A stretch of 64,000 bases of DNA from an uncultured Bacteroidales bacterium (GTDB lineage: Bacteria > Bacteroidota > Bacteroidia > Bacteroidales > Paludibacteraceae), in assembly GCA_902800215.1 (NCBI GenBank), contig CADCDS010000013.1, positions 38,585 to 102,584 on the forward strand. The letters are read 5' to 3'. Shown piece after piece: positions 1 to 64,000 of this stretch (position 1 is its first letter; each line of letters opens with the position of its first letter). The notes beneath the pieces are model-generated. The model was given only the letters and a program-made list of their open reading frames with translations. It was not told the origin of the DNA and ran no database searches. A program made the position numbers and the translations under genes.

Positions 1-1
1 G

Positions 2-271
2 GATGTGGTGAACAGTCCGACGTTTGCGATCGTGAATGTGTACGACGTGGAACAACCGTACAAGGGAGAGGTCTATCATTTCGACTGTTACCGGTTGAAG
101 GACATCCGGGAAGCGTTGGACTTCGGAGCGGAGGAGTACCTCTATTCGGGGAACTACTGTTTCATCGAGTGGCCGGAGATGATCGAAGCCATCCTGCCGG
201 ACGACACGGTATGGGTACATATCACGCCATTGGAGAATGGAGATAGGAGATTGGAGATTGGTAATTCGTAA
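2..271 (+). CDS. tsaE: TsaE, t6A tRNA-modification ATPase (5' end outside window)
   Basis: C-terminal part of TsaE, the ATPase that works with TsaB and TsaD to make N6-threonylcarbamoyladenosine at position 37 of ANN-decoding tRNAs. The visible part starts with the family motif [13 protein letters not shown], and later has FDCYRL, a conserved acidic stretch, and FIEWPE. The Walker A lysine segment must lie just upstream of the window; the frame is open to the left edge, so the GTG at position 5 is not a true start. The last codons (from [13 protein letters not shown]) are written by a 7-bp tandem array that runs on past the stop, so the C-terminus is repeat-derived. The gene is followed closely by an ABC ATPase. 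Identification is from motifs and is secure despite the truncation. Confidence 0.9.
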
Positions 272-291
272 TTTTTAATTCGTAATTGATA
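229..291. repeat. Nine-unit heptamer array across the tsaE stop
   Basis: Nine successive 7-mers in perfect register: attggag, aatggag, ataggag, attggag, attggta, attcgta, attttta, attcgta, attgata. It covers the last 14 codons of tsaE, the stop and the spacer up to the next start. It is the clearest member of the degenerate short-period array family in this window. Confidence 0.9.
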
Positions 292-294
292 CAC

Positions 295-945
295 ATGATA
301 GAAGTTTATAATATATGGAAATCGTTCGGTGATCTGGAAGTGCTGAAGGGTGTTAACCTGGAGGTGCAGAGGGGGGAGATCGTCGCGATCATCGGTAAGT
401 CTGGTGCCGGTAAGACTACCCTACTCCAGATCATCGGAACCTTAGACCGTCCGACGAAGGGAGAGGTGATTATTAACGGCGAAAGGCTCATGGCGAAAGG
501 CGAGAGGGCACTTGCCGCTTTCCGGAACAAGCATATCGGTTTTATCTTCCAGTTCCATCAGCTCTTACCGGAGTTCACGGCCTTGGAGAACGTGTGCATC
601 CCGGCGATGATTGCGGGAGAGAAAGAGCGAGATTATAAACCGAGAGCGGAGAAGTTGTTACGGGACCTGGGACTCGGTGATCGCATGGACCATAAGCCGA
701 ATGCGCTCTCCGGAGGAGAGAAACAGCGTGTAGCCGCAGCCAGAGCATTGATCATGAGTCCGGATATCATCCTGGCCGATGAACCGACGGGTAGTCTCGA
801 TACCCAAAACAAAAAGGAACTGAGTGATCTGTTGTTGCAGTTACGCAAAGCGTATGGTCAGACGATCCTGTTGGTGACGCACGATAAGGAACTGGCATCT
901 ATTGCAGACCGCATCATTGAGATCAAAGACGGAGTTATTGTATAA
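295..945 (+). CDS. lolD: LolD-type ABC transporter ATP-binding protein
   Basis: ATPase subunit (217 aa) of the LolD/MacB group of ABC transporters, which drive lipoprotein release from the inner membrane or MacB-like export. Visible motifs are Walker [10 protein letters not shown] (residues 34-42), signature LSGGEKQ (138-144), Walker B ending ILADEP (Asp162, Glu163) and the switch His196 in VTHD. The length matches stand-alone LolD. The ATG at 295 is chosen over a TTG three codons earlier because alignment to the family begins at [11 protein letters not shown]. No permease lies beside it, so its partner is elsewhere; in Bacteroidota lolD is often separate from lolC/E. A different substrate of the MacB/FtsE group cannot be excluded. 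Confidence 0.88.
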
Positions 946-950
946 AGGTG

Positions 951-1958
951 ATGGGTTATAGGTTATGGGTTATAGGGTTAGCCGCGTTGTTGTTGACCGC
1001 TTGTCAGCAGGGTCGGCAGTATTGGTCAGGAGAGACGGAACCGCAGCAGATGGAGATCGTGCGGTTTGATAAGGCATTGCTCAATGTGCAGGCGCAGACC
1101 GTGGAACAAGACATACGGAATCTGTATGCAAATTATCCGGAGTTTATGCCGCTTTGGGTGGAGAATATATTAGGAATCCCTTCGCAAGACACCGCGTTTT
1201 TAGTTCAACAATTACCGTTGTTTTTGGAAGACACGCTGTATGGTTTTAAGCAGACGAATGCCAAGGAGAAAGAACTGTTTGCGGATACAGACGATCTGCA
1301 ACAGTCTATTAATAAAGCCTTTACACGTATTCGTTCGATATATCCGAATTGGGAGTTCCCTACCCTATACCTGTTCATCTCGGGTTTTCAGACACCGATC
1401 TATATGGAGGATGAGTTGATCGCTATCGGAGCGGATATGTACTTGGGCAGCGACTATCCGTATTATAACTACGTCGTCTATGATTACCAGAAGCAGACCA
1501 TGCGCAAGGAGTGCATTCCGGTGGATGTGGTAAGTGCCTATTTGTTCCGGAATATCTCGTTTACGAGTGGTCAGAACCGCTTGTTGGACCAGATGATATA
1601 TAGGGGTAAGATTATGTACCTGACGGCACAGATCTTTGATGACCTGCCGGGATATGAGGTGATGGGATGGACCAAGGAACAATGGGATTGGTGCGTGGTC
1701 AATGAAGAAGCGATCTGGCATCATATGATGGATCAACGGGATCTATTTAAAACGGAGCATCTGGTGATCTCCAATTATCTGAACGATGCCCCCTTTACGT
1801 CAGAGGTGAGTCAGGAAAGTCCGGGTCGGTTAGGTATCTGGATGGGTTGGCGGATTGTGGAGTCGTATATGGAACATAACGAAGAGGTGACGCTGCAGGA
1901 ACTGATGGCGGAACCCGATGCACAAAAGATACTGGAACAAAGTCAATACAGACCCTAA
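951..1958 (+). CDS. gldB: GldB-like lipoprotein
   Basis: A 335-residue lipoprotein: short signal ending in the lipobox LLTAC, so the mature protein begins at the Cys near residue 18. The body resembles the GldB family of Bacteroidota (RFDKALL near the start, an NLYANYPEF segment, and conserved Trp/Tyr-rich motifs such as GWTKEQWDWC). In Flavobacterium GldB is needed for gliding; in non-gliding Bacteroidales homologs are conserved with unclear function, probably in envelope biogenesis. ATG at 951 is preferred to GTG at 948. The first codons lie inside a 7-bp array. It ends in TAATG, overlapping sufS by one base, so the two are probably translationally coupled. Confidence 0.75.
   Translation: MGYRLWVIGLAALLLTACQQGRQYWSGETEPQQMEIVRFDKALLNVQAQTVEQDIRNLYANYPEFMPLWVENILGIPSQDTAFLVQQLPLFLEDTLYGFKQTNAKEKELFADTDDLQQSINKAFTRIRSIYPNWEFPTLYLFISGFQTPIYMEDELIAIGADMYLGSDYPYYNYVVYDYQKQTMRKECIPVDVVSAYLFRNISFTSGQNRLLDQMIYRGKIMYLTAQIFDDLPGYEVMGWTKEQWDWCVVNEEAIWHHMMDQRDLFKTEHLVISNYLNDAPFTSEVSQESPGRLGIWMGWRIVESYMEHNEEVTLQELMAEPDAQKILEQSQYRP
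953..980. repeat. Heptamer array in the gldB-like signal peptide
   Basis: Units gggttat, aggttat, gggttat, agggtta. They encode the start of the signal peptide (MGYRLWVIGL), so the array has been absorbed into a functional export signal. Confidence 0.75.
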
Positions 1959-3157
1959 TGAATAAAGCAGATTTTCCGATATTGAAGCAGCAGGTACACG
2001 GACGGAATTTGGTGTACCTGGATAATGCAGCCACGAGTCAAAAGCCTCAGTGCGTCATTGATGCGATTGTGGAGGCGTACAGCACGTGGAACAGCAATAT
2101 CCACCGCGGTGTGCATCATCTCAGTCAAGTGGCGACGGCACATCATGAAGCGGCACGCAAGGCGGTAGCGAATTTTATCGGTGCGAAGAGCAGTGATGAG
2201 ATCGTGTTCACCAAAGGTACGACGGATAGTTTGAACGCACTTGCCTTCTCCTTTGGAGAAGCTTTTATCCATGAAGGTGATGAGATCATCGTCAGCGGTC
2301 TTGAGCATCATTCGAACATCGTGCCGTGGCAAATGCTCTGTGAGCGCAAGAAAGCCATCCTGCGGCATATTCCCTTACGAGAGGATTTATCGCTCGATAT
2401 AGCGGCTTTTAGGGCACTTCTGAGCGATCGTACGAAGTTAGTGAGTGTAGCGCAGGTAAGTAACGTCTTAGGAACGATCCAACCGGTGGAAGAGATCATT
2501 AAGTTGGCGCATGATAGGAATATACCTGTTTGTATCGACGGCGCGCAGAGTGTGCCGCATATGTCGGTCGATGTGCAGGCGCTGGATTGCGATTTCCTGG
2601 TGTTCTCCGGTCATAAGCTATACGGTCCCACCGGTATCGGTGTGCTGTACGGTAAACGGGAGTGGTTGGAGAAACTTCCGCCGCATGAAGGTGGGGGTGA
2701 GATGATTGACCATGTGCGCTGGAGCGGAACCACGTATAATGAGTTGCCGTATAAGTTCGAAGCCGGTACACCCAATTTCGTAGGCTCTTATGCATTGCAT
2801 AAGGCGATCGAGTATATCGACACCATCGGTTGGGAAGCTATTGAGGCGCATGAACGGGATCTGACGGAGTACTGTGAGCAGCAGTTAGTTGATTTAGGGT
2901 GTAAAGTGTATGGTGCCGGTCAACAGAAAGCAGGGGTCATCAGTTTCAATGTCGGTGCGATTCATCCGTTTGACGTAGGTACCCTACTCGACCAGCAAGG
3001 CATAGCCGTTCGTACGGGTCATCATTGTGCGGAACCGCTGATCGATGCGATGGGTGTTCCGGGAACGGTGCGTGTGTCCTTTGGTTTGTATAACGACAAG
3101 GACGACGTAGATGCGTTCATCGCGGCCTTGAAACGCACGATAGATATGTTATCATGA
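1958..3157 (+). CDS. sufS: SufS cysteine desulfurase
   Basis: PLP-dependent class II cysteine desulfurase (399 aa) that takes sulfur from L-cysteine as a persulfide and hands it to the SUF Fe-S cluster machinery. N-terminal LDNAATSQKP binds substrate and cofactor; the PLP Schiff-base lysine is Lys220 in FSGHKLYGPTG; the catalytic persulfide Cys357 sits in RTGHHCAEP, with the SufS-type spacing rather than the longer NifS/IscS loop. Length is normal. Starts on the TAATG overlap with the lipoprotein upstream and overlaps the next gene by four bases (ATGA). The sufBCD genes usually precede sufS in Bacteroidota but are not upstream here. Confidence 0.95.
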   Translation: MNKADFPILKQQVHGRNLVYLDNAATSQKPQCVIDAIVEAYSTWNSNIHRGVHHLSQVATAHHEAARKAVANFIGAKSSDEIVFTKGTTDSLNALAFSFGEAFIHEGDEIIVSGLEHHSNIVPWQMLCERKKAILRHIPLREDLSLDIAAFRALLSDRTKLVSVAQVSNVLGTIQPVEEIIKLAHDRNIPVCIDGAQSVPHMSVDVQALDCDFLVFSGHKLYGPTGIGVLYGKREWLEKLPPHEGGGEMIDHVRWSGTTYNELPYKFEAGTPNFVGSYALHKAIEYIDTIGWEAIEAHERDLTEYCEQQLVDLGCKVYGAGQQKAGVISFNVGAIHPFDVGTLLDQQGIAVRTGHHCAEPLIDAMGVPGTVRVSFGLYNDKDDVDAFIAALKRTIDMLS

Positions 3158-4062
3158 GGTTTTTCCTGATCGGAATAGTAGTTTTGGCAGGCGTTTTGAC
3201 GGCGTCTGCTGATTCTTTGTGTGTGGTCAGTTATAATGTAGAGAACCTCTTTCATCCGGAAAACGACTCCATCACGGAGGATGATGAATGGACACCCGAC
3301 GGTGAACGGCATTGGTCTTTTGCACGCTATAACCGCAAGGTGGAGAACATCGCCCGGGTGTTGACGAATATCGGCGAATGGAGTGGAGTAGATGTAGTGG
3401 GACTGCAGGAGATTGAGAATGCGGCGGTGGTGAAGAAACTGTGTTATACGCTCAGACGAGGAGAGTACGGTTTTGTGCATTACGATAGTCCGGATCGACG
3501 AGGTATCGACGTCGCGCTCATCTATAAGAAGAGCAGGGTAGATACGTTGAGAAGTGAAAAGTTAAAAGTGAAGAGTGAAGTGTTTACGACCCGTGACATC
3601 TTGTATGTCAGTGCCTTAGTGGATAAAAAAGACACGATCCATTTCTTTGTCTGCCATCTGCCGAGTCAACGGGGCGGAGCGGCAGAGAGTGAATGGAAAC
3701 GGGAAGCAGCTAAGGAGACTTTGCAGCAGGCGGTGGACAGTGTGCTGGAGACAAACAAAGATGCCAAGATCATCGTCATGGGGGATATGAATAGTGAGGA
3801 TATAAGGGTTAGTGGATTAGTGGATGAGAGGATGAGAGGAAACGGAACGCATAAGTATCAAGGCAGATGGACCTATTTGGATCATTTCTATGTTTCGCCG
3901 TCCATAAACAAAGTATCCACTGCACGTGTGTATGACGCAGAGTGGATACAGGAGAATGATGAGAAATACATGGGTTTGAAACCCAAACGCACCTATAACG
4001 GCTTCACCTATCAGAATGGGTATTCGGACCATCTGCCGATCGTGCTGACGGTATCATTTTAG
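3154..4062 (+). CDS. Secreted endonuclease/exonuclease/phosphatase family protein
   Basis: 302-residue protein with a signal peptide (MRFFLIGIVVLAGVLTASA) and one EEP fold domain of the DNase I-like superfamily. Diagnostic motifs in order: VVSYNVENLF, VVGLQEIEN (metal-binding Glu), RRGIDVALIYK, IVMGDMNSED (catalytic Asp/Asn) and YSDHLPIVL (catalytic His near the end). Substrate cannot be told; family members cleave DNA, phospholipids or inositol phosphates. An insertion in the middle (RSEKLKVKSEV) is coded by a 7-bp array and a second short array codes VSGLVDERMRG. It overlaps sufS at ATGA and converges with the next gene, sharing nine bases at the 3' ends. Confidence 0.85.
   Translation: MRFFLIGIVVLAGVLTASADSLCVVSYNVENLFHPENDSITEDDEWTPDGERHWSFARYNRKVENIARVLTNIGEWSGVDVVGLQEIENAAVVKKLCYTLRRGEYGFVHYDSPDRRGIDVALIYKKSRVDTLRSEKLKVKSEVFTTRDILYVSALVDKKDTIHFFVCHLPSQRGGAAESEWKREAAKETLQQAVDSVLETNKDAKIIVMGDMNSEDIRVSGLVDERMRGNGTHKYQGRWTYLDHFYVSPSINKVSTARVYDAEWIQENDEKYMGLKPKRTYNGFTYQNGYSDHLPIVLTVSF
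3546..3580. repeat. Heptamer array inside the EEP gene
   Basis: Units gttgaga, agtgaaa, agttaaa, agtgaag, agtgaag in register. It codes a charged loop between two strands of the EEP fold. Confidence 0.8.
3807..3840. repeat. Octamer-like array inside the EEP gene
   Basis: Degenerate 8-bp units built on ggattagt and ggatgaga, just after the catalytic GDMNSED motif. Second array in the same gene. Confidence 0.7.
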
Positions 4063-5376
4063 TTTCGCCGCTTGGCCTTGGTGCTTATCCCCTTTGCGGG
4101 AGATATATTGTTTCTCCTGCGCCCAGGCGGCATGTGCAGCTTCGATCGTTTTGTATTTCTTTTGACCTTTAAACAAACCGCCCCAATAGGCTAAGATCAC
4201 GTAGTAATCGGTTCCCTTGGGTTGCGCGATGAAATGGTCACCGTCATTGGTGAATCGTGCCAGATAGGAATATTGGTCATGATTGCCGCCTTGGGTCCAT
4301 TGGTGCTTTTGGATGTCATAGCATTTACCGCTGTACGTCGCCAGACGATAATAGGGTTGGTTGTTGGCATCGTGGTTCTGCACGATGATGGTGCGGCCGA
4401 AATACTGAAACTCATCTCCGGACAGGATAGAACCGCTGTACTCGGGTGCATTGGTGCAGTACAGCTTCCCGTCGCATTCAACGAACACCCCTTCTTCAAA
4501 CCTTGCCGGGAAGGTGATATGTTTTCCTTCACAGAGGAAATAGCCGTTAGGACGGATCACGACGTTATTGCCGTTTTTCATCTCTAAGATGATCACTTCT
4601 CCTTCGGCAGCCATCTTCACGTCCCAAATGTCTTTGGATTGGATCTTGCTGTTTCCGGGAAGAGTTACTTTCTCGTAATAGGCGGTGAGGTTATCGTATG
4701 GATCGTCGATGTTGCTGTAGTCCCATTCTTCTCGGAACATCTTCCATGCCACACGGCCGTTGGCCAGACGGGTACCCAAGAACCGCATTCGGTTGCTCTG
4801 CAAACCGGAAGCGCCGGGTTGCGCATACCGCAGGATATCGGCACGGAAGGCGGTATCTTTATAATCATACAAGCGGAATCGGCCGTAGTCTCTTCTTAGT
4901 TCATCTACGGTCATCGGGTGATTCAACAGGAAGTTCCGTTCCCTGATGCTCGAGAACTGCGGAACGGGTCGCGTCATCGGTTGGGAGGACAAGAACCGCT
5001 CATACCGGCGTGCCATACGCACCTCTTCGTCCTTCTCTTCCTTCATGTAGTCGGCACGCTTCTCGTTCAAGATCTTATTGACTTTGTTTTGACGTTCCTC
5101 TTCCTGCTTCAACCATTCCGCCCAACCGTCGGTCTGGGGTTGGGTTTGCGGAGCCGGTTGGGTGGTCTCCTGCGCAGGGGTATAGTCTTTGAGGTGCGTG
5201 GACTGCTGCGGCTCCTCTTCAAGATCGGGATCGACGGGAACGGGGTCACCCGGGTCCGGTACATACACGTCATGAATCGACTGACCAGCCATCTGTTCCA
5301 GTTGCTGCAGGGCAGACTGTGCGCAGAGCAGGGTAGGGAACATCCCCGCTACCAAAAGAAACAAAACCTTTTTCAT
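4054..5376 (-). CDS. Unknown secreted protein, proline/glutamine-rich N-terminal linker
   Basis: Protein of 440 residues with a clear signal peptide (MKKVLFLLVAGMFPTLLCAQ). After it come an acidic proline stretch (VPDPGDPVPVDPDLEEEPQQ), a Gln/Thr/Pro linker and a charged helical segment (KQEEERQNKVNKILNEKR) that could be coiled. The C-terminal half is rich in aromatic residues and beta strands, with YYRLATYSGKCYDIQKHQW, and ends basic. I recognise no family; it is probably a periplasmic or surface protein of Bacteroidales. The start is the MKK codon at 5376, not the upstream in-frame codons, since the signal peptide begins there. It shares nine bases with the convergent EEP gene and is probably co-transcribed with the EamA gene upstream. 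Confidence 0.72.
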   Translation of the reverse strand: MKKVLFLLVAGMFPTLLCAQSALQQLEQMAGQSIHDVYVPDPGDPVPVDPDLEEEPQQSTHLKDYTPAQETTQPAPQTQPQTDGWAEWLKQEEERQNKVNKILNEKRADYMKEEKDEEVRMARRYERFLSSQPMTRPVPQFSSIRERNFLLNHPMTVDELRRDYGRFRLYDYKDTAFRADILRYAQPGASGLQSNRMRFLGTRLANGRVAWKMFREEWDYSNIDDPYDNLTAYYEKVTLPGNSKIQSKDIWDVKMAAEGEVIILEMKNGNNVVIRPNGYFLCEGKHITFPARFEEGVFVECDGKLYCTNAPEYSGSILSGDEFQYFGRTIIVQNHDANNQPYYRLATYSGKCYDIQKHQWTQGGNHDQYSYLARFTNDGDHFIAQPKGTDYYVILAYWGGLFKGQKKYKTIEAAHAAWAQEKQYISRKGDKHQGQAAKLK

Positions 5377-5383
5377 AATAATT

Positions 5384-5411
5384 ATCAATTATCAACTATC
5401 AATTATCAACT
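5384..5411. repeat. Heptamer array at the EamA 3' end
   Basis: Units atcaatt, atcaact, atcaatt, atcaact. It covers the EamA stop codon and the leader of the downstream gene on the minus strand. Confidence 0.88.
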
Positions 5412-6323
5412 TCCTAACGCCAGGCAGATTAAACCGGTAATTATACCCATCATACAAAGTATTTTCTTCACGGGATCTTTCTCTTTGAGCCAAATCAACC
5501 CATATGCAAATCCGATCACGGCCCCTCCCCTTCGTATCGTACTCACCACGGCAATCAGCGAATCCGGATCCCTCAGTGCCAACATATAGACGTTATCGGA
5601 TATGATAAGGAATATACTGATCAAGCATATCACCCCTTTTTTTACGATAGGTCTTCTGACGGCTGAATGTTGACTTCTGAAAGCTAACCACACCATGAGC
5701 ATCATTCCCGCCTGATAGATCGTGTAATACACCTGCACCGCGTTATGGTCATACTGCCGCATCAGGTACTTGTCGTACAATCCCGAACATGCCCCCAGTA
5801 ATATCGCCAACGCTAAAGCGATATAATACCGCCTCTCACTTTTATCCTTTCGAAGTCTCGAAATATCGACGTTTCGACGTCTCGCCTTAAAACTAAACAC
5901 CAGAATCGTTCCAATAGCAAGAACGATTCCAATCCACTGCCATGTATTCAGCCGCTCGTTAAACAGCACCAACGCACCGAGCAGTGTCCACATCGGTCTC
6001 GTGGCTTGTGCCGGACTGACCACGGAGATGGGAAGATGTTTGAGTGATATGTATCCGAACACCCAGCTGCTCAGTACGATCACGGACTTCAGCAGTGTCA
6101 ACAGGTGTGCCTGCAGGTCCATACTCGGCACGTAGAAATGCGTACCTACCATTGTCTCGGGAATGACACTTGAGAGCACTAACGGAATCGCCAACAGCAC
6201 CGCCGACACGCACACACTCATCGTGAGCACATCGATCACGGCGTTCTCCTTCAGGGCGATCTTCTTGCTTACATCATAAAACCCCAGGCACAGTGCCGAT
6301 ATAAATGCCAGTACAGTCCACAT
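5406..6323 (-). CDS. EamA/DMT-superfamily transporter
   Basis: A 305-residue inner-membrane protein with about ten hydrophobic segments in two EamA-type halves, each beginning with an FxxALxxGxYD-like motif (FISALCLGFYDVSKK and ILLGACSGLYDKYL). The conserved P-A-Q/T and WxxxGALVLFNERL motifs are present before the fifth segment. Members export or import small metabolites; substrate unknown. Two cytoplasmic loops are coded by short-period arrays: KARRRNVDISRLRKDKSER between the halves, and FRSQHSAVRRPIVKK in the second half. The start at 6323 lies three bases from the stop of the DUF4419 gene upstream, so they form an operon. Confidence 0.88.
   Translation of the reverse strand: MWTVLAFISALCLGFYDVSKKIALKENAVIDVLTMSVCVSAVLLAIPLVLSSVIPETMVGTHFYVPSMDLQAHLLTLLKSVIVLSSWVFGYISLKHLPISVVSPAQATRPMWTLLGALVLFNERLNTWQWIGIVLAIGTILVFSFKARRRNVDISRLRKDKSERRYYIALALAILLGACSGLYDKYLMRQYDHNAVQVYYTIYQAGMMLMVWLAFRSQHSAVRRPIVKKGVICLISIFLIISDNVYMLALRDPDSLIAVVSTIRRGGAVIGFAYGLIWLKEKDPVKKILCMMGIITGLICLALGS
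5662..5692. repeat. Heptamer array in an EamA loop
   Basis: On the minus strand the units are tcagaag, tcaacat, tcagccg, tcagaag. They code the loop FRSQHSAVRR between two membrane helices. Confidence 0.7.
5843..5882. repeat. Octamer array in the EamA central loop
   Basis: 8-bp units tttcgaag, tctcgaaa, tatcgacg, tttcgacg, tctcgcct. They code the basic linker RRRNVDISRLRKD between the two halves. Confidence 0.8.
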
Positions 6324-6342
6324 CTCTAATCCCTAATCTCTA
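6322..6342. repeat. Heptamer array between EamA and DUF4419 genes
   Basis: Three units atctcta, atcccta, atctcta at the junction of the two minus-strand genes, spanning the DUF4419 stop and the EamA start. Confidence 0.75.
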
Positions 6343-7450
6343 CTTCCTCATCTCTCTCCACGATCCACCATCCTACAACCGGCCGCAAGGCGCGTGTACT
6401 GTCTTCCTCGAAACCTACCAGACCCGCAAGGATATCCAGGTCATACACTGTGCCGTCCCAATCCGTGTACTTCAGCGGTGCGGTACCCGTTTCCGGCGCC
6501 AGATCGCGGATGTCGGTATCGTAGATAAAATCGAGTTTTCTGCGGTTGTTATTGTTGGTATACGGGTAGAACTTCACAATCCAGCCGTTGATCTCTTCAT
6601 GCGGCGGTGTAAATCCGCACATCTCCTGGCCTTCTACCGGCAGGTCTTTCTTATGGATGATGGATTGCCAGAAAACGATATCGTCCTCTCCTTCGGCGGC
6701 AAGGGCGATCTTTTCCAGTACCGGTTCTAGTTCGTCGATCCACCAATCCAGATCGTATTCCCGCAACTTTTGGGTCTTGTCGATCAACCGTCTCCAGTCG
6801 GCTGCCGTTCCCTCCAAGTAGATGTCCGGAATACCGCAGATACAGATGATCGAGTACTCGAAATAATGCTGCATCGCACTCATGATCAAGATGTTCGATG
6901 CGATGTGCGCTGTCGGTGTCGTCGTCGAAAAATCCGCTTGCAGCGTCTCTAACAACGTACTATCCATCCATTGTTTCATCTGTTCGGTGAATTTCGGGAA
7001 GAACGGTGCCCATACGTCTGCCGGTTGACCTAACAGACTCGTCATGCAGGTCAGCTCAAGCGTCTCCTTACCCTTGAAAGGAACGAACTTACTGCGTAGC
7101 TCTTCCGCGTTCGCATCTACGTGGTGGGCAAATCCGCTTTCGATCACCATCCATACCACATCGGGGTTGATCACCAACGGACGGTGCTGCGCATAGGCGG
7201 TACGGGCACTCATCAGGAACGGGTTCGAGCAATAAGCGATGCTGTCTGCCAAGTCCGAATGCACGATCAGCCGGTCGTGCAGATAGTAAAAATGCTTTTC
7301 CGGTGTCGCTTTAACCAACGCGGCATCTACCGCAGGCAGATCCGTCAAGTGAATCACTCGCATGGCCGTTTTCTCCTGCGTCTCAGAACTCTTCTGACCG
7401 CACCCTGCCATGCACATAACTGCAAGCGTTAATACCAATACCTTTCTCAT
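6326..7450 (-). CDS. DUF4419 lipoprotein
   Basis: 374-residue lipoprotein: MRKVLVLTLAVMCMAGC gives a signal with lipobox MAGC. The mature part matches the DUF4419 family, whose hallmark is visible as HRPLVINPDVVWMVIESGFAHHV followed by NAEELRSKFVPFKGK. Later family features include the run ILIMSAMQHYFEY, GIPDIYLEG and the Trp-rich DLDWWIDEL. Biochemical function of DUF4419 is unknown; fungal and bacterial members occur. The start is the MRK codon, because the longer frame runs through the promoter -7 element at 7467-7475. It is the first gene of a three-gene minus-strand operon. Confidence 0.87.
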   Translation of the reverse strand: MRKVLVLTLAVMCMAGCGQKSSETQEKTAMRVIHLTDLPAVDAALVKATPEKHFYYLHDRLIVHSDLADSIAYCSNPFLMSARTAYAQHRPLVINPDVVWMVIESGFAHHVDANAEELRSKFVPFKGKETLELTCMTSLLGQPADVWAPFFPKFTEQMKQWMDSTLLETLQADFSTTTPTAHIASNILIMSAMQHYFEYSIICICGIPDIYLEGTAADWRRLIDKTQKLREYDLDWWIDELEPVLEKIALAAEGEDDIVFWQSIIHKKDLPVEGQEMCGFTPPHEEINGWIVKFYPYTNNNNRRKLDFIYDTDIRDLAPETGTAPLKYTDWDGTVYDLDILAGLVGFEEDSTRALRPVVGWWIVERDEEVEIRD

Positions 7451-7466
7451 AACCTGTAATTTTGGC

Positions 7467-7499
7467 GCAAAATTACTGCTTTTTTTTGAATTGTGCAAA
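7467..7499 (-). promoter_or_regulatory. Promoter of the DUF4419 operon
   Basis: Minus-strand TTTGCACAATTCA at -33 and TAATTTTGC at -7, 24 bp from element start to element start. Matches the Bacteroidota primary-sigma consensus. Confidence 0.8.
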
Positions 7500-7573
7500 T
7501 TTTATTTGCATTTTCCATAGATTTTTGTTGCTATCGAAAAAGTAGACACTTGAGGTAGAAAAAATATCGTACG

Positions 7574-7605
7574 CTTGGATATGTGGAAAAAAAGTATTAA
7601 CTTTG
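7574..7605 (+). promoter_or_regulatory. Promoter of the IS transposase
   Basis: CTTGG at -33 and TAACTTTGC at -7, 24 bp apart, 50 bases before orfA. Confidence 0.6.
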
Positions 7606-7654
7606 CACCCGAATTTAAGCAGTATGGATATGTCTACCGGAAAGGGAACTACTT

Positions 7655-8002
7655 ATGGGTAAACATTTAAATCCGTTAGAGAAGGAGTTTTTGATCTGCC
7701 AGTACAAGCGAAACACGCAGATTAAGTTAAGCGATTTTTGCACAGCAAACAGCATCTCGGATGCTGCCTTTCGCAAGTGGTTAAGACAGTACGAGACGGG
7801 AGGCATAGAAGCCTTGGCACGTGCTGATTCCACCGTTCCGGACGTATTGCCGGAAGGTGTGGATCGTACGGAAGAGTCGTACAAGCGCGAGATCCTCAAG
7901 TTACGAATCGAGAACGAGCGGCTAAAAAAAAACTATCTCGTGGAGACGAACGAAAATGGGGAACGGGTGTATGTTCGTTTAAAGGAGAAGAGTACGAAAT
8001 AG
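7655..8002 (+). CDS. IS3-family OrfA, helix-turn-helix protein
   Basis: 115-residue DNA-binding half of an IS3-family transposase. The N-terminus has an HTH of the helix-turn-helix_29/IS150 OrfA type (LSDFCTANSISDAAFRKWLR), followed by a leucine-zipper-like helix (REILKLRIENERLKK). Codons near 7922 carry a run of nine A (7924-7932) within LKKNY, the usual kind of -1 slippery site in this family. After slipping, the reading continues through OrfB with no stop, giving an OrfAB fusion. RBS-like ggaaaggg lies ahead of the ATG. Confidence 0.9.
   Translation: MGKHLNPLEKEFLICQYKRNTQIKLSDFCTANSISDAAFRKWLRQYETGGIEALARADSTVPDVLPEGVDRTEESYKREILKLRIENERLKKNYLVETNENGERVYVRLKEKSTK
7924..7932 (+). promoter_or_regulatory. 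Probable -1 ribosomal frameshift site
   Basis: Run of nine A in the orfA frame as cta aaa aaa aac. A -1 slip enters the orfB frame, which is open from 7921 through 8949, so translation would give the full-length transposase. This is the known expression mode of IS3 elements; the site here is inferred. Confidence 0.7.
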
Positions 8003-8007
8003 TCCGC

Positions 8008-8949
8008 TTGTTAGCGCGTGACAACGGTGTCGAAGATCTGTGCACAATGATGGGCGTGAGCCGTTCCGGCTACTACAAATGGCTTAAGCGTAAGCCGACC
8101 AAGCGCGACATCAATCGTGAGCAGATGATAGCACTAGTCGCGAAAGTGCACGAGGAGCATAAGACGCACGGGTATCGTTGGGTAGCCGCCTATATATGTC
8201 AGAACACGCCCTACACGATAAGTCCCAACTACGCATATAAATGCTTTAAGTACCTGGGTATACACTCTGAGAGTCGCCATCAACCGAAACGCTATACACG
8301 CAAAGAGAAAGACAGATATCCGAACCTGATCTTCTCTACATGGGAGACGGTGGATAAGCCAAGACAAGTGATTGTGTCGGACATGACAGCGTTTAAGTAC
8401 CTGTACTATTACTTTGAAGTGACCTTTTACTTTGATGTGTTTACGAAGGAGATGCTGACTTTCCAAGTGGCAGAACGACGCGGATGCCGTGACCAATATA
8501 TCGACGGACTAACGGACGTTATAAGTCAGATAAGCGGACAGAATGAGCCGACTATTATCCATACGGATCAAGGCAGCGTATACTCCTCAAAGGCTTACAA
8601 CGAGCTGATCAAGGATACTAATATAATAAGGTCTATGTCCCGTGCCGGAAAGCCGACAGACAATCCTGTTAATGAAGCGTTGAACGGCTGGATCAAGGAG
8701 GAACTGACGATAGACTTTCACGTAGAGCGATGCCGGTCGCGCGAGGAGTTTAGGAGTCTGATGGAAACGTACCAGACGTATTACAACAACCAGCGTCCGT
8801 GCTATGCGATCGACTATAATACACCCGAAGGGTATCGGCAACGCTATGAGCAAGGATTGTTACCATTTTTGGATACGTTTGCGCACCGCGAGCCAAGCCC
8901 GGAACCAAAGTTTGTTAGGGAAAGAAGACAAAAGGCTGATACACAGTAA
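8008..8949 (+). CDS. IS3-family OrfB, DDE transposase catalytic half
   Basis: Integrase core of about 314 residues. Motifs: HTH_21-like MGVSRSGYYKWLKR near the start, HKTHGYRWVAAYI, then the DDE triad as VSDMTAF (first Asp), HTDQGSVYSS (second Asp) and NEALNGWIKEEL (Glu), and QTYYNNQRP near the end. The TTG at 8008 is only the first start-like codon; the frame is open upstream to 7921, consistent with production by frameshifting from OrfA. No internal stop is present, so the element may be active. Confidence 0.92.
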   Translation: MLARDNGVEDLCTMMGVSRSGYYKWLKRKPTKRDINREQMIALVAKVHEEHKTHGYRWVAAYICQNTPYTISPNYAYKCFKYLGIHSESRHQPKRYTRKEKDRYPNLIFSTWETVDKPRQVIVSDMTAFKYLYYYFEVTFYFDVFTKEMLTFQVAERRGCRDQYIDGLTDVISQISGQNEPTIIHTDQGSVYSSKAYNELIKDTNIIRSMSRAGKPTDNPVNEALNGWIKEELTIDFHVERCRSREEFRSLMETYQTYYNNQRPCYAIDYNTPEGYRQRYEQGLLPFLDTFAHREPSPEPKFVRERRQKADTQ

Positions 8950-8960
8950 GATAAGGAGTG

Positions 8961-9133
8961 TGTCTACTTTTGAAAACGAAAATGGACTAAAAATAGCGCC
9001 GATGTCCACTTTTGAAAAATGAGTACTAATAAAAAAAGACGTGGTGTCTACTTTTGAAAATGAAAAGTATCACTAATGTCCACTATTAAAAACAAAAACA
9101 ATAAAAAAATCAATTTTTGTGTCTACTTTTTAA
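8961..9133 (+). repeat. Five iterated copies of the IS end word
   Basis: TGTCTACTTTTGAAAA at 8961, TGTCCACTTTTGAAAA at 9003, TGTCTACTTTTGAAAA at 9045, TGTCCACTATTAAAAA at 9077 and TGTCTACTTTTTAAAT at 9118. Steps are 42, 42, 32 and 41 bp, and TGTCTA alternates with TGTCCA. Only one copy exists at the left end, in inverted orientation. Confidence 0.88.
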
Positions 9134-9209
9134 ATTTAGTACATTTCTGTACCTTTGCAGCCGATATTTTTTTACTAAAATCTCCTATTTTGTGCAGTTC
9201 GGAATTATA

Positions 9210-9265
9210 AAACTTGCAAAATAAGACGGTTTAAATTGCCGAAACTTGCAAAATAAGACAGTTTA
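9210..9265 (+). repeat. 24-bp direct repeat pair
   Basis: aaacttgcaaaataagacgg followed by ttta at 9210-9233 recurs at 9242-9265 with a single G to A change, 32 bp apart. It lies upstream of the ATPase promoter and may be a regulator site or a duplication scar. Confidence 0.75.
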
Positions 9266-9297
9266 GCTGGATTTTTTTTGCAAATCTTGCCGTTTTA

Positions 9298-9329
9298 TTT
9301 GCACATGTCATTTATTTTTTGTACCTTTG
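9298..9329 (+). promoter_or_regulatory. Promoter of the AAA ATPase gene
   Basis: TTTGCACATGTCA at -33, then TACCTTTGCAGCGG at -7, element starts exactly 24 bp apart. A textbook example of the extended consensus in this genome. Confidence 0.88.
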
Positions 9330-9354
9330 CAGCGGATTTTAAAATTACTTCATT

Positions 9355-10638
9355 ATGCGGAACTTGGAAATAATCTTGTCAGATCAGCGTCAGGAACTTC
9401 TCAATACGGATTGTACGGCATTATTGAGCCGTAAGGAAGAAAAGCGAATAGATCTGAATAGCAAGCTGGCGCAAGTGGTCATTGGCGTACGCCGTAGCGG
9501 AAAGTCCATGCTTTGCCAAAAAGTGCTACTTGAAAGCAAAGTCAAGTTCGCTTATGTCAATTTTGACGATGAGAACTTGGCAGACATTCAAGTATCCGAG
9601 TTGAACGACATTATCGAGACACTATATCGCATCTACGGTGATTATACCCATTTGTTCATTGACGAGGTGCAAAACGCTCCACGCTGGCCATTGTTCGTCA
9701 ACCGTTTGTTGCGTCAAGGCTTGCACTTGATACTAACCGGAAGTAACGCGAACCTTTTGAGCGATGAACTGATCACGCATTTAACTGGCAGATATAACGA
9801 AATCCGCTTGTATCCTTTCTCGTTTGAGGAGTTTTGCCGCATCAAGAATGTGGATATGAAGTCGTATACAACCAAAGCTATCGGCTTGCGTGGCCACGCG
9901 CTGAATGAGTATCTGAAAGATGGCGGTTTTCCGGAAACAATGGATGGTTCTATAGACAAAACGGCATATACCAAGGCTTTGCTTGACACAATAATTAAGA
10001 AGGATATATGCAAGCGCTATAAAGTGCGCTATCCGGCATCTTTGCGACAAGTGGCAGATACGGTTATTGATAATTTCTGTCAGGAGATCAATTTCGAAAA
10101 CATCCGAGAGACATATGCTATTCGTTCCGTTCAAACGGTGAAGAACTATGTGTCGTACTTGAATACAGCATATCTCGCGCGTATCTTGCATAAGTACTCC
10201 TTCAAGAGTGTAGAGCGGCAGTCGAATCAGAAAGCATATATTATCGACAATGCGTTTCTGAGCAATAGGGACAATGCGTTGCAACCGGAGAACTTAGGAT
10301 GGCGATTGGAAAATACCGTAGCCATAGAGTTGCTGCGTCGCCAAGTTTATGCGGACGAACAATTGTATTTCTTGCGGGAAAGTAATCGTTATGCTGTGGA
10401 TTTCGTGCGTACGCAAGCGAACAAAGTGCAGGAACTGATACAGGTGACATACGATTTCAGCAACCCTTCCACCAAACTACTCAACCGTGAACTAGGCGGA
10501 CTGACAAAGGCTTCCAAAATAACCCATTGTAACAACTTAACGCTTATCGTGATGTACGGCGAGACCGGAACTATAGAGCATAACGGCAAGAAGATCCGCG
10601 TCGTTAGCGCATCCGAATGGCTGGTTGATCCAAAGTAA
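9355..10638 (+). CDS. AAA ATPase with DUF4143 domain
   Basis: 427-residue soluble ATPase of the AAA_14/DUF4143 group. Walker A GVRRSGKS (residues 44-51), Walker B LFIDEVQN, sensor-like LILTGSNANLL, then a C-terminal DUF4143 region with ENTVAIELLRR and YFLRESNRYAVDFV, which resembles the nuclease-like core (E...VDF) seen in this group. Function is unknown; such genes are abundant, mobile and patchily distributed in Bacteroidales, and some are suspected of roles in DNA processing or defence. It is first in the accessory island after the IS and has its own promoter. Length is normal and no disruption is visible. Confidence 0.88.
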   Translation: MRNLEIILSDQRQELLNTDCTALLSRKEEKRIDLNSKLAQVVIGVRRSGKSMLCQKVLLESKVKFAYVNFDDENLADIQVSELNDIIETLYRIYGDYTHLFIDEVQNAPRWPLFVNRLLRQGLHLILTGSNANLLSDELITHLTGRYNEIRLYPFSFEEFCRIKNVDMKSYTTKAIGLRGHALNEYLKDGGFPETMDGSIDKTAYTKALLDTIIKKDICKRYKVRYPASLRQVADTVIDNFCQEINFENIRETYAIRSVQTVKNYVSYLNTAYLARILHKYSFKSVERQSNQKAYIIDNAFLSNRDNALQPENLGWRLENTVAIELLRRQVYADEQLYFLRESNRYAVDFVRTQANKVQELIQVTYDFSNPSTKLLNRELGGLTKASKITHCNNLTLIVMYGETGTIEHNGKKIRVVSASEWLVDPK

Positions 10639-10649
10639 AATATTGATTT

Positions 10650-11057
10650 ATGAAACGCCTCTTTCCTATCCTCGTTGGCTGTCTCTTGTCATTCGTTGCG
10701 CAAGCGCAAGATATTATTCCTGCTGATTCTATAGGAGAATTTTGTAGCCATATCGTAACGCCTATGCCTGAGTTCCCCGGTGGGCAGAAAGCGCTATTCG
10801 AATATCTGGCAAGCAATGTGCATTATGAGGACTTAGTATGGGATGCTGACATTACAGGACGCGTCATTGTACAATTTTTAGTGCAGGCAGATGGCTCCAT
10901 TACGGATATTGAGGTCGTTCGTTCGCTGGGTTATCCTAAGCTTGATGAGGAAGCGAAACGTGTGATCTCAGAAATGCCCAAATGGGTTTGGAAATGCGAC
11001 CCTGAGAAATATGCTCCTATGAGGTACACCGTGCCCGTTAATTTTAAACTTCAATAG
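10650..11057 (+). CDS. Secreted TonB C-terminal-domain protein (copy 1)
   Basis: 135 residues: signal peptide MKRLFPILVGCLLSFVAQAQ, then a single TonB C-terminal fold with PEFPGGQKALFEYL, GRVIVQFLVQADGSITDIEV and the closing RYTVPVNFKL. Unlike true TonB it has no membrane anchor that stays uncleaved and no proline spacer, so it is probably a free periplasmic TonB-CTD protein. Its 3' half is identical at DNA level over 71 bases to the gene at 13269 (10890-10960 against 13512-13582), showing recent duplication or gene conversion. It is followed by a lipoprotein gene four bases on. Confidence 0.85.
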   Translation: MKRLFPILVGCLLSFVAQAQDIIPADSIGEFCSHIVTPMPEFPGGQKALFEYLASNVHYEDLVWDADITGRVIVQFLVQADGSITDIEVVRSLGYPKLDEEAKRVISEMPKWVWKCDPEKYAPMRYTVPVNFKLQ

Positions 11058-11061
11058 CTTT

Positions 11062-11865
11062 ATGAAACGTATCATTCCTATCCTTCTTGCCTGCCTTTGC
11101 TTGGCAGCGTGCAAAAAATCAGTAGACAAACTTAATCTTGCGAATGCGGATATTGTTGAATACGTTGAAACAATGGATGTCTATGCCGATTCCATTACCG
11201 GCTATGCTACGTATTCTGCCAATAACAGGTTTGTTGTTACGCCGGAAGAGATTACTGAAGAGCAATACAAAAAACTCCTCACGGATGAATATGTAATGAA
11301 AGAGCCAGAACTAATTGACAAAAATTCTATATGTTACAAAGAATTGTTTGAAAAAAGCAAATGGAACATCAAACGTTATGGTTTAATGCGTAATCTCGTT
11401 GATTATGACTATAATTTTAGAGAAGACGACTGCTGTATATGGCCTGAATCGATATATTATTATAAAGAGACGAAACAATATAGATTCGACATAAGTAGCC
11501 CGATGACTACAGAATCCTTCATGATATCGGAAAATGGACATGTGGATACCACCTACATGCAATCAGAGACCAGAAGTTATGGGAAAAACCATATTTTTGT
11601 AGGTCAAAAAGGGCACGACTGTGATTTTCGCGGCTCATTATGGTTCTATTTTTACGACGAACCAAATCACCATATGATTCCGCTTTGTCATTATACGGAT
11701 TATCGCTGGCATGAAGATACCTTTGATTTCAACCTTTGTTGGATAAGCGAAGATGAACTATTGGTATCTGCCGTTTCTCTTGGCCATTGTTGGATAGGAG
11801 AATCTATCAACCTTGCCCCATCCGGCACACCTGTTTATTATAAATTGCGACTTTCATATAAATAA
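11062..11865 (+). CDS. Unknown lipoprotein paired with TonB-CTD copy 1
   Basis: 267 residues with signal MKRIIPILLACLCLAAC (lipobox LAAC). The mature protein is acidic and Tyr-rich, with no family I recognise; the end of the chain (ESINLAPSGTPVYYKLRL) looks like beta structure. The signal region is similar to the lipoprotein at 13684, which holds the same place after the second TonB-CTD copy, but the mature parts have diverged strongly. Probably an outer-membrane-anchored partner of the secreted TonB-like protein. Confidence 0.75.
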   Translation: MKRIIPILLACLCLAACKKSVDKLNLANADIVEYVETMDVYADSITGYATYSANNRFVVTPEEITEEQYKKLLTDEYVMKEPELIDKNSICYKELFEKSKWNIKRYGLMRNLVDYDYNFREDDCCIWPESIYYYKETKQYRFDISSPMTTESFMISENGHVDTTYMQSETRSYGKNHIFVGQKGHDCDFRGSLWFYFYDEPNHHMIPLCHYTDYRWHEDTFDFNLCWISEDELLVSAVSLGHCWIGESINLAPSGTPVYYKLRLSYK

Positions 11866-11935
11866 CTCTATGAAACTTCTATAGAGTTGCTTTTTCGGCA
11901 AAAATGCAGATAATTCGCATTTTCTTGCCATAAAA

Positions 11936-11967
11936 CTTGCCGGTTTCGACAAAAATTAGTATCTTTG
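11936..11967 (+). promoter_or_regulatory. Promoter with partial operator, gene at 11988
   Basis: CTTG at 11936 and TATCTTTG at 11960, 24 bp apart. An imperfect palindrome TTGCCG-GTTT-CGACAA (11937-11952) overlaps the -33 element; a perfect version stands before the Fic gene at 15091. Confidence 0.75.
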
Positions 11968-11987
11968 CAGCGAAAAATAATACCCCT

Positions 11988-12611
11988 ATGAAACGCCTTT
12001 TGTCAATATTTTTTGCTTGTCTTCTGTCTTTCATGGTGCAAGCGCAAGAGAATCGTCTTGGACCGATTATGGTATATAATATTTCTTCGCCTGATATATA
12101 CCATACCATTGTGTTGGATACGTTGATTCCTGAGAAAGTGTCCGTTACTTTTGCGTATGTTGTGCGCCCTTCTTTTGATCCTGAATATGCGTTGGTGTAT
12201 AACTGGTACAAGAAAAAAATCATTTATTCTGAAGTGGTCAGTTCTGCAACAAACATCTGGTATTCTTTAAATAGTAATAAAAATTACACTGTTAACCGTT
12301 GGGAACTGAAGGTCGATCCGAAAGTTGCGGAATCCATACGGGTTTTGCTGCGTACGGCGATCGCTACGGCTGTTGCTCCGAAAGATGGTTCTGGTTTTAT
12401 GGTTGGAGAGGATGGTACGACATACCAGTTCTACGCTGATTTTTATACAGCGGAATGTTGGTCTCCTGACTCCGGAAACAATGCAGAACTCGTGCGTATC
12501 ATGGATGCGGTGTGCCAGGCTGTCAAGAAGCAAGATTCAGCTTTGCTGCAAGCCTTGCTTCCTGATATCAACCGTCTTACTGAAGCATATGACAAATATG
12601 TCTGCCGATGA
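11988..12611 (+). CDS. Unknown secreted protein
   Basis: 207 residues with a signal peptide (MKRLLSIFFACLLSFMVQAQ). The mature part begins with beta-rich sequence (MVYNISSPDIYHTIVLD) and later has a helical segment rich in Ala/Val (ESIRVLLRTAIATAVAP) and a Cys pair (ECWSPD, AVCQAV). No domain recognised. The start is set by the promoter at 11936-11967 and by the signal peptide; the longer frame would begin inside the promoter. It lies between the two TonB-CTD/lipoprotein modules and shares their signal-peptide style, so it probably belongs to the same island. Confidence 0.75.
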   Translation: MKRLLSIFFACLLSFMVQAQENRLGPIMVYNISSPDIYHTIVLDTLIPEKVSVTFAYVVRPSFDPEYALVYNWYKKKIIYSEVVSSATNIWYSLNSNKNYTVNRWELKVDPKVAESIRVLLRTAIATAVAPKDGSGFMVGEDGTTYQFYADFYTAECWSPDSGNNAELVRIMDAVCQAVKKQDSALLQALLPDINRLTEAYDKYVCR

Positions 12612-12669
12612 CACTCTATCGGTAAAAAATGTACCTATGCAGCGGATGTTTTTGTAAAATAAGGCCATC

Positions 12670-13221
12670 ATGATAGTTAATACAATGAAATCATACATGT
12701 TAGAAATATTGATTGCGCTCACAATGACTTTTTGTCCGGTGTCAGCATCTTCTAATGAGAGAAGAGAAGCCGATACTATTAGCGTAGATGAACTAAAATC
12801 TGCCGAGCATGATTCTATAAAAGTTTATGGCGAGATAGACGGTGCTATGTATATAATAGATGAAAATGCACCTGAAGCGATTCCCACTTTTGACGAGAGC
12901 GATACTACCGTATTTGTAAAGGTGGATCAGATGCCGGAGTTTCCAAATGGCACTCAAGCATTATTCACATATCTTTCAGAAAACTTTAAGTGTCCGGTTG
13001 TTACTTATGATTTACGCGGAGGAAGAGCAATTTGTGAGTTCATAGTAAATAAAGATGGCTCTATTTCCCACATACACATCTCTCAGTCATCTGCAGATTC
13101 GTTATTGGATAAAGAGGCTTTACGAGTTATTCAGCAGATGCCGAATTGGATACCGGGAAAACACAAAGGACATGTTGTCCGTGTTAGATATACTGTGCCG
13201 ATCAGTTTCAAATTTGAGTGA
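12670..13221 (+). CDS. Secreted TonB C-terminal-domain protein (divergent)
   Basis: 183 residues. A hydrophobic N-terminus (LEILIALTMTFCPVSA) acts as signal, followed by a 60-residue acidic linker and a TonB C-terminal domain: MPEFPNGTQALFTYL, GRAICEFIVNKDGSISH, VIQQMPNWIPGK and RVRYTVPISFKFE. It is a diverged relative of the two nearly identical copies on either side. An aagg box lies before the ATG at 12670; ATG at 12685 is an alternative. A weak -7 (TACCTATGC, about 12630) may give it its own promoter. Confidence 0.8.
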   Translation: MIVNTMKSYMLEILIALTMTFCPVSASSNERREADTISVDELKSAEHDSIKVYGEIDGAMYIIDENAPEAIPTFDESDTTVFVKVDQMPEFPNGTQALFTYLSENFKCPVVTYDLRGGRAICEFIVNKDGSISHIHISQSSADSLLDKEALRVIQQMPNWIPGKHKGHVVRVRYTVPISFKFE

Positions 13222-13268
13222 TTCGTTTACGTTTGCCTGCAATGCCTGATTTTCTTACACATAGCCCT

Positions 13269-13679
13269 ATGAAACGTCTCTTTCCTATCCTTCTTGCCTG
13301 CCTCTTGCCCATCATTGCGCAAGCGCAAGATACTATTTTTGTTGATTCTGATGGAGAAGAGTATATTGTACATAGACCAACTCCTGTGCCCGAGTTTCCG
13401 GGGGGACATAAAGCACTATTCGAATATCTGTCAAACAACGTGCACTATCCGGAACAGGCTGTAAAAGATAGTATTGAAGATCGTGTCATTTGCCAATTTT
13501 TAGTACAAGCCGATGGCTCCATTACGGATATTGAGGTCGTTCGTTCGCTGGGTTATCCTAAGCTTGATGAGGAAGCGAAACGCGTAATCTCAGAAATGCC
13601 CAAATGGGTTTGGAAACGCGACCCGGGGAAATATGCTCCCGTGAGATACACCGTGCCCGTTAATTTCAAACTTCAATAG
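13269..13679 (+). CDS. Secreted TonB C-terminal-domain protein (copy 2)
   Basis: 136 residues; signal peptide MKRLFPILLACLLPIIAQAQ, then a TonB C-terminal domain with PEFPGGHKALFEYL and the same ending as copy 1 (VPVNFKLQ). From GSITDIEV to the end it is nearly identical to the gene at 10650, while the region after the signal peptide differs, as expected of recent partial conversion. The ATG at 13269 is chosen because it starts the signal peptide. A lipoprotein follows four bases downstream, as in copy 1. Confidence 0.87.
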   Translation: MKRLFPILLACLLPIIAQAQDTIFVDSDGEEYIVHRPTPVPEFPGGHKALFEYLSNNVHYPEQAVKDSIEDRVICQFLVQADGSITDIEVVRSLGYPKLDEEAKRVISEMPKWVWKRDPGKYAPVRYTVPVNFKLQ

Positions 13680-13683
13680 CTCT

Positions 13684-14532
13684 ATGAAACACGTATTATC
13701 TATTCTCCTTGCCTGTCTCTGCCTGACAGCTTGCCATAAAACCTCCACTCCTCGTGGAATCCTTTCTAATGACTTGTCCTATTCGCTTATTTGTCCGGAT
13801 TCTATTCCTACGGATGAAGTTTATTCGTGGTGGAGTGAATCCGCCAAACAAAGTTGGATAGAGTACGGAAATGAACCGATGGAAGATAGGTGGTTTACAT
13901 TGCCCGAACCATTAGGATTCCGAGGTGCGGATTTTCAACGCTTCTACATCCATTATGATACCGTGTACAAGGTCTCCGATTCAATCTATCACATAGATGG
14001 AAGAACGCGCTGTAAAGACGAAATCTGTACAATCTCCGGCAGTTTGATCGTTGATTCTGTCGTTCCGTATAATGACACGTTATTTAGTGTAGATATTACA
14101 GAGTCAGGAACACTCTATGCCCATTATACCCTGCAAGCGAACCATAACGACAAGCACATCGCCGATGTAGAGGGAAAGGCGTATTTTTATTACCTTGTTC
14201 ATAATGACAGTATTTTCTATGACGCGCTTGATTTGGTAGCGGATGGTTATTGCAACAACCAATATACCGGTAAATGGATATATCTGGACACCCATGATAC
14301 GCTTACTTGCAATTGGGGCGATTTCCGTATTCCCGAATCCGATCGCTTAGATGGAGGATGCGGATGCTTTGTTCCTGATAAAGCGTTCTACGATAATGGC
14401 TGGAAGACATATATTGATTGGCTTGATCATGGCTGGGTAGCCGACCCGGAACATGCTTACTACGACTCTATCTACCAATCTGAAACTGGTGGAAATTTAC
14501 TTATACGAAATGAGCGCTTTAAGTTAAACTAA
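13684..14532 (+). CDS. Unknown lipoprotein paired with TonB-CTD copy 2
   Basis: 282 residues; signal MKHVLSILLACLCLTAC with lipobox LTAC. The mature chain is acidic, rich in Asp, Tyr and Trp, with repeated YxxD-like segments and a Cys pair (GGCGCF) near the C-terminus. No known family. Its position after a secreted TonB-CTD gene repeats the arrangement at 10650-11865, which suggests the two products act together at the outer membrane. Confidence 0.75.
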   Translation: MKHVLSILLACLCLTACHKTSTPRGILSNDLSYSLICPDSIPTDEVYSWWSESAKQSWIEYGNEPMEDRWFTLPEPLGFRGADFQRFYIHYDTVYKVSDSIYHIDGRTRCKDEICTISGSLIVDSVVPYNDTLFSVDITESGTLYAHYTLQANHNDKHIADVEGKAYFYYLVHNDSIFYDALDLVADGYCNNQYTGKWIYLDTHDTLTCNWGDFRIPESDRLDGGCGCFVPDKAFYDNGWKTYIDWLDHGWVADPEHAYYDSIYQSETGGNLLIRNERFKLN

Positions 14533-14592
14533 TAGACGCATAAGGGTCTTATCGGTATCGCATCGGGGGAATGTCGTATCCCACCCATACCT

Positions 14593-14616
14593 ATAATATA
14601 TATTTATATATATTAT
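14593..14616. repeat. AT-only perfect inverted repeat
   Basis: Eleven-base arms (ATAATATATAT / ATATATATTAT) around TT, between the lipoprotein and the next small gene. It could end the lipoprotein transcript or be a binding site; no T-tract follows. Confidence 0.5.
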
Positions 14617-14654
14617 CCCGTGATTTTGAAATTTTACCCGTCAAACAACGTAAA

Positions 14655-15005
14655 ATGAACTGCAAAATACACCCGGTTTTATATCATTTTTACCTCCGCC
14701 TCAAAGATGTGCTCGGAGCCGAAATAGTGCATCGTCGAAAACGCACTTCTCGTACAGCCATAGAAGTCATCTTTTATACAGACGATTTCTTGGTCATAAC
14801 AAGGCATATAAACACCCTTCCTGAAGCTGAGAAATGCGGCTTCTGGATTATCTGTCGTCCGCAAACGAAACCCGATCGGATGTTCTATAAAAATCATCGC
14901 GTCTACCAATTATTCCTCTCTCCCGTTCATCCCAAGAAACGCCGCGAAATGGTCAAAACCATCACTCCGCTCCATCAACCTGAAGTAGTTGCTATGATTG
15001 CCTAA
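14655..15005 (+). CDS. Small unknown basic protein
   Basis: 116 residues from the ATG at 14655 (MNCKIHPVLYHFYLRLKD). No signal peptide. Basic, with mixed strands and helices (GAEIVHRRKRTSRTAIEVIFYTDDFLVITRHI) and a HPKKRREMVKTITPL tail. No family recognised and no strong promoter or RBS, so the gene is likely but not certain. An upstream in-frame start at 14571 would add 28 residues through an AT-rich palindrome and is less likely. It lies between the lipoprotein module and the Fic gene. Confidence 0.5.
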   Translation: MNCKIHPVLYHFYLRLKDVLGAEIVHRRKRTSRTAIEVIFYTDDFLVITRHINTLPEAEKCGFWIICRPQTKPDRMFYKNHRVYQLFLSPVHPKKRREMVKTITPLHQPEVVAMIA

Positions 15006-15089
15006 ACAAGTGTAAAAATGCAATAAATTTTCATTTTCCTTGCCGGAAACCGTCTTTTTTGTAAAAAATTCGATTTTTTTGCTCAAAAA

Positions 15090-15121
15090 CTTGCCGGTAT
15101 CGGCAAAAATTTGTACCTTTG
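15090..15121 (+). promoter_or_regulatory. Promoter and palindromic operator of Fic gene 1
   Basis: CTTG at 15090 and TACCTTTG at 15114, 24 bp apart. The -33 region is covered by a perfect palindrome TTGCCG-GTAT-CGGCAA (15091-15106). A further half site TTGCCG lies at the start codon. The encoded protein has its own N-terminal HTH, so autorepression is plausible. Confidence 0.75.
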
Positions 15122-15151
15122 CAGCGGATTTTGAATCAAAACTTGCCGATA

Positions 15152-16036
15152 ATGGAATATATATCCGTCATACAGTTTGCCGAAAAGTACGGCATTAGCG
15201 AACGAACCGCACGAAATTATTGTGCGGCAGGGAAGATAGATGGTGCCTTTCTGACTGGCAAAACATGGAATATCCCTGTGGATGCAGAAATAGTCAAAAG
15301 TCGAAAGTCGAAAGTCGAAAATCCATTATTGTTCCGTTTGCGTGAGGAGAAAGAATCTCGTCTCAAGGGCGGTATCTACCATCGTACGCAGATAGATCTG
15401 ACCTATAACTCCAATCATATCGAAGGCAGTAAACTGACCAAAGAACAGACACGCTATATCTTCGAGACCAACACACTGGGTGTCACAACCGAGAACACTT
15501 CTGTCGATGATATCATGGAGACGATCAACCACTTTCGCTGCATTGATTATGTCATCGACCATGCGACGGATAAGATCACCGAGGCACACATCAAACAACT
15601 CCACGCTATCCTCAAAACGAACACTTCCGACAGCCGCAAGGATTGGTTTGCCATAGGTGATTATAAACGCCTTGCCAACGAGGTAGGCGAACAAGAAACG
15701 GTTGATCCCAAAGACGTTCATCGAGCCATGAAAGCCCTGCTCTCCGACTATAATACGCTCCGCCAAGTGACGTTCGATGACATACTGGATTTCCATGTGC
15801 GTTTCGAGCGTATCCATCCTTTCCAAGACGGGAATGGTCGTGTAGGGCGTCTGCTGCTCTTCTGGCAATGTCTGCAAAATGCGCAAGTACCGTTTATCAT
15901 TACCGACAAACTGCGTCTCTACTACTATCGCGGCCTGCAAAACTGGGGCGACACCAACGGCTATCTCCGTGATACCTGTCTCACGGCACAAGATCATTAT
16001 AAAGCCTTATTGGACTATTTTAAAGTAAAATATTAA
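15152..16036 (+). CDS. Fic-domain AMP-transferase with N-terminal HTH
   Basis: 294-residue Fic protein. The N-terminus (ISVIQFAEKYGISERTARNYCAAGKI) is an excisionase/MerR-like helix-turn-helix. The inhibitory motif S/TxxxEG is present as SNHIEG (residues 87-92) ahead of the Fic core, the class II arrangement that blocks the active site. The catalytic HPFQDGNGRVGR (222-233) is complete, so it should transfer AMP, or another nucleotide, to a hydroxyl of a target protein. Start at ATG 15152 sits just after the promoter. A heptamer array codes KSRKSKVEN in the linker between the HTH and Fic parts. A DUF2851 gene begins six bases downstream. Confidence 0.9.
   Translation: MEYISVIQFAEKYGISERTARNYCAAGKIDGAFLTGKTWNIPVDAEIVKSRKSKVENPLLFRLREEKESRLKGGIYHRTQIDLTYNSNHIEGSKLTKEQTRYIFETNTLGVTTENTSVDDIMETINHFRCIDYVIDHATDKITEAHIKQLHAILKTNTSDSRKDWFAIGDYKRLANEVGEQETVDPKDVHRAMKALLSDYNTLRQVTFDDILDFHVRFERIHPFQDGNGRVGRLLLFWQCLQNAQVPFIITDKLRLYYYRGLQNWGDTNGYLRDTCLTAQDHYKALLDYFKVKY
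15291..15318. repeat. Heptamer array in the Fic linker
   Basis: Units tagtcaa, aagtcga, aagtcga, aagtcga. The only member of the array family found between 7.5 and 16 kb. Confidence 0.8.
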
Positions 16037-16042
16037 GTCGAT

Positions 16043-17263
16043 ATGCCTGAAATAGTTCTGCATTACATATGGGAACGGTGTCTGTGGGCGGGAATGGAGC
16101 AGCAGACCACCGACGGACGGAAGGTGGAAATCCTTTCCGTAGGAACGCATAACCGCGATGCAGGTCCCGATTACAGTTCGGCACGGGTGAAGATCGGTGA
16201 CCGGGAATGGGTAGGAAACATCGAGATTCATGTGTGCTCTTCCGATTGGCAGAGACACCGCCATCATATCGACAAGGCCTATGACAATGTGATCCTGCAT
16301 GTGGTTCGTACCGCCGATAAACCCATCTATAACTCCAAAGGCGAGTTGGTACCACAATGCGAACTCAATTATCCCTCCGACAAGGACTATCTGACTGCCC
16401 TCTTTACCGAAGCGCAACAGATGGACAGTGCCATCCGCCGAATCGGCTGTGCAGAGCACTTGATCCATGATCCCAAACTGTTATCCGACGGTTGGCGTAA
16501 GACCTTATTGTGCAAGCGACTGGAATGCAAGAAAGCCTCCATTGACCGTCTGTTGGAGATCACAAAAGGCAGTTGGGAACATGCGTTATATATCTCGTTA
16601 GCGCGTAACTTCGGTTTTCACACGAATAGTGTGCCCTTCGAACAGTTAGCCATCAACACACCCCTTTCGTACCTGCAGAAACATCGCAATAATCTCTTCC
16701 AACTCACCGCCTTACTGATGGGCCAAGCAGGACTTATTGAAGACACCAATTTGGCCAAAGAGTACGAGTTTCTACGCACTAAGTTCGGCTTAACTCCCAT
16801 GGACGGAAGTATCTGGAAACAAGCGCGTTTACGTCCGCAGAACAGTCCCAAATTACGTATCCAGCAGTTTGCACAACTCTTATACCAATCGGAGAACCTA
16901 TTAAGCAAGATACTCGATACCGATGACCTGAAGGAATTAGAGGCTTTGTTTGCCGTCGAAACGATGGGCAAATCGAGTATCGATATCCTGCTGATCAACA
17001 CGGTCATTCCTTATAAATACGCTTATGCTTTGCACCGACAAGATAGCGCCAAAGCAGAACAGATCATGGGACTGATGGATCATATTACGCCGGAGAACAA
17101 CACGGTGATTCGTCAATGGAAAGTATTAGGTCAAGCGGTGCATAATGCCGCCGACACGCAAGCCTTACTGCACTTGTACCAAAACTACTGCCAGCACGAG
17201 AATTGCATCAACTGCGAGGTGGGATTTAAGATTTTTGAAAATAAACAACTCACATTATTTTAA
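16043..17263 (+). CDS. DUF2851 family protein
   Basis: 406 residues, cytoplasmic, of the DUF2851 family widespread in Bacteroidota. The N-terminal signature is visible: HYIWERCLW, then VGTHNRDAGPDYSSARVKI and WVGNIEIHVCSSDW, which read like an endonuclease-type core (D...E-I) though no activity has been shown to my knowledge. The C-terminal half is helical and ends with a Cys-containing motif (YCQHENCINCEVG) that could bind metal. Length is typical. It starts six bases after the Fic gene and the AraC gene begins two bases after it. Confidence 0.85.
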   Translation: MPEIVLHYIWERCLWAGMEQQTTDGRKVEILSVGTHNRDAGPDYSSARVKIGDREWVGNIEIHVCSSDWQRHRHHIDKAYDNVILHVVRTADKPIYNSKGELVPQCELNYPSDKDYLTALFTEAQQMDSAIRRIGCAEHLIHDPKLLSDGWRKTLLCKRLECKKASIDRLLEITKGSWEHALYISLARNFGFHTNSVPFEQLAINTPLSYLQKHRNNLFQLTALLMGQAGLIEDTNLAKEYEFLRTKFGLTPMDGSIWKQARLRPQNSPKLRIQQFAQLLYQSENLLSKILDTDDLKELEALFAVETMGKSSIDILLINTVIPYKYAYALHRQDSAKAEQIMGLMDHITPENNTVIRQWKVLGQAVHNAADTQALLHLYQNYCQHENCINCEVGFKIFENKQLTLF

Positions 17264-17265
17264 AA

Positions 17266-18141
17266 ATGCAGTTTGAGATTATACAACCGATAGAGGCGTT
17301 GAGGCCGTATATCACACGGTATGTGTTTGTGCGGGCAGACGGGTCGACGGATACCATGCGACCACCGGAGGATGATCCGCATTTCGTGAACGGGAAGCAT
17401 GTTCAGACCTTGCTGCCGAACTACGGAAGTCTGATCTTCATGCGGAACGTAAAGGTGGACATGAACGGTACGGAGTCCGACGGACTGACGTTATTGGGTG
17501 CGTACCAAAAAGCGATTGGTCTGACGACCCTGAACGGCTGGTTTGAAGGGATGCTGTTGGACTTCGAGCCGGGAGGCATGCATGCGTTGTTAGGGATTGA
17601 GTTGCAGCAGTTGGAGGGTCAGGTGTTGACGGCGAAGGAGTACGGCGATGTGGGGTTGATGACGCTGGACGGCATCTTCAAGCAGAACGAAAAAGCGGAA
17701 GAGATAGCGGGACTGATGGATGCGTTCTTCTTAGGTCACCTGCCACATAAAGAGGACATGAACTACACGCGCATGAAAAAGGTGATCGCAGCGTGCGATG
17801 CGGCGAAAGGCAATATCAGTGCAGCGGATATGGCGAGTGTGGCATGTCTGGGTGAAAGGCAGTTTTTGCGCGTGTTCAAACAGTACGTCGGTATGGCACC
17901 GAAAGCGTTTATCCGGTTGAGGCGGTTCCACAAGACGATACAAGACTTAAGGGTTACGGGTGAAAGGTTACGGGTGACGGGTGACGGAAAGATCGATCTG
18001 ATGGGGATTGTGCTGGAACACGGGTACTATGATCTGAGTCATGCGGCGTTGGAGTTTCAGCAGATGGGATGCGTGAGTCCGAGTCACTTTAGGATGCTTG
18101 GGATACCGTTGAGTGAGGATTTTTCGGTCTTTTTTGCCTAA
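17266..18141 (+). CDS. AraC-family transcriptional regulator
   Basis: 291 residues. The N-terminal part (IIQPIEALRPYITRYVF) is the DUF6597-type sensing domain; the C-terminal third is an AraC/XylS double HTH with ERQFLRVFKQYVGMAPKAFIRLRRF and EHGYYDLSHAALEFQQMGCVSP. Most unusually, the second HTH is preceded by a repeat-coded insertion (RVTGERLRVTGDGK, about residues 229-242) from a five-unit heptamer array, which lengthens the linker between the two DNA-binding subdomains. It may regulate the adjoining lipoprotein and TonB-receptor genes. The chain ends normally. Confidence 0.88.
   Translation: MQFEIIQPIEALRPYITRYVFVRADGSTDTMRPPEDDPHFVNGKHVQTLLPNYGSLIFMRNVKVDMNGTESDGLTLLGAYQKAIGLTTLNGWFEGMLLDFEPGGMHALLGIELQQLEGQVLTAKEYGDVGLMTLDGIFKQNEKAEEIAGLMDAFFLGHLPHKEDMNYTRMKKVIAACDAAKGNISAADMASVACLGERQFLRVFKQYVGMAPKAFIRLRRFHKTIQDLRVTGERLRVTGDGKIDLMGIVLEHGYYDLSHAALEFQQMGCVSPSHFRMLGIPLSEDFSVFFA
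17951..17985. repeat. Heptamer array in the AraC DNA-binding domain
   Basis: Units gggttac, gggtgaa, aggttac, gggtgac, gggtgac, all in register, coding RVTGERLRVTGD. Confidence 0.88.
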
Positions 18142-18200
18142 AAAAAGGCTGTTTGGATACGAATGTCCGATTTTTCATATGCCATGTGGGCAAAAAGCAG

Positions 18201-18208
18201 TACTTTTG
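18201..18208 (+). promoter_or_regulatory. -7 element before the lipoprotein/receptor pair
   Basis: TACTTTTGCACCG; the expected TTTG at -33 is not clear here (the region reads CATATGCC). Suggests activated expression, perhaps by the AraC protein upstream. Confidence 0.5.
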
Positions 18209-18233
18209 CACCGAATTTCAAAAAGGAATGGTT

Positions 18234-18728
18234 ATGAAAAGTATGAAGACATTAGCCATCATGGTACTGGGAGTGGTACTGATGGGATTGACAAGTTGTA
18301 GTAATGAACCGAGTATAAAGACCGTTTCGGGTATGTACAACTACAAGATGGCGGGTTCGGCACGCGTGTACTACGCATCGACGGGTGAAACGCAACAGGT
18401 GCGCATGAATACGGAGACGGGAACGATGACGATCGTACGGACGGATGAAGAGGATCAGGTGAAGATCACGATGAGTGCTGACAACGGAGACTTGTACGCC
18501 ATGACAGGTGTGCTGACGCACGACACGATTTTCTTCGAACCTGTCAGCCGCGACATCTATGTAGACGAAGTGCAGGAGATGTTCCGCTGCCAGATGAACG
18601 GTGAAGGGCAACTGCTCAGTGACGGTTCTGTCAGCGCACGGATCTACATCACAGGTCGGGCACATGAGGAAGAGAACATCAATTTGACGGCAACAGAGAT
18701 ACAACTGTATGCCACAAAAATAAAATAA
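18234..18728 (+). CDS. Calycin-like lipoprotein
   Basis: 164 residues; signal MKSMKTLAIMVLGVVLMGLTSC gives lipobox LTSC. The mature part is beta-rich with alternating pattern (SGMYNYKMAGSARVYY, QVRMNTETGTMTIV, ISARIYITGRA) like the calycin-fold lipoproteins of Bacteroidales that often accompany TonB receptors. ATG at 18234 is chosen over ATG 18228 because the aaaagg ribosome site leaves a seven-base gap only for the former. The receptor gene starts one base after its stop, so the two are one operon. Confidence 0.8.
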   Translation: MKSMKTLAIMVLGVVLMGLTSCSNEPSIKTVSGMYNYKMAGSARVYYASTGETQQVRMNTETGTMTIVRTDEEDQVKITMSADNGDLYAMTGVLTHDTIFFEPVSRDIYVDEVQEMFRCQMNGEGQLLSDGSVSARIYITGRAHEEENINLTATEIQLYATKIK

Positions 18729-18729
18729 A

Positions 18730-21204
18730 ATGAAAAAGATTGGTTTGGTAACTTTGGCTCTGCTGGCGTTCGGATGGCTGTCCGCGTCAGCTGAGACCAT
18801 TAAAGGAAATGTAATCGACGCGAATGGCGAAGCGATGCCGTTCGTGACGATTTCTGTTTTGACACAAGACTCCACCTTGATCACCGGTGCAATCACCGAT
18901 GATAACGGTAATTATGCCGTTGAGGTGCAAAATGCAAAGGATCTAATCATTCAGGCATCCTATGTGGGTTATGTGACGGCGTTCGGCGGACCGGATTTCG
19001 TGTTGCGCGAAGAGACGGAAAAGTTAGCGGAAGTGGAGGTCAAAGCGAAGAAACCGCTGATAGAGCGGCAGATGGATAAGTTAGTAGTGAACGTGAGTGC
19101 AAGTCCCTTATCGGCCGGCAGTAACGGAAACGATATCTTACGTCGTGCGCCGGGTGTGCGGATTGACAAAGACGGGAATATCACGGTGAACGGAAAGAGT
19201 GTGGAGGTGTACGTGGACGGTAAACCGTCGTACTTGAGCGGTCAGCAGCTGAAGGCGATGTTAGACGGAACGGACGGCAACACGATCGAGAAGATAGAGA
19301 TCATCTCGAACCCGAGTGCCAAATACGATGCATCGGGTTCCGGCGGAATCATCAACATCAAGACGAAACGGAACATGATGCAGGGTCTGAACGGTATGTT
19401 GAGTGCCGGGTATGGAGGTATGTATTTCGGCGACATCAAACGATGGTTGAACATGGATATGGTGTCGCTCAATCTAAACTACCGCGGAGAGAAGACCTAT
19501 ACCTTCGGTCAGTTGACGCAGGTGTACGCAGAGAACGATGTGGATTTTACCACGTACCGCAAGACGCCGATGACGGAAGGCTTGTCAAAATCGGGATACG
19601 ACATCGGTTTTCAGTACTACATGGTGAAGGTGGGTAACGACTGGTATATCGACAAGAAGAACACCTTGGGATTCATCTTGCAGGTACCGTACATGAAGAT
19701 GAATCAGAACAGCGATGCGGAGCGGAATGAGGCATGGACGTACGATGTTGCGACGGGAGACACGGCACGGAGTATCTCGGTCACACAGACGCATTATAAG
19801 GCACCGCAGCACACGGCGAACCTGAACTACACGCATATTTTTGACGAGGAGTTGGATCGGGAGTTGACGGTGAACGTCGATTTTAACCGCTACAACAACC
19901 AGTCTGCAAACATGCAGAAGACGAACTACATAGGGGATAAGTTGCAACAGTTGGATATCAACAGCAAGCAGGTAGCGGATATCTATAGTGCGAAACTCGA
20001 CTTCCAAACCAAGTTCTGGCAGACGGGTTTGTTGGAATGCGGTGTAAAATATGCATTGTCTTCGACGGATAACCAGATGACGACGGACTCGACGGTGAAT
20101 GAGACGCTGATCAGCAGTACCCCTTCGAATTTCTTATACCAGGAACATGTCGCTGCGGCGTATATATCGGCCGGAAAGCAGTTCGGTGAACACTGGTCCG
20201 TTAAATTAGGTCTGCGCGGTGAATACACGTTCAGTCACGGCGACTGGAAGAGTGCGGACAGCGTGACGAACAAGAGTTATTTCGATCCTTTCCCGACAGC
20301 GTATATCGGTTACACGAGTAGTCCGTTAGGTAAGATTGGTCAGCCGATCAGCGTGAGTGCCAGTTACACACGGCGTATCAAACGGCCGAACTACTGGATG
20401 CTGAATCCGTTTAGGCAGTACACCGATGCGTACAGTTATCAGGAAGGAAACACGGAGTTGAAACCCGAATACAACAACGACGTGGAGATCAATTTCAGTT
20501 GGACGCAGTACCTGAACATGACGTTTAACTTCGGTCACACGCAGGATATGTTCTCCCAACCAGCGACGATCCTGCCGGACGGAATGGGGTACGTGAAATG
20601 GAAAAATTTCGGTACCTGCACGACGCACGGTATCAATGTGTCGCTGACGGAGTTGCCGTTGGTACCCAAGTACGCGTCGATGCCGGACGGTACGCGTATG
20701 ATGCAGGGAGCATGGTTGGCATTGACGGTGAACGGCGGATGGATGCATTTTATTAACAAGTCCTATGAGAAAGATGTAGCCGGTAAACCGGTGTATGAGA
20801 ACCGGAACCATTACGGTCATGTAGGCGGTACTTTATCGGCGTACTTACCGAAGGACTGGACGATGACGTTGGATGCCAACTGGTCAAGTCCGATGACGAC
20901 GGGTTATGACCGGGACGGCGGCATGTATTTCATGAATTTCGGTGTACGGAAGATGATCATGAGTAAGGGTCTGATCCTGAATCTGAACGTACAGGATCTG
21001 GCACGGAGTATGAGTTTCGAGACCCATAACGAGGGCATGCAAGAGGGGTATGCAAGTTGGTACAAGAACACCGTGCGGAGTCAGAAAGTGATGCTGAGCG
21101 TGACCTGGATGTTCGGTCAATATCAGCAACACCAGCAACGGAAAGTGGGTGATATGGATGAGTTAGACCGCTTAGGAGGAGGCGGAGGTGTGAAGACCAA
21201 TTAG
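18730..21204 (+). CDS. TonB-dependent outer-membrane receptor
   Basis: 824 residues: signal peptide (MKKIGLVTLALLAFGWLSASA), a CarboxypepD_reg-like beta-sandwich (IKGNVIDANGEAMPFVTISVL), a TonB plug (ILRRAPGVRIDKDGNITVNGK ... IEIISNPSAKYDASGSGGIINI shows the classic plug motifs) and an outer-membrane beta-barrel family domain to the end, ending with barrel strand VMLSVTWMFG followed by a short glycine tail. Ligand unknown; without a SusD partner a peptide, metal or cofactor is as likely as glycan. The adjacent lipoprotein gene is its probable accessory protein. The last 33 bases overlap the convergent esterase gene. Confidence 0.93.
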   Translation: MKKIGLVTLALLAFGWLSASAETIKGNVIDANGEAMPFVTISVLTQDSTLITGAITDDNGNYAVEVQNAKDLIIQASYVGYVTAFGGPDFVLREETEKLAEVEVKAKKPLIERQMDKLVVNVSASPLSAGSNGNDILRRAPGVRIDKDGNITVNGKSVEVYVDGKPSYLSGQQLKAMLDGTDGNTIEKIEIISNPSAKYDASGSGGIINIKTKRNMMQGLNGMLSAGYGGMYFGDIKRWLNMDMVSLNLNYRGEKTYTFGQLTQVYAENDVDFTTYRKTPMTEGLSKSGYDIGFQYYMVKVGNDWYIDKKNTLGFILQVPYMKMNQNSDAERNEAWTYDVATGDTARSISVTQTHYKAPQHTANLNYTHIFDEELDRELTVNVDFNRYNNQSANMQKTNYIGDKLQQLDINSKQVADIYSAKLDFQTKFWQTGLLECGVKYALSSTDNQMTTDSTVNETLISSTPSNFLYQEHVAAAYISAGKQFGEHWSVKLGLRGEYTFSHGDWKSADSVTNKSYFDPFPTAYIGYTSSPLGKIGQPISVSASYTRRIKRPNYWMLNPFRQYTDAYSYQEGNTELKPEYNNDVEINFSWTQYLNMTFNFGHTQDMFSQPATILPDGMGYVKWKNFGTCTTHGINVSLTELPLVPKYASMPDGTRMMQGAWLALTVNGGWMHFINKSYEKDVAGKPVYENRNHYGHVGGTLSAYLPKDWTMTLDANWSSPMTTGYDRDGGMYFMNFGVRKMIMSKGLILNLNVQDLARSMSFETHNEGMQEGYASWYKNTVRSQKVMLSVTWMFGQYQQHQQRKVGDMDELDRLGGGGGVKTN

Positions 21205-21957
21205 GAATTGTCTTAAGCACTGTTGCCACATAGTCCAGTTATGCTTCCCATGCAGTTCGATGAACGTGTGTGGGAAGTTGTTTTTTAGCATGCGTTTATG
21301 AAACCTCTTTCCATTCGGTTTTAAAAAATCCTGCTTACCGATATAGATGGAGTAATGGAGGTTGGAGTCTTTGGGCAGTTGGGCCTTATAGAGAACGGGA
21401 GAGAAGAGACCTACTTCATGGATACGATCGGGCCGGTAGTTAGCGATGTTCGCAGCGATGCGTGCACCGTCACTCAGACCGGCAACAGCACAGGTGGTAG
21501 GGTGGTAGAGGCTGTCGATGCTGTCGATGAGGAGACTAACCGACTTCTCGATCTGATGCTCATGACTCATGAAGGGATAGCGGATGACGGACTTCCACAG
21601 TTTCTTATGACACGGTCGCTCTTTGATCACCCACCGGTTACAATCGGGCATGACGAGGATCATGGGTTCGCATAGACCAGCCGCTATCATCTCCTCCAAT
21701 ATCTCTGCGGCGTGACCTAGTTCCGTCCATGATCCTTCGTACCCGTTGATGCCGTGAATAAGGTAAAGCACCTTCATCCCTTCACCATTAACCATTCGCC
21801 TTTCGCCATTAGGAATATAGATATCGACCCGGCGAGAGATGTTCTCGTCGGGACAATACCAGGATGAATGGATGATTTCAGGCGGTGTGCTTGTAGGTTC
21901 GGATGCGCTTACTATCAGTGGAAGCAGCGACAGGAGTAGGAAGAAGAACTGTCTCAT
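21172..21957 (-). CDS. Secreted esterase-D-like alpha/beta hydrolase
   Basis: 261 residues with signal peptide (MRQFFFLLLSLLPLIVSASE). The fold is the esterase D/feruloyl-esterase type: LYLIHGINGYEGSW oxyanion region, MPDCNRW, nucleophile Ser in AGLSDGARIA (GxSxG), a late Asp and the His in HGKHNW. Probably removes acyl groups from carbohydrate or trehalose-type substrates outside the cytoplasm. A heptamer array codes NGERRMVNGEGM next to the first core strand. Its start lies 80 bases inside the upstream glycosyltransferase frame, an unusually long overlap, and its 3' end overlaps the TonB receptor by 33 bases. Confidence 0.83.
   Translation of the reverse strand: MRQFFFLLLSLLPLIVSASEPTSTPPEIIHSSWYCPDENISRRVDIYIPNGERRMVNGEGMKVLYLIHGINGYEGSWTELGHAAEILEEMIAAGLCEPMILVMPDCNRWVIKERPCHKKLWKSVIRYPFMSHEHQIEKSVSLLIDSIDSLYHPTTCAVAGLSDGARIAANIANYRPDRIHEVGLFSPVLYKAQLPKDSNLHYSIYIGKQDFLKPNGKRFHKRMLKNNFPHTFIELHGKHNWTMWQQCLRQFLIGLHTSASS
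21781..21815. repeat. Heptamer array in the esterase gene
   Basis: Units ttcacca, ttaacca, ttcgcct, ttcgcca, ttaggaa, in perfect register. Codes the loop NGERRMVNGEG. Confidence 0.88.
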
Positions 21958-23149
21958 GTTTGTTTTCTTGAATCGCATTTTCGAACATCTCAATGAGGGA
22001 TTGTGCACAGTTAGCTATCTCGTATTGCTTCATCGACTCCATATACTTAAATCCCATCGCCCAGCGGTGCAGCGGATGATCAAACCAGTAGTCGATCTTG
22101 GCAGCTAAAGCTTTGGCATCACCGGCAGGAAACGTGCTGCGTTCATCGAGTGCATAGGTTGCGGTACCGGAATAGCGTGCGGTAGCAATGACCGGTACGA
22201 CAGCTTGTTGCAGCGCTTCGGTGATACTCATTCCTTCCACTTCGACGAAGGCACAGTGCACTGCCAGATCGGCTTGGGAAGCCAAGCGACGCAGTTCATC
22301 GCGGTTATAGAATCCGACGGTAGGCATGTAGGAGACCACACCGTCATCGAAGAGTTTGTACGCCATCTTTGTGTACTCGTCCAGTTTAGGACCACGCCCG
22401 GCGATGTGGAGTCGGATACGCTTGGCATATTTGGACAGCCGAATCGCCTTGAAGAGGGTAGGATGATCCTTCTCGATCGCCGTACGACCGATATAGATCA
22501 GGTCCAACGGACGGTTTGGATCGAGGTAGTCCTGAGGTGGGTTAACCGGACGGATACATTGGTCCGGGATGACACCGTTGGAGAGGGTGAAGCATTTCGC
22601 TTTGACATGATGCCGTTCCAGGCGTTCACGGACATTGTCCGTCGGGCACTGGAGGTAGGCGTACTTATCATAGAACATACGACACCAATAGCGATAAAGG
22701 AGTTGGCAAGTCAAATAACCGCCTTTATGGCCCAAACAGTTAAAGACTATATTCTCCGGGTGCACGTGATAGGTGCCGGTGATGGGTTTACCCAGCTTAC
22801 GGGCAACATTCATCGCAGCGTGATGCAGGAAGAAAGTCTCTTCGAGATGCACGACATCTGCCCAACGCACGGCTTCTTCTACCATCGGTCCATGCCAGTC
22901 GGCATACGCATAACCAAAGGAGTCCAACATCGGTTGCATCAATGGAAAATGAAATTTCTCCATCGGATATTCGGGTTGGGGACCATTCGGATTCTCGAAG
23001 TTCTTTCCTGATAAGACACGTACTTCCTGACCTGCAGCACGCAGTGCTTCCACCGTTCTTCTGGCGGATTCATCCAGTCCGTTTCCTTGACTGAAATAGC
23101 TATTCACTACAAATAGAATCTTTATACTTTTACAATCTCTTTTGTTCAA
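21878..23149 (-). CDS. GT4-type glycosyltransferase
   Basis: About 423 residues, family GT4 (GT-B fold). The N-terminal domain starts KILFVVNSYFSQGNGLDESARRTVEALRAAG, and the C-terminal domain has LIYIGRTAIEKDHPTLFKAI, the sugar-nucleotide binding AGRGPKLDEY, and EVEGMSITEALQQAVVPV (the E-x7-E motif). Probably transfers a hexose in glycolipid or surface-glycan synthesis. There is no ATG; the -7 element at 23167-23175 limits the start to the TTG at 23149 or lower, leaving an almost leaderless mRNA. The C-terminal tail after FENAIQENK is coded in the esterase overlap and may not be conserved. Confidence 0.88.
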   Translation of the reverse strand: MNKRDCKSIKILFVVNSYFSQGNGLDESARRTVEALRAAGQEVRVLSGKNFENPNGPQPEYPMEKFHFPLMQPMLDSFGYAYADWHGPMVEEAVRWADVVHLEETFFLHHAAMNVARKLGKPITGTYHVHPENIVFNCLGHKGGYLTCQLLYRYWCRMFYDKYAYLQCPTDNVRERLERHHVKAKCFTLSNGVIPDQCIRPVNPPQDYLDPNRPLDLIYIGRTAIEKDHPTLFKAIRLSKYAKRIRLHIAGRGPKLDEYTKMAYKLFDDGVVSYMPTVGFYNRDELRRLASQADLAVHCAFVEVEGMSITEALQQAVVPVIATARYSGTATYALDERSTFPAGDAKALAAKIDYWFDHPLHRWAMGFKYMESMKQYEIANCAQSLIEMFENAIQENKHETVLLPTPVAASTDSKRIRTYKHTA

Positions 23150-23166
23150 TTTTACAAAAATCGACT

Positions 23167-23199
23167 GCAAAAGTACTGCTTTTTATTGAGGTGCGCAAG
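23167..23199 (-). promoter_or_regulatory. Promoter of the glycosyltransferase gene
   Basis: Minus-strand CTTGCGC at -33 and TACTTTTGC at -7. The start codon is only about 10-15 bases beyond the expected start of transcription. Confidence 0.7.
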
Positions 23200-23217
23200 G
23201 TTTTTCGAACAATCGTA

Positions 23218-23254
23218 AATAAAAACACAAAATCCGCCACAAAATATGACGGAT
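23218..23254 (-). terminator. Terminator after nadA
   Basis: On the minus strand a stem ATCCGTC/GGCGGAT (with one G-U pair, 23232-23254) is followed by a T-rich tract (TTTGTGTTTTTATTT). Confidence 0.7.
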
Positions 23255-23283
23255 AGTGCGTTTTATCTTAACGAGAGGTAATT

Positions 23284-24246
23284 TTAACTCATCTCGAGCA
23301 TGCGCTGAATGGATGAAATAGCTTTTTCGGCAATTTCTTTGTCCACGTGCATCTCCGGCGATTCGTTAAGCAGACAGTTATAGAGTTTTTCGAGCGTATT
23401 CATGCGCATGTACTCGCATTCGTTGCACGAACAACCTACACCTTCGGTTATTTCCGGCGGAACGGGGATAAACTCCTTATCCGGACAGGCGCGCTGCATC
23501 TCAAAGAGGATACCCGATTCTGTGGCTATTATAAAGCGTTTGGCGGACGATCGGATGGTGTGCTCGAGTAGAGCTTTGGTTGAACCTATTACGTCGCTCT
23601 GCGCCAAGACAGGTGCCTTACATTCCGGATGTGCCAGCACTTCTACACCCGGGTTAGCGGCTTTGAGTTGGAGTAGGGCTTCCAAAGAGAAACGGCTGTG
23701 CACATGACAAGCACCGTTCCAAAGGATCATATTCCGACCTGTGACGGAATTTATGTACGAACCAAGGTTATGATCGGGACCGAAGATAATCTTGGCGTCC
23801 TTCGGCAGCTGATCGACTATCTTCTTCGCATTAGAAGAGGTAACTACTACATCCGTCAGCGCTTTTACGTCCGCTGAGGTGTTGACGTAACTTACCACGA
23901 TAATTTTCTCATTTTCGGATTTTCTTATTTCCTCATTTATAAAAGCCGCCAAGTCCTCAGCCTTACAACTATCCGCCAACGAGCAGCCGGCATTCATATC
24001 CGGGATCAGCACTTTCTTTTGAGGACAGAGGATCTTCATCGTCTCTCCCATGAAGTGCACACCACACATGACCAATATATCCGCGTCTATGCGTGTAGCC
24101 TGTTGCGCAAGAGCCAGAGAATCTCCGATGAAATCGGCGCATTCTTGTATTTCAGGACGGGTATAATAATGCGCAAAAATAACGGCATTTTTCTGCTTGG
24201 CCAGACTACGAATTTTATCTATATATTCTTTACTTTTTAAATCCAT
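23284..24246 (-). CDS. nadA: Quinolinate synthase NadA
   Basis: 320-residue [4Fe-4S] enzyme that condenses iminoaspartate with dihydroxyacetone phosphate to make quinolinate in NAD synthesis. Motifs: IFAHYYTRPEIQECADFIGDS near the start, CGVHFMGET, the cluster cysteines in DMNAGCSLAD, NGACHVH and GCSCNECEYM, and PDHNLGSY. Length and layout match the family. The linker after AAFINEEIRK is coded by an octamer array (KSENEKI) in place of the usual short loop. nadB and nadC are not in the window. It has its own transcript with a terminator at 23218-23254. Confidence 0.95.
   Translation of the reverse strand: MDLKSKEYIDKIRSLAKQKNAVIFAHYYTRPEIQECADFIGDSLALAQQATRIDADILVMCGVHFMGETMKILCPQKKVLIPDMNAGCSLADSCKAEDLAAFINEEIRKSENEKIIVVSYVNTSADVKALTDVVVTSSNAKKIVDQLPKDAKIIFGPDHNLGSYINSVTGRNMILWNGACHVHSRFSLEALLQLKAANPGVEVLAHPECKAPVLAQSDVIGSTKALLEHTIRSSAKRFIIATESGILFEMQRACPDKEFIPVPPEITEGVGCSCNECEYMRMNTLEKLYNCLLNESPEMHVDKEIAEKAISSIQRMLEMS
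23904..23935. repeat. Octamer array in nadA
   Basis: 8-bp units ttttctca, ttttcgga, ttttctta, tttcctca. It shares the octamer tttctcat with the arrays in ksgA (25435) and the gtrA-like gene (26493). Confidence 0.85.
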
Positions 24247-24288
24247 GATAATAATAGGATGTAGAAAATGTTAATAAGTCTGTTAACT

Positions 24289-24330
24289 GTTTGATTTTGT
24301 TTGAGATAGTTTGAAAGTTTGATGGTTTGA
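24289..24330. repeat. Degenerate GTTTGA array upstream of nadA
   Basis: Five GTTTGA units with 8-10 bp steps in the nadA leader (minus strand reads TCAAAC). Similar words recur after the aldolase gene (29786) and before porX (38903). Confidence 0.75.
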
Positions 24331-24407
24331 TTTTTGTTAATATTTTTTATAAATGGTACGTGGAACAAGTTTTCAAAACGTGAAACAAAGCTTTGTTAAT
24401 AAATTGT

Positions 24408-25358
24408 TTATAACCATTTTTTCAACTTGAAAATCAGTAAGATAGTTAACACCGATATAACCATCAGTCCGAGTGCAAAGACGTATCCGAGTTTCCAATG
24501 AAGTTCCGGCATAAAATCGAAGTTCATACCGTACAAGCTACCGATGAGGGTAGGCGGGAGGAAGATGATGTTGATGACCGTAAAGATCTTGATGATACGG
24601 TTCTGCTCGATGTTAACGAGACCGAGGAAGGTATCCTGGAGGTAGTCCAGACGGTCAAAACCGAAACGGGTGTAGTCGAACAGGGAGTTAATATCCTTAA
24701 TGATCATCGTCAGACGCGGATTAAGTTCTTCGGGGAAGAAATCGCATTTGAGGATATTGGAAATAACACGCTGTTTATCCATGATGTTCTGACGGATGAT
24801 AGTCACTTTTTCCTGTAAATCCTTGATTTGTACCAGCAAGTCCTCATCCACGTGATCATTCTCCGCATTGATCTGTTTAGAGAGTGCGGTGATCATATCG
24901 GTAGTGTCCTCAATCAAGTCGGCATCCTTCTCCACACGGGTCTCGAAGAGCGCTACCAGCACGTGATAGCCGGTCGGGAAATTACGGGTGTTGACGAACA
25001 CTTTCTTGAAGGTCTCGTTAAACGAATCCAGTTCATTATCGCGGATAGACACGAGAATACCGTTCTTTATGATGAAGTTGACAGGCTCCATCTCAAAGTT
25101 ATTCTTAAGAAAGTTCGAGTTAGCCACAATCGAATCATCCGTCTGGATATACCGGCTGGAGAACTCAATCTCTTCCATCTCTTCATCTTCCTGAATATCG
25201 ATTTTCAGGAATCCTTCCAACGTATCCTCGGTCTTGTCGGATACGTCGAGCAGGTCGATCCAGATGATATCTTTCTTATCCAGTTCTTTCAATGCGGAGA
25301 TGGTACGTGCTACCTTGATTTTCTCCTTATCTTTATAGAATATCTTGATTTCGCTCAT
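24408..25358 (-). CDS. corA: CorA-type magnesium/cobalt transporter
   Basis: 316-residue CorA-family channel for Mg2+ or Co2+. A large cytoplasmic alpha/beta and helical domain is followed by two membrane segments at the C-terminus; the selectivity motif GMN (residues 277-279) sits in YGMNFDFMPELHW. Basic tail KLKKWL at the end is typical. The start is the MSEIKIFY codon, two codons inside the first possible Met. It overlaps the 3' end of ksgA by 26 bases and is probably transcribed with it. Confidence 0.93.
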   Translation of the reverse strand: MSEIKIFYKDKEKIKVARTISALKELDKKDIIWIDLLDVSDKTEDTLEGFLKIDIQEDEEMEEIEFSSRYIQTDDSIVANSNFLKNNFEMEPVNFIIKNGILVSIRDNELDSFNETFKKVFVNTRNFPTGYHVLVALFETRVEKDADLIEDTTDMITALSKQINAENDHVDEDLLVQIKDLQEKVTIIRQNIMDKQRVISNILKCDFFPEELNPRLTMIIKDINSLFDYTRFGFDRLDYLQDTFLGLVNIEQNRIIKIFTVINIIFLPPTLIGSLYGMNFDFMPELHWKLGYVFALGLMVISVLTILLIFKLKKWL

Positions 25359-26166
25359 TTTCAATCAAATTAGTAAGTTCAACAAATTCTTCTACACTTA
25401 ATTGTTCCGGCCTTCGGGTGAGGAACCATGATAATTTCTCATTTTCACATTTACTCATTTTCTCATTTTCGAGTAATGATCGTAGTGAGTTCCTCATCTG
25501 TTTTCGTCGCTGATTGAAGGCCGTTTTGACGATGGTTTTAAACAGTGCCTCATCGCAGTCCAACCGTCGTCGTTTGTTGCGCGTCATGCGGATGACCGCT
25601 GACTTGACTTTAGGCGGCGGGTTGAACACATGTTCATGAACCGTAAACAGGTATTCTATATCATAATAAGCTTGCAAAAGAACAGACAGGATGCCATACG
25701 CTTTATTGCCGGGCTTGGACGCCAGGCGTTCGGCCACTTCTTTTTGGATCATACCGGAACAGACGGGGATACGATCTTTGTAATCCAGCACTTTAAAGAA
25801 AATCTGGCTGCTGATGTTATACGGGTAGTTCCCGATGACGTTGAATTCGCCTTCGGGGAAGAGTTGATCCAGATCGAGTTTAAGGAAATCCCCTTCCACC
25901 AAGTTCAACTCCGGATACCACTCACGCAGATAAGCAACCGACTCGCGGTCTATCTCAATCGCCGTGAGTTGTATATTAGGATTCTTGAGGAGAAATTGGG
26001 TTAATACACCCATTCCGGGACCTATTTCGAGCACGCGTACTTTTTCCGTTGTACATTGTACTTCGTCACTTTGTCCCTTTAAGGTGGTTTCAGCAATTTT
26101 TTGGGCGACCGACAGGTCCGTCAAAAAGTGCTGTCCCAAAAATTTTTTGGCACGTACTTGTTGCAT
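25333..26166 (-). CDS. rsmA: 16S rRNA dimethyltransferase KsgA/RsmA
   Basis: Dimethylates two adjacent adenosines in the 3' hairpin of 16S rRNA with SAM. 277 residues: starts MQQVRAKKFLGQHFLTD, the family hallmark, then LEIGPGMGVLT (SAM site), AIEIDRESVAYL, and the adenine-binding NYPYNIS. The C-terminal domain ends RRPEQLSVEEFVEL. Two repeat-coded insertions are present: GQSDEVQCTTEKV before the SAM motif and ENEKMSKCENEKLS before the C-terminal RRPEQLS. The frame is open far upstream, but the start at 26166 fits the family and the promoter. It forms a divergent pair with the gtrA-like gene. Confidence 0.93.
   Translation of the reverse strand: MQQVRAKKFLGQHFLTDLSVAQKIAETTLKGQSDEVQCTTEKVRVLEIGPGMGVLTQFLLKNPNIQLTAIEIDRESVAYLREWYPELNLVEGDFLKLDLDQLFPEGEFNVIGNYPYNISSQIFFKVLDYKDRIPVCSGMIQKEVAERLASKPGNKAYGILSVLLQAYYDIEYLFTVHEHVFNPPPKVKSAVIRMTRNKRRRLDCDEALFKTIVKTAFNQRRKQMRNSLRSLLENEKMSKCENEKLSWFLTRRPEQLSVEEFVELTNLIENERNQDIL
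25435..25474. repeat. Octamer array near the ksgA 3' end
   Basis: Five units tttctcat, tttcacat, ttactcat, tttctcat, tttcgagt, in register. Codes ENEKMSKCENEKLS. Confidence 0.9.
26046..26080. repeat. Short-period array near the ksgA 5' end
   Basis: Degenerate 7-8 bp units around cgttgta, cattgta, cttcgtca, ctttgtcc. Codes GQSDEVQCTTEK ahead of the SAM-binding motif. Confidence 0.65.
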
Positions 26167-26216
26167 TCTCCGCGTGATAATCGTCCATAATTCGTTGTCC
26201 TTTTCCTTTTGCGGCC

Positions 26217-26249
26217 GCAAAATTACTACTTTTTTTTGAATTGACCAAA
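26217..26249 (-). promoter_or_regulatory. ksgA promoter
   Basis: Minus-strand TTTGGTCAATTCA at -33 and TAATTTTGC at -7. Its -33 lies 15 bp from that of the divergent gtrA promoter. Confidence 0.78.
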
Positions 26250-26264
26250 TATTTTGCAAAAAAA

Positions 26265-26296
26265 TTTGCGTATTTACAAAAAATTTTGTAATTTTG
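26265..26296 (+). promoter_or_regulatory. gtrA-like gene promoter
   Basis: TTTGCGTATTTAC at 26265 and TAATTTTGCAGCC at 26289, exactly 24 bp between element starts. Confidence 0.82.
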
Positions 26297-26316
26297 CAGC
26301 CGAAATATGTCGTTTG

Positions 26317-26844
26317 ATGAATAAACCGGCGCAAATAATAACAAAAATCATTGATTTTTTCTATCGTCCGTTCGAGAAACGGATCCCTCGTCAGTTGTTT
26401 CGTTATGCCGCTTGCGGCGGAGGTAATCTGGTATTGGACTGGATCCTCTATTTCATCACCTATAACTTCATCGTAGGACACGAAAACGTTATTTTATCAT
26501 TTTCTCATTTACCCATTTTCTCATTTGAGCAGGTGATCACACCGCATATTGCGGCGCTCTGCATCGTCTTCCCCATCACGCTGTTGACAGGATTCTGGTT
26601 GCAGAAATACGTCACGTTTACGGCATCGAAACTGAACGGTTGGCGGCAGTTAGGTCGGTATACGCTGATTGTGATCGTGAACCTGCTGATTAACTACTAC
26701 GGTTTGAAACTCTGCGTAGAGAGGATGGGGTGGTATCCGACGCCGAGTAAGATCGTGATCACGCTGCTGACGGTGGTGATTAGTTATTTCTGCCAGAAAT
26801 ACTACACGTTCAGAGTAAAAACCCAAATTGCAAATAACAAATAA
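26317..26844 (+). CDS. GtrA-like membrane protein
   Basis: 175 residues with four hydrophobic segments, typical of the GtrA/DPMS-like family, thought to flip undecaprenyl-linked sugars or help cell-envelope glycosylation. Family features: RQLFRYAACGGGNLVLDWILYF and, at the end, SYFCQKYYTFR. Start at 26317 because the promoter -7 occupies the earlier part of the frame. Codons ILSFSHLPIFSF are written by an octamer array, lying in the loop between the first two helices. First gene of a + strand run with the isomerase-like genes. Confidence 0.88.
   Translation: MNKPAQIITKIIDFFYRPFEKRIPRQLFRYAACGGGNLVLDWILYFITYNFIVGHENVILSFSHLPIFSFEQVITPHIAALCIVFPITLLTGFWLQKYVTFTASKLNGWRQLGRYTLIVIVNLLINYYGLKLCVERMGWYPTPSKIVITLLTVVISYFCQKYYTFRVKTQIANNK
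26493..26524. repeat. Octamer array in the gtrA-like gene
   Basis: Units tttatcat, tttctcat, ttacccat, tttctcat, on the same octamer word as the nadA and ksgA arrays. Confidence 0.88.
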
Positions 26845-26851
26845 CAAATTA
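26824..26851. repeat. Heptamer array at the gtrA-like stop
   Basis: Units caaattg, caaataa, caaataa, caaatta, across the stop codon and into the spacer. Confidence 0.8.
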
Positions 26852-26864
26852 AATCATAATTACT

Positions 26865-27953
26865 ATGTTACACACCCTTTGTTCTAAACTTCACACGGAA
26901 GTATCCGAAATGCCGTTCAAGGTATCGGATCAGTTTATGGAAGAAAACCAGGTGGTTGCTGTGCTTTCCGGTGGTACCGAGGCGCTGTTCATCGATCTTG
27001 TCAAAGAGAAAAAGATTGACCTCAAACGTCCTGTTTACCTGCTCGTTAGCGGTTACAGTAACTCGTTACCTGCTGCGTTGGAGATCCTCAGTTTTATCCG
27101 TCAGCGGAACGGTATGGCTAAGATCATGCAGCATCCGAAAGACACCATCTTTCCCGAAGTGAGTGAGACGGAATCGCTTACCCGTACACCGCTGGAGAAA
27201 GTGCTGAAGAATGAAAAAAAAATGCGTCTCGGTGTAGTAGGTAAACCCCAAAACTGGCTCATCGCTTCCCAGGTGGATTACAAAGAAGTGTTGGCAAAAA
27301 TGAACTGCGAACTGGTGGATATTCCTTTGGAGGAACTCACCAGTCTCGGTGTAGTGGATCCCGGTATGAAAGGTGCCGAAATGATCTACGAACGGGAGAA
27401 AGAGATCATCAAGAAACATAAACTGGACGGTATCACGGTACAGTGTTTTGAACTTTTTACTACTATCAAGAACACCGGTTGTATCGCTGTCAGCAAATTG
27501 CAAGACGAAGGATTCCCTGCAGGTTGTGAGGGAGATATACCGGTACTGCTGACGATGATCGCTTGCCGTCAGTTAACGGGTGAACCGGCCTTCATGGGTA
27601 GTCCGGCTCGTATCCAGACGGACGGTCAGATCCTGCTGGCGAAATGTACTATTCCGCTCAGTATGACCAAGAAACATGAGTTCACGACCCATTTTGAGTC
27701 GGGTATCGGTGTGGCGATTCACGGTGAAGTGGAGCCGGGCGATTATACGATGGTGAAGATCAGTCATGATATGAAACGTCTGCTGGCGGTGAACGTCAAA
27801 GTGACGCGTTGTCAGTACGAGCAGAACATGTGCCGCACCCAGATCTGGGTACAGTCGACACCGATCGTGAGCCAGTATCTGCTCACCTCGCCGCTGTCCG
27901 ATCACCATGTGTTAATCAAAGGTCATCACGCCGCTAAATTCTGGAGACCCTAA
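26865..27953 (+). CDS. L-fucose/arabinose isomerase-like protein, long form
   Basis: 362 residues. The C-terminal two thirds belong to the FucI/AraA-like isomerase superfamily of Bacteroidota, recognised by KLQDEGFPAGCEGDIPVLLTM (catalytic Glu/Asp region), GEPAFMGSPARI and THFESGIGVAIHG. The N-terminal third (VVAVLSGGTEALFIDLV, LLVSGYSNSLPAALEILSFIRQRNG) is a Rossmann-like domain. Probable aldose-ketose isomerase acting on fuco- or arabino-configured sugar; the exact substrate is unknown. Ends TAATG, coupled to a shorter paralog that follows. Confidence 0.8.
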   Translation: MLHTLCSKLHTEVSEMPFKVSDQFMEENQVVAVLSGGTEALFIDLVKEKKIDLKRPVYLLVSGYSNSLPAALEILSFIRQRNGMAKIMQHPKDTIFPEVSETESLTRTPLEKVLKNEKKMRLGVVGKPQNWLIASQVDYKEVLAKMNCELVDIPLEELTSLGVVDPGMKGAEMIYEREKEIIKKHKLDGITVQCFELFTTIKNTGCIAVSKLQDEGFPAGCEGDIPVLLTMIACRQLTGEPAFMGSPARIQTDGQILLAKCTIPLSMTKKHEFTTHFESGIGVAIHGEVEPGDYTMVKISHDMKRLLAVNVKVTRCQYEQNMCRTQIWVQSTPIVSQYLLTSPLSDHHVLIKGHHAAKFWRP

Positions 27954-28726
27954 TGGTATTTAATCCTTCTAAAGAACTACTTTGGTCACCGGACAAACTG
28001 CGTCTGGGTGTGGTCGGAAAACCTTCCGATTGGTTGATTGCGTCCCACGTCGATTACGAGGATGTGCTGCGTATGATGAATATCGAGCTCATCGATATCC
28101 CCATCGAGCGCATGACCTCGCTCGGTGAAGTGGATCCGGGCATGAAAGGTGCGGAAACCATCTACGAGCGACTCAAAGAACTGGTGGTCGAATACAACCT
28201 GCAGGGTGTCACGCTGCGCTGTTTTGACTTGCTTTCCACGGTGAAGAACACCGGTTGCATAGCCCTCAGTAAACTGAATGACGAAGGGATTCCGGCGTCT
28301 TGCGAAGGGGATATCCCGACGCTGCTGACGATGATGATCGTGAAGAAACTCACCGGTGAACTGTGTTTCCAGGTCAACCCGGCACGGATCCGGAACGACG
28401 GACAGATGCTCTTTGCTCATTGTACCCTGCCGCTCAAGATGACCGAGAAGCATGAGTACACCACGCATTTTGAGTCGGGTATCGGTGTGGCTATCCACGG
28501 CGATCTGCCTACCGGTGATTACACGTTGGTCAAGATGAGTGGGGACATGAAGCGTATGCTGGCGGTCGATGTACAGTTGACCCGTTGTCAGTTTGAACCC
28601 AACCTCTGCCGCACGCAGGTGTGGGTGCAATCCGATCCGGAAGTCAGCAATTATTTCTACACCGACCCCATCGCCAACCACCATGTGCTGATCAGAGGAC
28701 ACTATGCACAGCAATTCAGAAACTAG
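27953..28726 (+). CDS. L-fucose/arabinose isomerase-like protein, short paralog
   Basis: 257 residues aligning with the C-terminal two thirds of the preceding gene (RLGVVGKPSDWLIASHVDYEDVL against RLGVVGKPQNWLIASQVDYKEVL) and sharing the CEGDIPTLLTM and THFESGIGVAIHG motifs; the N-terminal Rossmann-like domain is missing. The stop codon of gene one overlaps this start, so the two products are made together, possibly as a heteromer in which the long subunit supplies the extra domain. An intact conserved sequence argues against a decaying pseudogene. No more specific function can be assigned. Confidence 0.8.
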   Translation: MVFNPSKELLWSPDKLRLGVVGKPSDWLIASHVDYEDVLRMMNIELIDIPIERMTSLGEVDPGMKGAETIYERLKELVVEYNLQGVTLRCFDLLSTVKNTGCIALSKLNDEGIPASCEGDIPTLLTMMIVKKLTGELCFQVNPARIRNDGQMLFAHCTLPLKMTEKHEYTTHFESGIGVAIHGDLPTGDYTLVKMSGDMKRMLAVDVQLTRCQFEPNLCRTQVWVQSDPEVSNYFYTDPIANHHVLIRGHYAQQFRN

Positions 28727-28756
28727 AATAACTAGAACGACTAGAACAACTAGATA
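28721..28756. repeat. 9-bp array after the isomerase pair
   Basis: Units aactagaat, aactagaac, gactagaac, aactagata, from the stop codon into the leader of the aldolase gene. Confidence 0.85.
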
Positions 28757-28780
28757 AACTATTTTAAAAAATTAATTATT

Positions 28781-29782
28781 ATGGTAAGTTACAAAGAATT
28801 AGGCCTTGTCAACACCCGTGAGATGTTTGCAAAGGCAATCAAGGGAGGTTATGCTATCCCTGCATTTAACTTCAACAACATGGAGCAACTCCAGGCTATC
28901 ATCAAAGCTTCGGCTGAGACCAAATCCCCGGTGATCCTCCAGGTATCGAAAGGTGCGCGTAACTACGCTAACCAGACCCTGCTTCGTTACATGGCTCAAG
29001 GCGCCGTTGAGTACGCAAAAGAACTCGGTTGGGAGCATCCGCAGATCTGTCTGCACCTCGATCACGGAGACAGCTTCGAACTCTGCAAATCCTGTGTTGA
29101 CTTCGGTTTCTCGAGCGTCATGATCGATGCTTCTTCCCTTCCGTATGAAGAGAACATCGCCCTCACCAAGAAAGTAGTGGACTACGCTCACCAGTACGAT
29201 GTAACGGTTGAGGCTGAGCTCGGCGTATTGGCAGGTGTAGAGGATGAGGTTTCGTCCGCTGTCAGCCACTATACCAAGCCGGAAGAGGTGGTTGATTTCG
29301 CTACCCGTACCGGTTGCGACAGCCTCGCTATCTCGATTGGTACCAGCCACGGAGCATACAAGTTCACTCCGGAGCAGTGCACCCGTGACCCGAAGACAGG
29401 TCGTCTCGTTCCGCCCCCATTGGCATTCGATGTATTGGATGCAGTGATGGAGCAGCTTCCGGGCTTCCCGATTGTACTCCACGGCTCGTCTTCTGTTCCG
29501 CAGGAGTATGTAGATATGATCAACAAATACGGAGGCAAACTGCCTGATGCAGTAGGTATTCCTGAGGAGCAACTCCGCAAGGCCGCTAAGTCTGCTGTTT
29601 GCAAGATCAATATCGACTCTGACTCCCGTCTGGCGTTCACCGCTGCTGTCCGCAAAGTGTTCGCAGAGAAACCGGCAGAGTTCGATCCGCGTAAGTACTG
29701 CGGTCCGGCACGTGACCTGATGACCGAGCTCTACAAGCATAAGATCATCAACGTTCTGGGTAGCGACGGCAAAGCAGAGTAA
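28781..29782 (+). CDS. fba: Class II fructose-bisphosphate aldolase
   Basis: 333-residue Zn-dependent aldolase that splits fructose-1,6-bisphosphate into glyceraldehyde-3-phosphate and DHAP. Zinc and substrate motifs: LHLDHGDSFE, MIDASSLPYEENI, VEAELGVLAG, SIGTSHGAYK and VLHGSSSVP. Family length is normal. Neighbours (isomerase-like genes upstream) would also suit a sugar-acid or tagatose-bisphosphate aldolase, but the sequence fits the general class IIB FBA of Bacteroidota. Codon use is strongly biased, as in highly expressed genes. Confidence 0.9.
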   Translation: MVSYKELGLVNTREMFAKAIKGGYAIPAFNFNNMEQLQAIIKASAETKSPVILQVSKGARNYANQTLLRYMAQGAVEYAKELGWEHPQICLHLDHGDSFELCKSCVDFGFSSVMIDASSLPYEENIALTKKVVDYAHQYDVTVEAELGVLAGVEDEVSSAVSHYTKPEEVVDFATRTGCDSLAISIGTSHGAYKFTPEQCTRDPKTGRLVPPPLAFDVLDAVMEQLPGFPIVLHGSSSVPQEYVDMINKYGGKLPDAVGIPEEQLRKAAKSAVCKINIDSDSRLAFTAAVRKVFAEKPAEFDPRKYCGPARDLMTELYKHKIINVLGSDGKAE

Positions 29783-29880
29783 GATAGTTTGAAATCGTTT
29801 GAAATAGTTTGAAGGTTTGATATTGTTAACAACCTCGAACAACCTCAAACGCGAAGCATCAAACAACATCAAACAATAAA
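29783..29880. repeat. Two decamer arrays between aldolase and CoA-transferase
   Basis: Four GTTTGA units (10-8 bp steps, 29788-29820) followed by AACAACCTCG / AACAACCTCA / AACGCG / CAAACAACAT-type units to 29880. The whole spacer is made of short-period repeats. Confidence 0.8.
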
Positions 29881-29883
29881 ATT

Positions 29884-31377
29884 ATGCTTAATTTTATGTC
29901 GGCGGAGCAAGCTGCCGAATTGATACAACATGGTGACGTCTTGGGCATGGGTGGCTTCACGGCTACCGGAGTGCCTAAGGCGGTGCCTTTTGCCCTCGCA
30001 CAGCGCGCGGAGAAACTGCACGCACAGGGCATCCCCTTCCGCGTAGGTCTGGAGACCGGCGCGTCCATGGGTGACTCCTGCGACGGTGCGTTAGCTCGTG
30101 CACATGCCGTCGAGTTCCGTACGCCGTACCAGTCGAACAAGTCCATGCGCGATGAGATCAACGCGGAAGGAACCCATTACTTCGACGGTCACCTGAGTCA
30201 CATGCCGCAGGATCTCCGTTACGGTTTCCTGCCTAAACCCAACTGGGCCATCATCGAGGCTTCGTATGTAGGGGAAGACGGTACGATCGTTCCTGCTGCA
30301 GGTGTCGGCATCATGCCTACCATCTGCCGCCTGGCCGATAAGATCATCGTCGAGCTCAATGAGATGTTCCCTGCTTCCATGCGGGGTATGCACGATCTCT
30401 ATGAACCCCTCGATCCGCCTTATCGTCGGGAGATTCCGATCTATAAACCCTCCGATCGCTGCGGTTCGGATCATATCAAGGTCGATCCGTCTAAGATCGC
30501 AGCGGTAGTGAAGACCAATCGTCCGAATGAGATTCCGGCCTTCACGCCGGTGGATGAGACCACGGCTAAGATCGGTGCGAATGTAGCGGCTTTCCTGGAG
30601 GCTGAACTCAAAGCCGGTCGTATCCCTGCGTCCTTCCTGCCCATCCAAAGTGGAGTAGGAAATGTGGCGAATGCCGTGCTTGGAGAACTCGGTAAGAACC
30701 CCAATATCCCGCCGTTTGAGATGTACTCGGAAGTGATCCAAGACTCCGTGGTGGACCTCATCAAAGCAGGACATTGTAAGTTCGCTTCCGGTTGTTCGTT
30801 GCGTCTGGTGGAAAGTAAGATGGCAGAAGTGCTGGCGGATCTTGATTTCTATCGGGATAAGCTGCTTCTCCGTCCGCAGGAGACCTCCAACAGTCCGGAA
30901 ATCGCACGTCGTCTCGGTATCATCGCGATCAACACCGCGTTGGAAGCCGATATCTACGGAAACGTTAACTCGACACACGTATGCGGTACCAAGATGATGA
31001 ACGGTATCGGTGGTTCAGGTGACTTCGCCCGAAACGCCTATATCTCTATCTTCACTACCGCCTCCACGGCGAAGAACGGTGCGATATCGTCTATCGTTCC
31101 GATGGTGACCCACCAGGATCATAGTGAGCATAGCGTTAAAGTACTCGTTACGGAACAAGGTGTTGCCGATTTACGCGGCAAGAGTCCCCGTCAGCGCGCT
31201 GAGGAGATCATCAATAACTGTGTAGCACCCGAATATAAAGAGATGTTACGCGATTATCTCCGTCATGCCAACCACGGACAGACGCAACATAACCTGTCCT
31301 TGGCATTTGCCATGCACGAGGAGTTCCTTAAATCAGGAGACATGCGGAATACAAAGTGGGAAAACTACCTGCGTTAA
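29884..31377 (+). CDS. Acetyl/succinyl-CoA:acetate CoA-transferase
   Basis: 497-residue class I CoA-transferase. N-terminal motif GDVLGMGGFTATGVPKAVP and the catalytic glutamate Glu283 in MYSEVIQDS; FASGCSLRL and GGSGDFARNAYISI bind CoA. Transfers CoA between acetyl-CoA or succinyl-CoA and acetate/succinate, important in energy conservation and in succinate/acetate formation of anaerobic Bacteroidales. The exact pair of substrates cannot be told. It ends where xseB ends on the other strand (shared TTAA). Confidence 0.9.
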   Translation: MLNFMSAEQAAELIQHGDVLGMGGFTATGVPKAVPFALAQRAEKLHAQGIPFRVGLETGASMGDSCDGALARAHAVEFRTPYQSNKSMRDEINAEGTHYFDGHLSHMPQDLRYGFLPKPNWAIIEASYVGEDGTIVPAAGVGIMPTICRLADKIIVELNEMFPASMRGMHDLYEPLDPPYRREIPIYKPSDRCGSDHIKVDPSKIAAVVKTNRPNEIPAFTPVDETTAKIGANVAAFLEAELKAGRIPASFLPIQSGVGNVANAVLGELGKNPNIPPFEMYSEVIQDSVVDLIKAGHCKFASGCSLRLVESKMAEVLADLDFYRDKLLLRPQETSNSPEIARRLGIIAINTALEADIYGNVNSTHVCGTKMMNGIGGSGDFARNAYISIFTTASTAKNGAISSIVPMVTHQDHSEHSVKVLVTEQGVADLRGKSPRQRAEEIINNCVAPEYKEMLRDYLRHANHGQTQHNLSLAFAMHEEFLKSGDMRNTKWENYLR

Positions 31378-31532
31378 GAGAACGAAACATTTTGAAGTTC
31401 GTCCCTACATTCTTTTAATAAGGCTGAGGCTTCTGAGGCACGACGACGATACTCGTCCATACTCAAAGCCTCGGCTTTTTCTAATCCCTCAATGATCTCA
31501 TCAGCCTTTTTTATCTTTTCATCGTATGTCAT
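31374..31532 (-). CDS. xseB: Exodeoxyribonuclease VII small subunit XseB
   Basis: Small protein (52 aa) of the XseB family: MTYDEKIKKADEIIEGLEKAEALSMDEY shows the family's short helix-loop-helix (IEGLEKAE-LSMDEY) and ALLKECRDEL, but it is shorter than the usual 60-80 residues. Several XseB subunits bind XseA to make the nuclease. xseA is not in the window. Starts 14 bases inside the 3' end of the radical SAM gene. Confidence 0.8.
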   Translation of the reverse strand: MTYDEKIKKADEIIEGLEKAEALSMDEYRRRASEASALLKECRDELQNVSFS

Positions 31533-32568
31533 AATTAAGCGAATTGGTAAGTGACTGTTCCTCTTTGGCGCATTGTTTTTGGGTAGCAAAAATACTCTTG
31601 AAGAGACGTTTGCCTACACGAATGCGGCGACTGTAAGCCTCGTAGTTCTCCTTCTCAAAATGAATATCATGGTTCGGATAACTCTTGGGCGTGATGTTGA
31701 TATAGGTGAACAACGGAATAAGGTTTTCCCGTGCAGATACCTTCTCTTTGCCTTCAAACCGCTCCACATGGATATGTTCCGGGAAAAGCACAACCACACC
31801 CCGTTGACGGCATCGTTCCGCTAACGGACGAACTACCGTATCCAGACATTCCGCCACATGGGTCAAATCGAAATTCTGATATTCTGATTCCCCTATCTTA
31901 CGTACCGGCCGTAACTGAAGCTGACTGATAGGTACATCCCGGAAAAGGGTGTCAAAATCCACCAGCTCATCCACATTATCCGCATTCATCGTATAGTTCA
32001 CCCGTACATCGAATTGCGGAAACTCCTCTTTGATGCGCCGTATCGATTGTAAGAGAGAAAGAAAAGCGTCATACTTCGCCGTAGGCCCCATCAGATGTTC
32101 GTAGGTATCACGGTGAATACCGTGTAACGAGATCGTTAGCTCGTCCAATCCGGCTGCTACCAACGCATGCAGTTTGTCGTAAGTCAGCAAAGCACCGTTA
32201 CTGGTCAAAGCGATATACGGAACGCCGTAGGCCTTACCCAACTGCACTAACTGCAAAGCGCCGGCTATATCCATGGTCGGTTCGGCTCCACAGCCGATCT
32301 GTAACTTAATGGTGCGGTGAAAGATCGAATGCGCGATATGCTCCAACTGCTCGTTTGTTAACTTGCCACTGATGCGTTTCTTACGCTCTGACTCATTACT
32401 GAAATAACACATCATACAGCGGTAATTGCAGGCTAAAACGGTATCGATGTACACACCGACATACCGGCGCTTTGTCACGTGCATCGTCCATAAAGCAGCC
32501 AGTTTCATTCGGCTGCCTCCCAGATGCGAAAAACGACGCAGAAGACTATAGATATTGATCTTGCTCAT
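31519..32568 (-). CDS. Radical SAM protein
   Basis: 349 residues with the 4Fe-4S motif CNYRCMMC (Cys-x3-Cys-x2-Cys) in VLACNYRCMMCYFSNES and a TIM-barrel core (LTSNGALLTYDKLHALVAAGLDELTISLHG, typical GlyRS/anaerobic-maturase type). No C-terminal SPASM cysteine cluster is seen. Substrate unknown. The gene overlaps the sugar-transferase start (32565-32568) and sits in an envelope-glycan context, so it may modify a sugar or a lipid precursor, or belong to the general radical SAM group that activates glycyl enzymes. Confidence 0.85.
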   Translation of the reverse strand: MSKINIYSLLRRFSHLGGSRMKLAALWTMHVTKRRYVGVYIDTVLACNYRCMMCYFSNESERKKRISGKLTNEQLEHIAHSIFHRTIKLQIGCGAEPTMDIAGALQLVQLGKAYGVPYIALTSNGALLTYDKLHALVAAGLDELTISLHGIHRDTYEHLMGPTAKYDAFLSLLQSIRRIKEEFPQFDVRVNYTMNADNVDELVDFDTLFRDVPISQLQLRPVRKIGESEYQNFDLTHVAECLDTVVRPLAERCRQRGVVVLFPEHIHVERFEGKEKVSARENLIPLFTYINITPKSYPNHDIHFEKENYEAYSRRIRVGKRLFKSIFATQKQCAKEEQSLTNSLNYDIR

Positions 32569-33836
32569 TTGCCCTTACCGCGAATAATAACACCTACGGT
32601 GTAAAATAAGATCTTCAAATCGAGTAGCAGCGACATGTTTTCGATATACACCACATCGCAGTTTAATCGCTCGATCATCTTCTCCATCGTATCCGTGTAT
32701 CCTACCCGTATCGGTCCCCAACTGGTCAAACCCGGTCGAACCTTATATAATAAGCAGTAATACGGTGCTTCCTGCATGATCTGTTCCACGAAATACGGCC
32801 GTTCAGGACGTGGTCCTACAATCGACATCTCCCCCTTCAGGATGTTCCATAACTGCGGCAGTTCGTCCAAACGGTATTTCCTTAACCACTTGCCGATACC
32901 GGTGATTCTCGGGTCGTTATCAAGCGTCAACTGCGGTGTTGCTTCCTCCTCCGCATGCTCGATCATCGTACGGAACTTATAGATCTTAAACGGCAGGCCG
33001 TACAAACCGATTCGTTCCTGACTATAAACCACCGGTCCCTTCGATCCGATCTTCACCTGCAAGGCAATAATCGCCATCAGCGGAGATAAGAGAACCAATC
33101 CTACTGCCGAAGCAATGATGTCAAATGCCCGTTTGATACACAAGCCTGCGTCACTCATATGATACGCTGTGATCCGGATCAACGACGGACGGTCCAACTG
33201 ACCAATCCGTGCTGCGCCGGTCAGCATGTCATACACCCTCGGCACCATACTGATCTCGCACGCAAGCGGATACAGGCGAGCTATGAGCGCATACAGATCC
33301 CGGTCCGTGTAATCTTTCGGCAGGTCGATGATTACCTCGTTCTGTTCACCGGCTACCAATGATTCCGCTTCTTCAATCGTTCGCACCGTCTTCGTCCGCA
33401 TCACACCCCTGCGACGCGATAATAAGGTGATCGTCAAGCGGGGAATATAACTCAGCATGAACTGCAAACCAAACAGCACGCCCAAAGAGGTCAGATACCG
33501 CGTGTAATCAACCACCTCATCATCTATGATGATGATAAAGAAGAATAACAGCGAGATAAAAGCGGCTGAGATCAACGTTCGAATCAACTCCCGCCAGATC
33601 GGTTTTTGGAATGGTCGCAAGTAATAACCGGAGAGGTAGTAAATAACAAGACACACCAATGGATAGATCACTAAGGGCGGCCAGAAACTGAATGCCGGCA
33701 CCAGCACTTCATCCAATGAGTCCACCCATTTCTCATATACCATCCAGCGGAAACCCAAGAAACAGATCCACACCAACTCACTGCTGATGAGATCCGCAAT
33801 CACATATGTCAACTGCTGTTTCCGCCGTAAGGTCAT
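32565..33836 (-). CDS. Polyprenyl-phosphate sugar phosphotransferase
   Basis: 423 residues of the WcaJ/EpsL-like bacterial sugar transferase family. An N-terminal half with about five membrane segments, a Rossmann-like middle portion, then a C-terminal transferase domain with GPVVYSQERIGLYGLPFKIYKFRTM, ITGIGKWLRKYRLDELPQLWNI and GEMSIVGPRPERP. It transfers a sugar phosphate from UDP-sugar onto undecaprenyl phosphate as the first step of exopolysaccharide or O-antigen assembly. Its start overlaps the Sua5 gene end by 4 bases; the cluster is minus-strand. Confidence 0.93.
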   Translation of the reverse strand: MTLRRKQQLTYVIADLISSELVWICFLGFRWMVYEKWVDSLDEVLVPAFSFWPPLVIYPLVCLVIYYLSGYYLRPFQKPIWRELIRTLISAAFISLLFFFIIIIDDEVVDYTRYLTSLGVLFGLQFMLSYIPRLTITLLSRRRGVMRTKTVRTIEEAESLVAGEQNEVIIDLPKDYTDRDLYALIARLYPLACEISMVPRVYDMLTGAARIGQLDRPSLIRITAYHMSDAGLCIKRAFDIIASAVGLVLLSPLMAIIALQVKIGSKGPVVYSQERIGLYGLPFKIYKFRTMIEHAEEEATPQLTLDNDPRITGIGKWLRKYRLDELPQLWNILKGEMSIVGPRPERPYFVEQIMQEAPYYCLLYKVRPGLTSWGPIRVGYTDTMEKMIERLNCDVVYIENMSLLLDLKILFYTVGVIIRGKGK

Positions 33837-34453
33837 GGTCGTATGATTTGAAATGTGTTATCAGAATTCACTTTGATAATAGAGGATGGTTCATGAGGAC
33901 AATCATCATCTCTTCTGAATTGGCAGACATAGTCTGCGCCCTCCAATATCTCCTTTTCGATCTGTGCAAAAAACGGTGCACTCGGATGTCCGCTGATGTT
34001 CGCTGAAGTCGATACAATCGGGTGTTTCAACTGCGCACACAATGCCTTGCTGAACGGCTCATTCGTGATCCGTATCCCCACACTCCCGTCTTCTGCAATC
34101 AGGTTCTTCGCCATATTCCTCGCACCAGGATAGATGATCGTCAGCGGTTTCGTCTCTTCGGGATTCCGGGATTCCGATGTACCGGTATCCCCGATAGCCT
34201 CCAATAATGTCCACGCAGCATCCGGAATATCCGTTATGTAATAGTTGAGTTTGGCAGCCGAATCCAGCAGCACTAACATCGACTTACTATCCTCTCGTTG
34301 CTTGAGTGCATAAATCCGCCGCACTGCCTCTTCATTCGTCGCATCGCATCCTATCCCCCACACCGTATCCGTAGGATACACAATGATCCCACCGTCACGC
34401 AACACCCGTAACGCCTCCTGTAAATCCTCTTTATCGTACCGTTTAATGTCCAT
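33833..34453 (-). CDS. tsaC: Threonylcarbamoyl-AMP synthase (Sua5/YrdC)
   Basis: 206 residues, makes threonylcarbamoyl-AMP for t6A37 tRNA synthesis, the step before the TsaBDE complex. Motifs GGIIVYPTDTVWGIGCDATN, SVGIRITNEPFSKAL and STSANISGHPS are present. The ATG at 34453 follows the promoter -7 (34494-34502). Residues TGTSESRNPEETKP are coded by an octamer array and form a loop in the middle. TsaE is also in this window, far away at the left edge. No C-terminal Sua5 extension. Confidence 0.92.
   Translation of the reverse strand: MDIKRYDKEDLQEALRVLRDGGIIVYPTDTVWGIGCDATNEEAVRRIYALKQREDSKSMLVLLDSAAKLNYYITDIPDAAWTLLEAIGDTGTSESRNPEETKPLTIIYPGARNMAKNLIAEDGSVGIRITNEPFSKALCAQLKHPIVSTSANISGHPSAPFFAQIEKEILEGADYVCQFRRDDDCPHEPSSIIKVNSDNTFQIIRP
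34160..34191. repeat. Octamer array in the Sua5 gene
   Basis: Units gggattcc, gggattcc, gatgtacc, ggtatccc. They code the GTSESRNPE loop. Confidence 0.8.
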
Positions 34454-34493
34454 TTTTGTTATCCGTCTCCGGAGACTCTCCGGCATATCGCCT

Positions 34494-34526
34494 GCAAAGG
34501 TACTGCTTTTTTGCAATATATACAAG
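34494..34526 (-). promoter_or_regulatory. Sua5 operon promoter
   Basis: Minus-strand CTTGTATATATTGCA at -33 and TACCTTTGCAGGCG at -7, 24 bp apart. Confidence 0.78.
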
Positions 34527-34571
34527 AAAATAGGCAAAAAAATATGTTTTTTTAAAAAAATAGTAAAAAAA

Positions 34572-34603
34572 TTTGCACATATCAGAAAAAATGAGTAATT
34601 TTG
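34572..34603 (+). promoter_or_regulatory. Promoter of the membrane protein at 34670
   Basis: TTTGCACATATCA at 34572, TAATTTTGTG at 34596, 24 bp apart. The leader (34604-34669) is AT-rich with a 7-base inverted repeat AATCAAT-TTAT-ATTGATT (34614-34631). Confidence 0.85.
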
Positions 34604-34669
34604 TGCCCAAAATAATCAATTTATATTGATTTTATTAACTTTTTATTAATTTTTTAATCTTTTACGATT

Positions 34670-35266
34670 ATGAATGTACAAATTTGGAAAAGTGAAACTC
34701 AGAAAATCTTCTGGAGTATCATCGCTTTGGTAATTATCGGTTTCTTGTATGGTTTAATGCCGTTAGTAACTGCTAAATCGCAAGTTGCTGGTTTCTTGGA
34801 GAGCGGTTCAATCAGCACTCCTTGGTACTGCTATGTATTCCCGATCATCATGGCTGGTGTTTATGTTTTCATGTTCATGAGCGCTAACAAGATCGCTTCC
34901 ATTTTGAAAGCAGAGGATGCAAAGAGCTTCAAGTTTATTTCCTATTCATTCTGCATTTATGCTGTTTCTAACTTGATGGCAATGATTCCGAGCGCAGGTG
35001 GCATCATTTCTACCATTTTTGGTATTTGTGCTATCGTTCTCTTCATCATGGCTTTCAAAGGTTTGAAGGAGTCTGCTTCTATGCCGGAATTGGTTCACAG
35101 CGGTGCTAACGTGCTGTTCATCGGCTATATCTTAGCGCTGGTTGCTGCTGTTCTGTCCTTCATCCCGACAGCTGGTCCGATTCTTGCTTTCATTATCGCG
35201 TTGGTTGTTTTCGTACTCGAGATCATTGGTTGGGTACGTTTCATGAAGGCTGAGCCGGAATTGTAA
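34670..35266 (+). CDS. Unknown membrane protein, five or six segments
   Basis: 198 residues, very hydrophobic, with about five transmembrane helices and small-residue-rich packing (FIPTAGPILAFIIALVVFVLEIIGW), somewhat like Yip1/DUF973-type proteins. No catalytic motif. Strong promoter, long AT-rich leader, biased codon use and a strong terminator indicate high expression in its own transcript. Function unknown. Confidence 0.8.
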   Translation: MNVQIWKSETQKIFWSIIALVIIGFLYGLMPLVTAKSQVAGFLESGSISTPWYCYVFPIIMAGVYVFMFMSANKIASILKAEDAKSFKFISYSFCIYAVSNLMAMIPSAGGIISTIFGICAIVLFIMAFKGLKESASMPELVHSGANVLFIGYILALVAAVLSFIPTAGPILAFIIALVVFVLEIIGWVRFMKAEPEL

Positions 35267-35300
35267 TTGTAAAGAAAAAATGATTGCCTTTTAGGCAAGG

Positions 35301-35336
35301 TCATCACCGTCATTTTGGCGGTGATGATTCTTTTTT
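35301..35336 (+). terminator. Rho-independent terminator after 34670 gene
   Basis: Stem TCATCACCG/CGGTGATGA (35301-35309 and 35319-35327) with a nine-base loop followed by TTCTTTTTT. A smaller stem TTGCC/GGCAA lies just before it (35284-35298). Confidence 0.85.
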
Positions 35337-35398
35337 ATCCTATTTTGCTATGCCAAATTGCCAATTTTAAGAAAATTTCTTAAAAAATACGCTGGATA

Positions 35399-35430
35399 CT
35401 TGCGTATATGCAAAAAATGTTGTAATTTTG
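35399..35430 (+). promoter_or_regulatory. Promoter of the lipoprotein at 35457
   Basis: CTTGCGTATATGCA at 35399 and TAATTTTGTACCG at 35423, 24 bp apart. Confidence 0.78.
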
Positions 35431-35456
35431 TACCGTCTTTAAAAACCGATAAACAT

Positions 35457-35873
35457 ATGAAACGCTCAAAATCGCTTTTTGCGGCCGTTTTAGGTGCCGC
35501 TGTAATAGGTCTTTTCGGCCTGAGTTCTTGTGCCAAGAGTTCCAATGAAAAACCGGCTGAGGAGCAAGCTCCGAGTCAGGAGATGGGTCTCTGTTCCGTA
35601 GAGTTATTCGATGTAGCAGAACTGCTGCCGATCTTCGAAGCTATCGATGAATCGACCATCGGTATGGAGCGTCAGTTGGGTGAGATGTTGAGTGGTATCG
35701 GTGAGATGAATAGTCCTGCCGTTGGTAGGGCTTTCTACAACGACACAGCGGCCATCAATGCCATTTTGAATGGTGAGAAAGCGCAGGCATTGCTTCCGAG
35801 CGATATCGCTTTCTCTTGGGAACCGTACAACGACCGCGGTAGTTTTTATGTGCTGGTTACATTGAAGAAATAA
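35457..35873 (+). CDS. Lipoprotein resembling the SecD periplasmic head
   Basis: 138 residues; signal MKRSKSLFAAVLGAAVIGLFGLSSC with lipobox LSSC, then an acidic linker and a domain in which SPAVGRAFYNDTAAINAILN, ALLPSDIAFSWEP and FYVLVTLKK recall the P1 head region of Bacteroidota SecDF (DTAxxN, LPxDxxFxW, then a beta strand). Here the fold stands alone as a lipoprotein, without any SecD membrane segment. That assignment is from motif memory and moderate. It lies just upstream of pckA and may share a transcript with it. No other function is apparent. Confidence 0.65.
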   Translation: MKRSKSLFAAVLGAAVIGLFGLSSCAKSSNEKPAEEQAPSQEMGLCSVELFDVAELLPIFEAIDESTIGMERQLGEMLSGIGEMNSPAVGRAFYNDTAAINAILNGEKAQALLPSDIAFSWEPYNDRGSFYVLVTLKK

Positions 35874-35894
35874 CAAACAAAAATATATACAACA

Positions 35895-37499
35895 ATGAAA
35901 GAATTAGATCTTACCAAGTATGGTATCAAGGGTGCGACCGTAATCGCGCACAACCCCTCTTACGAGTATCTGTTCGCTGAGGAGACCAAGCCGGAGTTGA
36001 CCGGTTACGCAAAAGGTCAGAACACCGAGTTGAACGCAGTAAACGTAATGACCGGTATCTACACCGGCCGTTCGCCGAAAGACAAATACATCGTGATGGA
36101 CGCTAACTCGAAGGACACCGTTTGGTGGACCACCGAGGGTTACAAGAACGATAACCACCCGATGTCTGAGGACGTTTGGGCAAAGGTTAAAGAGCTCGCT
36201 ATCAAGGAGCTTAGCGGCAAGAACCTGTACGTAGTAGATGCATTCTGCGGTGCGAACAAAGACACCCGCATGGCTGTTCGCTTCATCGTAGAGGTTGCAT
36301 GGCAGGCTCACTTCGTGAAGAACATGTTTATCCAGCCGAGCGAAGAGGAGCTGGCTAACTTCGAGCCGGATTTCGTTATCTACAACGCTTCGTTGGCAAA
36401 AGTGGACAACTACAAAGAGCTCGGTCTCAACTCCGAGACTTGCGTAGCCTTCAACACCACAAGCCGTGAGCAGGTTATCCTCAACACCTGGTACGGTGGT
36501 GAGATGAAGAAAGGTATGTTCTCTATGATGAACTACTACCTGCCGCTGAAGGGTATCGCTTCGATGCACTGCTCGGCTAACACCGACATGGAAGGCAAGA
36601 ACACCGCTATCTTCTTCGGTCTCTCCGGTACCGGTAAGACCACGCTGTCCACCGACCCGAAACGTCTGCTCATCGGTGACGACGAGCACGGATGGGACGA
36701 CCAGGGTGTGTTCAACTTCGAGGGCGGTTGCTACGCAAAGGTTATCAACCTCGACAAAGAATCCGAGCCGGACATCTACGCTGCTATCCGTCGTAACGCC
36801 CTCCTGGAGAACGTTACCGTGGACGAGAACGGCAAGATCGATTTCGCTGACAAGAGCGTAACCGAGAACACCCGTGTAAGTTATCCGATCAACCATATCG
36901 AGAAGATCGTTCGCCCGATCAGTGCAGGTCCGGCAGCTAAGAACGTGATCTTCCTGAGTGCTGACGCCTTTGGCGTACTGCCTCCGGTATCGATCCTGAC
37001 TCCGGAACAGACGAAGTACTACTTCCTGAGCGGTTTCACCGCTAAGCTGGCAGGTACCGAGCGTGGTATCACCGAGCCGACTCCGACTTTCTCTGCTTGC
37101 TTCGGTCAGGCATTCTTGGAGCTCCATCCGACGAAATATGCAGAGGAGCTGGTTAAGAAGATGGAGAAATCCGGTGCAAAAGCATATCTGGTTAACACCG
37201 GTTGGAACGGTACCGGCAAGCGTATCTCGATTCGCGACACCCGTGGTATCATCGATGCTATCCTCGGTGGTGACATCCTCACTGCTCCGACGAAGAAGAT
37301 TCCGTTCTTCAACTTCGAAGTACCGACCGCTCTGCCGGGTGTAGATCCTGCTATCTTGGATCCTCGTGACACCTACGCTGACGCTGCTCAGTGGGAAGAG
37401 AAAGCAAAAGACCTGGCTGCTCGCTTCATCAAGAACTTCGACAAATATACGTCGAACGAAGCTGGTAAGGCACTCGTTGCTGCCGGTCCGCAACTCTAA
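35895..37499 (+). CDS. pckA: ATP-dependent phosphoenolpyruvate carboxykinase
   Basis: 534 residues; interconverts oxaloacetate + ATP and PEP + CO2 + ADP. Motifs: kinase P-loop [11 protein letters not shown] (Lys248) followed by [13 protein letters not shown] (second metal site), [12 protein letters not shown] near the N-terminus and [20 protein letters not shown] near the end. Family length is normal. In Bacteroidales it commonly runs towards oxaloacetate for succinate production. Codon bias is strong. It starts 21 bases after the SecD-head-like lipoprotein and overlaps the next membrane-protein gene by one base (TAATG). Confidence 0.97.
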
Positions 37500-38023
37500 T
37501 GAAAGAGCAAGAGGAAAATAAGATCCGTCGCTTCGCCATGTATCGCCGTCTGGCCTACATGGCGATTGCGTTGACGGCGGTATGCCTGATGCGGGTAGCG
37601 CCGGTCTTCTCGTTCTCTACCGACAAAGGGATTATCTATGACCGGTCGTTTGCGATGGACCTGCAGGAGTTTCAAGTCATCCAGACCACACTCGACACAA
37701 ATATCCCCTATGTATGGGAGACGATGTCGGTGAACGGATTATATGTATTACAGCAGATTCTATTCTGGACACTCATCGCCTGCTTCGTGGTGTTCTATCC
37801 GACAAAGGTGCGGTGGTACCTCAGTTTAGGAATCGCTGCCGCAGGCGGTGTGTTCTATTTCCTGCTGATCCATTACGCCCTGCGTATATCGGATCTGCAG
37901 TATGCCACTTTGGCACCCACATGGGTCGCCTTCCTGCCGGCAGTCGTCATCGCGATGATGATCCTGCTCAACAGGAATGTAGCTAAGTTCGGAAACTATT
38001 TCGATGATATTCAGGAAGACTGA
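37499..38023 (+). CDS. Four-helix membrane protein, DUF4293-like
   Basis: 174 residues with four hydrophobic segments (about residues 18-38, 80-100, 105-125, 138-158) and a 26-residue extracytoplasmic loop region after the first. The arrangement and the SVNGLYVLQQ segment resemble the DUF4293 family of Bacteroidota, though the match is by pattern only. It is translationally coupled to pckA (TAATG). Function unknown. Confidence 0.6.
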   Translation: MKEQEENKIRRFAMYRRLAYMAIALTAVCLMRVAPVFSFSTDKGIIYDRSFAMDLQEFQVIQTTLDTNIPYVWETMSVNGLYVLQQILFWTLIACFVVFYPTKVRWYLSLGIAAAGGVFYFLLIHYALRISDLQYATLAPTWVAFLPAVVIAMMILLNRNVAKFGNYFDDIQED

Positions 38024-38026
38024 TGC

Positions 38027-38908
38027 TTACCAAGCGAAGGTTGCAGCAACCGGCCAGTGATCTGAGCCGGTTGCTTCGTAATCCACCTTACAACGGGCCG
38101 GTTTCAGCGTGCTGGTACTTAAGATATAATCGATCCGGATGCCGATGCCTTTCTTCTTACAGGTCGGACCTAATTGAAACCAACTTGTCTCTAAGAACGC
38201 ATCGTGCATACCCCGACTCAGATGCAGGTAGGCATAACTGAGCGGAATGGCATTGAAGTCGCCTACCACCAAGGTCGGATACGGACTGTCGTTCACGATC
38301 CGTTTGATGGCACGAGCCTGTTTATTTCGCAGCGGTGTCGCCCGTTCCCATTTCTCCTTCATGTTTCCCATATCGTCCATGTCCTGCGAGGTGAACTTAT
38401 ACGACTCCAGATGGTTGTTGATCAACCGTATCGTGTCGTCATCTACCACTAAGTCACAGCGGTTCGACAGGTTTCCCTGCGACTCATAATGGATACACTC
38501 CTTGTTGATAATCGGGTATTTGGACCATACTATCGTGCCGTACTGATGACGTTTGTTATAAATCGAGAAATCGATGTATGAATACGGATACTTGGTGCTC
38601 AGGCACTGCTTGACGTCCGGTAAGGTCAGGTACTTGGCATCTTTATATACATCCACTTCCTGCAGACATATCACGTCGGCATCTTGCTGCAAAAGGTACT
38701 GCAGCACTTCGTTCTTCTCCGGTTTAACAAACCCACCCATACGACCCGTGTTCCAGGTCAGTACCGACAGACGATGCGGCAGTTGGGCTAACTGCGACTC
38801 ACTCAAACCGGAACCGTGACTGACCAGTTTTAGAAAGCAGAAGATCAGTCCTCCTAACAGGATCGCCAGGAAGATATACCGGAAGATATGTCGCCGTTTA
38901 CCCTTCAA
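38027..38908 (-). CDS. EEP-family hydrolase with membrane anchor
   Basis: 293 residues: one N-terminal membrane segment (FRYIFLAILLGGLIFCFLKLV) that probably remains as anchor, then an endonuclease/exonuclease/phosphatase domain: LSVLTWNTGRMG, VICLQEVDV, GTIVWSKYPI, LVVGDFNAIP and TGSDHWPVAA. The metal-binding Glu, catalytic Asp/Asn and His are all present. Substrate unknown; Bacteroidales homologs are often membrane-bound. Last gene of the long minus-strand run that starts at 46917. Confidence 0.85.
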   Translation of the reverse strand: MKGKRRHIFRYIFLAILLGGLIFCFLKLVSHGSGLSESQLAQLPHRLSVLTWNTGRMGGFVKPEKNEVLQYLLQQDADVICLQEVDVYKDAKYLTLPDVKQCLSTKYPYSYIDFSIYNKRHQYGTIVWSKYPIINKECIHYESQGNLSNRCDLVVDDDTIRLINNHLESYKFTSQDMDDMGNMKEKWERATPLRNKQARAIKRIVNDSPYPTLVVGDFNAIPLSYAYLHLSRGMHDAFLETSWFQLGPTCKKKGIGIRIDYILSTSTLKPARCKVDYEATGSDHWPVAATFAW

Positions 38909-38934
38909 ACTCTCAAACTTTCAAACTTTCAAAC
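38903..38934. repeat. Octamer array between EEP and porX genes
   Basis: Units cttcaaac, tctcaaac, tttcaaac, tttcaaac; covers the porX 3' end and the EEP start codon. Confidence 0.85.
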
Positions 38935-40485
38935 CCTCTTGGGAACCAAAGTGACCAGCGGAATAATCATCTCCTCCAGCGATATACCGCCGTGCTGGAA
39001 GGTGTTGCGATAGTACTGCGCATAGTAGTTAAACTGATTCGGATAAGCAAAGAAATCGCTACCCGTACAGAACGCATAACTGCTGCTTACATTCGGACAA
39101 GGCAATCCGACACGCTTGGGTTGGTCAATCGTAAACACGTTCTTTGAACTGCAGTTCAGTGCCTTGCCTACCTTATATCGGATATTGGTGTTTGTGTTCT
39201 TATCCGCCACAATCTGCACAGCGTTCTTTACCCTTGTCGTACCGTGATCCGTCGTCAGCACCAAGGTAAAGCCCAACTCAGCGGCACGGCGCAGTAACTC
39301 GTAAGTGGGAGAATGCTTAAACCAACTGAGTGTCAGACTGCGGTAAGCCGCTTCATCGTTCGCCAACTCACGCATCATCTTACTCTCCGTACGGGAATGG
39401 GAAAGCATGTCGATGAAGTTCAGCACCACGATATTCAGCGGTGCCTGTACGCCTTTGAGTTGACCAATCACCCGTTCGCAGAAATCACTCTCGTTGATCT
39501 TCCAGTAATTGAAACTCTCCCGTCTGCGGTAACGGTCCAGCAAGGTCTGTACCAACTCTTTCTCGTATTGGTTCTTACTCTCTTCATCGCCTTCTTCCAC
39601 CCAGTACTGCGGAAACATCTCTTGGATCTGCAGCGGCATCAAACCGGAGAAGATGGCATTCCGGGCATATTGTGTAGCGGTAGGTAAGATCGGCATATAT
39701 TGCTCTTCATGCACGACGGAATAGAACTCACTGATCAGCGGTTGAATAGTCTTCCATTGGTCATACCGGAAGTTATCGATCACGCACAGCAGCACTTTTT
39801 CACCCTTGTCCAATAGAGGGAATACCGCATGCTTCATGATGTCCGGAGACATCAATGGGATTGACGATTGGACGATTGACGATCTACGATTGTCAAACCA
39901 ACTCTCGTAGTTCTTCGCTATCCATTTGGCAAAGGCTGCATTCGCCTGCGTGCGTTGGTCATCAATCAGACTACGCATGGGGTGGTTCTCCAACTCGATA
40001 TCCCATTTGGTTAACATCCGTTCGATCGCCTGCCATTCCTCGATTGTCGTGGCTGTATCAATCATATAGGAGATGTCGCTCCATTCCTGGCGGTAGTTCT
40101 GCTGTACCTGTTCGGTGACGATCTTCTGCTGATGGATATGTTTCTTAAGGCACAGCAGGATCTGAGAGGGGTTAACGGGTTTAATCAGGTAATCGGCGAT
40201 CTTCTCCCCGATTGCCTGCTCCATGATATGTTCCTCTTCAGATTTGGTGATCATCACTACCGGCACTTCCGGGTGAATCCGTTTGATTTCCTGCAGCGTC
40301 TCCAATCCACTCATACCCGGCATGTTTTCGTCCAAGAAGACGATGCTCGGTATGGTTTGAGAAAGCATATCCAATGCGTCTTCACCGTTGGTAGCCGTGA
40401 TGACTTCGTATCCTTTTTCTTTCAAATAGATGATGTACGGTTGTAACAAATCTACTTCGTCATCAACCCAAAGTATTTGGTTCAT
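38929..40485 (-). CDS. porX: PorX-type response regulator with PglZ domain
   Basis: 518 residues. N-terminal receiver domain with phosphoacceptor Asp52 (FLDENMPG), Thr80 and Lys102 (LIKPVNP), followed by a helical linker and a PglZ/alkaline-phosphatase-like domain with DNFRYDQW, TTDHGTTR and HGGISLEEMIIP (zinc ligands). This matches PorX, the partner of the PorY kinase that controls type IX secretion in Porphyromonas. porY is not in the window. An in-frame heptamer array codes DNRRSSIVQSSIP between the linker and PglZ domain. Gene overlaps rluD by 23 bases. Confidence 0.93.
   Translation of the reverse strand: MNQILWVDDEVDLLQPYIIYLKEKGYEVITATNGEDALDMLSQTIPSIVFLDENMPGMSGLETLQEIKRIHPEVPVVMITKSEEEHIMEQAIGEKIADYLIKPVNPSQILLCLKKHIHQQKIVTEQVQQNYRQEWSDISYMIDTATTIEEWQAIERMLTKWDIELENHPMRSLIDDQRTQANAAFAKWIAKNYESWFDNRRSSIVQSSIPLMSPDIMKHAVFPLLDKGEKVLLCVIDNFRYDQWKTIQPLISEFYSVVHEEQYMPILPTATQYARNAIFSGLMPLQIQEMFPQYWVEEGDEESKNQYEKELVQTLLDRYRRRESFNYWKINESDFCERVIGQLKGVQAPLNIVVLNFIDMLSHSRTESKMMRELANDEAAYRSLTLSWFKHSPTYELLRRAAELGFTLVLTTDHGTTRVKNAVQIVADKNTNTNIRYKVGKALNCSSKNVFTIDQPKRVGLPCPNVSSSYAFCTGSDFFAYPNQFNYYAQYYRNTFQHGGISLEEMIIPLVTLVPKRV
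39859..39894. repeat. Heptamer array in porX
   Basis: Units gattgac, gattggac (8), gattgac, gatctac, gattgtc. Codes DNRRSSIVQSSIP next to the first metal-binding strand of the PglZ domain. Confidence 0.83.
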
Positions 40486-41479
40486 AGTTCCTCCATTTAT
40501 TGATTAGGTTTGTCATGTCTTCCGGCCATTCGGAATCGAAGAACATGCGCTCGCCCGTACGTGGGTGCGTGAATCCTAAGGTACGCGCGTGTAAGACTTG
40601 TCTTGGACAGAGCGCAAAACAGTTCTCGATATATTGCCGGTATTTCTGGGTGCGCAGACCCTTCAGTATCTCACATCCTCCATATTTCTCATCGCAGAAA
40701 AGGGGATGACCGATATGCTTCATATGCACGCGTATCTGGTGGGTGCGACCGGTCTCTAATTTACATTCCACGAGTGTCACGTACGGAAAGGATTCCAGCA
40801 CTCGCCAATGCGTGATGGCTTCTTTGGCTTGCGGACATTCTTCGATGTCCCATACACGATAGATCGTGCGGTCCCTATTATCTCGTGCCAGCGCACCTTC
40901 GATGGTACCGCTTTGTTCCTTAAACGTTCCCCATACGAGCGCATTGTAGGTTCGTTCCGTGGTGTGGTCAAAAAACTGCTTGGCCAGATGCGCCTTTGCT
41001 TCCGGTGTCTTGGCTATCAGCAGCAATCCCGACGTGTCTTTGTCAATCCGATGTACCAGACCGATATCCGGATTGTTCATGTCCAGTTGGTCACCGAAAT
41101 GGTACGCTAAAGCGTTCAGCAGGGTGTGCTCGTAATTTCCGTGTCCGGGATGAACGACCAAGCCGGCTTGTTTATTGACCACCAGCAGGTCCTCATCCTC
41201 ATACACGATATTCAACGGGATATTCTCCGGTGTGATGGTGTAGTCATGCGGTTCATGATCCAGCAGCACCTGAATGATATCTCCGGGTTTGACGCGATAA
41301 TTGGAAGCGACGGGGCTACCGTTCACCCACACATTGCCGGCATCCGCAGCCGTCTGGATGCGGTTACGGCTCGTGTTGGTCATATGCTCTGCCAGGTACT
41401 TGTCAATGCGCTCTTTGCCTTGACCCTTATCCACCTCACATCGCCAACGCTCCCATATTTCTTCGTCTTCTAAAACCAA
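40463..41479 (-). CDS. rluD: 23S rRNA pseudouridine synthase RluD
   Basis: 338 residues: N-terminal S4 RNA-binding domain (RIDKYLAEHMTNTSRNRIQTAADAGNVWVNG) and a pseudouridine synthase core with the catalytic Asp146 in GLVHRIDKDTSG, plus the RLU motifs LLVVNKQAGLVVHPG and CKLETGRTHQIRVH. Makes pseudouridines 1911/1915/1917 in helix 69 of 23S rRNA. Overlaps porX and the PASTA gene by 23 and 10 bases. Confidence 0.94.
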   Translation of the reverse strand: MVLEDEEIWERWRCEVDKGQGKERIDKYLAEHMTNTSRNRIQTAADAGNVWVNGSPVASNYRVKPGDIIQVLLDHEPHDYTITPENIPLNIVYEDEDLLVVNKQAGLVVHPGHGNYEHTLLNALAYHFGDQLDMNNPDIGLVHRIDKDTSGLLLIAKTPEAKAHLAKQFFDHTTERTYNALVWGTFKEQSGTIEGALARDNRDRTIYRVWDIEECPQAKEAITHWRVLESFPYVTLVECKLETGRTHQIRVHMKHIGHPLFCDEKYGGCEILKGLRTQKYRQYIENCFALCPRQVLHARTLGFTHPRTGERMFFDSEWPEDMTNLINKWRNYEPNTLG

Positions 41480-42291
41480 TTCTCTTCGTCTTCGTCCCCC
41501 TTGTCTGTTGCTGCTTTCTCGATATCTGATGACAGCCGCAGCGTAACGGGTTCACCTTCAATCACAATCGTACCCTCCTGCGGAATCTGCCGATAAACGT
41601 ATTGGATGGTGTCACTCTCTTCCTCGTCATAGTTCACCGCACCGATGGTCAGACGGAAGTTCAGTAAGGTGCTGCGTGCTTCCTGGTACGTCATACCGAT
41701 CACACTCGGCACTTCCACTTCCTCCGTACCTCTACCGAAACCGACCACCAGACGCACTTTGGTACCTACAGCAATCTTCTCACCCGGTTCGATACTCAGT
41801 CCTTCCTCGTCCTTGATGTCTAATACCAGATCCCGATATTCGGACGGTTCGTAGTCATACTCTTCGTCCACTACCAGACCGATACCGCGTAAGGTGGTCT
41901 CGGCTTGACGATAACTGATATCATGCAGGTCCGGCATGATGATCTGCCGTTTACCGGAAGCGTTCACGGTGACGTAGATCGTTCGGCCTTGTTTGACATG
42001 ACTCCCCGGTGTCGGATCCTGCTCCACGATGGTGCCGAATGGAACCTTGTCCGAGTACGTGGAGTCGATCACTTCGATCTTCAACTCCTGTAACGCCAGG
42101 GTATGTTCCGCTTCATCTACCACCATACCGTGTATATCCGGTACGGATTCTTCTACACCGTGGTGGGTGTAACTGCGTAAGTAAGAGGTCAGTCCCCATA
42201 ACAGAAGACCAATCACTAACGCTGCGGCTGCGAAGTTACCCGCCACAAACAGCGTTCCCTTACCTACTTTTTTCCAATCGATGGGTTTCAC
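41470..42291 (-). CDS. PASTA-domain membrane protein
   Basis: 273 residues: short cytoplasmic start, one membrane segment (VAGNFAAAALVIGLLLWGL), then three PASTA repeats (beginning VPDIHGMVVDEAEHTL, MPDLHDISYRQAETTL and VPSVIGMTYQEARSTL) facing the periplasm. PASTA domains bind peptidoglycan fragments. Unlike Firmicute PrkC homologs there is no kinase domain; Bacteroidota commonly have this stand-alone form next to rluD and porX. C-terminus acidic. Confidence 0.92.
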   Translation of the reverse strand: MKPIDWKKVGKGTLFVAGNFAAAALVIGLLLWGLTSYLRSYTHHGVEESVPDIHGMVVDEAEHTLALQELKIEVIDSTYSDKVPFGTIVEQDPTPGSHVKQGRTIYVTVNASGKRQIIMPDLHDISYRQAETTLRGIGLVVDEEYDYEPSEYRDLVLDIKDEEGLSIEPGEKIAVGTKVRLVVGFGRGTEEVEVPSVIGMTYQEARSTLLNFRLTIGAVNYDEEESDTIQYVYRQIPQEGTIVIEGEPVTLRLSSDIEKAATDKGDEDEENWF

Positions 42292-42300
42292 AATTCAAAA

Positions 42301-42349
42301 ATCTTAAATCTCCAATCTCCAATCTTAAATCTTAAATCTCCAATACTTA
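42301..42349. repeat. Seven-unit heptamer array after the PASTA gene
   Basis: Units atcttaa, atctcca, atctcca, atcttaa, atcttaa, atctcca, atactta in perfect register, covering the gpmI stop codon and the spacer. Confidence 0.92.
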
Positions 42350-43888
42350 ATCGCAGATTAAGTTCCTACCGGTCATCTCTTTCGGCTGCTCAATGCCTAA
42401 GATATGACAGATAGACGGAGCGACGTCTGCTAAGATACCGTCTTCCACGTGAGCGTTCACATGGTCTTTGCTGATATAGACAAACGGAACCGGGTTGAGA
42501 CTGTGCGCCGTGTTCGGTGTACCGTCGGCATTGATAGCATTGTCGCAGTTACCGTGGTCCGCAATGACGATGATCTCGTAACCGTTCTCCAGTGCCGCTT
42601 CGATCACTTTGTTCGAACACTCGTCGATGGTCTTCACCGCTTTCTCGATAGCCGGATAAACACCCGTGTGACCTACCATGTCGCCGTTGGCGAAGTTGAG
42701 TGTGATATAATCGAACTTCTGTGTCTTAATCGCAGCTACCAAAGCTTCTGTCACTTCCGGCGCACTCATCTCCGGTTTCAGGTCATAGGTTGCTACCTTG
42801 GGACTCGGGATCAGGATACGCTCTTCGCCCTCATACTCCGCTTCACGACCACCGTTGAAGAAGAACGTCACGTGTGCAAACTTCTCCGTTTCGGCGATAC
42901 GCAGCTGTTTCATACCTAAGCGGCTGACTACCTCACCGAGCGTGTTCTCCACGTTCTCTTTCGGGAAGAGGATATGCAGACCCTGGAACGAAGAGTCGTA
43001 CGGCGTCATGCAGAAGTATTTCAGACCCGGAATAGTATGCATACCTTGTTCCGGCATGTCTTGCTGCGTGAGCACAATCGTGATCTCTTTAGCACGGTCG
43101 TTACGGTAGTTGAAGAAGATCACTACATCCCCTTCTTCGATGCGTCCGTCGCAAGTAGCGTTTACCAACGGTTCCATGAATTCATCGGTGTCCTTATGCT
43201 CCTCCGTGTGGCGGTCATAACAACCCTGAACAGCCGCTACCATATCGCCATCCGTAACCTGTAACCCGTAACCCGTAACCAATTGGTCATAAGCCACTTT
43301 GATACGCTCCCAGCGTTTGTCACGGTCCATGGCGTAGAAACGACCGATGATCGATGCGATATGTGCGCCGGTCTGGTCACACACACCCTGCAGTTCTTCG
43401 ATAAAGCCTTTACCGCTTCTGGGGTCGGTATCACGACCGTCCATGAAACAGTGCACGAAAGTCTTATCGGCTACACCGTACTCTTTGGCGATCTGAACCA
43501 GTTTGAAGAGGTGATCCAACGAACTGTGAACACCACCGTTCGAACACAGACCCATGATATGCAGTTTCTTGCCTGCTTCTTGCGCAGCCTTATACGCTGC
43601 TTGAATCTCCGGGTTCTGCATAATCGAGTTATCCCGTATCGAACGGTTGATCTTCACCAGATCCTGATAAACGACTCTACCGGCACCGATATTGAGGTGT
43701 CCCACTTCCGAGTTACCCATCTGTCCGTCGGGCAGACCTACGTTCTCACCGCTTGCCTGTAATTGCGAATGCGGATACTTAGCCAACAGCGCATCCCAAT
43801 GCGGTGTCGGAGTGACGGAGATGACATCGGCTTTACTCTTGTTACCGATGCCCCATCCGTCCAAAATCATCAATAATGCTTTACTCAT
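42347..43888 (-). CDS. gpmI: Cofactor-independent phosphoglycerate mutase GpmI
   Basis: 513 residues; converts 3- and 2-phosphoglycerate with two Mn ions and a phosphoserine intermediate. Metal motif [10 protein letters not shown] at the start, phosphoacceptor Ser60 in [28 protein letters not shown] and the late [11 protein letters not shown] and [11 protein letters not shown] four-unit heptamer array codes [11 protein letters not shown] in the surface region between domains. Two arrays flank the gene on both sides, so all three positions of the locus carry repeats. Confidence 0.96.
43254..43281. repeat. Heptamer array inside gpmI
   Basis: Units gtaacct, gtaaccc, gtaaccc, gtaacca, coding VTGYGLQVT. 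Confidence 0.85.
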
Positions 43889-43945
43889 ATCTTAAAATCT
43901 TAAATCTAAAATCACAAATCTTAAATCATAAATCATAAATTTGAA
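43889..43945. repeat. Eight-unit heptamer array between gpmI and sirtuin
   Basis: Units atcttaa(a), atcttaa, atctaaa, atcacaa, atcttaa, atcataa, atcataa, atttgaa. It covers the whole spacer and the sirtuin stop. Confidence 0.92.
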
Positions 43946-44628
43946 ATGAGTTGGTTTACCAACTCCGGAACGCCTTCCGTCGCTTTCTTCTTAATATGCG
44001 TGATATGGTCTGCCCATACCCCGAACTCGGGTTGACCCGGATCAACGAAGTAGATAGGTATTCCGGGTCGCGTATAATGCAATAACGAAGCCGCAGGATA
44101 GACGTTCAGACTGGTTCCTACCACAATCATAATATCCGCCGTGCTGGCAATGCGGCAGGCTTCATCAAAATAGGGCACGCCTTCACCAAAAAACACGATA
44201 TACGGTCGCAGTAACGAACCGTCGGGATGACGATCCCCGTAATGTTGCTCCCAACCCTCCAAGGGCACGGTTGCCAACTCATCCCGTTCGGAACGGAGTT
44301 TCGTGATCTCGCCGTGCAAGTGCACCACGTTCTTGGCACCGGCACGTTCGTGCAAGTCATCGATATTCTGCGTGATGATGGCGGTGTCGGGGAAGGCCTG
44401 CTGTAACTTGGCAATCGCTATATGTGCGGCATTCGGTTGAGCAGCTAAGGTATCCCGGCGACGGTCGTTGTAGAACTTCACGCACAACTCCGGATTACGT
44501 AACCACGCTTCATGCGTGCACACATCTTCCACACGGTAATGTTCCCATAAACCGTCACTGTCCCGGAAGGTGCCTAAACCACTCTCGGCACTCACTCCTG
44601 CGCCTGTAAATACTACAATCTTTGCCAT
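43933..44628 (-). CDS. Sirtuin-family NAD-dependent protein deacylase
   Basis: 231 residues of the SIRT5/CobB class: NAD-binding GAGVSAESGLGTFRD, ITQNIDDLHERAG, catalytic His in HLHGEI, GTSLNVYPAASL and the acyl-selecting Tyr/Arg in FYNDRRR. No zinc-ribbon cysteines are present in the loop where class members have CxxC pairs (SERDELATVPLEGWEQHYG instead), as in several Bacteroidota homologs. It removes succinyl, malonyl or acetyl groups from lysines; the Tyr-x2-Arg pair favours acidic acyl groups. Confidence 0.9.
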   Translation of the reverse strand: MAKIVVFTGAGVSAESGLGTFRDSDGLWEHYRVEDVCTHEAWLRNPELCVKFYNDRRRDTLAAQPNAAHIAIAKLQQAFPDTAIITQNIDDLHERAGAKNVVHLHGEITKLRSERDELATVPLEGWEQHYGDRHPDGSLLRPYIVFFGEGVPYFDEACRIASTADIMIVVGTSLNVYPAASLLHYTRPGIPIYFVDPGQPEFGVWADHITHIKKKATEGVPELVNQLISNL

Positions 44629-44631
44629 ATT

Positions 44632-44659
44632 CTCTAAACTCTAAACTTTCAACTCTCAA
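44632..44659. repeat. Heptamer array between sirtuin and smpB
   Basis: Units ctctaaa, ctctaaa, ctttcaa, ctctcaa; ends over the smpB stop. Confidence 0.88.
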
Positions 44660-45123
44660 CTAAATTGTGCAAATTTTTTAATTTGCGCAATTTGCCGTTT
44701 GTCATCTGCTTCACGAAGACTCTGCCGCTTGTCATAGGTATGTTTACCTTGACAGAGCGCTATCTCCATCTTCGCCAAACCCTTCTCGTTGATGAACAGG
44801 CACAGCGGAACGATCGTCTTTCCCGTGTCCTTGGTTGCTTTCTCCAGTTTCCGGATCTCTTTCCGTTGCAGCAGCAACTTCCTGTCCCGCTTCGCCTCAT
44901 GGTTGGCGTACGAACCAAAACGGTATTCCGCGATATGCATCTGTTTGACGTACATCTCCCCGTGTTCGACAGCGCAGTACGAATCGACTAACGACGCCTT
45001 TCCTTCCCGTATCGACTTAATCTCCGTGCCGAATAACTGAATACCCGCCGTGTATCGGTCCAGAATGATGTACTCAAACTTCGCCTTCTTGTTTACTATT
45101 TTGACGTCACTCTTCGCTTTCAT
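44656..45123 (-). CDS. smpB: SsrA-binding protein SmpB
   Basis: 155 residues; carries tmRNA to stalled ribosomes. Family motifs [40 protein letters not shown] (beginning), [24 protein letters not shown] and [30 protein letters not shown] (C-terminal tail). tmRNA itself (ssrA) was not found in the window. Starts 17 bases inside the upstream CNNM-type gene. Confidence 0.96.
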
Positions 45124-46189
45124 TTTCCTCTTTCAACTTTCCACTTTCCACCTTCCGATATTTCTTCTGCCTTTGCTCCCAACGATCACGAGCATACTGC
45201 TGCATATCGATGACGGTGTCGTTCTCGTCAATGATCTCCAGACCGAAGATGGTCTCGATGATATCTTCCAAGGTCAGGATACCGACGAACATACCGTACT
45301 CATCGATAATCTGGGCGATCTGACTCTTCTGCTTAAGCATACTATCAAAAATTGTGCCAAGTGTCAGGTCCTGATCAAAAGCCGGTAACGGACGTTTGAT
45401 GCCGCCTAAGGTCTTGCGGAAATGGTCCTCCGTCAATTCCTCCAAGGCATCGTTGCGCAGCACGTAACCCGTGATATACTCCGGAGCTTCGGGTTTGTAC
45501 AAAGGAATACGGGAGAAATGGTCGTACTCATCGTTATCATAATAGGCTCTGAGCGTCATGTTCTCCGGTGCAATCTTCGCTACCACACGCGGCGTCATCA
45601 CGTCGTACGCATGGATGGTATCGAGTCGCATGAGGTTAGAGAAGATCTTGTTCTCGTCTTCATCGACTACACCTTCTTCTTCTCCTACATTCACCATCGA
45701 CAGCACTTCTTCCCGGCTCACCGACGGTTCGTCTTCGTTGTCCGGGAACATCTTCGTGATCAATTCCACCAACAGCACAAAGGGATACAGCACGATGATC
45801 AGTACCCGGATCGTACGTGCCGTGAAACCCATCAACTGCCGCCAGTAACTGGTACCGATCACCTTCGGAATGATCTCACCGAAGATCAGGATCAGCAGCG
45901 TCACGATGGCGGACACCAATCCGAACCAGGCACTACCGAACACAGCTGTCGCCTGCATACCGACACCTGCTGCACCAATCGTGTTGGCGATGGTGTTTAA
46001 ACTCAGAATAGCCGCTAACGGACGACCCGTGTCATCCTTGTATTGCGCCATGAGTGTTGCCGGCGCGTAACCTTCTTCTTCCCGTAAGTTGATATAACTG
46101 AGTGAGGTGGACATCAGTACCGATTCCAACACGGAACATAAAAAACTGACGGTCATCGCACCGAATAAGAACAATAGTAATAATCCCAT
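45107..46189 (-). CDS. CNNM/CorC-type transporter-like protein (DUF21 and CBS)
   Basis: 360 residues. A DUF21 membrane domain of about four helices (with [14 protein letters not shown]) is followed by two CBS domains ([18 protein letters not shown] then [11 protein letters not shown] and [26 protein letters not shown]). Homologs are Mg2+ efflux/transport regulators of the CorB/CNNM group. The last residues before the stop ([14 protein letters not shown]) are repeat-coded. Its 3' end overlaps the smpB start by 17 bases. Confidence 0.9.
45130..45157. repeat. Heptamer array at the CNNM-type gene C-terminus
   Basis: Units ctttcaa, ctttcca, ctttcca, ccttccg, coding [10 protein letters not shown]. 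Confidence 0.85.
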
Positions 46190-46200
46190 ATCTGTTTTGT

Positions 46201-46917
46201 TTACATCTCTCCGCGTAGGCGTTTGATATGCTCGTACGCCTCATTGATTGTGCGGAATTTCTCGGTAGCCTGTTGTTTAATCTCTTCTCCGGCATTCGCT
46301 ACCTTGTCCGGGTGATATTTCATCGCCATACGGCGGTATGCTTTCTTCACTTCTTCGTTCGTGGCACTCGGTTCGATCTCCAGAATCGTGTATGCCCAAT
46401 TGGGATCTTGTACCTTACGGTACATCGCCATCAGAGACTTGTAGTCTTCCGACTTGATCTCCATGGCGTCACTGATCTTTTTGATCACCGCTTCCTCTTG
46501 CGTCACGAACTCTCCGTCTGCGTTCGCCAAGTCCAGCAGCAAGTGTACAATCTCCAGACGGGTGGAGTAGTTGACGTGCTTGGCTATCTGACGGGATACT
46601 TCCTCCGCGTCGATGTCTTTTTCTAATAACTGCTTGAGTAACTGCAGTGCCTCTTTGGCGCCGGCTTCACCATAGGTCTTCAGCAGAAACGGTTTGATAT
46701 AATTGATCTCGGATTTGAGCACCCGACCGTCCGCTTTCATCACGCAGGCGATGAGTACCAATAACGACACGTGGATATCACCCGTCGTCGTTCCGCTTGC
46801 GGTGCTACCCACCTTGGCACTCACCGACACCATCGAGCCCAATACCACGCCCAACAGTGCCCCGATAGGACCACCTAATACAAAGCCCAATCCGCCTAAT
46901 AACCAACTTGCTTTCAT
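46201..46917 (-). CDS. TerB-J-domain protein (DjlA-like)
   Basis: 238 residues. A small Gly-rich N-terminal hydrophobic region ([22 protein letters not shown]) precedes a TerB-like helical domain ([22 protein letters not shown]) and a C-terminal J domain ([31 protein letters not shown]) with HPD. Resembles DjlA, a membrane-anchored DnaK co-chaperone. ATG at 46917 set by promoter and family start. First gene of the long minus-strand run to porX and EEP. Confidence 0.9.
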
Positions 46918-46936
46918 CTTTACCCCAATTTTGCGT

Positions 46937-46969
46937 GCAAAATTACTGCTTTTTTTTGACATATGCAAG
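46937..46969 (-). promoter_or_regulatory. Promoter of the long minus-strand cluster
   Basis: Minus-strand CTTGCATATGTCA at -33 and TAATTTTGCACG at -7, 24 bp apart. Confidence 0.82.
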
Positions 46970-46994
46970 TATTTGTCCTAATTTTTTATTTTTA

Positions 46995-47026
46995 TTTGCG
47001 TATGTCATTTTTTTGTTGTACCTTTG
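46995..47026 (+). promoter_or_regulatory. Promoter of the DUF4832 gene
   Basis: TTTGCGTATGTCA at 46995 and TACCTTTGCAGTCG at 47019, 24 bp apart. Back to back with the TerB-J promoter. Confidence 0.87.
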
Positions 47027-47053
47027 CAGTCGAAACCATAAAACACGATCCGT

Positions 47054-48580
47054 ATGAGGAAAGGAATTCTTTTGATAGCCGCTTTTTTGACGGTATCCAT
47101 GCTTACGGCGCAAGCCGTAGAGGTAACTTATACCCCGGACAATACGACGATCTTCAAGAACCCCGAACGCGGGTTCACGGAAGAACTGAACGGCAAGGTG
47201 TCGGTTAGCAATCCCTATCGCGTGAAGAACCATATCAGCTCCAACTGGGGGAACTCCGACAAGATGACCATGCCGGTTGTGCTGTATAACTTCGGCAATT
47301 TCAAGACTCAGGACCTGCCGGACGCTATTCTGAACGGTTTTGACGAAGACATGCAGGTGCTGCGTGACATGGGTCTGAAATGTGTGTTACGCTTCGCATA
47401 TACCGAGCGGGAGAGCGACAAAGAGGACGCCAAGCCGGCATGGGCTATCCGGCATATGGAGCAGTTGAAACCCCATCTGGCCGCCAACGCGGATGTGATC
47501 TATGTGTTGGAAGCGGGATTCGTCGGCGTGTGGGGGGAGTGGTACTACTCCAACAACTACGGCAACGAGACGCAGCACGTGACCGCGAACCGGCGCACGA
47601 TCATCGAGAACCTGTTTGCCAACGTACCGACGGACCGTTTCATCCTGTTCCGTTACCCCATGATCCAACAGGATTATCTGCACGACAAGAATCCTTTGAC
47701 AGCTACCGAGGCGTTCAGCGGAACGGAGAAATCGCGGATGGGATGTCATAACGATGCGTTTCTCCATAACTGGGGTAACATGGGCACGTATGCCAGCGAC
47801 GATGACGACGATGACCCCAAGCAACGTCAGTACGTAGCGACCCAGTGCCTCTACACGCCGAACGGCGGAGAGACGAATATCGACGACGACGATAACCTGG
47901 CGGAACGGATGTACAGCAAGGCCCCGTCCGAGATGAGCACCTACCACTGGTCCTTCTGCGGTTCGACCTATGCGATGCCGGTTATCCGACGTTGGCGCAA
48001 CAGCGGTATCTTCGATACGCTGAACGTGTACATGGGCTACCGGTACAACCTGCTCAATGCGCAGTTCAGCAACGAGGCGGCACCGGGCGGCAAGGCGAAT
48101 ATCACCATTCGCGTGCGCAACGCGGGTTATGCGCCCATATACAACGAACGACCGGCGTATATCGTATTCCGCAATCAGCAATCCACCTTCAGAATACAAC
48201 TGAAAGCGGACCCGAGACGGTGGGCACCGAACGGTTTTGTGAGTTGGATCAACGAGCAGGTGGATATCCCTGCCGACGCTCCGGAAGGTACATACCGGCT
48301 CTATCTGTGGTTGCCGGATAAGTACGAGTCCATCCAGAACGACCCGCGCTATGCCGTGCGCTTTGCCAACACCGATGTATGGGACAGCAACACGGGGTAT
48401 AATAACCTGAATGCATCTATCGTTATCAACCGAAATGCACCGATGAATCCGGGAGAACTGCCGGAAGGGATAGAAGAGGTGAGCGATGAGCGGTTAGAGG
48501 TTAGTGGTCCTCAGAAAGTAATACAAGACGGAATCTTTTATATTTTAATGCCTAATGGACGTAAATACTATTGTCTTTGA
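47054..48580 (+). CDS. Secreted DUF4874/DUF4832 protein
   Basis: 508 residues with a signal peptide (MRKGILLIAAFLTVSMLTAQA). The N-terminal half is DUF4874-like (NPERGFTEELN, LRDMGLKCVLRFAY, VLEAGFVGVWGEWYY) and the C-terminal half DUF4832-like (WSFCGSTYAMPVIRRWRNSG, YRYNLLNAQFSNEAAPGG), a combination known from secreted carbohydrate-active proteins. An aspartate run (SDDDDDDP) could bind calcium. The short C-terminal tail (KVIQDGIFYILMPNGRKYYCL) resembles a type IX-like sorting tail. Just before it a heptamer array codes SDERLEVSG. Overlaps the HAD gene by 26 bases. Confidence 0.88.
   Translation: MRKGILLIAAFLTVSMLTAQAVEVTYTPDNTTIFKNPERGFTEELNGKVSVSNPYRVKNHISSNWGNSDKMTMPVVLYNFGNFKTQDLPDAILNGFDEDMQVLRDMGLKCVLRFAYTERESDKEDAKPAWAIRHMEQLKPHLAANADVIYVLEAGFVGVWGEWYYSNNYGNETQHVTANRRTIIENLFANVPTDRFILFRYPMIQQDYLHDKNPLTATEAFSGTEKSRMGCHNDAFLHNWGNMGTYASDDDDDDPKQRQYVATQCLYTPNGGETNIDDDDNLAERMYSKAPSEMSTYHWSFCGSTYAMPVIRRWRNSGIFDTLNVYMGYRYNLLNAQFSNEAAPGGKANITIRVRNAGYAPIYNERPAYIVFRNQQSTFRIQLKADPRRWAPNGFVSWINEQVDIPADAPEGTYRLYLWLPDKYESIQNDPRYAVRFANTDVWDSNTGYNNLNASIVINRNAPMNPGELPEGIEEVSDERLEVSGPQKVIQDGIFYILMPNGRKYYCL
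48476..48510. repeat. Heptamer array before the DUF4832 tail
   Basis: Units gaggtga, gcgatga, gcggtta, gaggtta, gtggtcc. Codes EVSDERLEVSG, joining the domain to its sorting-like tail. Confidence 0.85.
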
Positions 48581-49184
48581 TTTAGGAGGCGTGATCATCA
48601 ACCTCAATGTGCCGCGGTGTGTAGGGAACTTCAAGCAGTTGATGGATGAGGAATATATCCGCACGGTCTTAGGGATCGATGATGAAGGCGAAGGCGTCGT
48701 GGCGGTCAGTGCAGCTACCAAACAATTGATGCACGACTATGAGTACGGAAATATCTCCACGGAGGAATTTCTGAAAACCCTGCAGGAGTACTGCTATCCC
48801 GGTACCACGATCGAGCAGATTCGGGATGCATGGCTCAGTATGTTGGACGAGTTACCGCAAGAAAGGCTCGATTTCATCGGGAGTTTACGAGCACAAGGAT
48901 ATCGCACGATTTTATTGTCCAACTCCAATGAGTTGCATTGGCAACCTATTTGGGATGAATATAACTTAGGCAGCTATTTCGATGCGGTCTTTGCATCGCA
49001 GAAACTGCATATGGCGAAACCGAATCAGGAGATCTTCGATCACGTAGTACGGGAAGCAAAAGTGGACTGTGCACACACGATTTATGTCGATGACCTCGAG
49101 AAAAACCGTAAAGCCGGAGAGAAATTCGCAGGCTGGGAGACGGTGGAGAGTATAGAAGAATTGAAAGAGAAATTATCGGAATAA
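48555..49184 (+). CDS. HAD-family phosphatase, YihX-like
   Basis: 209 residues of the haloacid dehalogenase superfamily: motif I FDLGGVI (Asp then Gly where the usual second Asp would be, as in YihX-type alpha-glucose-1-phosphatases), motif II LLSNSNE, motif III lysine in AKPNQEIF and motif IV YVDDLEKN. Probably a small-sugar-phosphate phosphatase. Starts 26 bases within the DUF4832 gene; followed by a sugar kinase. Confidence 0.85.
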   Translation: MDVNTIVFDLGGVIINLNVPRCVGNFKQLMDEEYIRTVLGIDDEGEGVVAVSAATKQLMHDYEYGNISTEEFLKTLQEYCYPGTTIEQIRDAWLSMLDELPQERLDFIGSLRAQGYRTILLSNSNELHWQPIWDEYNLGSYFDAVFASQKLHMAKPNQEIFDHVVREAKVDCAHTIYVDDLEKNRKAGEKFAGWETVESIEELKEKLSE

Positions 49185-49209
49185 CGGTATAACGGGATAC
49201 CGGGATACC
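49178..49209. repeat. Octamer array after the HAD gene
   Basis: Units ggaataac, ggtataac, gggatacc, gggatacc, across the HAD stop and into the spacer. Confidence 0.82.
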
Positions 49210-49227
49210 GACAAAATATTTTAGACC

Positions 49228-50310
49228 ATGAAAGCCATACTGAAGCATTTTGCGATTTGGAATGAAGTGGATGAACCGCAACCTTTACGGATCGGATTCA
49301 TCAATGATTCGTTTGTAGTGCCGGCGAAGCGTGTCGGCGAAACGGCGTATTGTCTGCAACGGATCAACCATAAGATCTTTAAGGATGTGGAAGGTCTGAT
49401 GCGGAACATTGAGATCGTCACCTCTCATATCCGGGAGAAGTTATTAATCGAGCGGGAAGAGAACATCGAGCGGAAAGTGCTGCATCTGATTCCGACGAAA
49501 GAGGGTAAACTCTTTTACAAGAGTCCGGAAGGCGATTACTGGCGCTTGTATGTGCTGGTGGAGCCGGCTACATCGCAGGAGAAAGTGACCCCGATGTCGG
49601 CGGAACTGACGGGTCAGGCGTTTGGTCGTTTCCAACGCCAGTTGGCGGATCTGCCGTTTAATGCTTTATGCGAATCGATCCCTAATTTCCATAATATGGA
49701 GTTCCGTTTGCATGAGTTGGATGAGGCTTTGGCTGCCGATAAAGCCGGTCGTAAAGCAGCTTGCAAGGATATCATCGAATGGATTGACAAGCGGAGGGAG
49801 ATGATGTGTCTGGCGGAGGTGCTGTTCCGGGAAGGCAAACTGAAGAAACATATCAACCACTGCGATACCAAGGTGAACAACGTGCTCTTTGACGAGAAAG
49901 GCCGACCGATCTGTATCGTGGATCTGGATACCGTCATGCCGGGCTTTGTGTTCAGTGATTTCGGTGACTTCATGCGTACGGCGGCTAATACGGGTCTGGA
50001 AGATGATCCGAATGTGGATAATATCCATGTGGATCTGGAGATTTTTGAAGCTTATGCACGCGGATATCTGAAGGAAGCTACCTTCTTGACGGAATTGGAG
50101 AAAGAGTTGTTACCGTACGGGTGCCGTTTGTTGAGTTACATGCAGACAGTGCGGTTCTTTACCGACTATATCAACGGCGATACCTATTATAAGATCGCCT
50201 ATCCCGAGCATAACATCGTGCGTACAAGAGCACAGCTGAGGCTGGTGGAAGAGCAAGAGAAAGTGGAACCTCAAATGAAAAAGATCATCCATGACTTGTG
50301 CAGTAAATAA
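49228..50310 (+). CDS. Phosphotransferase-family sugar kinase (NahK-like)
   Basis: 360 residues of the aminoglycoside phosphotransferase fold. Catalytic loop HCDTKVNNVLFD (HxDxxxxN) and metal-binding DLDTVMPG are complete; N-terminal RIGFINDSFVVPA and LQRINHKIFKDVEGLMRNI are typical of NahK-like N-acetylhexosamine 1-kinases in Bacteroidota. It probably phosphorylates an amino sugar at C1. Neighbours (a secreted DUF4832 protein, an HAD phosphatase and a CBM9-like protein) suit a glycan-use locus. Overlaps the next gene by 20 bases. Confidence 0.85.
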   Translation: MKAILKHFAIWNEVDEPQPLRIGFINDSFVVPAKRVGETAYCLQRINHKIFKDVEGLMRNIEIVTSHIREKLLIEREENIERKVLHLIPTKEGKLFYKSPEGDYWRLYVLVEPATSQEKVTPMSAELTGQAFGRFQRQLADLPFNALCESIPNFHNMEFRLHELDEALAADKAGRKAACKDIIEWIDKRREMMCLAEVLFREGKLKKHINHCDTKVNNVLFDEKGRPICIVDLDTVMPGFVFSDFGDFMRTAANTGLEDDPNVDNIHVDLEIFEAYARGYLKEATFLTELEKELLPYGCRLLSYMQTVRFFTDYINGDTYYKIAYPEHNIVRTRAQLRLVEEQEKVEPQMKKIIHDLCSK

Positions 50311-50866
50311 GGTCAATTGGCCGGATAGTTTTCCGGAGAAACCGGAAGTGACGGTGGAAGTAAGCAACGACCACGAAGCGTTGTATTTAAAATGGCACGT
50401 GAAGGGAGAACAACTGCGTGCCGTGACGACGGAGGATCAGGGACCGGTATGGGAAGACTCGTGTGTGGAGTTTTTCTGCCAAGTACCGGGAGAGGATACG
50501 TATTGCAATTTTGAGTGCAACTGCATCGGTGCAATGGTGGGTTCCCGACGCAAAGGCAGAGCGGAAGATGTCGTGCCGTTTTCTTCCGATGAAATGGGAA
50601 GAATTGAGCGCAAATGTACCTTCCCCAGAGAAGCGTTTGAGGAGAAAGACGGTTGGTTTGAATGGGAAGTGGAAGAGCGTATCCCCTTAGACCTGATTTT
50701 CCAATCTCCAATATCCAATCTCCAATTTCCAATGACCCTAAAAGCCAATTTCTACAAATGTGCCGATAAAACAAAACGGCCGCACTTCTTGAGTTGGCAG
50801 CCGATTTGTTTACCGAAACCGGACTTTCATTGTCCGCAGTTCTTCGGAGAGATTACTCTACTTTAG
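50291..50866 (+). CDS. CBM9-like carbohydrate-binding protein
   Basis: 191 residues with a family 9-like carbohydrate-binding fold: LKWHVKGEQLRAVTTEDQGPVWEDSCVEFFC and CNFECNCIGAMVGSRR, with conserved Trp and acid-pair motifs. No signal peptide, so it would be cytoplasmic unless the start is wrong. The segment after LIF (QSPISNLQFPMTLKA) is written by a heptamer array. Cysteines in VEFFCQV and the tail HCPQFFG are unusual. Its 3' end overlaps the convergent phosphoesterase gene by 14 bases. Function is probably accessory to the kinase. Confidence 0.8.
   Translation: MTCAVNKVNWPDSFPEKPEVTVEVSNDHEALYLKWHVKGEQLRAVTTEDQGPVWEDSCVEFFCQVPGEDTYCNFECNCIGAMVGSRRKGRAEDVVPFSSDEMGRIERKCTFPREAFEEKDGWFEWEVEERIPLDLIFQSPISNLQFPMTLKANFYKCADKTKRPHFLSWQPICLPKPDFHCPQFFGEITLL
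50701..50735. repeat. Heptamer array in the CBM9-like gene
   Basis: Units ccaatct, ccaatat, ccaatct, ccaattt, ccaatga. Codes QSPISNLQFPM, an insertion in a beta-sandwich loop. Confidence 0.9.
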
Positions 50867-53800
50867 TACCTAATATCGAGTAGGTATTATTTGCACGCCG
50901 CAGAAAGATTTGTCCGTTCCGGATGAACTTCTGCGGTTTTTCATTGGATTCCACGATGTCGATATCGTTTCCTTCCTGCACGTTCTCCGATTTCCATTGT
51001 GCGCTGGCTTCGGGTAAGGACCAGTTGTTGCGGTCATCGGCAGCAAAAGCACCGTAGTAATAGATCTGTCCTACGATAGCTGTCTGATCCACACAATGTT
51101 CCTCCGTACCGCGGTAGATCTCCGTTCCGTCCGTAGGAGAAGTCGGGAAGGCGTTGTCATTACGAATGATGACGGTCTGCGCATAGTCCGGTGCCGGTGA
51201 TACATCGCCGCCTAAACTGATGTCATCCAGATAGAACGTACCGGAAACCTGATTACCGGTCGAAACGCCAAAGGAGATACGGGTGATACCTTCGCAATGA
51301 TTCTTCTCGTCCGTATTGGCGTGCCAGTCAAAAGCAGTCAGGTTACGCAGGTCAATGGTGTAGGTCTGCCAGGTGCTCTTGGAGAGTTTGAACTTCTCGG
51401 TGTACCACCAGTCTTCGTGACCGTTCGACATGTTCTTGCATACCAGACGAATAGCGGTGGAAGTACCGTTTCCTTTCATCTTGAAAGTCAACACAGGAGT
51501 CTGGTGCATATCTGCCGGTACGTCAAACGCATACTCAGCCGCAGCGGTCGTCCAGGCGGTAGTGATGCTGTAGTCGCATTTGAGCGTTCCGTTATCATTG
51601 CTGATCTGCATAGCAGCACCTTCTTCTGTGTCGGTCACCATCTTATCGATACCGTTACTGAAATCCGTCAGCGGGTTATCCATATGGATGGGACGGGTTG
51701 GATTTTGCCATACCAAGAGGTATTTTCCGTTGTTCTTGTAACCCGTCATACCGGTCGGTGCAGGGGGAGGAGTGGTATCTTCCATGAGGTTAACAGCGAT
51801 GCTGTTGGTAGCCATATAGGTCTGTCCTCCCGAAGTGACGGTTGCGTAGATATAGTATTTCCCCTTCGGCAGGATGGATCGGGTCTGCCACATGTATTTA
51901 TCTACAGAAGCAGCCAGGTTCGTCGCAATCGGAGTCATACCGGTTACATCGGTCGCATTGGGAGTCTGAGAATAATAGAGCGATATCTTGGCGTCCTTAT
52001 TCGGATCGAACGTGAACCAACGAATCATAATCGAGTCCTGAATCTGCACTTCCTGTTCCGGTGTCGTCAGGGTGACGGAAGGTGTGATCACTTCTCCTTC
52101 TAATAGGAAGTCATAGGTGTAGAACGGTGTTCCTACCGAGTCATAGGCAATCAGATGAATCGAAGATGCATCAGCGGCCATGTCTAAGGTCGAGAAGCAT
52201 GAAACTTTCCTGTAGAAGAGCGAATATTGGGCATCTACGATTTGGGTCTGTTGATCGTAGTTGGAGTTGCGTCCGCAACCGGGACGTACATAGTGTACAC
52301 CGTCTTTATAGAGGTGCTCAAACGAGTGGTCGTCACCGGAAAGGGAGATGATATGCTTTCCCTGTGCCGCGTATTTCTCCAGCAGCGGTGCCGCCCGTTT
52401 CGGTTCTTCTGACCATTGACCGTGATAACCGCTGGTGTAGATACCTACGTGGTGACAAACGATGATCCAAGGACGTGTACATGCATTTAAGATGGAGTCG
52501 GTCCATTGGTATTGTCTGCAGCCCTTCTGGAACTTAGGACTCGACTCGTCGAAGTTGAGGTTCAGCACCACTACATCGGCGTTACCATATACGAAATGGA
52601 AATACGATTCTCCACGGGGATCGATGGTGTCGCCTTCGGAAGCACCTTCATGCGAGAACTGATGGAAGTAGTCGTAGAACGACGACCAGCGCAGACCACG
52701 GGGGTCACCGGTCTCGTGGTTACCCGGAGAGGACATACAGGGCACTTGGCCGAGGAATTGCTCACCCGGTTTGAAATAATAGTTATTCCAGTTACGGTCA
52801 TTACCCTTGGACGAAACGAAGTCACCGTTCATCAGGGCTATGTCGCAGTTGAGGTTACAGATGAAATCCTGCATGTTTGACCAGTTATTACATGAGTTTC
52901 CGTGGATATCGCTGATGGAGAAGATACGGTAAGCGGTACCGGCTTCCGGAGCGGTCTTGGTCCAACTGATCTTCGGACAGCGGCGGTTCGCATTGGCACC
53001 TACGGTGAAGTAATACCGGGTGTTCGGTTGCAGGTTCGGCAGCGTCACAACGTGTACATATCCTTCGCCGTCTGCGTACCAACCGTCCGAAGTGGTGATC
53101 TGCATGTTCAGATTTGTCGAATCGGTTCCGTACATAACCAATGCCTCGGTCGGTTCGGTCTCTTCATTCATCTGCCAGAGCACCTTCACCGAGTTCGTCG
53201 TCGGAGCCATGGAGTACGGCATTTTGTACGGTACGTACGGATCATTGTCGGTGTTATACGATTCCTGAGAAACGCCCCAACGGGGATCACCGATGGTAGA
53301 ACCGTCTGTGCCGGCATTGACTGCCGGACTGTTGGCGTAAAGCTGGAAGTTACCCGCTGCGGCATCTACAAAGAACGGGTTGCGTACGACGCAAGCGATT
53401 TGTTGAGGAGAACCTGATCCGACTTTAATCGGTGCATTGCAAACAACGCAATTACTAATCGATGAGTTAGCGCCGTAAATAGCAAAGCTGACCGCACCGG
53501 TACGCTCTTCCGTGTTCATGAAGATACAGTTGGTCACCCGAGAACCATCGATATTGGCCAGATAAACACCACGTGTGTCTGCGCTGTTATAGAAAGTACA
53601 ATGGTTAACGGTAACGGACCCTTCCAATGGGATTACGCTTTCTTCCGATCCCGAATAGAGATAGATGATACGACCGGTTCCTTCTGTACCTCCGTCAACG
53701 GTGTTGTTTTTAAATTCAAGACTCTTTAACTGAAGAGGAGTCTTAACCGCTTCGACAACACGTGAAGTAGTGGTTCCGAAATGATGGAAGATACAACCGT

Positions 53801-54239
53801 CCACCGTCAGTTTGTTAACATACGGATCGGTTTGATCTTGATTATAAACACGGAGCACTTTACCCAGAGAAGAACCGCTAATGTCGCAGTTTTTAACGGT
53901 CACATTGTAAGCACTGCTGCCGGGTACCATACGAACGGCTTCAGTGGAAGTGCTGTTAATCGTCACACCTTCCAGGCTGAAGTCAGCTTTTACCTCAAAG
54001 CGGCTGGACATCGTAATAACAGGATGCGCACCGTTTGCGGCTTTGATCGTAACGGCAACGGTCGGTTTGACCGATGACTCGGTGTAGTTACCGTCTGCCA
54101 GTACGAAGACGTCACCGGCAGAAGCATTTTTCACTGCTGTGCTAATCGTTCCCGAACCCGGAGCGACATTGATAGTCGCTGCACTCAACGTCATGGCGCT
54201 TAGTAAAGCACATGACAAACTAACCCAATTTCTTTTCAT
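50853..54239 (-). CDS. Secreted multidomain phosphoesterase with beta-helix
   Basis: 1128 residues. Order: signal peptide (MKRNWVSLSCALLSAMTLSAA), right-handed parallel beta-helix (about 25-330), fibronectin III-like module (about 345-435, TNSVKVLWQMNEETEP), calcineurin-like metallophosphoesterase (about 440-700; SDIHGN, GDFVSS, SSPGNHETGD, CHHVG, SGDDHSFEH), further beta-sandwich modules including a CBM-like one (LTFKMKGNGTSTAIRLVCKN), and a short tail FIRNGQIFLRRANNTYSIL. All phosphoesterase metal ligands are visible. The substrate is unknown; coupling to a beta-helix suggests glycan-bound action. Start at 54239 sets the signal. Preceded by a 44-codon peptide gene. Confidence 0.88.
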   Translation of the reverse strand: MKRNWVSLSCALLSAMTLSAATINVAPGSGTISTAVKNASAGDVFVLADGNYTESSVKPTVAVTIKAANGAHPVITMSSRFEVKADFSLEGVTINSTSTEAVRMVPGSSAYNVTVKNCDISGSSLGKVLRVYNQDQTDPYVNKLTVDGCIFHHFGTTTSRVVEAVKTPLQLKSLEFKNNTVDGGTEGTGRIIYLYSGSEESVIPLEGSVTVNHCTFYNSADTRGVYLANIDGSRVTNCIFMNTEERTGAVSFAIYGANSSISNCVVCNAPIKVGSGSPQQIACVVRNPFFVDAAAGNFQLYANSPAVNAGTDGSTIGDPRWGVSQESYNTDNDPYVPYKMPYSMAPTTNSVKVLWQMNEETEPTEALVMYGTDSTNLNMQITTSDGWYADGEGYVHVVTLPNLQPNTRYYFTVGANANRRCPKISWTKTAPEAGTAYRIFSISDIHGNSCNNWSNMQDFICNLNCDIALMNGDFVSSKGNDRNWNNYYFKPGEQFLGQVPCMSSPGNHETGDPRGLRWSSFYDYFHQFSHEGASEGDTIDPRGESYFHFVYGNADVVVLNLNFDESSPKFQKGCRQYQWTDSILNACTRPWIIVCHHVGIYTSGYHGQWSEEPKRAAPLLEKYAAQGKHIISLSGDDHSFEHLYKDGVHYVRPGCGRNSNYDQQTQIVDAQYSLFYRKVSCFSTLDMAADASSIHLIAYDSVGTPFYTYDFLLEGEVITPSVTLTTPEQEVQIQDSIMIRWFTFDPNKDAKISLYYSQTPNATDVTGMTPIATNLAASVDKYMWQTRSILPKGKYYIYATVTSGGQTYMATNSIAVNLMEDTTPPPAPTGMTGYKNNGKYLLVWQNPTRPIHMDNPLTDFSNGIDKMVTDTEEGAAMQISNDNGTLKCDYSITTAWTTAAAEYAFDVPADMHQTPVLTFKMKGNGTSTAIRLVCKNMSNGHEDWWYTEKFKLSKSTWQTYTIDLRNLTAFDWHANTDEKNHCEGITRISFGVSTGNQVSGTFYLDDISLGGDVSPAPDYAQTVIIRNDNAFPTSPTDGTEIYRGTEEHCVDQTAIVGQIYYYGAFAADDRNNWSLPEASAQWKSENVQEGNDIDIVESNEKPQKFIRNGQIFLRRANNTYSILGTKVE

Positions 54240-54249
54240 ATTCATAAAA

Positions 54250-54384
54250 TTAAATACCGTCTCCTGCGTCACCCGGAATGTCTGTCCAGTCCAGAATACC
54301 CTGAACGGAGGAAACTATTGATTCGCAGATTGTTTCTGTGCGGAATGCAAAAACAGTAGTGCTTGGAATGATATATTTTTTCAT
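54250..54384 (-). CDS. 44-residue peptide gene
   Basis: Short gene not long enough for standard callers. It starts with ATG at 54384 and encodes MKKYIIPSTTVFAFRTETIC and then a tail rich in Val/Ser, ending SVQGILDWTDIPGDAGDGI. No signal peptide cleavage site is clear. Small proteins beginning MKKY.IP.. and ending in acidic glycine repeats are common in Bacteroidales and of unknown role. It lies between the two beta-helix genes on the same strand, 11 bases ahead of the phosphoesterase start, so it is probably co-transcribed and co-translated with it. Function unknown. Confidence 0.65.
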   Translation of the reverse strand: MKKYIIPSTTVFAFRTETICESIVSSVQGILDWTDIPGDAGDGI

Positions 54385-54425
54385 AATTCGATAATTTAAA
54401 TATTCGTATTTATGTTTGGATGAGA

Positions 54426-57251
54426 TTACTTTATTTTACCGCCCATGATATTGTAACGGATACCGTCGAGGTTGATGATGAGTTGACCGTTCTCGATGGT
54501 CTTGATAAGTCCTTGGTTCTCACCGTTCACAAGGTCAATCTCTGTGATGACTTGTTCCTGGGTAACGATGCGTGCACGCTTGATTGCTTGCGCACTCGCT
54601 GCTGTTACGTGGAAGTAAGCACGCAGACCCTTCAGCGGAGCACTTGTGCTCGACGGGAAGTGCAGGATATTGTTCTGTCCGAGGAACAGATCATAATCTG
54701 CATTGAGTTGCTTTTGAATGTACGTACCGATAAAGTCCGCGGCTCCACCATGTTGAACATGGTTGCTTGCATACATATGAATGGTATGTTTGCTGAATTG
54801 CGGATTGACTACGTCTTGGGTCGGCTTAATCAGATAAGGCGTACCGGCAGCGAAACTATTACCTGCAACCGTCTGGAAATTGAGAACCAGAACACCGTCC
54901 GTCAGGGTAGCAGACTCTAATGCCAACAATTCATATCCGGCACCAAAGATACTGGTCAGTTCCGAGTCATAGGAATCGAACGGAACGCAGATCGTATTAT
55001 ACATACCGGCAACGAAGGAGCGTTTGAGGATAGGTATGTATTTCACTTCTTGGTGAGCTTCAATGTCGTCTTCGGTGGTAGCTTCATCGTCAATAATCCA
55101 TGCGTCAGCCAAAGCCGCTGCCGCAGCCGTTACGCTGGTCAGATAGCCGTCAGCACCCGGGTTGATATTAGCTACTTGAATGACATAATCACCATCGGCA
55201 GGAATCATAACGGATTCGAAACTAACCGAACCGCTTCCGCCTTGTCCCTTGGTGTCAGAGAAAATGGTATTGTTGCCTTGCTTGATAATCAACTGATAGA
55301 TACCGTGATTGGTTCCTGTGAAAGTAAAGGTGATATCATACAATCCGGCTGAAGCGTGTGCATTCCATTGAGCGTATTGCGCTGCGTTCGGGCTGCCGAA
55401 ATGAATCTCTGCAGGGCTCAAACTGCGGGTTGCTTTTTCACTCAAAATAGCGTCTGCAAACGGAATAGGATCTGCACTCGGGATCGTTACGAAATCACCA
55501 CCGGCATAAGTAAGCGTGACACTACTAATACCGCATTTGGAATATCCGCGACTATTGGATAATTGGATGATATAATCTCCCTCAGCCGGAATGAAAATGG
55601 AACCGGGAACAAGAATGTCGCCAATAGCGTCTGATTCGGAAGGTTCTGCTACAGCAACAGACCCATCTATCGGATTGCTATTCATATCTAACAGCTGTAC
55701 GGCAAAGATATGTCCGCCATTCTTATAACTCTTTCTTTCAGCAGGGTCCTCTGCATAGTTCCAAGAATTATCAAACATATTTAATGTTGCCTGCACATAG
55801 CAAGATCTTGTTGCATGAATCTTCCAGATGGCAGTGCCGTTTACTGAACGGTCATAATAACGAAGATAATGATCTGCTTCGTTCTCGCTTTTCAATGTGT
55901 TATACTCAATGTTTCCGGTCAGTTCTGCAATACCGCCGTTTAATACATATCCGCTTGCGAAATCGGTAGAAGGATAGGTCACTTCCGTGTACCAACGAGG
56001 GTCACCAAGGTCCGAACCGTCGGTAGCAGCACCACGAGCAGGAGAAACATTCAAAGGATATTCTCCGGCATACGTATATTTGTGATTGGCGAGGTCATTA
56101 AAGAGCGGATTATCCTTGATGCAATTCGTCTTGGTTACACCGGATCGAATACCCCAATTGGAATCTTTTACATAATTGTATGTGAGACAATTTCTAACTT
56201 CACGTCCATCTTGCATATGGATTGCTCTACAGTTTTTGACATCCAACTGCTCCAAAGCAAAGATGCAGTTAGAAACCAGAGGATGAGTCGCAACGATCTT
56301 AACTGCTGCATAATCGGAATTGGTAACAGGACAGTTATAGAATGTGCAGTGGTCAACTAATACTTGCGTATCGTCTGTAGCCGGAGTTCCGACATAGTTT
56401 ACATCTATCAAGTTGTAAGATATCGAAGAGAAATCATTGTTTTCAAATGTAGAGTTGGCAATAATGACACCATCACATGTTTCTACATTCTCTTTGGTAC
56501 TTGCTCTAAAGTATACAAAACTTTTTGCATTGTTGTGAACATAGCAATTGGTAATAATACAAGAGTCTGCATGTGAAGTTGCAATACCATTAATCATGTA
56601 TTGCGTGTTTCCAAAGAACTCTGAGCCGTTAATTTTAATTTTGCCGATAGTTGCGTCAGTATAATTGTCGATAACAGGATTTCCTGTGAAATTAGAGAAT
56701 TCACAACCATCAATTAAAAGGTTATCAATTGTACCTTGATTTAAAATACCTCTATTTGTGTTGTCATGGAAGCGGCAGTTCTTGAATTTAAGTGTGCCGG
56801 CTTTCATGCCTGCGTATACTTGGAAGATATATTTGCTGCAATTTAAAAACTCGCAGTTTTCAAATTCCAAATTATTATCGTCATTCGAATAACAACGGAA
56901 ATAGAAGTCATAGTGGGATAATGAACTTCCGTCAAAAGTAATGCCGATGAATTTTACGGAATGTCCGTACCGGCTACGGAAAGGAACCTCATATTTAACA
57001 ACCGGATGAACTCCCTCTCCAGCTTGAATCGTTAGACTTTTTTCCAATCGGGTGTAGTCATCACCGTTTTCTGTTGCGTACTTATTCACATACGGATCCG
57101 TGTCATCTGTTAAGATGATCACATCATTCTCAGCTGCCGCAGCAACTGTTGTACCAAGAATGTTCGATGTACCGGACCCAATTTCATGAGTCGCAGCACT
57201 CATTGCTAATGAAAGCAACATCGCCGGAATTAAGAAGAATAATTTTCTCAT
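54426..57251 (-). CDS. Secreted beta-helix protein with sorting-like tail
   Basis: 941 residues. Signal peptide (MRKLFFLIPAMLLSLAMSAATHE), then a right-handed beta-helix from about residue 40 to 400 with repeated N-rich turns (CEFLNCSKYIFQ, CRFHDNTNRGIL, CEFSNFTGNPVI), two beta-sandwich modules (about 440-690) and a C-terminal segment with an Ig-like fold and a short tail ENGQLIINLDGIRYNIMGGKIK. It looks like a polysaccharide-binding or lyase-like surface protein without a visible catalytic motif. The N-terminal part shows similarity in style to the gene downstream. It probably shares the T9SS-like tail with the DUF4832 and phosphoesterase proteins. Confidence 0.83.
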   Translation of the reverse strand: MRKLFFLIPAMLLSLAMSAATHEIGSGTSNILGTTVAAAAENDVIILTDDTDPYVNKYATENGDDYTRLEKSLTIQAGEGVHPVVKYEVPFRSRYGHSVKFIGITFDGSSLSHYDFYFRCYSNDDNNLEFENCEFLNCSKYIFQVYAGMKAGTLKFKNCRFHDNTNRGILNQGTIDNLLIDGCEFSNFTGNPVIDNYTDATIGKIKINGSEFFGNTQYMINGIATSHADSCIITNCYVHNNAKSFVYFRASTKENVETCDGVIIANSTFENNDFSSISYNLIDVNYVGTPATDDTQVLVDHCTFYNCPVTNSDYAAVKIVATHPLVSNCIFALEQLDVKNCRAIHMQDGREVRNCLTYNYVKDSNWGIRSGVTKTNCIKDNPLFNDLANHKYTYAGEYPLNVSPARGAATDGSDLGDPRWYTEVTYPSTDFASGYVLNGGIAELTGNIEYNTLKSENEADHYLRYYDRSVNGTAIWKIHATRSCYVQATLNMFDNSWNYAEDPAERKSYKNGGHIFAVQLLDMNSNPIDGSVAVAEPSESDAIGDILVPGSIFIPAEGDYIIQLSNSRGYSKCGISSVTLTYAGGDFVTIPSADPIPFADAILSEKATRSLSPAEIHFGSPNAAQYAQWNAHASAGLYDITFTFTGTNHGIYQLIIKQGNNTIFSDTKGQGGSGSVSFESVMIPADGDYVIQVANINPGADGYLTSVTAAAAALADAWIIDDEATTEDDIEAHQEVKYIPILKRSFVAGMYNTICVPFDSYDSELTSIFGAGYELLALESATLTDGVLVLNFQTVAGNSFAAGTPYLIKPTQDVVNPQFSKHTIHMYASNHVQHGGAADFIGTYIQKQLNADYDLFLGQNNILHFPSSTSAPLKGLRAYFHVTAASAQAIKRARIVTQEQVITEIDLVNGENQGLIKTIENGQLIINLDGIRYNIMGGKIK

Positions 57252-57311
57252 GATATAAAAAGTTTAAATGTTTGTTTCGCTTTTTGGTTGGGCGATAACC
57301 CAAAATCGGGT

Positions 57312-57320
57312 GCAAAATTA
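57312..57320 (-). promoter_or_regulatory. -7 element of the beta-helix operon
   Basis: Minus-strand TAATTTTGC followed by ACCCG; no clear TTTG lies 24 bp upstream. Its transcript would have a leader of about 60 bases. Confidence 0.5.
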
Positions 57321-57479
57321 CTAAAATATATTGAACGTGCGTGCGTAAGCGTATATGTTATAAAACATAAAAATAAATGAAATTAGCATAATCAGCATAG
57401 AATCAGCATATTACAAACAAGCATGGTTTCGTTCTTTTTCATTTCGTAACATTTCGAAAAACAGAAATCTTTCAAAACA

Positions 57480-57511
57480 TTTGCATATGTCATAAAAAAG
57501 CAGTACCTTTG
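57480..57511 (+). promoter_or_regulatory. Promoter of the membrane-bound AraC regulator
   Basis: TTTGCATATGTCA at 57480 and TACCTTTGCAGCCG at 57504, 24 bp apart. Confidence 0.88.
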
Positions 57512-57532
57512 CAGCCGCAAAGGTGGGATTTT

Positions 57533-58579
57533 ATGTTATACCAATGGATCATATCGTTGCCGATGATGGTGTGCCTGTTTTGGTGCATCTTCTTTGCGGT
57601 GCGTGCCTTTCGTGGAGAGGATGAACCCCGTGTCAAATATACGATCCTTCTCTTTTATTTCGCTTCCACCGTGCTCTATGTCAACCATTGGTTGTTTTTC
57701 TCCAATCATGAGACTATTATCGGTACTTATACCTATCTGTTGGCGAATCTCTGCGTCTATCCGCTCTATTACATGTACTTACGTGCACTGACGCGTACGA
57801 GATACACCTGGGATAACTATGCGCTCTTTGTTCCGGCGGTGCTGCTAACTATCTTCTTCCCGCTTAACCTTTATTTCCCTACGCGTATCTTCTTTGCGAT
57901 ACAAGTGGTATGGGTATGGATATGCGGTTTCCGACTGCTGCGTGCTACCCGGAATCGGATGGATAACACCTATGCCGATGACCGCAGTCATATCCTCAAA
58001 CCTACCCACACCATGCTCATCCTTATCGGTATCACGGCGATGGTATCGATGGCGCTGAACGTGCTGGGAAGGGAACTGTTTGACGGCAGTCTGTTGGTCT
58101 ATATCCCGGCGGTACTGATGTCGGTGCTGCTGTTCAGTCTCGGTTACGTGGCGGCCCATACCACGCTGCCTATAGAGACCGTTTCGCAGGAAGAGAATCT
58201 CGAGGAAGACAAGGCGACCACGGCGGAAACCGATGAACTGATGTTTAAGATCGCGGCCGTGCTCCGGGAAGACAAACTGTTCGCTAATTCGAATCTGACG
58301 ATTCAGGATCTGGCGGTAGCTATCGGTTCGAACCGCACCTATGTCTCCAATTGTATCAACCGCCGAACCGGTCTTCGGTTCTCGCAATATATCGCCCGTT
58401 ATCGGGTGGAGTATGCCCAGACTATTCTGGCCGATCCGCAATTCACCGATGACCATGACGCACTCTCTCATGCCATCACCTTGAGCGGTTTCGCTTCCGA
58501 ACAGGCGTTCTATCGTATCTTCAAAGAAATCACCGGCCTCACTCCTCTCCAATATCGCCACAAAACATCAAACATATGA
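57533..58579 (+). CDS. Membrane-anchored AraC-family regulator
   Basis: 348 residues. The first 230 residues form about six membrane segments (IISLPMMVCLFWCIFFAV, YTILLFYFASTVLYV, YLLANLCVYPLYYMYL and others), the last 100 an AraC-type HTH (LTIQDLAVAIGSNRTYVSNCINRRTGLRFSQYI and SGFASEQAFYRIFKEITGLTPLQYR). Regulators of this build, 7TM-like sensor plus AraC HTH, are typical of Bacteroidales. ATG at 57533 lies 22 bases beyond the promoter -7 G. It overlaps the giant lipoprotein gene by four bases (ATGA), its probable target or partner. Confidence 0.88.
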   Translation: MLYQWIISLPMMVCLFWCIFFAVRAFRGEDEPRVKYTILLFYFASTVLYVNHWLFFSNHETIIGTYTYLLANLCVYPLYYMYLRALTRTRYTWDNYALFVPAVLLTIFFPLNLYFPTRIFFAIQVVWVWICGFRLLRATRNRMDNTYADDRSHILKPTHTMLILIGITAMVSMALNVLGRELFDGSLLVYIPAVLMSVLLFSLGYVAAHTTLPIETVSQEENLEEDKATTAETDELMFKIAAVLREDKLFANSNLTIQDLAVAIGSNRTYVSNCINRRTGLRFSQYIARYRVEYAQTILADPQFTDDHDALSHAITLSGFASEQAFYRIFKEITGLTPLQYRHKTSNI

Positions 58580-61209
58580 GAAAAGTATTTCCTATCTTTT
58601 TGGCTCTTATCGCCGTGATCCTTTACGGATGTTCCGGAGGATCAAGTTCACAGGAATCAAGTTCGCAGGAAGCGGTTTCGCAGGAAGAAGCTCAAGTGGG
58701 CAAACTGATCCCCGAAGAGGACAGCCGTCCGCCGATCGTACTGAAGGGCGAAGGTTACCAATTGGAGTTGCCGGCCTTTGCCACCGACGTCCAATGTGAA
58801 CCGGTGAGCGAGGTACGGGAATTTGACTTGATGTGGCAAGGACATGACCTCATCGTCAAACCCATCTCCGTGACGCGCAATGGGGACAACCATGTGCAAT
58901 TGGGTCAACCTGCCACCGTGCGTTTTGCTATTCCCGAAGACGTTCCTGAGGACCAATACGATGAACTGGTAGGTATGCTCTTTACCGACCATGGTACGGA
59001 GTATAAGATCCCCGATTATTACGCCTTGCGTGAGGGTTTCGTGCAGTTTGAAACCAGCCATTTCTGCGATCTGGCCGCCGGGAGACAGAGGGATTCCTTA
59101 CGCGAATTATTCATCGAGGAAGTGGCCGTGAACGGATGGGGACGGAATATGAGTAACAAGGACATGGAGCCGACCTTGCGGGCACAAATCAATAAGTTTG
59201 CCGAAGACCACTGTCTGGGCGAGAACGACCTGGTGGGCATCGCCATGCGGGAGGTATTAGGCGAGAAGGACTTCGTGAAGATAGGTCTGGATATCGTCAA
59301 CGCCTACGACATGGAGGATGCCAGTCTGGATCAACGCATGGCCGTGGCTTCCGAGACGATGATCAAACTGGCCAAAGGCAAGGTGCTGTCTTATTTCATC
59401 AAGAAACTCAAAGTGGATGAGAACAAAAAGGTCAAAGTGATGGATGAGCTCAAGAGCGAGAAAATAGGTGAGACGGTGTACAAGACGGAAATCGTGAAGA
59501 TCGAAAGTCGGAGAAACAAAGTCATCGGTGTGCTGGAGGATCATTTCTCTATGGAAAATGCGGAGAAAGTGGGCACGGTTTTGGGCGACAATCCTACCTT
59601 CGAGCAATGCTATATTTACGCTTGTCAGTATATCGGCAACTTTGTCTTGGAAAAATGGAAAGAAGCCTTGATAGAAATGATACCTTATCTCGGTCATCTG
59701 AAAAAAATGGCGACAGCCATAGAGATATGGAAGAAGTTCTGGGCCGCTACGCAGATGCAGGACCTCTACAAAACATACGAGAAAAAAGCCAATGCGAAAG
59801 GAGCTCTGCTCGATGATGATGAATGGGGCTTGCTTACCATGTATATCTCCGCACCTAAATTCCTGCACGGCATGACCGATATGCAGATGAAAGACTATAT
59901 CGAGCAACGCTATCTCGAGAAAAAGGAGATCGAAAGACGAAAAGAGGAACTGAGGGAGTATATTGATATGATAGAAAAGTCCGTGGACCTGAAAAGCGAG
60001 TGCTTTGAGCAAAAGCATTTTGACTATGTGCAACGCTTGACCGTTGTGCGCAATCTGATGGATCGGTTCTACTACGAACTGGTGGGAGATGACGGATATT
60101 TGACTTACATTGACAACGGCTACAGACAGGCGATTTGCAGTCCTAATGCGATCAATCAACAGCTGTGTTATGTGGTGGATGAGTATTTGAAGTGCTACCC
60201 GAATCGCGAGAAGTTCTATGCTTGGTTGAAAGAAAACGGATACCACTTCGGGAATCTGGAGGACGAATACAACCGCTTGGATAAATTGTTATGGAATGAT
60301 AAACCCAAGAAGGACCCGGATGTCCATATCGTGATCCAGGAGACTATGGGCGCTTCGTCAGGTATCCCTAAGTATATGAATCATACTATCTGCTTGGCCA
60401 AAGATGGAAAACCCTACAAAGAATGGTATCGTACTATTCCGAAAAACGACTCGATTCGTTACTATGGTTGGAAGACGGAATACCCAGCTGAAGACGAATA
60501 TGTCAAGTTAAGCGACTACAAGGATATGGGTGCGCCTAACCAAGTGTTTGTCTATGCCAGCGAAAAGGATTTTCTCGCCGGTAGGGCACCCGTAAAGACT
60601 GTTCCTTTCGAAGTAGACACCACGAATAGTTATACCATTATAGAGCTCAACGAAGATACTGGGGAGATGAGGGAATTTTTCTTTGCTAATGGTAGTGATT
60701 GGAATACTTATATCGGATATCGAAGTAACTACTATTATGATATTAAAACAAAAGCTTATGTAGAAGAATGGAACGACACCGTTGCGATTGGCGCCTTGCA
60801 TGATGCCTTAGCAAACGTCCGATTATATCTTAAGTACCCCAAAGATAACTTCTCTTTCACGACTTCTGGAGATTGCATCAACGAAGACGGAAACGCAACG
60901 GCTCACATCGATATGACGGTGAAAGGAGAGGTTGACTTTAAAAAGCAGAGTTGTCATTCTACCATGAGTGGTACTTGCACAGTGACGGATGACAGAAGCG
61001 GAGAGAAATTCATTGTCCACTTCAATAATTTGACAAGCGAGACTTATACTGAAGAAAGCCTGTTAGGGTGTTATTTTTGTTGCTATCCCGAAGGGCAGTT
61101 TGAGATTGAGTATAGTAACCGCCAGAAAGGCAAATCATATACAGTGAAGTCGAATGGACAAGCACAGTTTTATTTCAAGATGCCGTCTAAATATGATGAG
61201 TATGAATAA
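58576..61209 (+). CDS. Giant lipoprotein, unknown function
   Basis: 877 residues; signal MRKVFPIFLALIAVILYGC with lipobox LYGC, then a Ser/Gln/Glu linker coded by three 15-bp DNA repeats. The next part (VQLGQPATVRFAIPEDVPEDQ, YALREGFVQFETSHFCDLAAG) looks like a ZU5-like beta domain. The large central region is helical and charged with a long coiled-coil probability (LEKKEIERRKEELREYIDMIEK), and the C-terminal part is beta-rich and calycin-like (HIDMTVKGEVDFKKQ). No catalytic motif known. Coupled to the membrane AraC gene by a four-base overlap; it may be the sensed or regulated partner. It ends before a clear terminator. Confidence 0.8.
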   Translation: MRKVFPIFLALIAVILYGCSGGSSSQESSSQEAVSQEEAQVGKLIPEEDSRPPIVLKGEGYQLELPAFATDVQCEPVSEVREFDLMWQGHDLIVKPISVTRNGDNHVQLGQPATVRFAIPEDVPEDQYDELVGMLFTDHGTEYKIPDYYALREGFVQFETSHFCDLAAGRQRDSLRELFIEEVAVNGWGRNMSNKDMEPTLRAQINKFAEDHCLGENDLVGIAMREVLGEKDFVKIGLDIVNAYDMEDASLDQRMAVASETMIKLAKGKVLSYFIKKLKVDENKKVKVMDELKSEKIGETVYKTEIVKIESRRNKVIGVLEDHFSMENAEKVGTVLGDNPTFEQCYIYACQYIGNFVLEKWKEALIEMIPYLGHLKKMATAIEIWKKFWAATQMQDLYKTYEKKANAKGALLDDDEWGLLTMYISAPKFLHGMTDMQMKDYIEQRYLEKKEIERRKEELREYIDMIEKSVDLKSECFEQKHFDYVQRLTVVRNLMDRFYYELVGDDGYLTYIDNGYRQAICSPNAINQQLCYVVDEYLKCYPNREKFYAWLKENGYHFGNLEDEYNRLDKLLWNDKPKKDPDVHIVIQETMGASSGIPKYMNHTICLAKDGKPYKEWYRTIPKNDSIRYYGWKTEYPAEDEYVKLSDYKDMGAPNQVFVYASEKDFLAGRAPVKTVPFEVDTTNSYTIIELNEDTGEMREFFFANGSDWNTYIGYRSNYYYDIKTKAYVEEWNDTVAIGALHDALANVRLYLKYPKDNFSFTTSGDCINEDGNATAHIDMTVKGEVDFKKQSCHSTMSGTCTVTDDRSGEKFIVHFNNLTSETYTEESLLGCYFCCYPEGQFEIEYSNRQKGKSYTVKSNGQAQFYFKMPSKYDEYE
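58642..58686 (+). repeat. Three 15-bp repeats in the giant lipoprotein linker
   Basis: Units tcaagttcacaggaa, tcaagttcgcaggaa and gcggtttcgcaggaa, coding SSSQES and relatives. In-frame, unlike the 7/8-bp arrays. Confidence 0.85.
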
Positions 61210-61216
61210 GAGTACG

Positions 61217-61246
61217 AAAAAACGCATCTCCGGGTGCGTTTTTTTT
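61217..61246 (+). terminator. Terminator after the giant lipoprotein
   Basis: Stem AAAAAACGCA/TGCGTTTTTT with loop TCTCCGGG, followed by a T run. Confidence 0.87.
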
Positions 61247-61253
61247 GTTTTTA

Positions 61254-61283
61254 TTTGCACATATCAAAAAAGCAGTATCTTTG
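61254..61283 (+). promoter_or_regulatory. Orphan promoter upstream of Fic gene 2
   Basis: TTTGCACATATCA at 61254, TATCTTTGCACCGG at 61276, only 22 bp apart. No gene follows within 290 bases; it may give a long leader or a small RNA over the operator array. Confidence 0.65.
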
Positions 61284-61381
61284 CACCGGATTTGAAAATT
61301 TATCCTAGGGATTTTTCTTCCAAATGTGGGTTGAAAAGTATAGATTTGGACAAAAAACACAAATTTTATTTGGAGAGAATT

Positions 61382-61513
61382 AGTACTTAGAAATACTAAA
61401 AATAGCACAAAATTAGTACTTGCAGATACTTTATTGGCTATAATAACTCAAAAATGGCAAAATTAGTATCTCAAAGTACTAAAAATAGCATAAAATTAGT
61501 ACTTACAAGTACT
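61382..61513 (+). promoter_or_regulatory. Fourfold AGTACT palindrome operator array
   Basis: 16-bp words at 61382 (agtacttagaaatact), 61415 (agtacttgcagatact), 61465 (agtatctcaaagtact) and 61498 (agtacttacaagtact). Spacing 33, 50 and 33, so two copies of an 83-bp unit, immediately before the fic promoter. Probable binding sites of a repressor, perhaps the Fic protein's HTH partner. Confidence 0.75.
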
Positions 61514-61527
61514 TTTTTGAGAAAATA

Positions 61528-61559
61528 TTTGCACATGTCAGAAATTTGTTGTACCTTTG
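61528..61559 (+). promoter_or_regulatory. Promoter of Fic gene 2
   Basis: TTTGCACATGTCA at 61528 and TACCTTTGCAATTG at 61552, 24 bp apart, 17 bases before the ATG. Confidence 0.88.
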
Positions 61560-61575
61560 CAATTGCAAAGGTTTT

Positions 61576-62694
61576 ATGAAAGAGTTACCGACATATACAC
61601 CGGATTTTGAGGAATATATCCGTCAAGGAGAACCTGACAAAAAAGAACGTGCGCAGATCTGGCGTACCGCTATCGGTTTGCAGCAAGTGGACGGGTTGGA
61701 AGTGTCGGAGTATTTCAAGGAAACGGTTAAGCGTAATATAGAGGGCGAGATTTCCATTGATGAAGTTCAGAAACTCACCAAGGCTTACTATGTAAGCAAG
61801 ACAAACCGTGCACAAGATGATGATGAGAAGGAAGAAGCGGATAAGGTGGCCGGTAATATCAGTAAGATTTTAGCGACTCAGACCTTAGACTTTAGCACAA
61901 ACGGCTATATCTCATTACATCGGCGCATTTTCAACGGAGTATTCAAGCATGCAGGGCAAATAAGGGATTATGATATTACCAAAAAGGAATTTGTACTCCG
62001 TGGAGGAACCGTTAACTACCTGAACCATGAGGATCTGCGTGCCGCGTTGGACTATGATATCGCCCAAGAGAAGCCGTTCAGTTATAAGGGTCTGACGCCC
62101 GACGAGACCATTGCACACATCGCGCATTTTGTGGGAGATTTATGGCAGATTCACGCTTTTGGAGAAGGAAACACGCGCACGACCGCAGTCTTCACCATTC
62201 AATACCTCCGCTCGATCGGATTTGACGTGAATAATGATCTCTTTGCAGCACATTCCAAGTATTTTCGTGATGCACTCGTACGCGCCAACTATAAGAACGC
62301 GATGCAAGGAATCGACTACAGCCCTGTCTATCTGGAACGGTTCTTTAGGAACTTGCTATTGAACGAAAAATGGGTATTGAAGAGCCGCTATTTAGTCATT
62401 AATCCACCTGCAGAATTTGCGGAACAACCAAGAGAAGATGCGGGAAAATTACAAAAACCCGCACGGATTCAGGGAAACAATGCGGGAAAATTACAAAAAC
62501 CCGCATTTAAGACAGAAACTATTAAACGTGTGTATGAGTTGATTTGTAGCAATCCCCGTATCAAACAAGCGCAAATGGCAACCATTTTGGGAATGGACGA
62601 CAGTACAATTGAGCGTGCTACCGTTTGGCTTCGTAAGAATGGCTATATCAACAAAGAACACTCGAAAATCAAAGGCGAGTGGCAATTGGCATGA
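61576..62694 (+). CDS. Fic-domain protein with C-terminal HTH
   Basis: 372 residues. N-terminal segment (VSEYFKETVKRNIEGEISIDEVQKL) resembles the VbhA-type antitoxin helix with an IEG inhibitory motif. The Fic core has the active-site motif HAFGEGNTRTT (193-203), an HxFx(D/E)GN variant with Thr at the last position, so activity may be atypical. A C-terminal winged-helix region (RIKQAQMATILGMDDSTIERATVWLRKNGYI) is DNA-binding. A duplicated AGKLQKPA linker (residues about 290-312) comes from a 25-bp DNA repeat. Likely autorepressed through the AGTACT array. Overlaps the next gene by ATGA. Confidence 0.87.
   Translation: MKELPTYTPDFEEYIRQGEPDKKERAQIWRTAIGLQQVDGLEVSEYFKETVKRNIEGEISIDEVQKLTKAYYVSKTNRAQDDDEKEEADKVAGNISKILATQTLDFSTNGYISLHRRIFNGVFKHAGQIRDYDITKKEFVLRGGTVNYLNHEDLRAALDYDIAQEKPFSYKGLTPDETIAHIAHFVGDLWQIHAFGEGNTRTTAVFTIQYLRSIGFDVNNDLFAAHSKYFRDALVRANYKNAMQGIDYSPVYLERFFRNLLLNEKWVLKSRYLVINPPAEFAEQPREDAGKLQKPARIQGNNAGKLQKPAFKTETIKRVYELICSNPRIKQAQMATILGMDDSTIERATVWLRKNGYINKEHSKIKGEWQLA
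62439..62505 (+). repeat. Duplicated 25-bp palindrome in the Fic linker
   Basis: Identical 25-bp words at 62439-62463 and 62481-62505, each with TGCGGG and CCCGCA arms. The 42-bp step keeps the frame and gives two AGKLQKPA units. Confidence 0.88.
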
Positions 62695-63809
62695 AAACTC
62701 TTTTAGACGATTATATCTTCTCGGACTCCCTCCGGTACGAAGGGCATAAACTCATCTATACCCCGGAAAACGGAGAACCCATCGTGTTAGGCGGATTCCT
62801 CGGCGCGGCAGTGCTGGGTGCGCTGCTGCATGGACAAGAGGAAGGGCACGACCGTGGTATCTCACTGAATAATCGCGACGGCAGGCATGCGTTCTTCCAT
62901 CGCTATGAAGATGAAACGCTGCACGAAAACGGTGGTTTGTTAAGGGTCGAAGTGCAAGCGCTCAGCGAAGATTATATGGAACTCGAAGACGAGAAGAATA
63001 TATTACTCACTATATGCGGCAATGACCGGCTTTATGACCTGGCTTTCGGACTCACGATCGATTATATGGAATACCTTGTGGCTGAGCAAGTACGCGAACA
63101 TATCTACGATCTCGTTCCCTGGACCGAACCCTTTGCCCAGTGGCTCTATACAGCCGGTTTCGTAGAAACCCGTCGCCAACACCTGCTTGCTATCGATTGG
63201 TCCGATCCGGCTGGCGTTTATGCGTTGGCTGAGTTACTTCGGCAACCTACAGAAGAGACCGTGCCAACCTTCGTTTTCGATGGCCTGAGTGCTGAACAAG
63301 TGCTCAACGGCTATTGGGAGTGGTTATGGAATACCGTACAGACGGACGCCAACCTTTACCCTGATGCGAAGGTGAAACTGGCGGAGTACAAAGAGAAGAT
63401 CCTTAAGAATGAAACCAATTACGATGACCTCAAACCGGAAATAGGAAAACTGCAACCTTCCGATATCAACCTCTTCCGCTCGTGGATGAACCAGTGGACG
63501 GACTTTATAAAAACAAAAATTGAACCGGTGACATCGAAACGGCAAAAGAAAGAAGAAGAGCAGTTGTTCTTTCCCGATAATGTTCTTGTATGTCCGACCG
63601 AAGACATGGATGAAAAATATGCTGCGGCACGCGAATACATCAAGGAGCGAAGTAGATATGACGAAAAATTCAGAAAATTTGCTAAAGATGTTTCGCACGC
63701 AAGATTCTGCCGTCAACTAACGCTTCTTTTTGGATGGTACGTTGATCCTGACTCACTGAGAAAGAGCATGTTACGAAAACCAAAACGAAAAACAAAAAAA
63801 TATACATAA
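62691..63809 (+). CDS. Unknown protein coupled to Fic gene 2
   Basis: 372 residues, soluble, no signal peptide. An early hydrophobic glycine-rich stretch (GGFLGAAVLGALLHGQEEGHDRG) and aromatic acidic segments follow; the C-terminal quarter is highly basic (MLRKPKRKTKKYT). No domain recognised. Its start codon overlaps the Fic stop (ATGA at 62691), so it is a coupled partner, perhaps a target or regulator. A rho-independent terminator follows. Confidence 0.77.
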   Translation: MKTLLDDYIFSDSLRYEGHKLIYTPENGEPIVLGGFLGAAVLGALLHGQEEGHDRGISLNNRDGRHAFFHRYEDETLHENGGLLRVEVQALSEDYMELEDEKNILLTICGNDRLYDLAFGLTIDYMEYLVAEQVREHIYDLVPWTEPFAQWLYTAGFVETRRQHLLAIDWSDPAGVYALAELLRQPTEETVPTFVFDGLSAEQVLNGYWEWLWNTVQTDANLYPDAKVKLAEYKEKILKNETNYDDLKPEIGKLQPSDINLFRSWMNQWTDFIKTKIEPVTSKRQKKEEEQLFFPDNVLVCPTEDMDEKYAAAREYIKERSRYDEKFRKFAKDVSHARFCRQLTLLFGWYVDPDSLRKSMLRKPKRKTKKYT

Positions 63810-63820
63810 ATCCTATTTTG

Positions 63821-63847
63821 AGGACGTCTCCGGACGTCCTTTTTTTA
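63821..63847 (+). terminator. Terminator after the Fic operon
   Basis: Stem AGGACGTC/GACGTCCT with loop TCCG followed by seven T. Confidence 0.9.
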
Positions 63848-63856
63848 TATTCGTCC

Positions 63857-63888
63857 TTGAAAAAGGGCGTTTTTTGTTGTATCTTTGC
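63857..63888 (+). promoter_or_regulatory. Promoter of the right-edge gene
   Basis: CTTG at 63857 and TATCTTTGCAGAG at 63881, 24 bp apart. Confidence 0.78.
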
Positions 63889-63932
63889 AGAGAATTTTAA
63901 ATTTTTATTGTTTAATTTAATTCGTTTTAACT

Positions 63933-64000
63933 ATGATTGAAAATCTTAATTCTATCTCGGAGGAGCAGGCGAACCTCCACATCGTGGAAAACATGGATGT
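63933..64000 (+). CDS. Start of an unidentified gene, cut by the window
   Basis: ATG at 63933 begins MIENLNSISEEQANLHIVEN and runs open to the window end. Only 22 codons are visible, which is too little to name. It lies 45 bases after the promoter -7, which supports a real start. Confidence 0.6.
   Translation, partial: MIENLNSISEEQANLHIVENMD

Follow-up and report, generated by a model that had tools for sequence, protein, structure and literature searches.

The question raised by this locus is why the chromosome of a gut-type bacterium is dotted with patches in which a word of seven or eight letters is repeated, imperfectly, four or five times in tandem, in spacers as well as inside genes, and by what process such patches arise. 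Heptamer repeats have been noticed in bacteria before, and the papers cited below offer no settled cause. We analyzed the window, i.e., the whole 64,000-nucleotide stretch of DNA considered here, together with 864 kb of its genome (G000), the genome of a sister species (G186; 93.2% identity over 208 kb), and further members of the genus.

A detector with a fixed criterion of at least 16 matches in 20 comparisons found 15 arrays at lag 7 and seven at lag 8 in the window, and none at either lag in 20 Markov-1 simulations of it. A scored detector (score of at least 12), which was used for all later array counts, found 29 arrays in the window with periods of 7 (14 arrays), 8 (eight), 14 (two), and 9, 10, 11, 12, and 15 (one each), in agreement with a sequence-only reading that had reported at least 28 loci and a few units of 9–10 bp. 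Across the 864 kb, the periods were 7 (170 arrays), 8 (50), 14 (22), 11 (20), 9 (12), 6 (11), 15 (10), 12 (8), 10 (5), and 13 and 4 (one each), and the median length of arrays with 7- or 8-bp units was 33–36 bp. Five shuffles of the same 864 kb, in which codons were kept in genes and bases in spacers, produced no arrays at periods 7, 8, 11, or 14. The excess at lags 7 and 8 over codon-preserving shuffles, set beforehand as the test, was thus present genome-wide (220 arrays of 7 or 8 bp versus none), and the proposed sharing of period and style goes beyond chance. Together with the Markov simulations, the shuffles rule out chance and codon usage; given also that arrays occupy the same sites in separately assembled relatives, an origin in chance, codon usage, or assembly artefact has practically no probability. 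As in the bacterial heptamer SSR/STRR class, 7-bp tandem units lie far above chance here. No period-7 or period-8 array was found in 50 kb of E. coli K-12, an Rfam search of the window returned no match to a known RNA family, and GC content showed only a weak trend with arrays (rho 0.22, p 0.06, over the 72 of 80 loci that reach 10 kb). Sites in the window are listed below, with the state of G186 (sister) where it differs.

231 to 287, plus strand: 7-bp array across a gene end, drifting from TGGAGAT to TCGTAAT; sister, one unit more.
934 to 976, plus strand: GGTTATN 7/14-bp array at a gene junction; sister, one extra unit.
3548 to 3583, plus strand: TGAAAAG 7-bp array in gene 3154-4062; sister segment different and longer.
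3806 to 3840, plus strand: GGATGAGA 8-bp array in gene 3154-4062.
5380 to 5409, minus strand: TTGATAA (sense) 7-bp array at a gene junction; sister, not detected.
5850 to 5884, minus strand: 8-bp array in gene 5406-6323; sister word at the site, GGAGTCA.
6322 to 6355, minus strand: 7/14-bp array across a gene junction.
15289 to 15323, plus strand: GAAAGTC 7-bp array in a Fic-domain gene, the sole 7/8-bp array of 7.5–16 kb.
17942 to 17987, plus strand: GGGTTAC/GGGTGAC array in an AraC-type regulator gene, an in-frame replacement of a variable segment.
21190 to 21210, plus strand: site without an array at the stop codon of gene 18730-21204; sister, 61-bp inverted heptamer array (hairpin).
21778 to 21810, minus strand: AATGGCG/AAAGGCG 7-bp array in a spacer; sister, GGAGATT array at the same site.
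23903 to 23938, minus strand: ATTTTCTC 8-bp array in a gene; sister, 7-bp ATTTTTA-type array.
24305 to 24331, minus strand: GATAGTTT 8-bp array in a spacer; sister, not detected.
25435 to 25470, minus strand: TTTCTCAT 8-bp array in a gene; sister, other weakly periodic sequence, +3 bp.
26491 to 26526, plus strand: ATTTTCTC 8-bp array in a gene; sister, CCATTTA 7-bp array.
26824 to 26849, plus strand: CAAATAA 7-bp array across a gene end.
28721 to 28761, plus strand: AACTAGAAC 9-bp array across a gene end.
29784 to 29813, plus strand: ATAGTTTGAA 10-bp array directly after a gene end; sister, replaced.
38905 to 38934, minus strand: GTTTGAAA (sense) 8-bp array at a gene junction; sister, different segment.
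39859 to 39892, minus strand: GATTGAC 7-bp array (Tandem Repeats Finder) in gene 38929-40485, between receiver and PglZ domains; sister, GAAAGTC array.
42287 to 42344, minus strand: ATTGGAG/ATTTAAG 7-bp array after the pgm stop; sister, two units fewer.
43254 to 43280, minus strand: GGTTACG array within the phosphoglycerate mutase gene.
43895 to 43947, minus strand: ATTTAAG/ATTTATG 7-bp array across the spacer that precedes pgm; sister, exactly three units fewer.
44632 to 44661, minus strand: GTTTAGA/GTTGAAA (sense) 7-bp array at a gene end.
45124 to 45156, minus strand: GAAAGTG 7-bp array near the 3' end of a CNNM/CBS gene; three units fewer than sister.
48475 to 48508, plus strand: GGTTAGA-type 7-bp array near a gene end; sister, different segment.
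49174 to 49210, plus strand: TAACGGGA 8-bp array across a gene end; sister, one 8-bp unit fewer.
50700 to 50733, minus strand: GGAGATT-family array in gene 50291-50866.

The impression that most arrays start or stop near a gene end found no support in the larger sample: of 170 heptamer arrays, 99 fall within called genes, a count that carries error from the simple hexamer-based gene caller. In the window, half of the 24 arrays with periods of 7, 8, or 14 (12) are contained entirely in called genes. Unlike members of the heptamer SSR/STRR class, the 7-bp arrays are therefore not mainly intergenic; the 8-bp arrays are (11 of 50 inside genes). The link to gene ends is partial: arrays occur in 41 of 84 co-directional gaps of 20–49 bp versus 3 of 55 divergent gaps, positions that fit tolerance. 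Inside genes, period-7 arrays outnumber those of period 6, 9, 12, or 15 by 99 to 29, and since selection there would favour multiples of three, the prevalence of seven points to a mutation process. Intergenic arrays are oriented: on the sense strand G exceeds C in 65 of them and falls below it in 29 (p = 0.0003), compared with a 78 to 70 split in the non-array control. Read in the sense direction, 58 of 99 have stops in every frame, versus 34 of 99 read antisense. This orientation hints that the transcript is under selection. The accessory island at 7.5–16 kb, described earlier as almost free of arrays, does hold a single one of periods 7–10 or 14 where 3.8 are expected, a deficit that is not significant alone (P = 0.10). 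The stretch from 50.74 to 64 kb also lacks periods 7–10 and 14 and holds one period-12 and one period-15 array.

The array patches are unusually fast-evolving DNA. Of 77 array sites compared between G000 and G186, 56 were rewritten; among control windows the share was 8.5% in coding and 16.6% in noncoding DNA. Non-identical columns made up 36.6% of arrays, 6.1% of coding sequence, and 8.8% of noncoding sequence. The proposed comparison of orthologous loci for unit-number changes yielded whole-unit differences (7, 7, 7, 8, 14, 21, and 21 bp, besides few point changes) at seven of the 56 rewritten sites, as slippage, one of the sources then suggested, would give. The arrays share such variation in unit number among relatives with the heptamer SSR/STRR class. 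Whole-unit changes are a minority among rewritten sites, and many of these carry a new word that is not a one-step product of simple slippage. Six rewritten sites had a net length change of zero. At four of them the words clearly differ and the flanks are nearly identical; in one such case a GGGTTAC array faces a GCGAATG array, each within a block of 48 bp (L173 versus L308). Length changes kept the frame in 16 of 25 cases at coding sites and 10 of 25 elsewhere (Fisher p = 0.16), which is a tendency only, and some of the "coding" changes actually sit at gene ends. The array in the AraC-type gene is absent from all 13 alignable relatives (29 fetched), and the one within the phosphoglycerate mutase gene occupies the place of NGEGRKET or a near form in most relatives. 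One-sided events numbered 36 by detection threshold, or 25 if even a weak array was barred in the other genome. At the one clean insertion, the 61-bp inverted array of G186 at the empty G000 site 21190..21210, there was no target duplication. A 21-nt hairpin core is common, with zero mismatches, to a new G186 insertion and to L024 of G000. REP/REPIN elements consist of palindromic 20–40 bp units in inverted pairs; folded as single strands, the four inverted TTAGC-type arrays seen here gave z-scores of −3.3, −2.5, −1.8, and −1.2 against shuffles, two clearly better and two not, and two direct window arrays folded no better than shuffles.

The sequence-only reading took the words not to be copies of one sequence; several word families nevertheless recur at tens of loci. 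GGGTTAC in three successive units has 89 matches in the genome and the reversed word none, and 192 arrays carry 77 distinct words, the commonest 17 times, compared with about 171 distinct words and a maximum of 5 for random words of the same composition. Families differ sharply among species of the genus, the GGGTTAC pattern being absent from 62 and the GGCTGTT pattern from 81 of 101 genomes, and the probability of drawing the same word twice was 0.024 within genomes, 0.0076 between them, and 0.0018 for random words, i.e., recurrence within a genome was about 3 times that between species and 13 times random. Neighbouring units differed by 1.30 mismatches versus 1.74 in shuffled order, a comparison biased by the detector's own selection for neighbour similarity. 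Among GGGTTAC copies, three of the eight commonest unit triples exceeded three times expectation in both shuffles; AGGTTAC-GGGTGAC-GGGTTAC was seen 5 times (0.4–0.9 expected), and three GGGTTAC units in a row were not over-represented (4 seen, 5.3–6.0 expected). Word recurrence within the genome and the clean 61-bp inverted insertion suggest some copying between loci.

The explanation to which we give about an even chance is that the arrays are hypermutable simple-sequence DNA, arising by local duplication of 7–8 bp and tolerated where it falls in operon spacers or in variable protein segments. Short-patch copying may have spread the arrays as well, but direct tests of it gave weak or negative results. 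The engine would be local duplication and deletion of 7–8 bp during replication, i.e., slippage with a preferred step, after which point changes and the spread of variant units would carry a site from word to word. Mismatch repair handles loops of this size poorly. Loss of mismatch repair was rejected as a cause, as MutS1 scored above the cut-off in 17 of 17 genomes tested, array-rich or array-poor. Patches would last where constraint is least, namely in co-directional operon spacers and, in frame, in variable protein segments (presumably loops or linkers), and would be purged from divergent promoter regions, and the cell would need no dedicated function for them. The vocabulary of a lineage would then reflect shared array ancestry and, in at least one family (inverted TTAGC hairpin arrays), copies placed at new sites.

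Ectopic short-patch copying as the main engine, in which a single strand of one array would anneal elsewhere through short matches and overwrite 20–60 bp, so that match-rich arrays spread as selfish words and each lineage acquires a dialect, appears rather unlikely to us. Short-patch double illegitimate recombination in Acinetobacter resembles such a process; our literature searches on short-patch recombination found no relevant paper. The net-zero word swaps in nearly identical flanks, the segment replacements in pgm and the AraC-type gene, the recurrent unit order of GGGTTAC copies, and the shared hairpin core are consistent with it, but the plain GGGTTAC triple is not in excess and junction microhomology did not exceed that of shuffled pairs (p = 0.39, 25 events). 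Words recur more within genomes than between them, and the longest exact match to random arrays was larger within G106, G007, and G034 than to any other sampled species, although G034 showed no within-genome excess by word identity. In a donor test, new or rewritten G000 arrays matched the genome's own arrays on other chunks over 15.0 nt versus 12.6 nt in other species (p = 0.017), which hardly exceeds the sister's 14.6 nt, and G186 showed no own-genome difference (p = 0.66). We give the same low probability to a reading in which rewriting is genome-wide, with arrays as selfish words overwriting 20–60 bp of spacers and protein segments, templated by other arrays; if so, the process would give each lineage its own vocabulary and steadily supply new in-frame segments to conserved proteins.

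Selected signals, be they binding sites, mRNA stabilisers, translation couplers, or three-frame stop spacers between operon genes, would account for the occupied co-directional gaps and for the oriented composition and stop content, and similar proposals appear in work on cyanobacterial STRR (PMC2670836) and TAACTGA repeats (PMC4679880). We nonetheless think them a quite improbable explanation, given that words differ at the same site between sisters and vary within the genome, that most genomes lack the GGGTTAC and GGCTGTT patterns, that over half of the heptamer arrays are inside genes, and that three-frame stops are automatic for any 7- or 8-bp word with one stop. A role as a recombination or packaging signal, also suggested earlier, seems unlikely because words differ between species and get rewritten between sisters. 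That a transposase or reverse transcriptase moves these repeats as a dedicated mobile element, be it REP/REPIN with RAYT, a retron, or a diversity-generating type, is very improbable: copies are dispersed on both strands, mostly with 4–5 units, and hairpins of two inverted heptamer arrays include one clean insertion, yet that insertion lacks a target duplication. In the GGGTTAC-rich G093 (86 matches), a Y1 transposase match extends over nearly the full length (34.8 bits), but 12 of 17 genomes, including G104, G097, G106, G034, G023, and G186, have none, G000 has two weak partial matches only (24 bits, about 50 of 121 positions), and the strongest belong to G014, where 40 kb hold few arrays. 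Likewise, G023 and G097, the richest in GGCTGTT, each have an RVT_1 match, but G070 has two with zero GGCTGTT matches, and 14 of 17 genomes, including G000, G186, G104, G043, and G007, have none, a single absence being weak evidence at completeness of 78–99% (16 genomes with a stated value; G000, 85%). The repeat-adding enzyme once suggested is thus unsupported in this genome as a reverse transcriptase, and the recommended search for genes always accompanying arrays left most array-rich genomes without a Y1 or RVT_1 match and MutS universal among the 17. These searches give no support to a RAYT/Y1 transposase or a reverse transcriptase as a requirement for the arrays.

The kinship with cyanobacterial STRR heptamers noted at the outset is supported: those of filamentous cyanobacteria mostly have 7-bp units and lie in intergenic DNA, at times within hairpins, with no assigned function (PMC2670836), and the present arrays resemble them but comprise many word families per genome, both 7- and 8-bp periods, and a majority of heptamer arrays in called genes. 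The G-quadruplex heptamers GGGAATC and GGGGA(C/T)T of Xanthomonas and Nostoc (Rehm 2015, PMC4692102) also prefer about four units, are rare in divergent gaps, and vary extensively in length and sequence between related species with the same genes flanking. Some copies of the GGGTTAC family show, by eye, a similar layout of at least four G-tracts of at least three, which the GGAGATT, GGCTGTT, and GAAAGTC families do not show. That work studied one word family per genome, with strong noncoding bias, whereas several families occur here, most without long G-tracts and with many copies in genes. TAACTGA direct repeats are reported from Beggiatoaceae, cyanobacteria, and five Bacteroidetes, including Paludibacter propionicigenes (MacGregor 2015, PMC4679880), the sole relevant report found in our searches for heptamer arrays in Bacteroidetes or Bacteroidales; the earlier remark that no such description was known in Bacteroidales is corrected to that extent and otherwise stands. 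These repeats share with ours a position around gene boundaries and all-frame stops in one orientation, but they are one fixed word, mostly just upstream of start codons in the best-studied genome with related words rare, unlike the many words and rapid rewriting here. TAACTGA is the consensus of one of 759 seven-bp arrays across all loci compared (L071) and of none in 864 kb of this genome. Borg tandem repeats (PMC9879509) are likewise fast-evolving, A-enriched, located in spacers and in frame in genes, and a source of new protein segments, but their units are perfect and divisible by three in genes, where 7-bp units occur here. Long SSRs of 5–11 bp units in prokaryotes, for which polymerase slippage was proposed, have heptamers as the most abundant class in most genomes (Mrazek 2007, cited in PMC4679880 and PMC4692102). 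Heptamers are the most abundant class here as well. The present arrays are degenerate, unlike the repeats of that survey, which reportedly counts perfect ones.

The genus offers 178 genomes for comparison, with hundreds of sites per genome comparable one by one, and change at array sites is 4–9 times commoner than in control windows. Given the period of 7 in genes and the species-specific vocabularies, why seven and how words spread are directly testable within the genus, and the arrays show one way in which segments of conserved proteins come to be replaced in frame.

The window (bases 38585-102584 of contig 13) lies in the 1.96-Mb draft genome G000, for which the nearest named records, with the phosphoglycerate mutase gene as query, were uncultured Bacteroidales and Paludibacteraceae; several of these genomes take their names from rumen or other ruminant-gut samples. 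The genus is large, and our search covered 178 genomes. Degenerate tandem arrays were recovered both by Tandem Repeats Finder and by a lag detector, and 864 kb of G000 yielded 170 arrays with a 7-bp and 50 with an 8-bp period, versus none in five shuffles of the same 864 kb that kept codons and local base content, so that the excess at lags 7 and 8 expected by the sequence-only reading was borne out. Arrays of period 7, 8 or 14 occurred at 20.6 per 100 kb in the loci of 24 close relatives (three without any) and at 7-14 per 100 kb in four other Bacteroidales locus groups, where 20 of 56 loci had none, and were absent from 50 kb of E. coli. Median array length was 33-36 bp, i.e. four to five units. 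Much longer examples include a 164-bp degenerate heptamer array (locus L243, 1146-1309) and a long series of GTTAGAG/GTTAGAA units behind the phosphoglycerate mutase gene at locus L052, both perhaps products of recent expansion. In stretches of G000, G022 and G011, arrays of period 10, 11 and 13 formed a separate class, almost all noncoding (16 of 17 in 464 kb), possibly A/T phasing related to curvature; period 11 was present also in the array-poor genomes G022 and G011.

The same reading had held that the words are unrelated between loci, which the word counts contradict: 77 words cover 192 arrays, the commonest being used 17 times, versus about 171 distinct words expected at random. Three units of GGGTTAC with at most two mismatches gave 51 forward and 38 reverse matches in G000, overlapping registers counted, and the reversed-word control gave none there; the 43 copies tabulated are mostly 28-35 bp long and lie on both strands in many places. 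Further families comprise GGAGATT, GGCTNTT, GAAAGTC, AAAGGCG and 8-mers such as TAACNNTT, and composite arrays shift their word along their length (e.g., AAAGGCG-AAAGGCT-AAAGGTT-ACGGGTT). Vocabularies differed among 101 genomes of the genus. GGGTTAC matches numbered 119 in G104, 89 in G000, 86 in G093, and 79 in G043, with zero in 62 of the 101; GGCTGTT matches numbered 101 in G023, 48 in G097, and 37 in G000, with zero in 81; and GGAGATT had 126 matches in G000 and at most 34 in any other genome. The reversed GGAGATT pattern used as a control is a family in its own right in some genomes, with as many as 46 matches in G107. Among the genomes sampled, the mean probability that two arrays share a word was 0.024 within a genome, 0.0076 between genomes, and 0.0018 for random words. 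The within-genome excess of identical words was absent in G034 and was present there when measured by longest exact match. AAAAATT and AAAAGTG are among the words common to nine or more species.

Turnover was assessed against G186, the sister-species genome that contains locus L042, over 208 kb aligned at 93.2% identity. Ten of 77 array sites were identical, 11 had point changes only, and 56 were rewritten, with an array detected in G000 only (21), in G186 only (15), or in both in altered form (20); 34-bp control windows were altered in 8.5% of coding and 16.6% of noncoding cases. Unit-number changes at orthologous loci, which the earlier reading had proposed looking for, were found at seven sites differing by whole units (7, 7, 7, 8, 14, 21, and 21 bp). 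Six sites kept their length with altered sequence, four of them with clearly different words, and in another type of change an array stood in place of array-free sequence. One clean 61-bp insertion, carried by G186, consists of an inverted GGCTATT-type array right at the stop codon of the gene at 18730-21204; its 21-nt core recurs at loci L024 (no mismatches) and L184 (two mismatches), and its computed hairpin is more favourable than those of shuffled sequences (z -3.3). Downstream of the phosphoglycerate mutase gene of Parabacteroides massiliensis (L105, 11485-11570), a GATTTAT-type array is followed by its inverted copy, with a long computed stem (z -3.8); heptamer hairpins thus occur also in a named species. 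In this cultured relative, four 7-bp arrays were counted over a locus of 21.5 kb.

Arrays also occur within genes for conserved proteins. In phosphoglycerate mutase, the array segment occupies the place of NGEGRKET or a near form found in most relatives; among 36 aligned relatives, only loci L045 and L046, which are more distant than the sister, share it in a decayed version that also has its two extra codons, and the sister gene is without it. In an AraC-type regulator, a variable segment is replaced by a 46-bp GGGTTAC/GGGTGAC array (net five residues) that is absent from all 13 comparable relatives. Length changes kept the frame at 16 of 25 coding sites and 10 of 25 elsewhere (p = 0.16). The gene at 38929-40485 encodes a response-regulator receiver domain and a PglZ domain, between which the heptamer words differ between the two sister species.

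Gaps of G000 containing arrays of period 7, 8 or 14 (864 kb)
Co-directional gaps of 0-19 bp: 8 of 117
Co-directional gaps of 20-49 bp: 41 of 84
Co-directional gaps of 50-99 bp: 22 of 62
Co-directional gaps of 100-299 bp: 11 of 64
Co-directional gaps of at least 300 bp: 10 of 40
Gene overlaps: 4 of 149
Convergent gaps: 7 of 56
Divergent gaps: 3 of 55

Called genes enclose 99 of the 170 heptamer arrays, and for 66 of these both gene ends are over 150 bp away. Because period 7 outnumbers periods 6, 9, 12, and 15 combined (99 versus 29) even within genes, the distribution argues that the period derives from the mutation process rather than from selection. The 13 kb at 50740-64000 of the window contain no arrays of period 7-10 or 14 and carry very large genes (1139, 941, and 877 aa) without an NCBIfam match. 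Taken together, this stretch and the accessory island at 7.5-16 kb suggest that arrays are missing from certain parts of the genome, which may be recent acquisitions. Within the island (7500-16000) lie genes for an rve integrase core (8008-8949), for an AAA_14/DUF4143 protein, for two proteins with TonB_C, and for one with a Fic domain. The divergent promoter region at 26200-26310 contains an AT-rich segment, TAATTTTGCAGCCG, found in at least 27 places in G186 (74-95% over approximately 30-110 bp); it resembles the common Bacteroidales promoter, with conservation over an unusual length.

Periodicity, word recurrence, lineage vocabularies, high turnover, whole-unit changes, and in-frame replacement are all observed. 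The engine would be local duplication through slippage, with the word drifting along the array; neighbouring units differed by 1.30 mismatches versus 1.74 when their order was shuffled, in a test biased by the detector. The word families and the hairpin insertion suggested ectopic copying, of which direct tests came out weak or negative: a donor test gave p = 0.017 in G000 and p = 0.66 in G186, and the junction microhomology expected from such copying showed no excess (p = 0.39). No dedicated enzyme was found among Y1 transposases and reverse transcriptases in 17 genomes, the former having no match in 12 and the latter none in 14, G000 included. Counter-cases are the array-rich G093, whose Y1 transposase match is almost full length, and the GGCTGTT-rich G023 and G097, with RVT_1 matches; each of these three also stands among the top genomes for one word family. 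MutS1 was present in all 17.

Heptamer repeats described in reports on cyanobacteria (PMC2670836), Xanthomonas (PMC4692102), and Beggiatoaceae (PMC4679880) share the period of the present arrays and variously resemble them in number of units, scarcity in divergent gaps, and variability. Literature searches on heptamer arrays turned up no genome combining many vocabularies, a majority of heptamer copies within genes, and vocabularies differing by species; we class the arrays as a variant of the known bacterial heptamer repeats.

Intergenic arrays are oriented: on the sense strand, G exceeded C in 65 and C exceeded G in 29, versus 78 to 70 in non-array windows, and stops occurred in all three frames in 58 of 99 sense versus 34 of 99 antisense readings. 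This orientation may mean that spacers of a C-rich, termination-prone or read-through kind have been removed, or that the arrays have some function; no other result speaks as strongly against the arrays being purely neutral.
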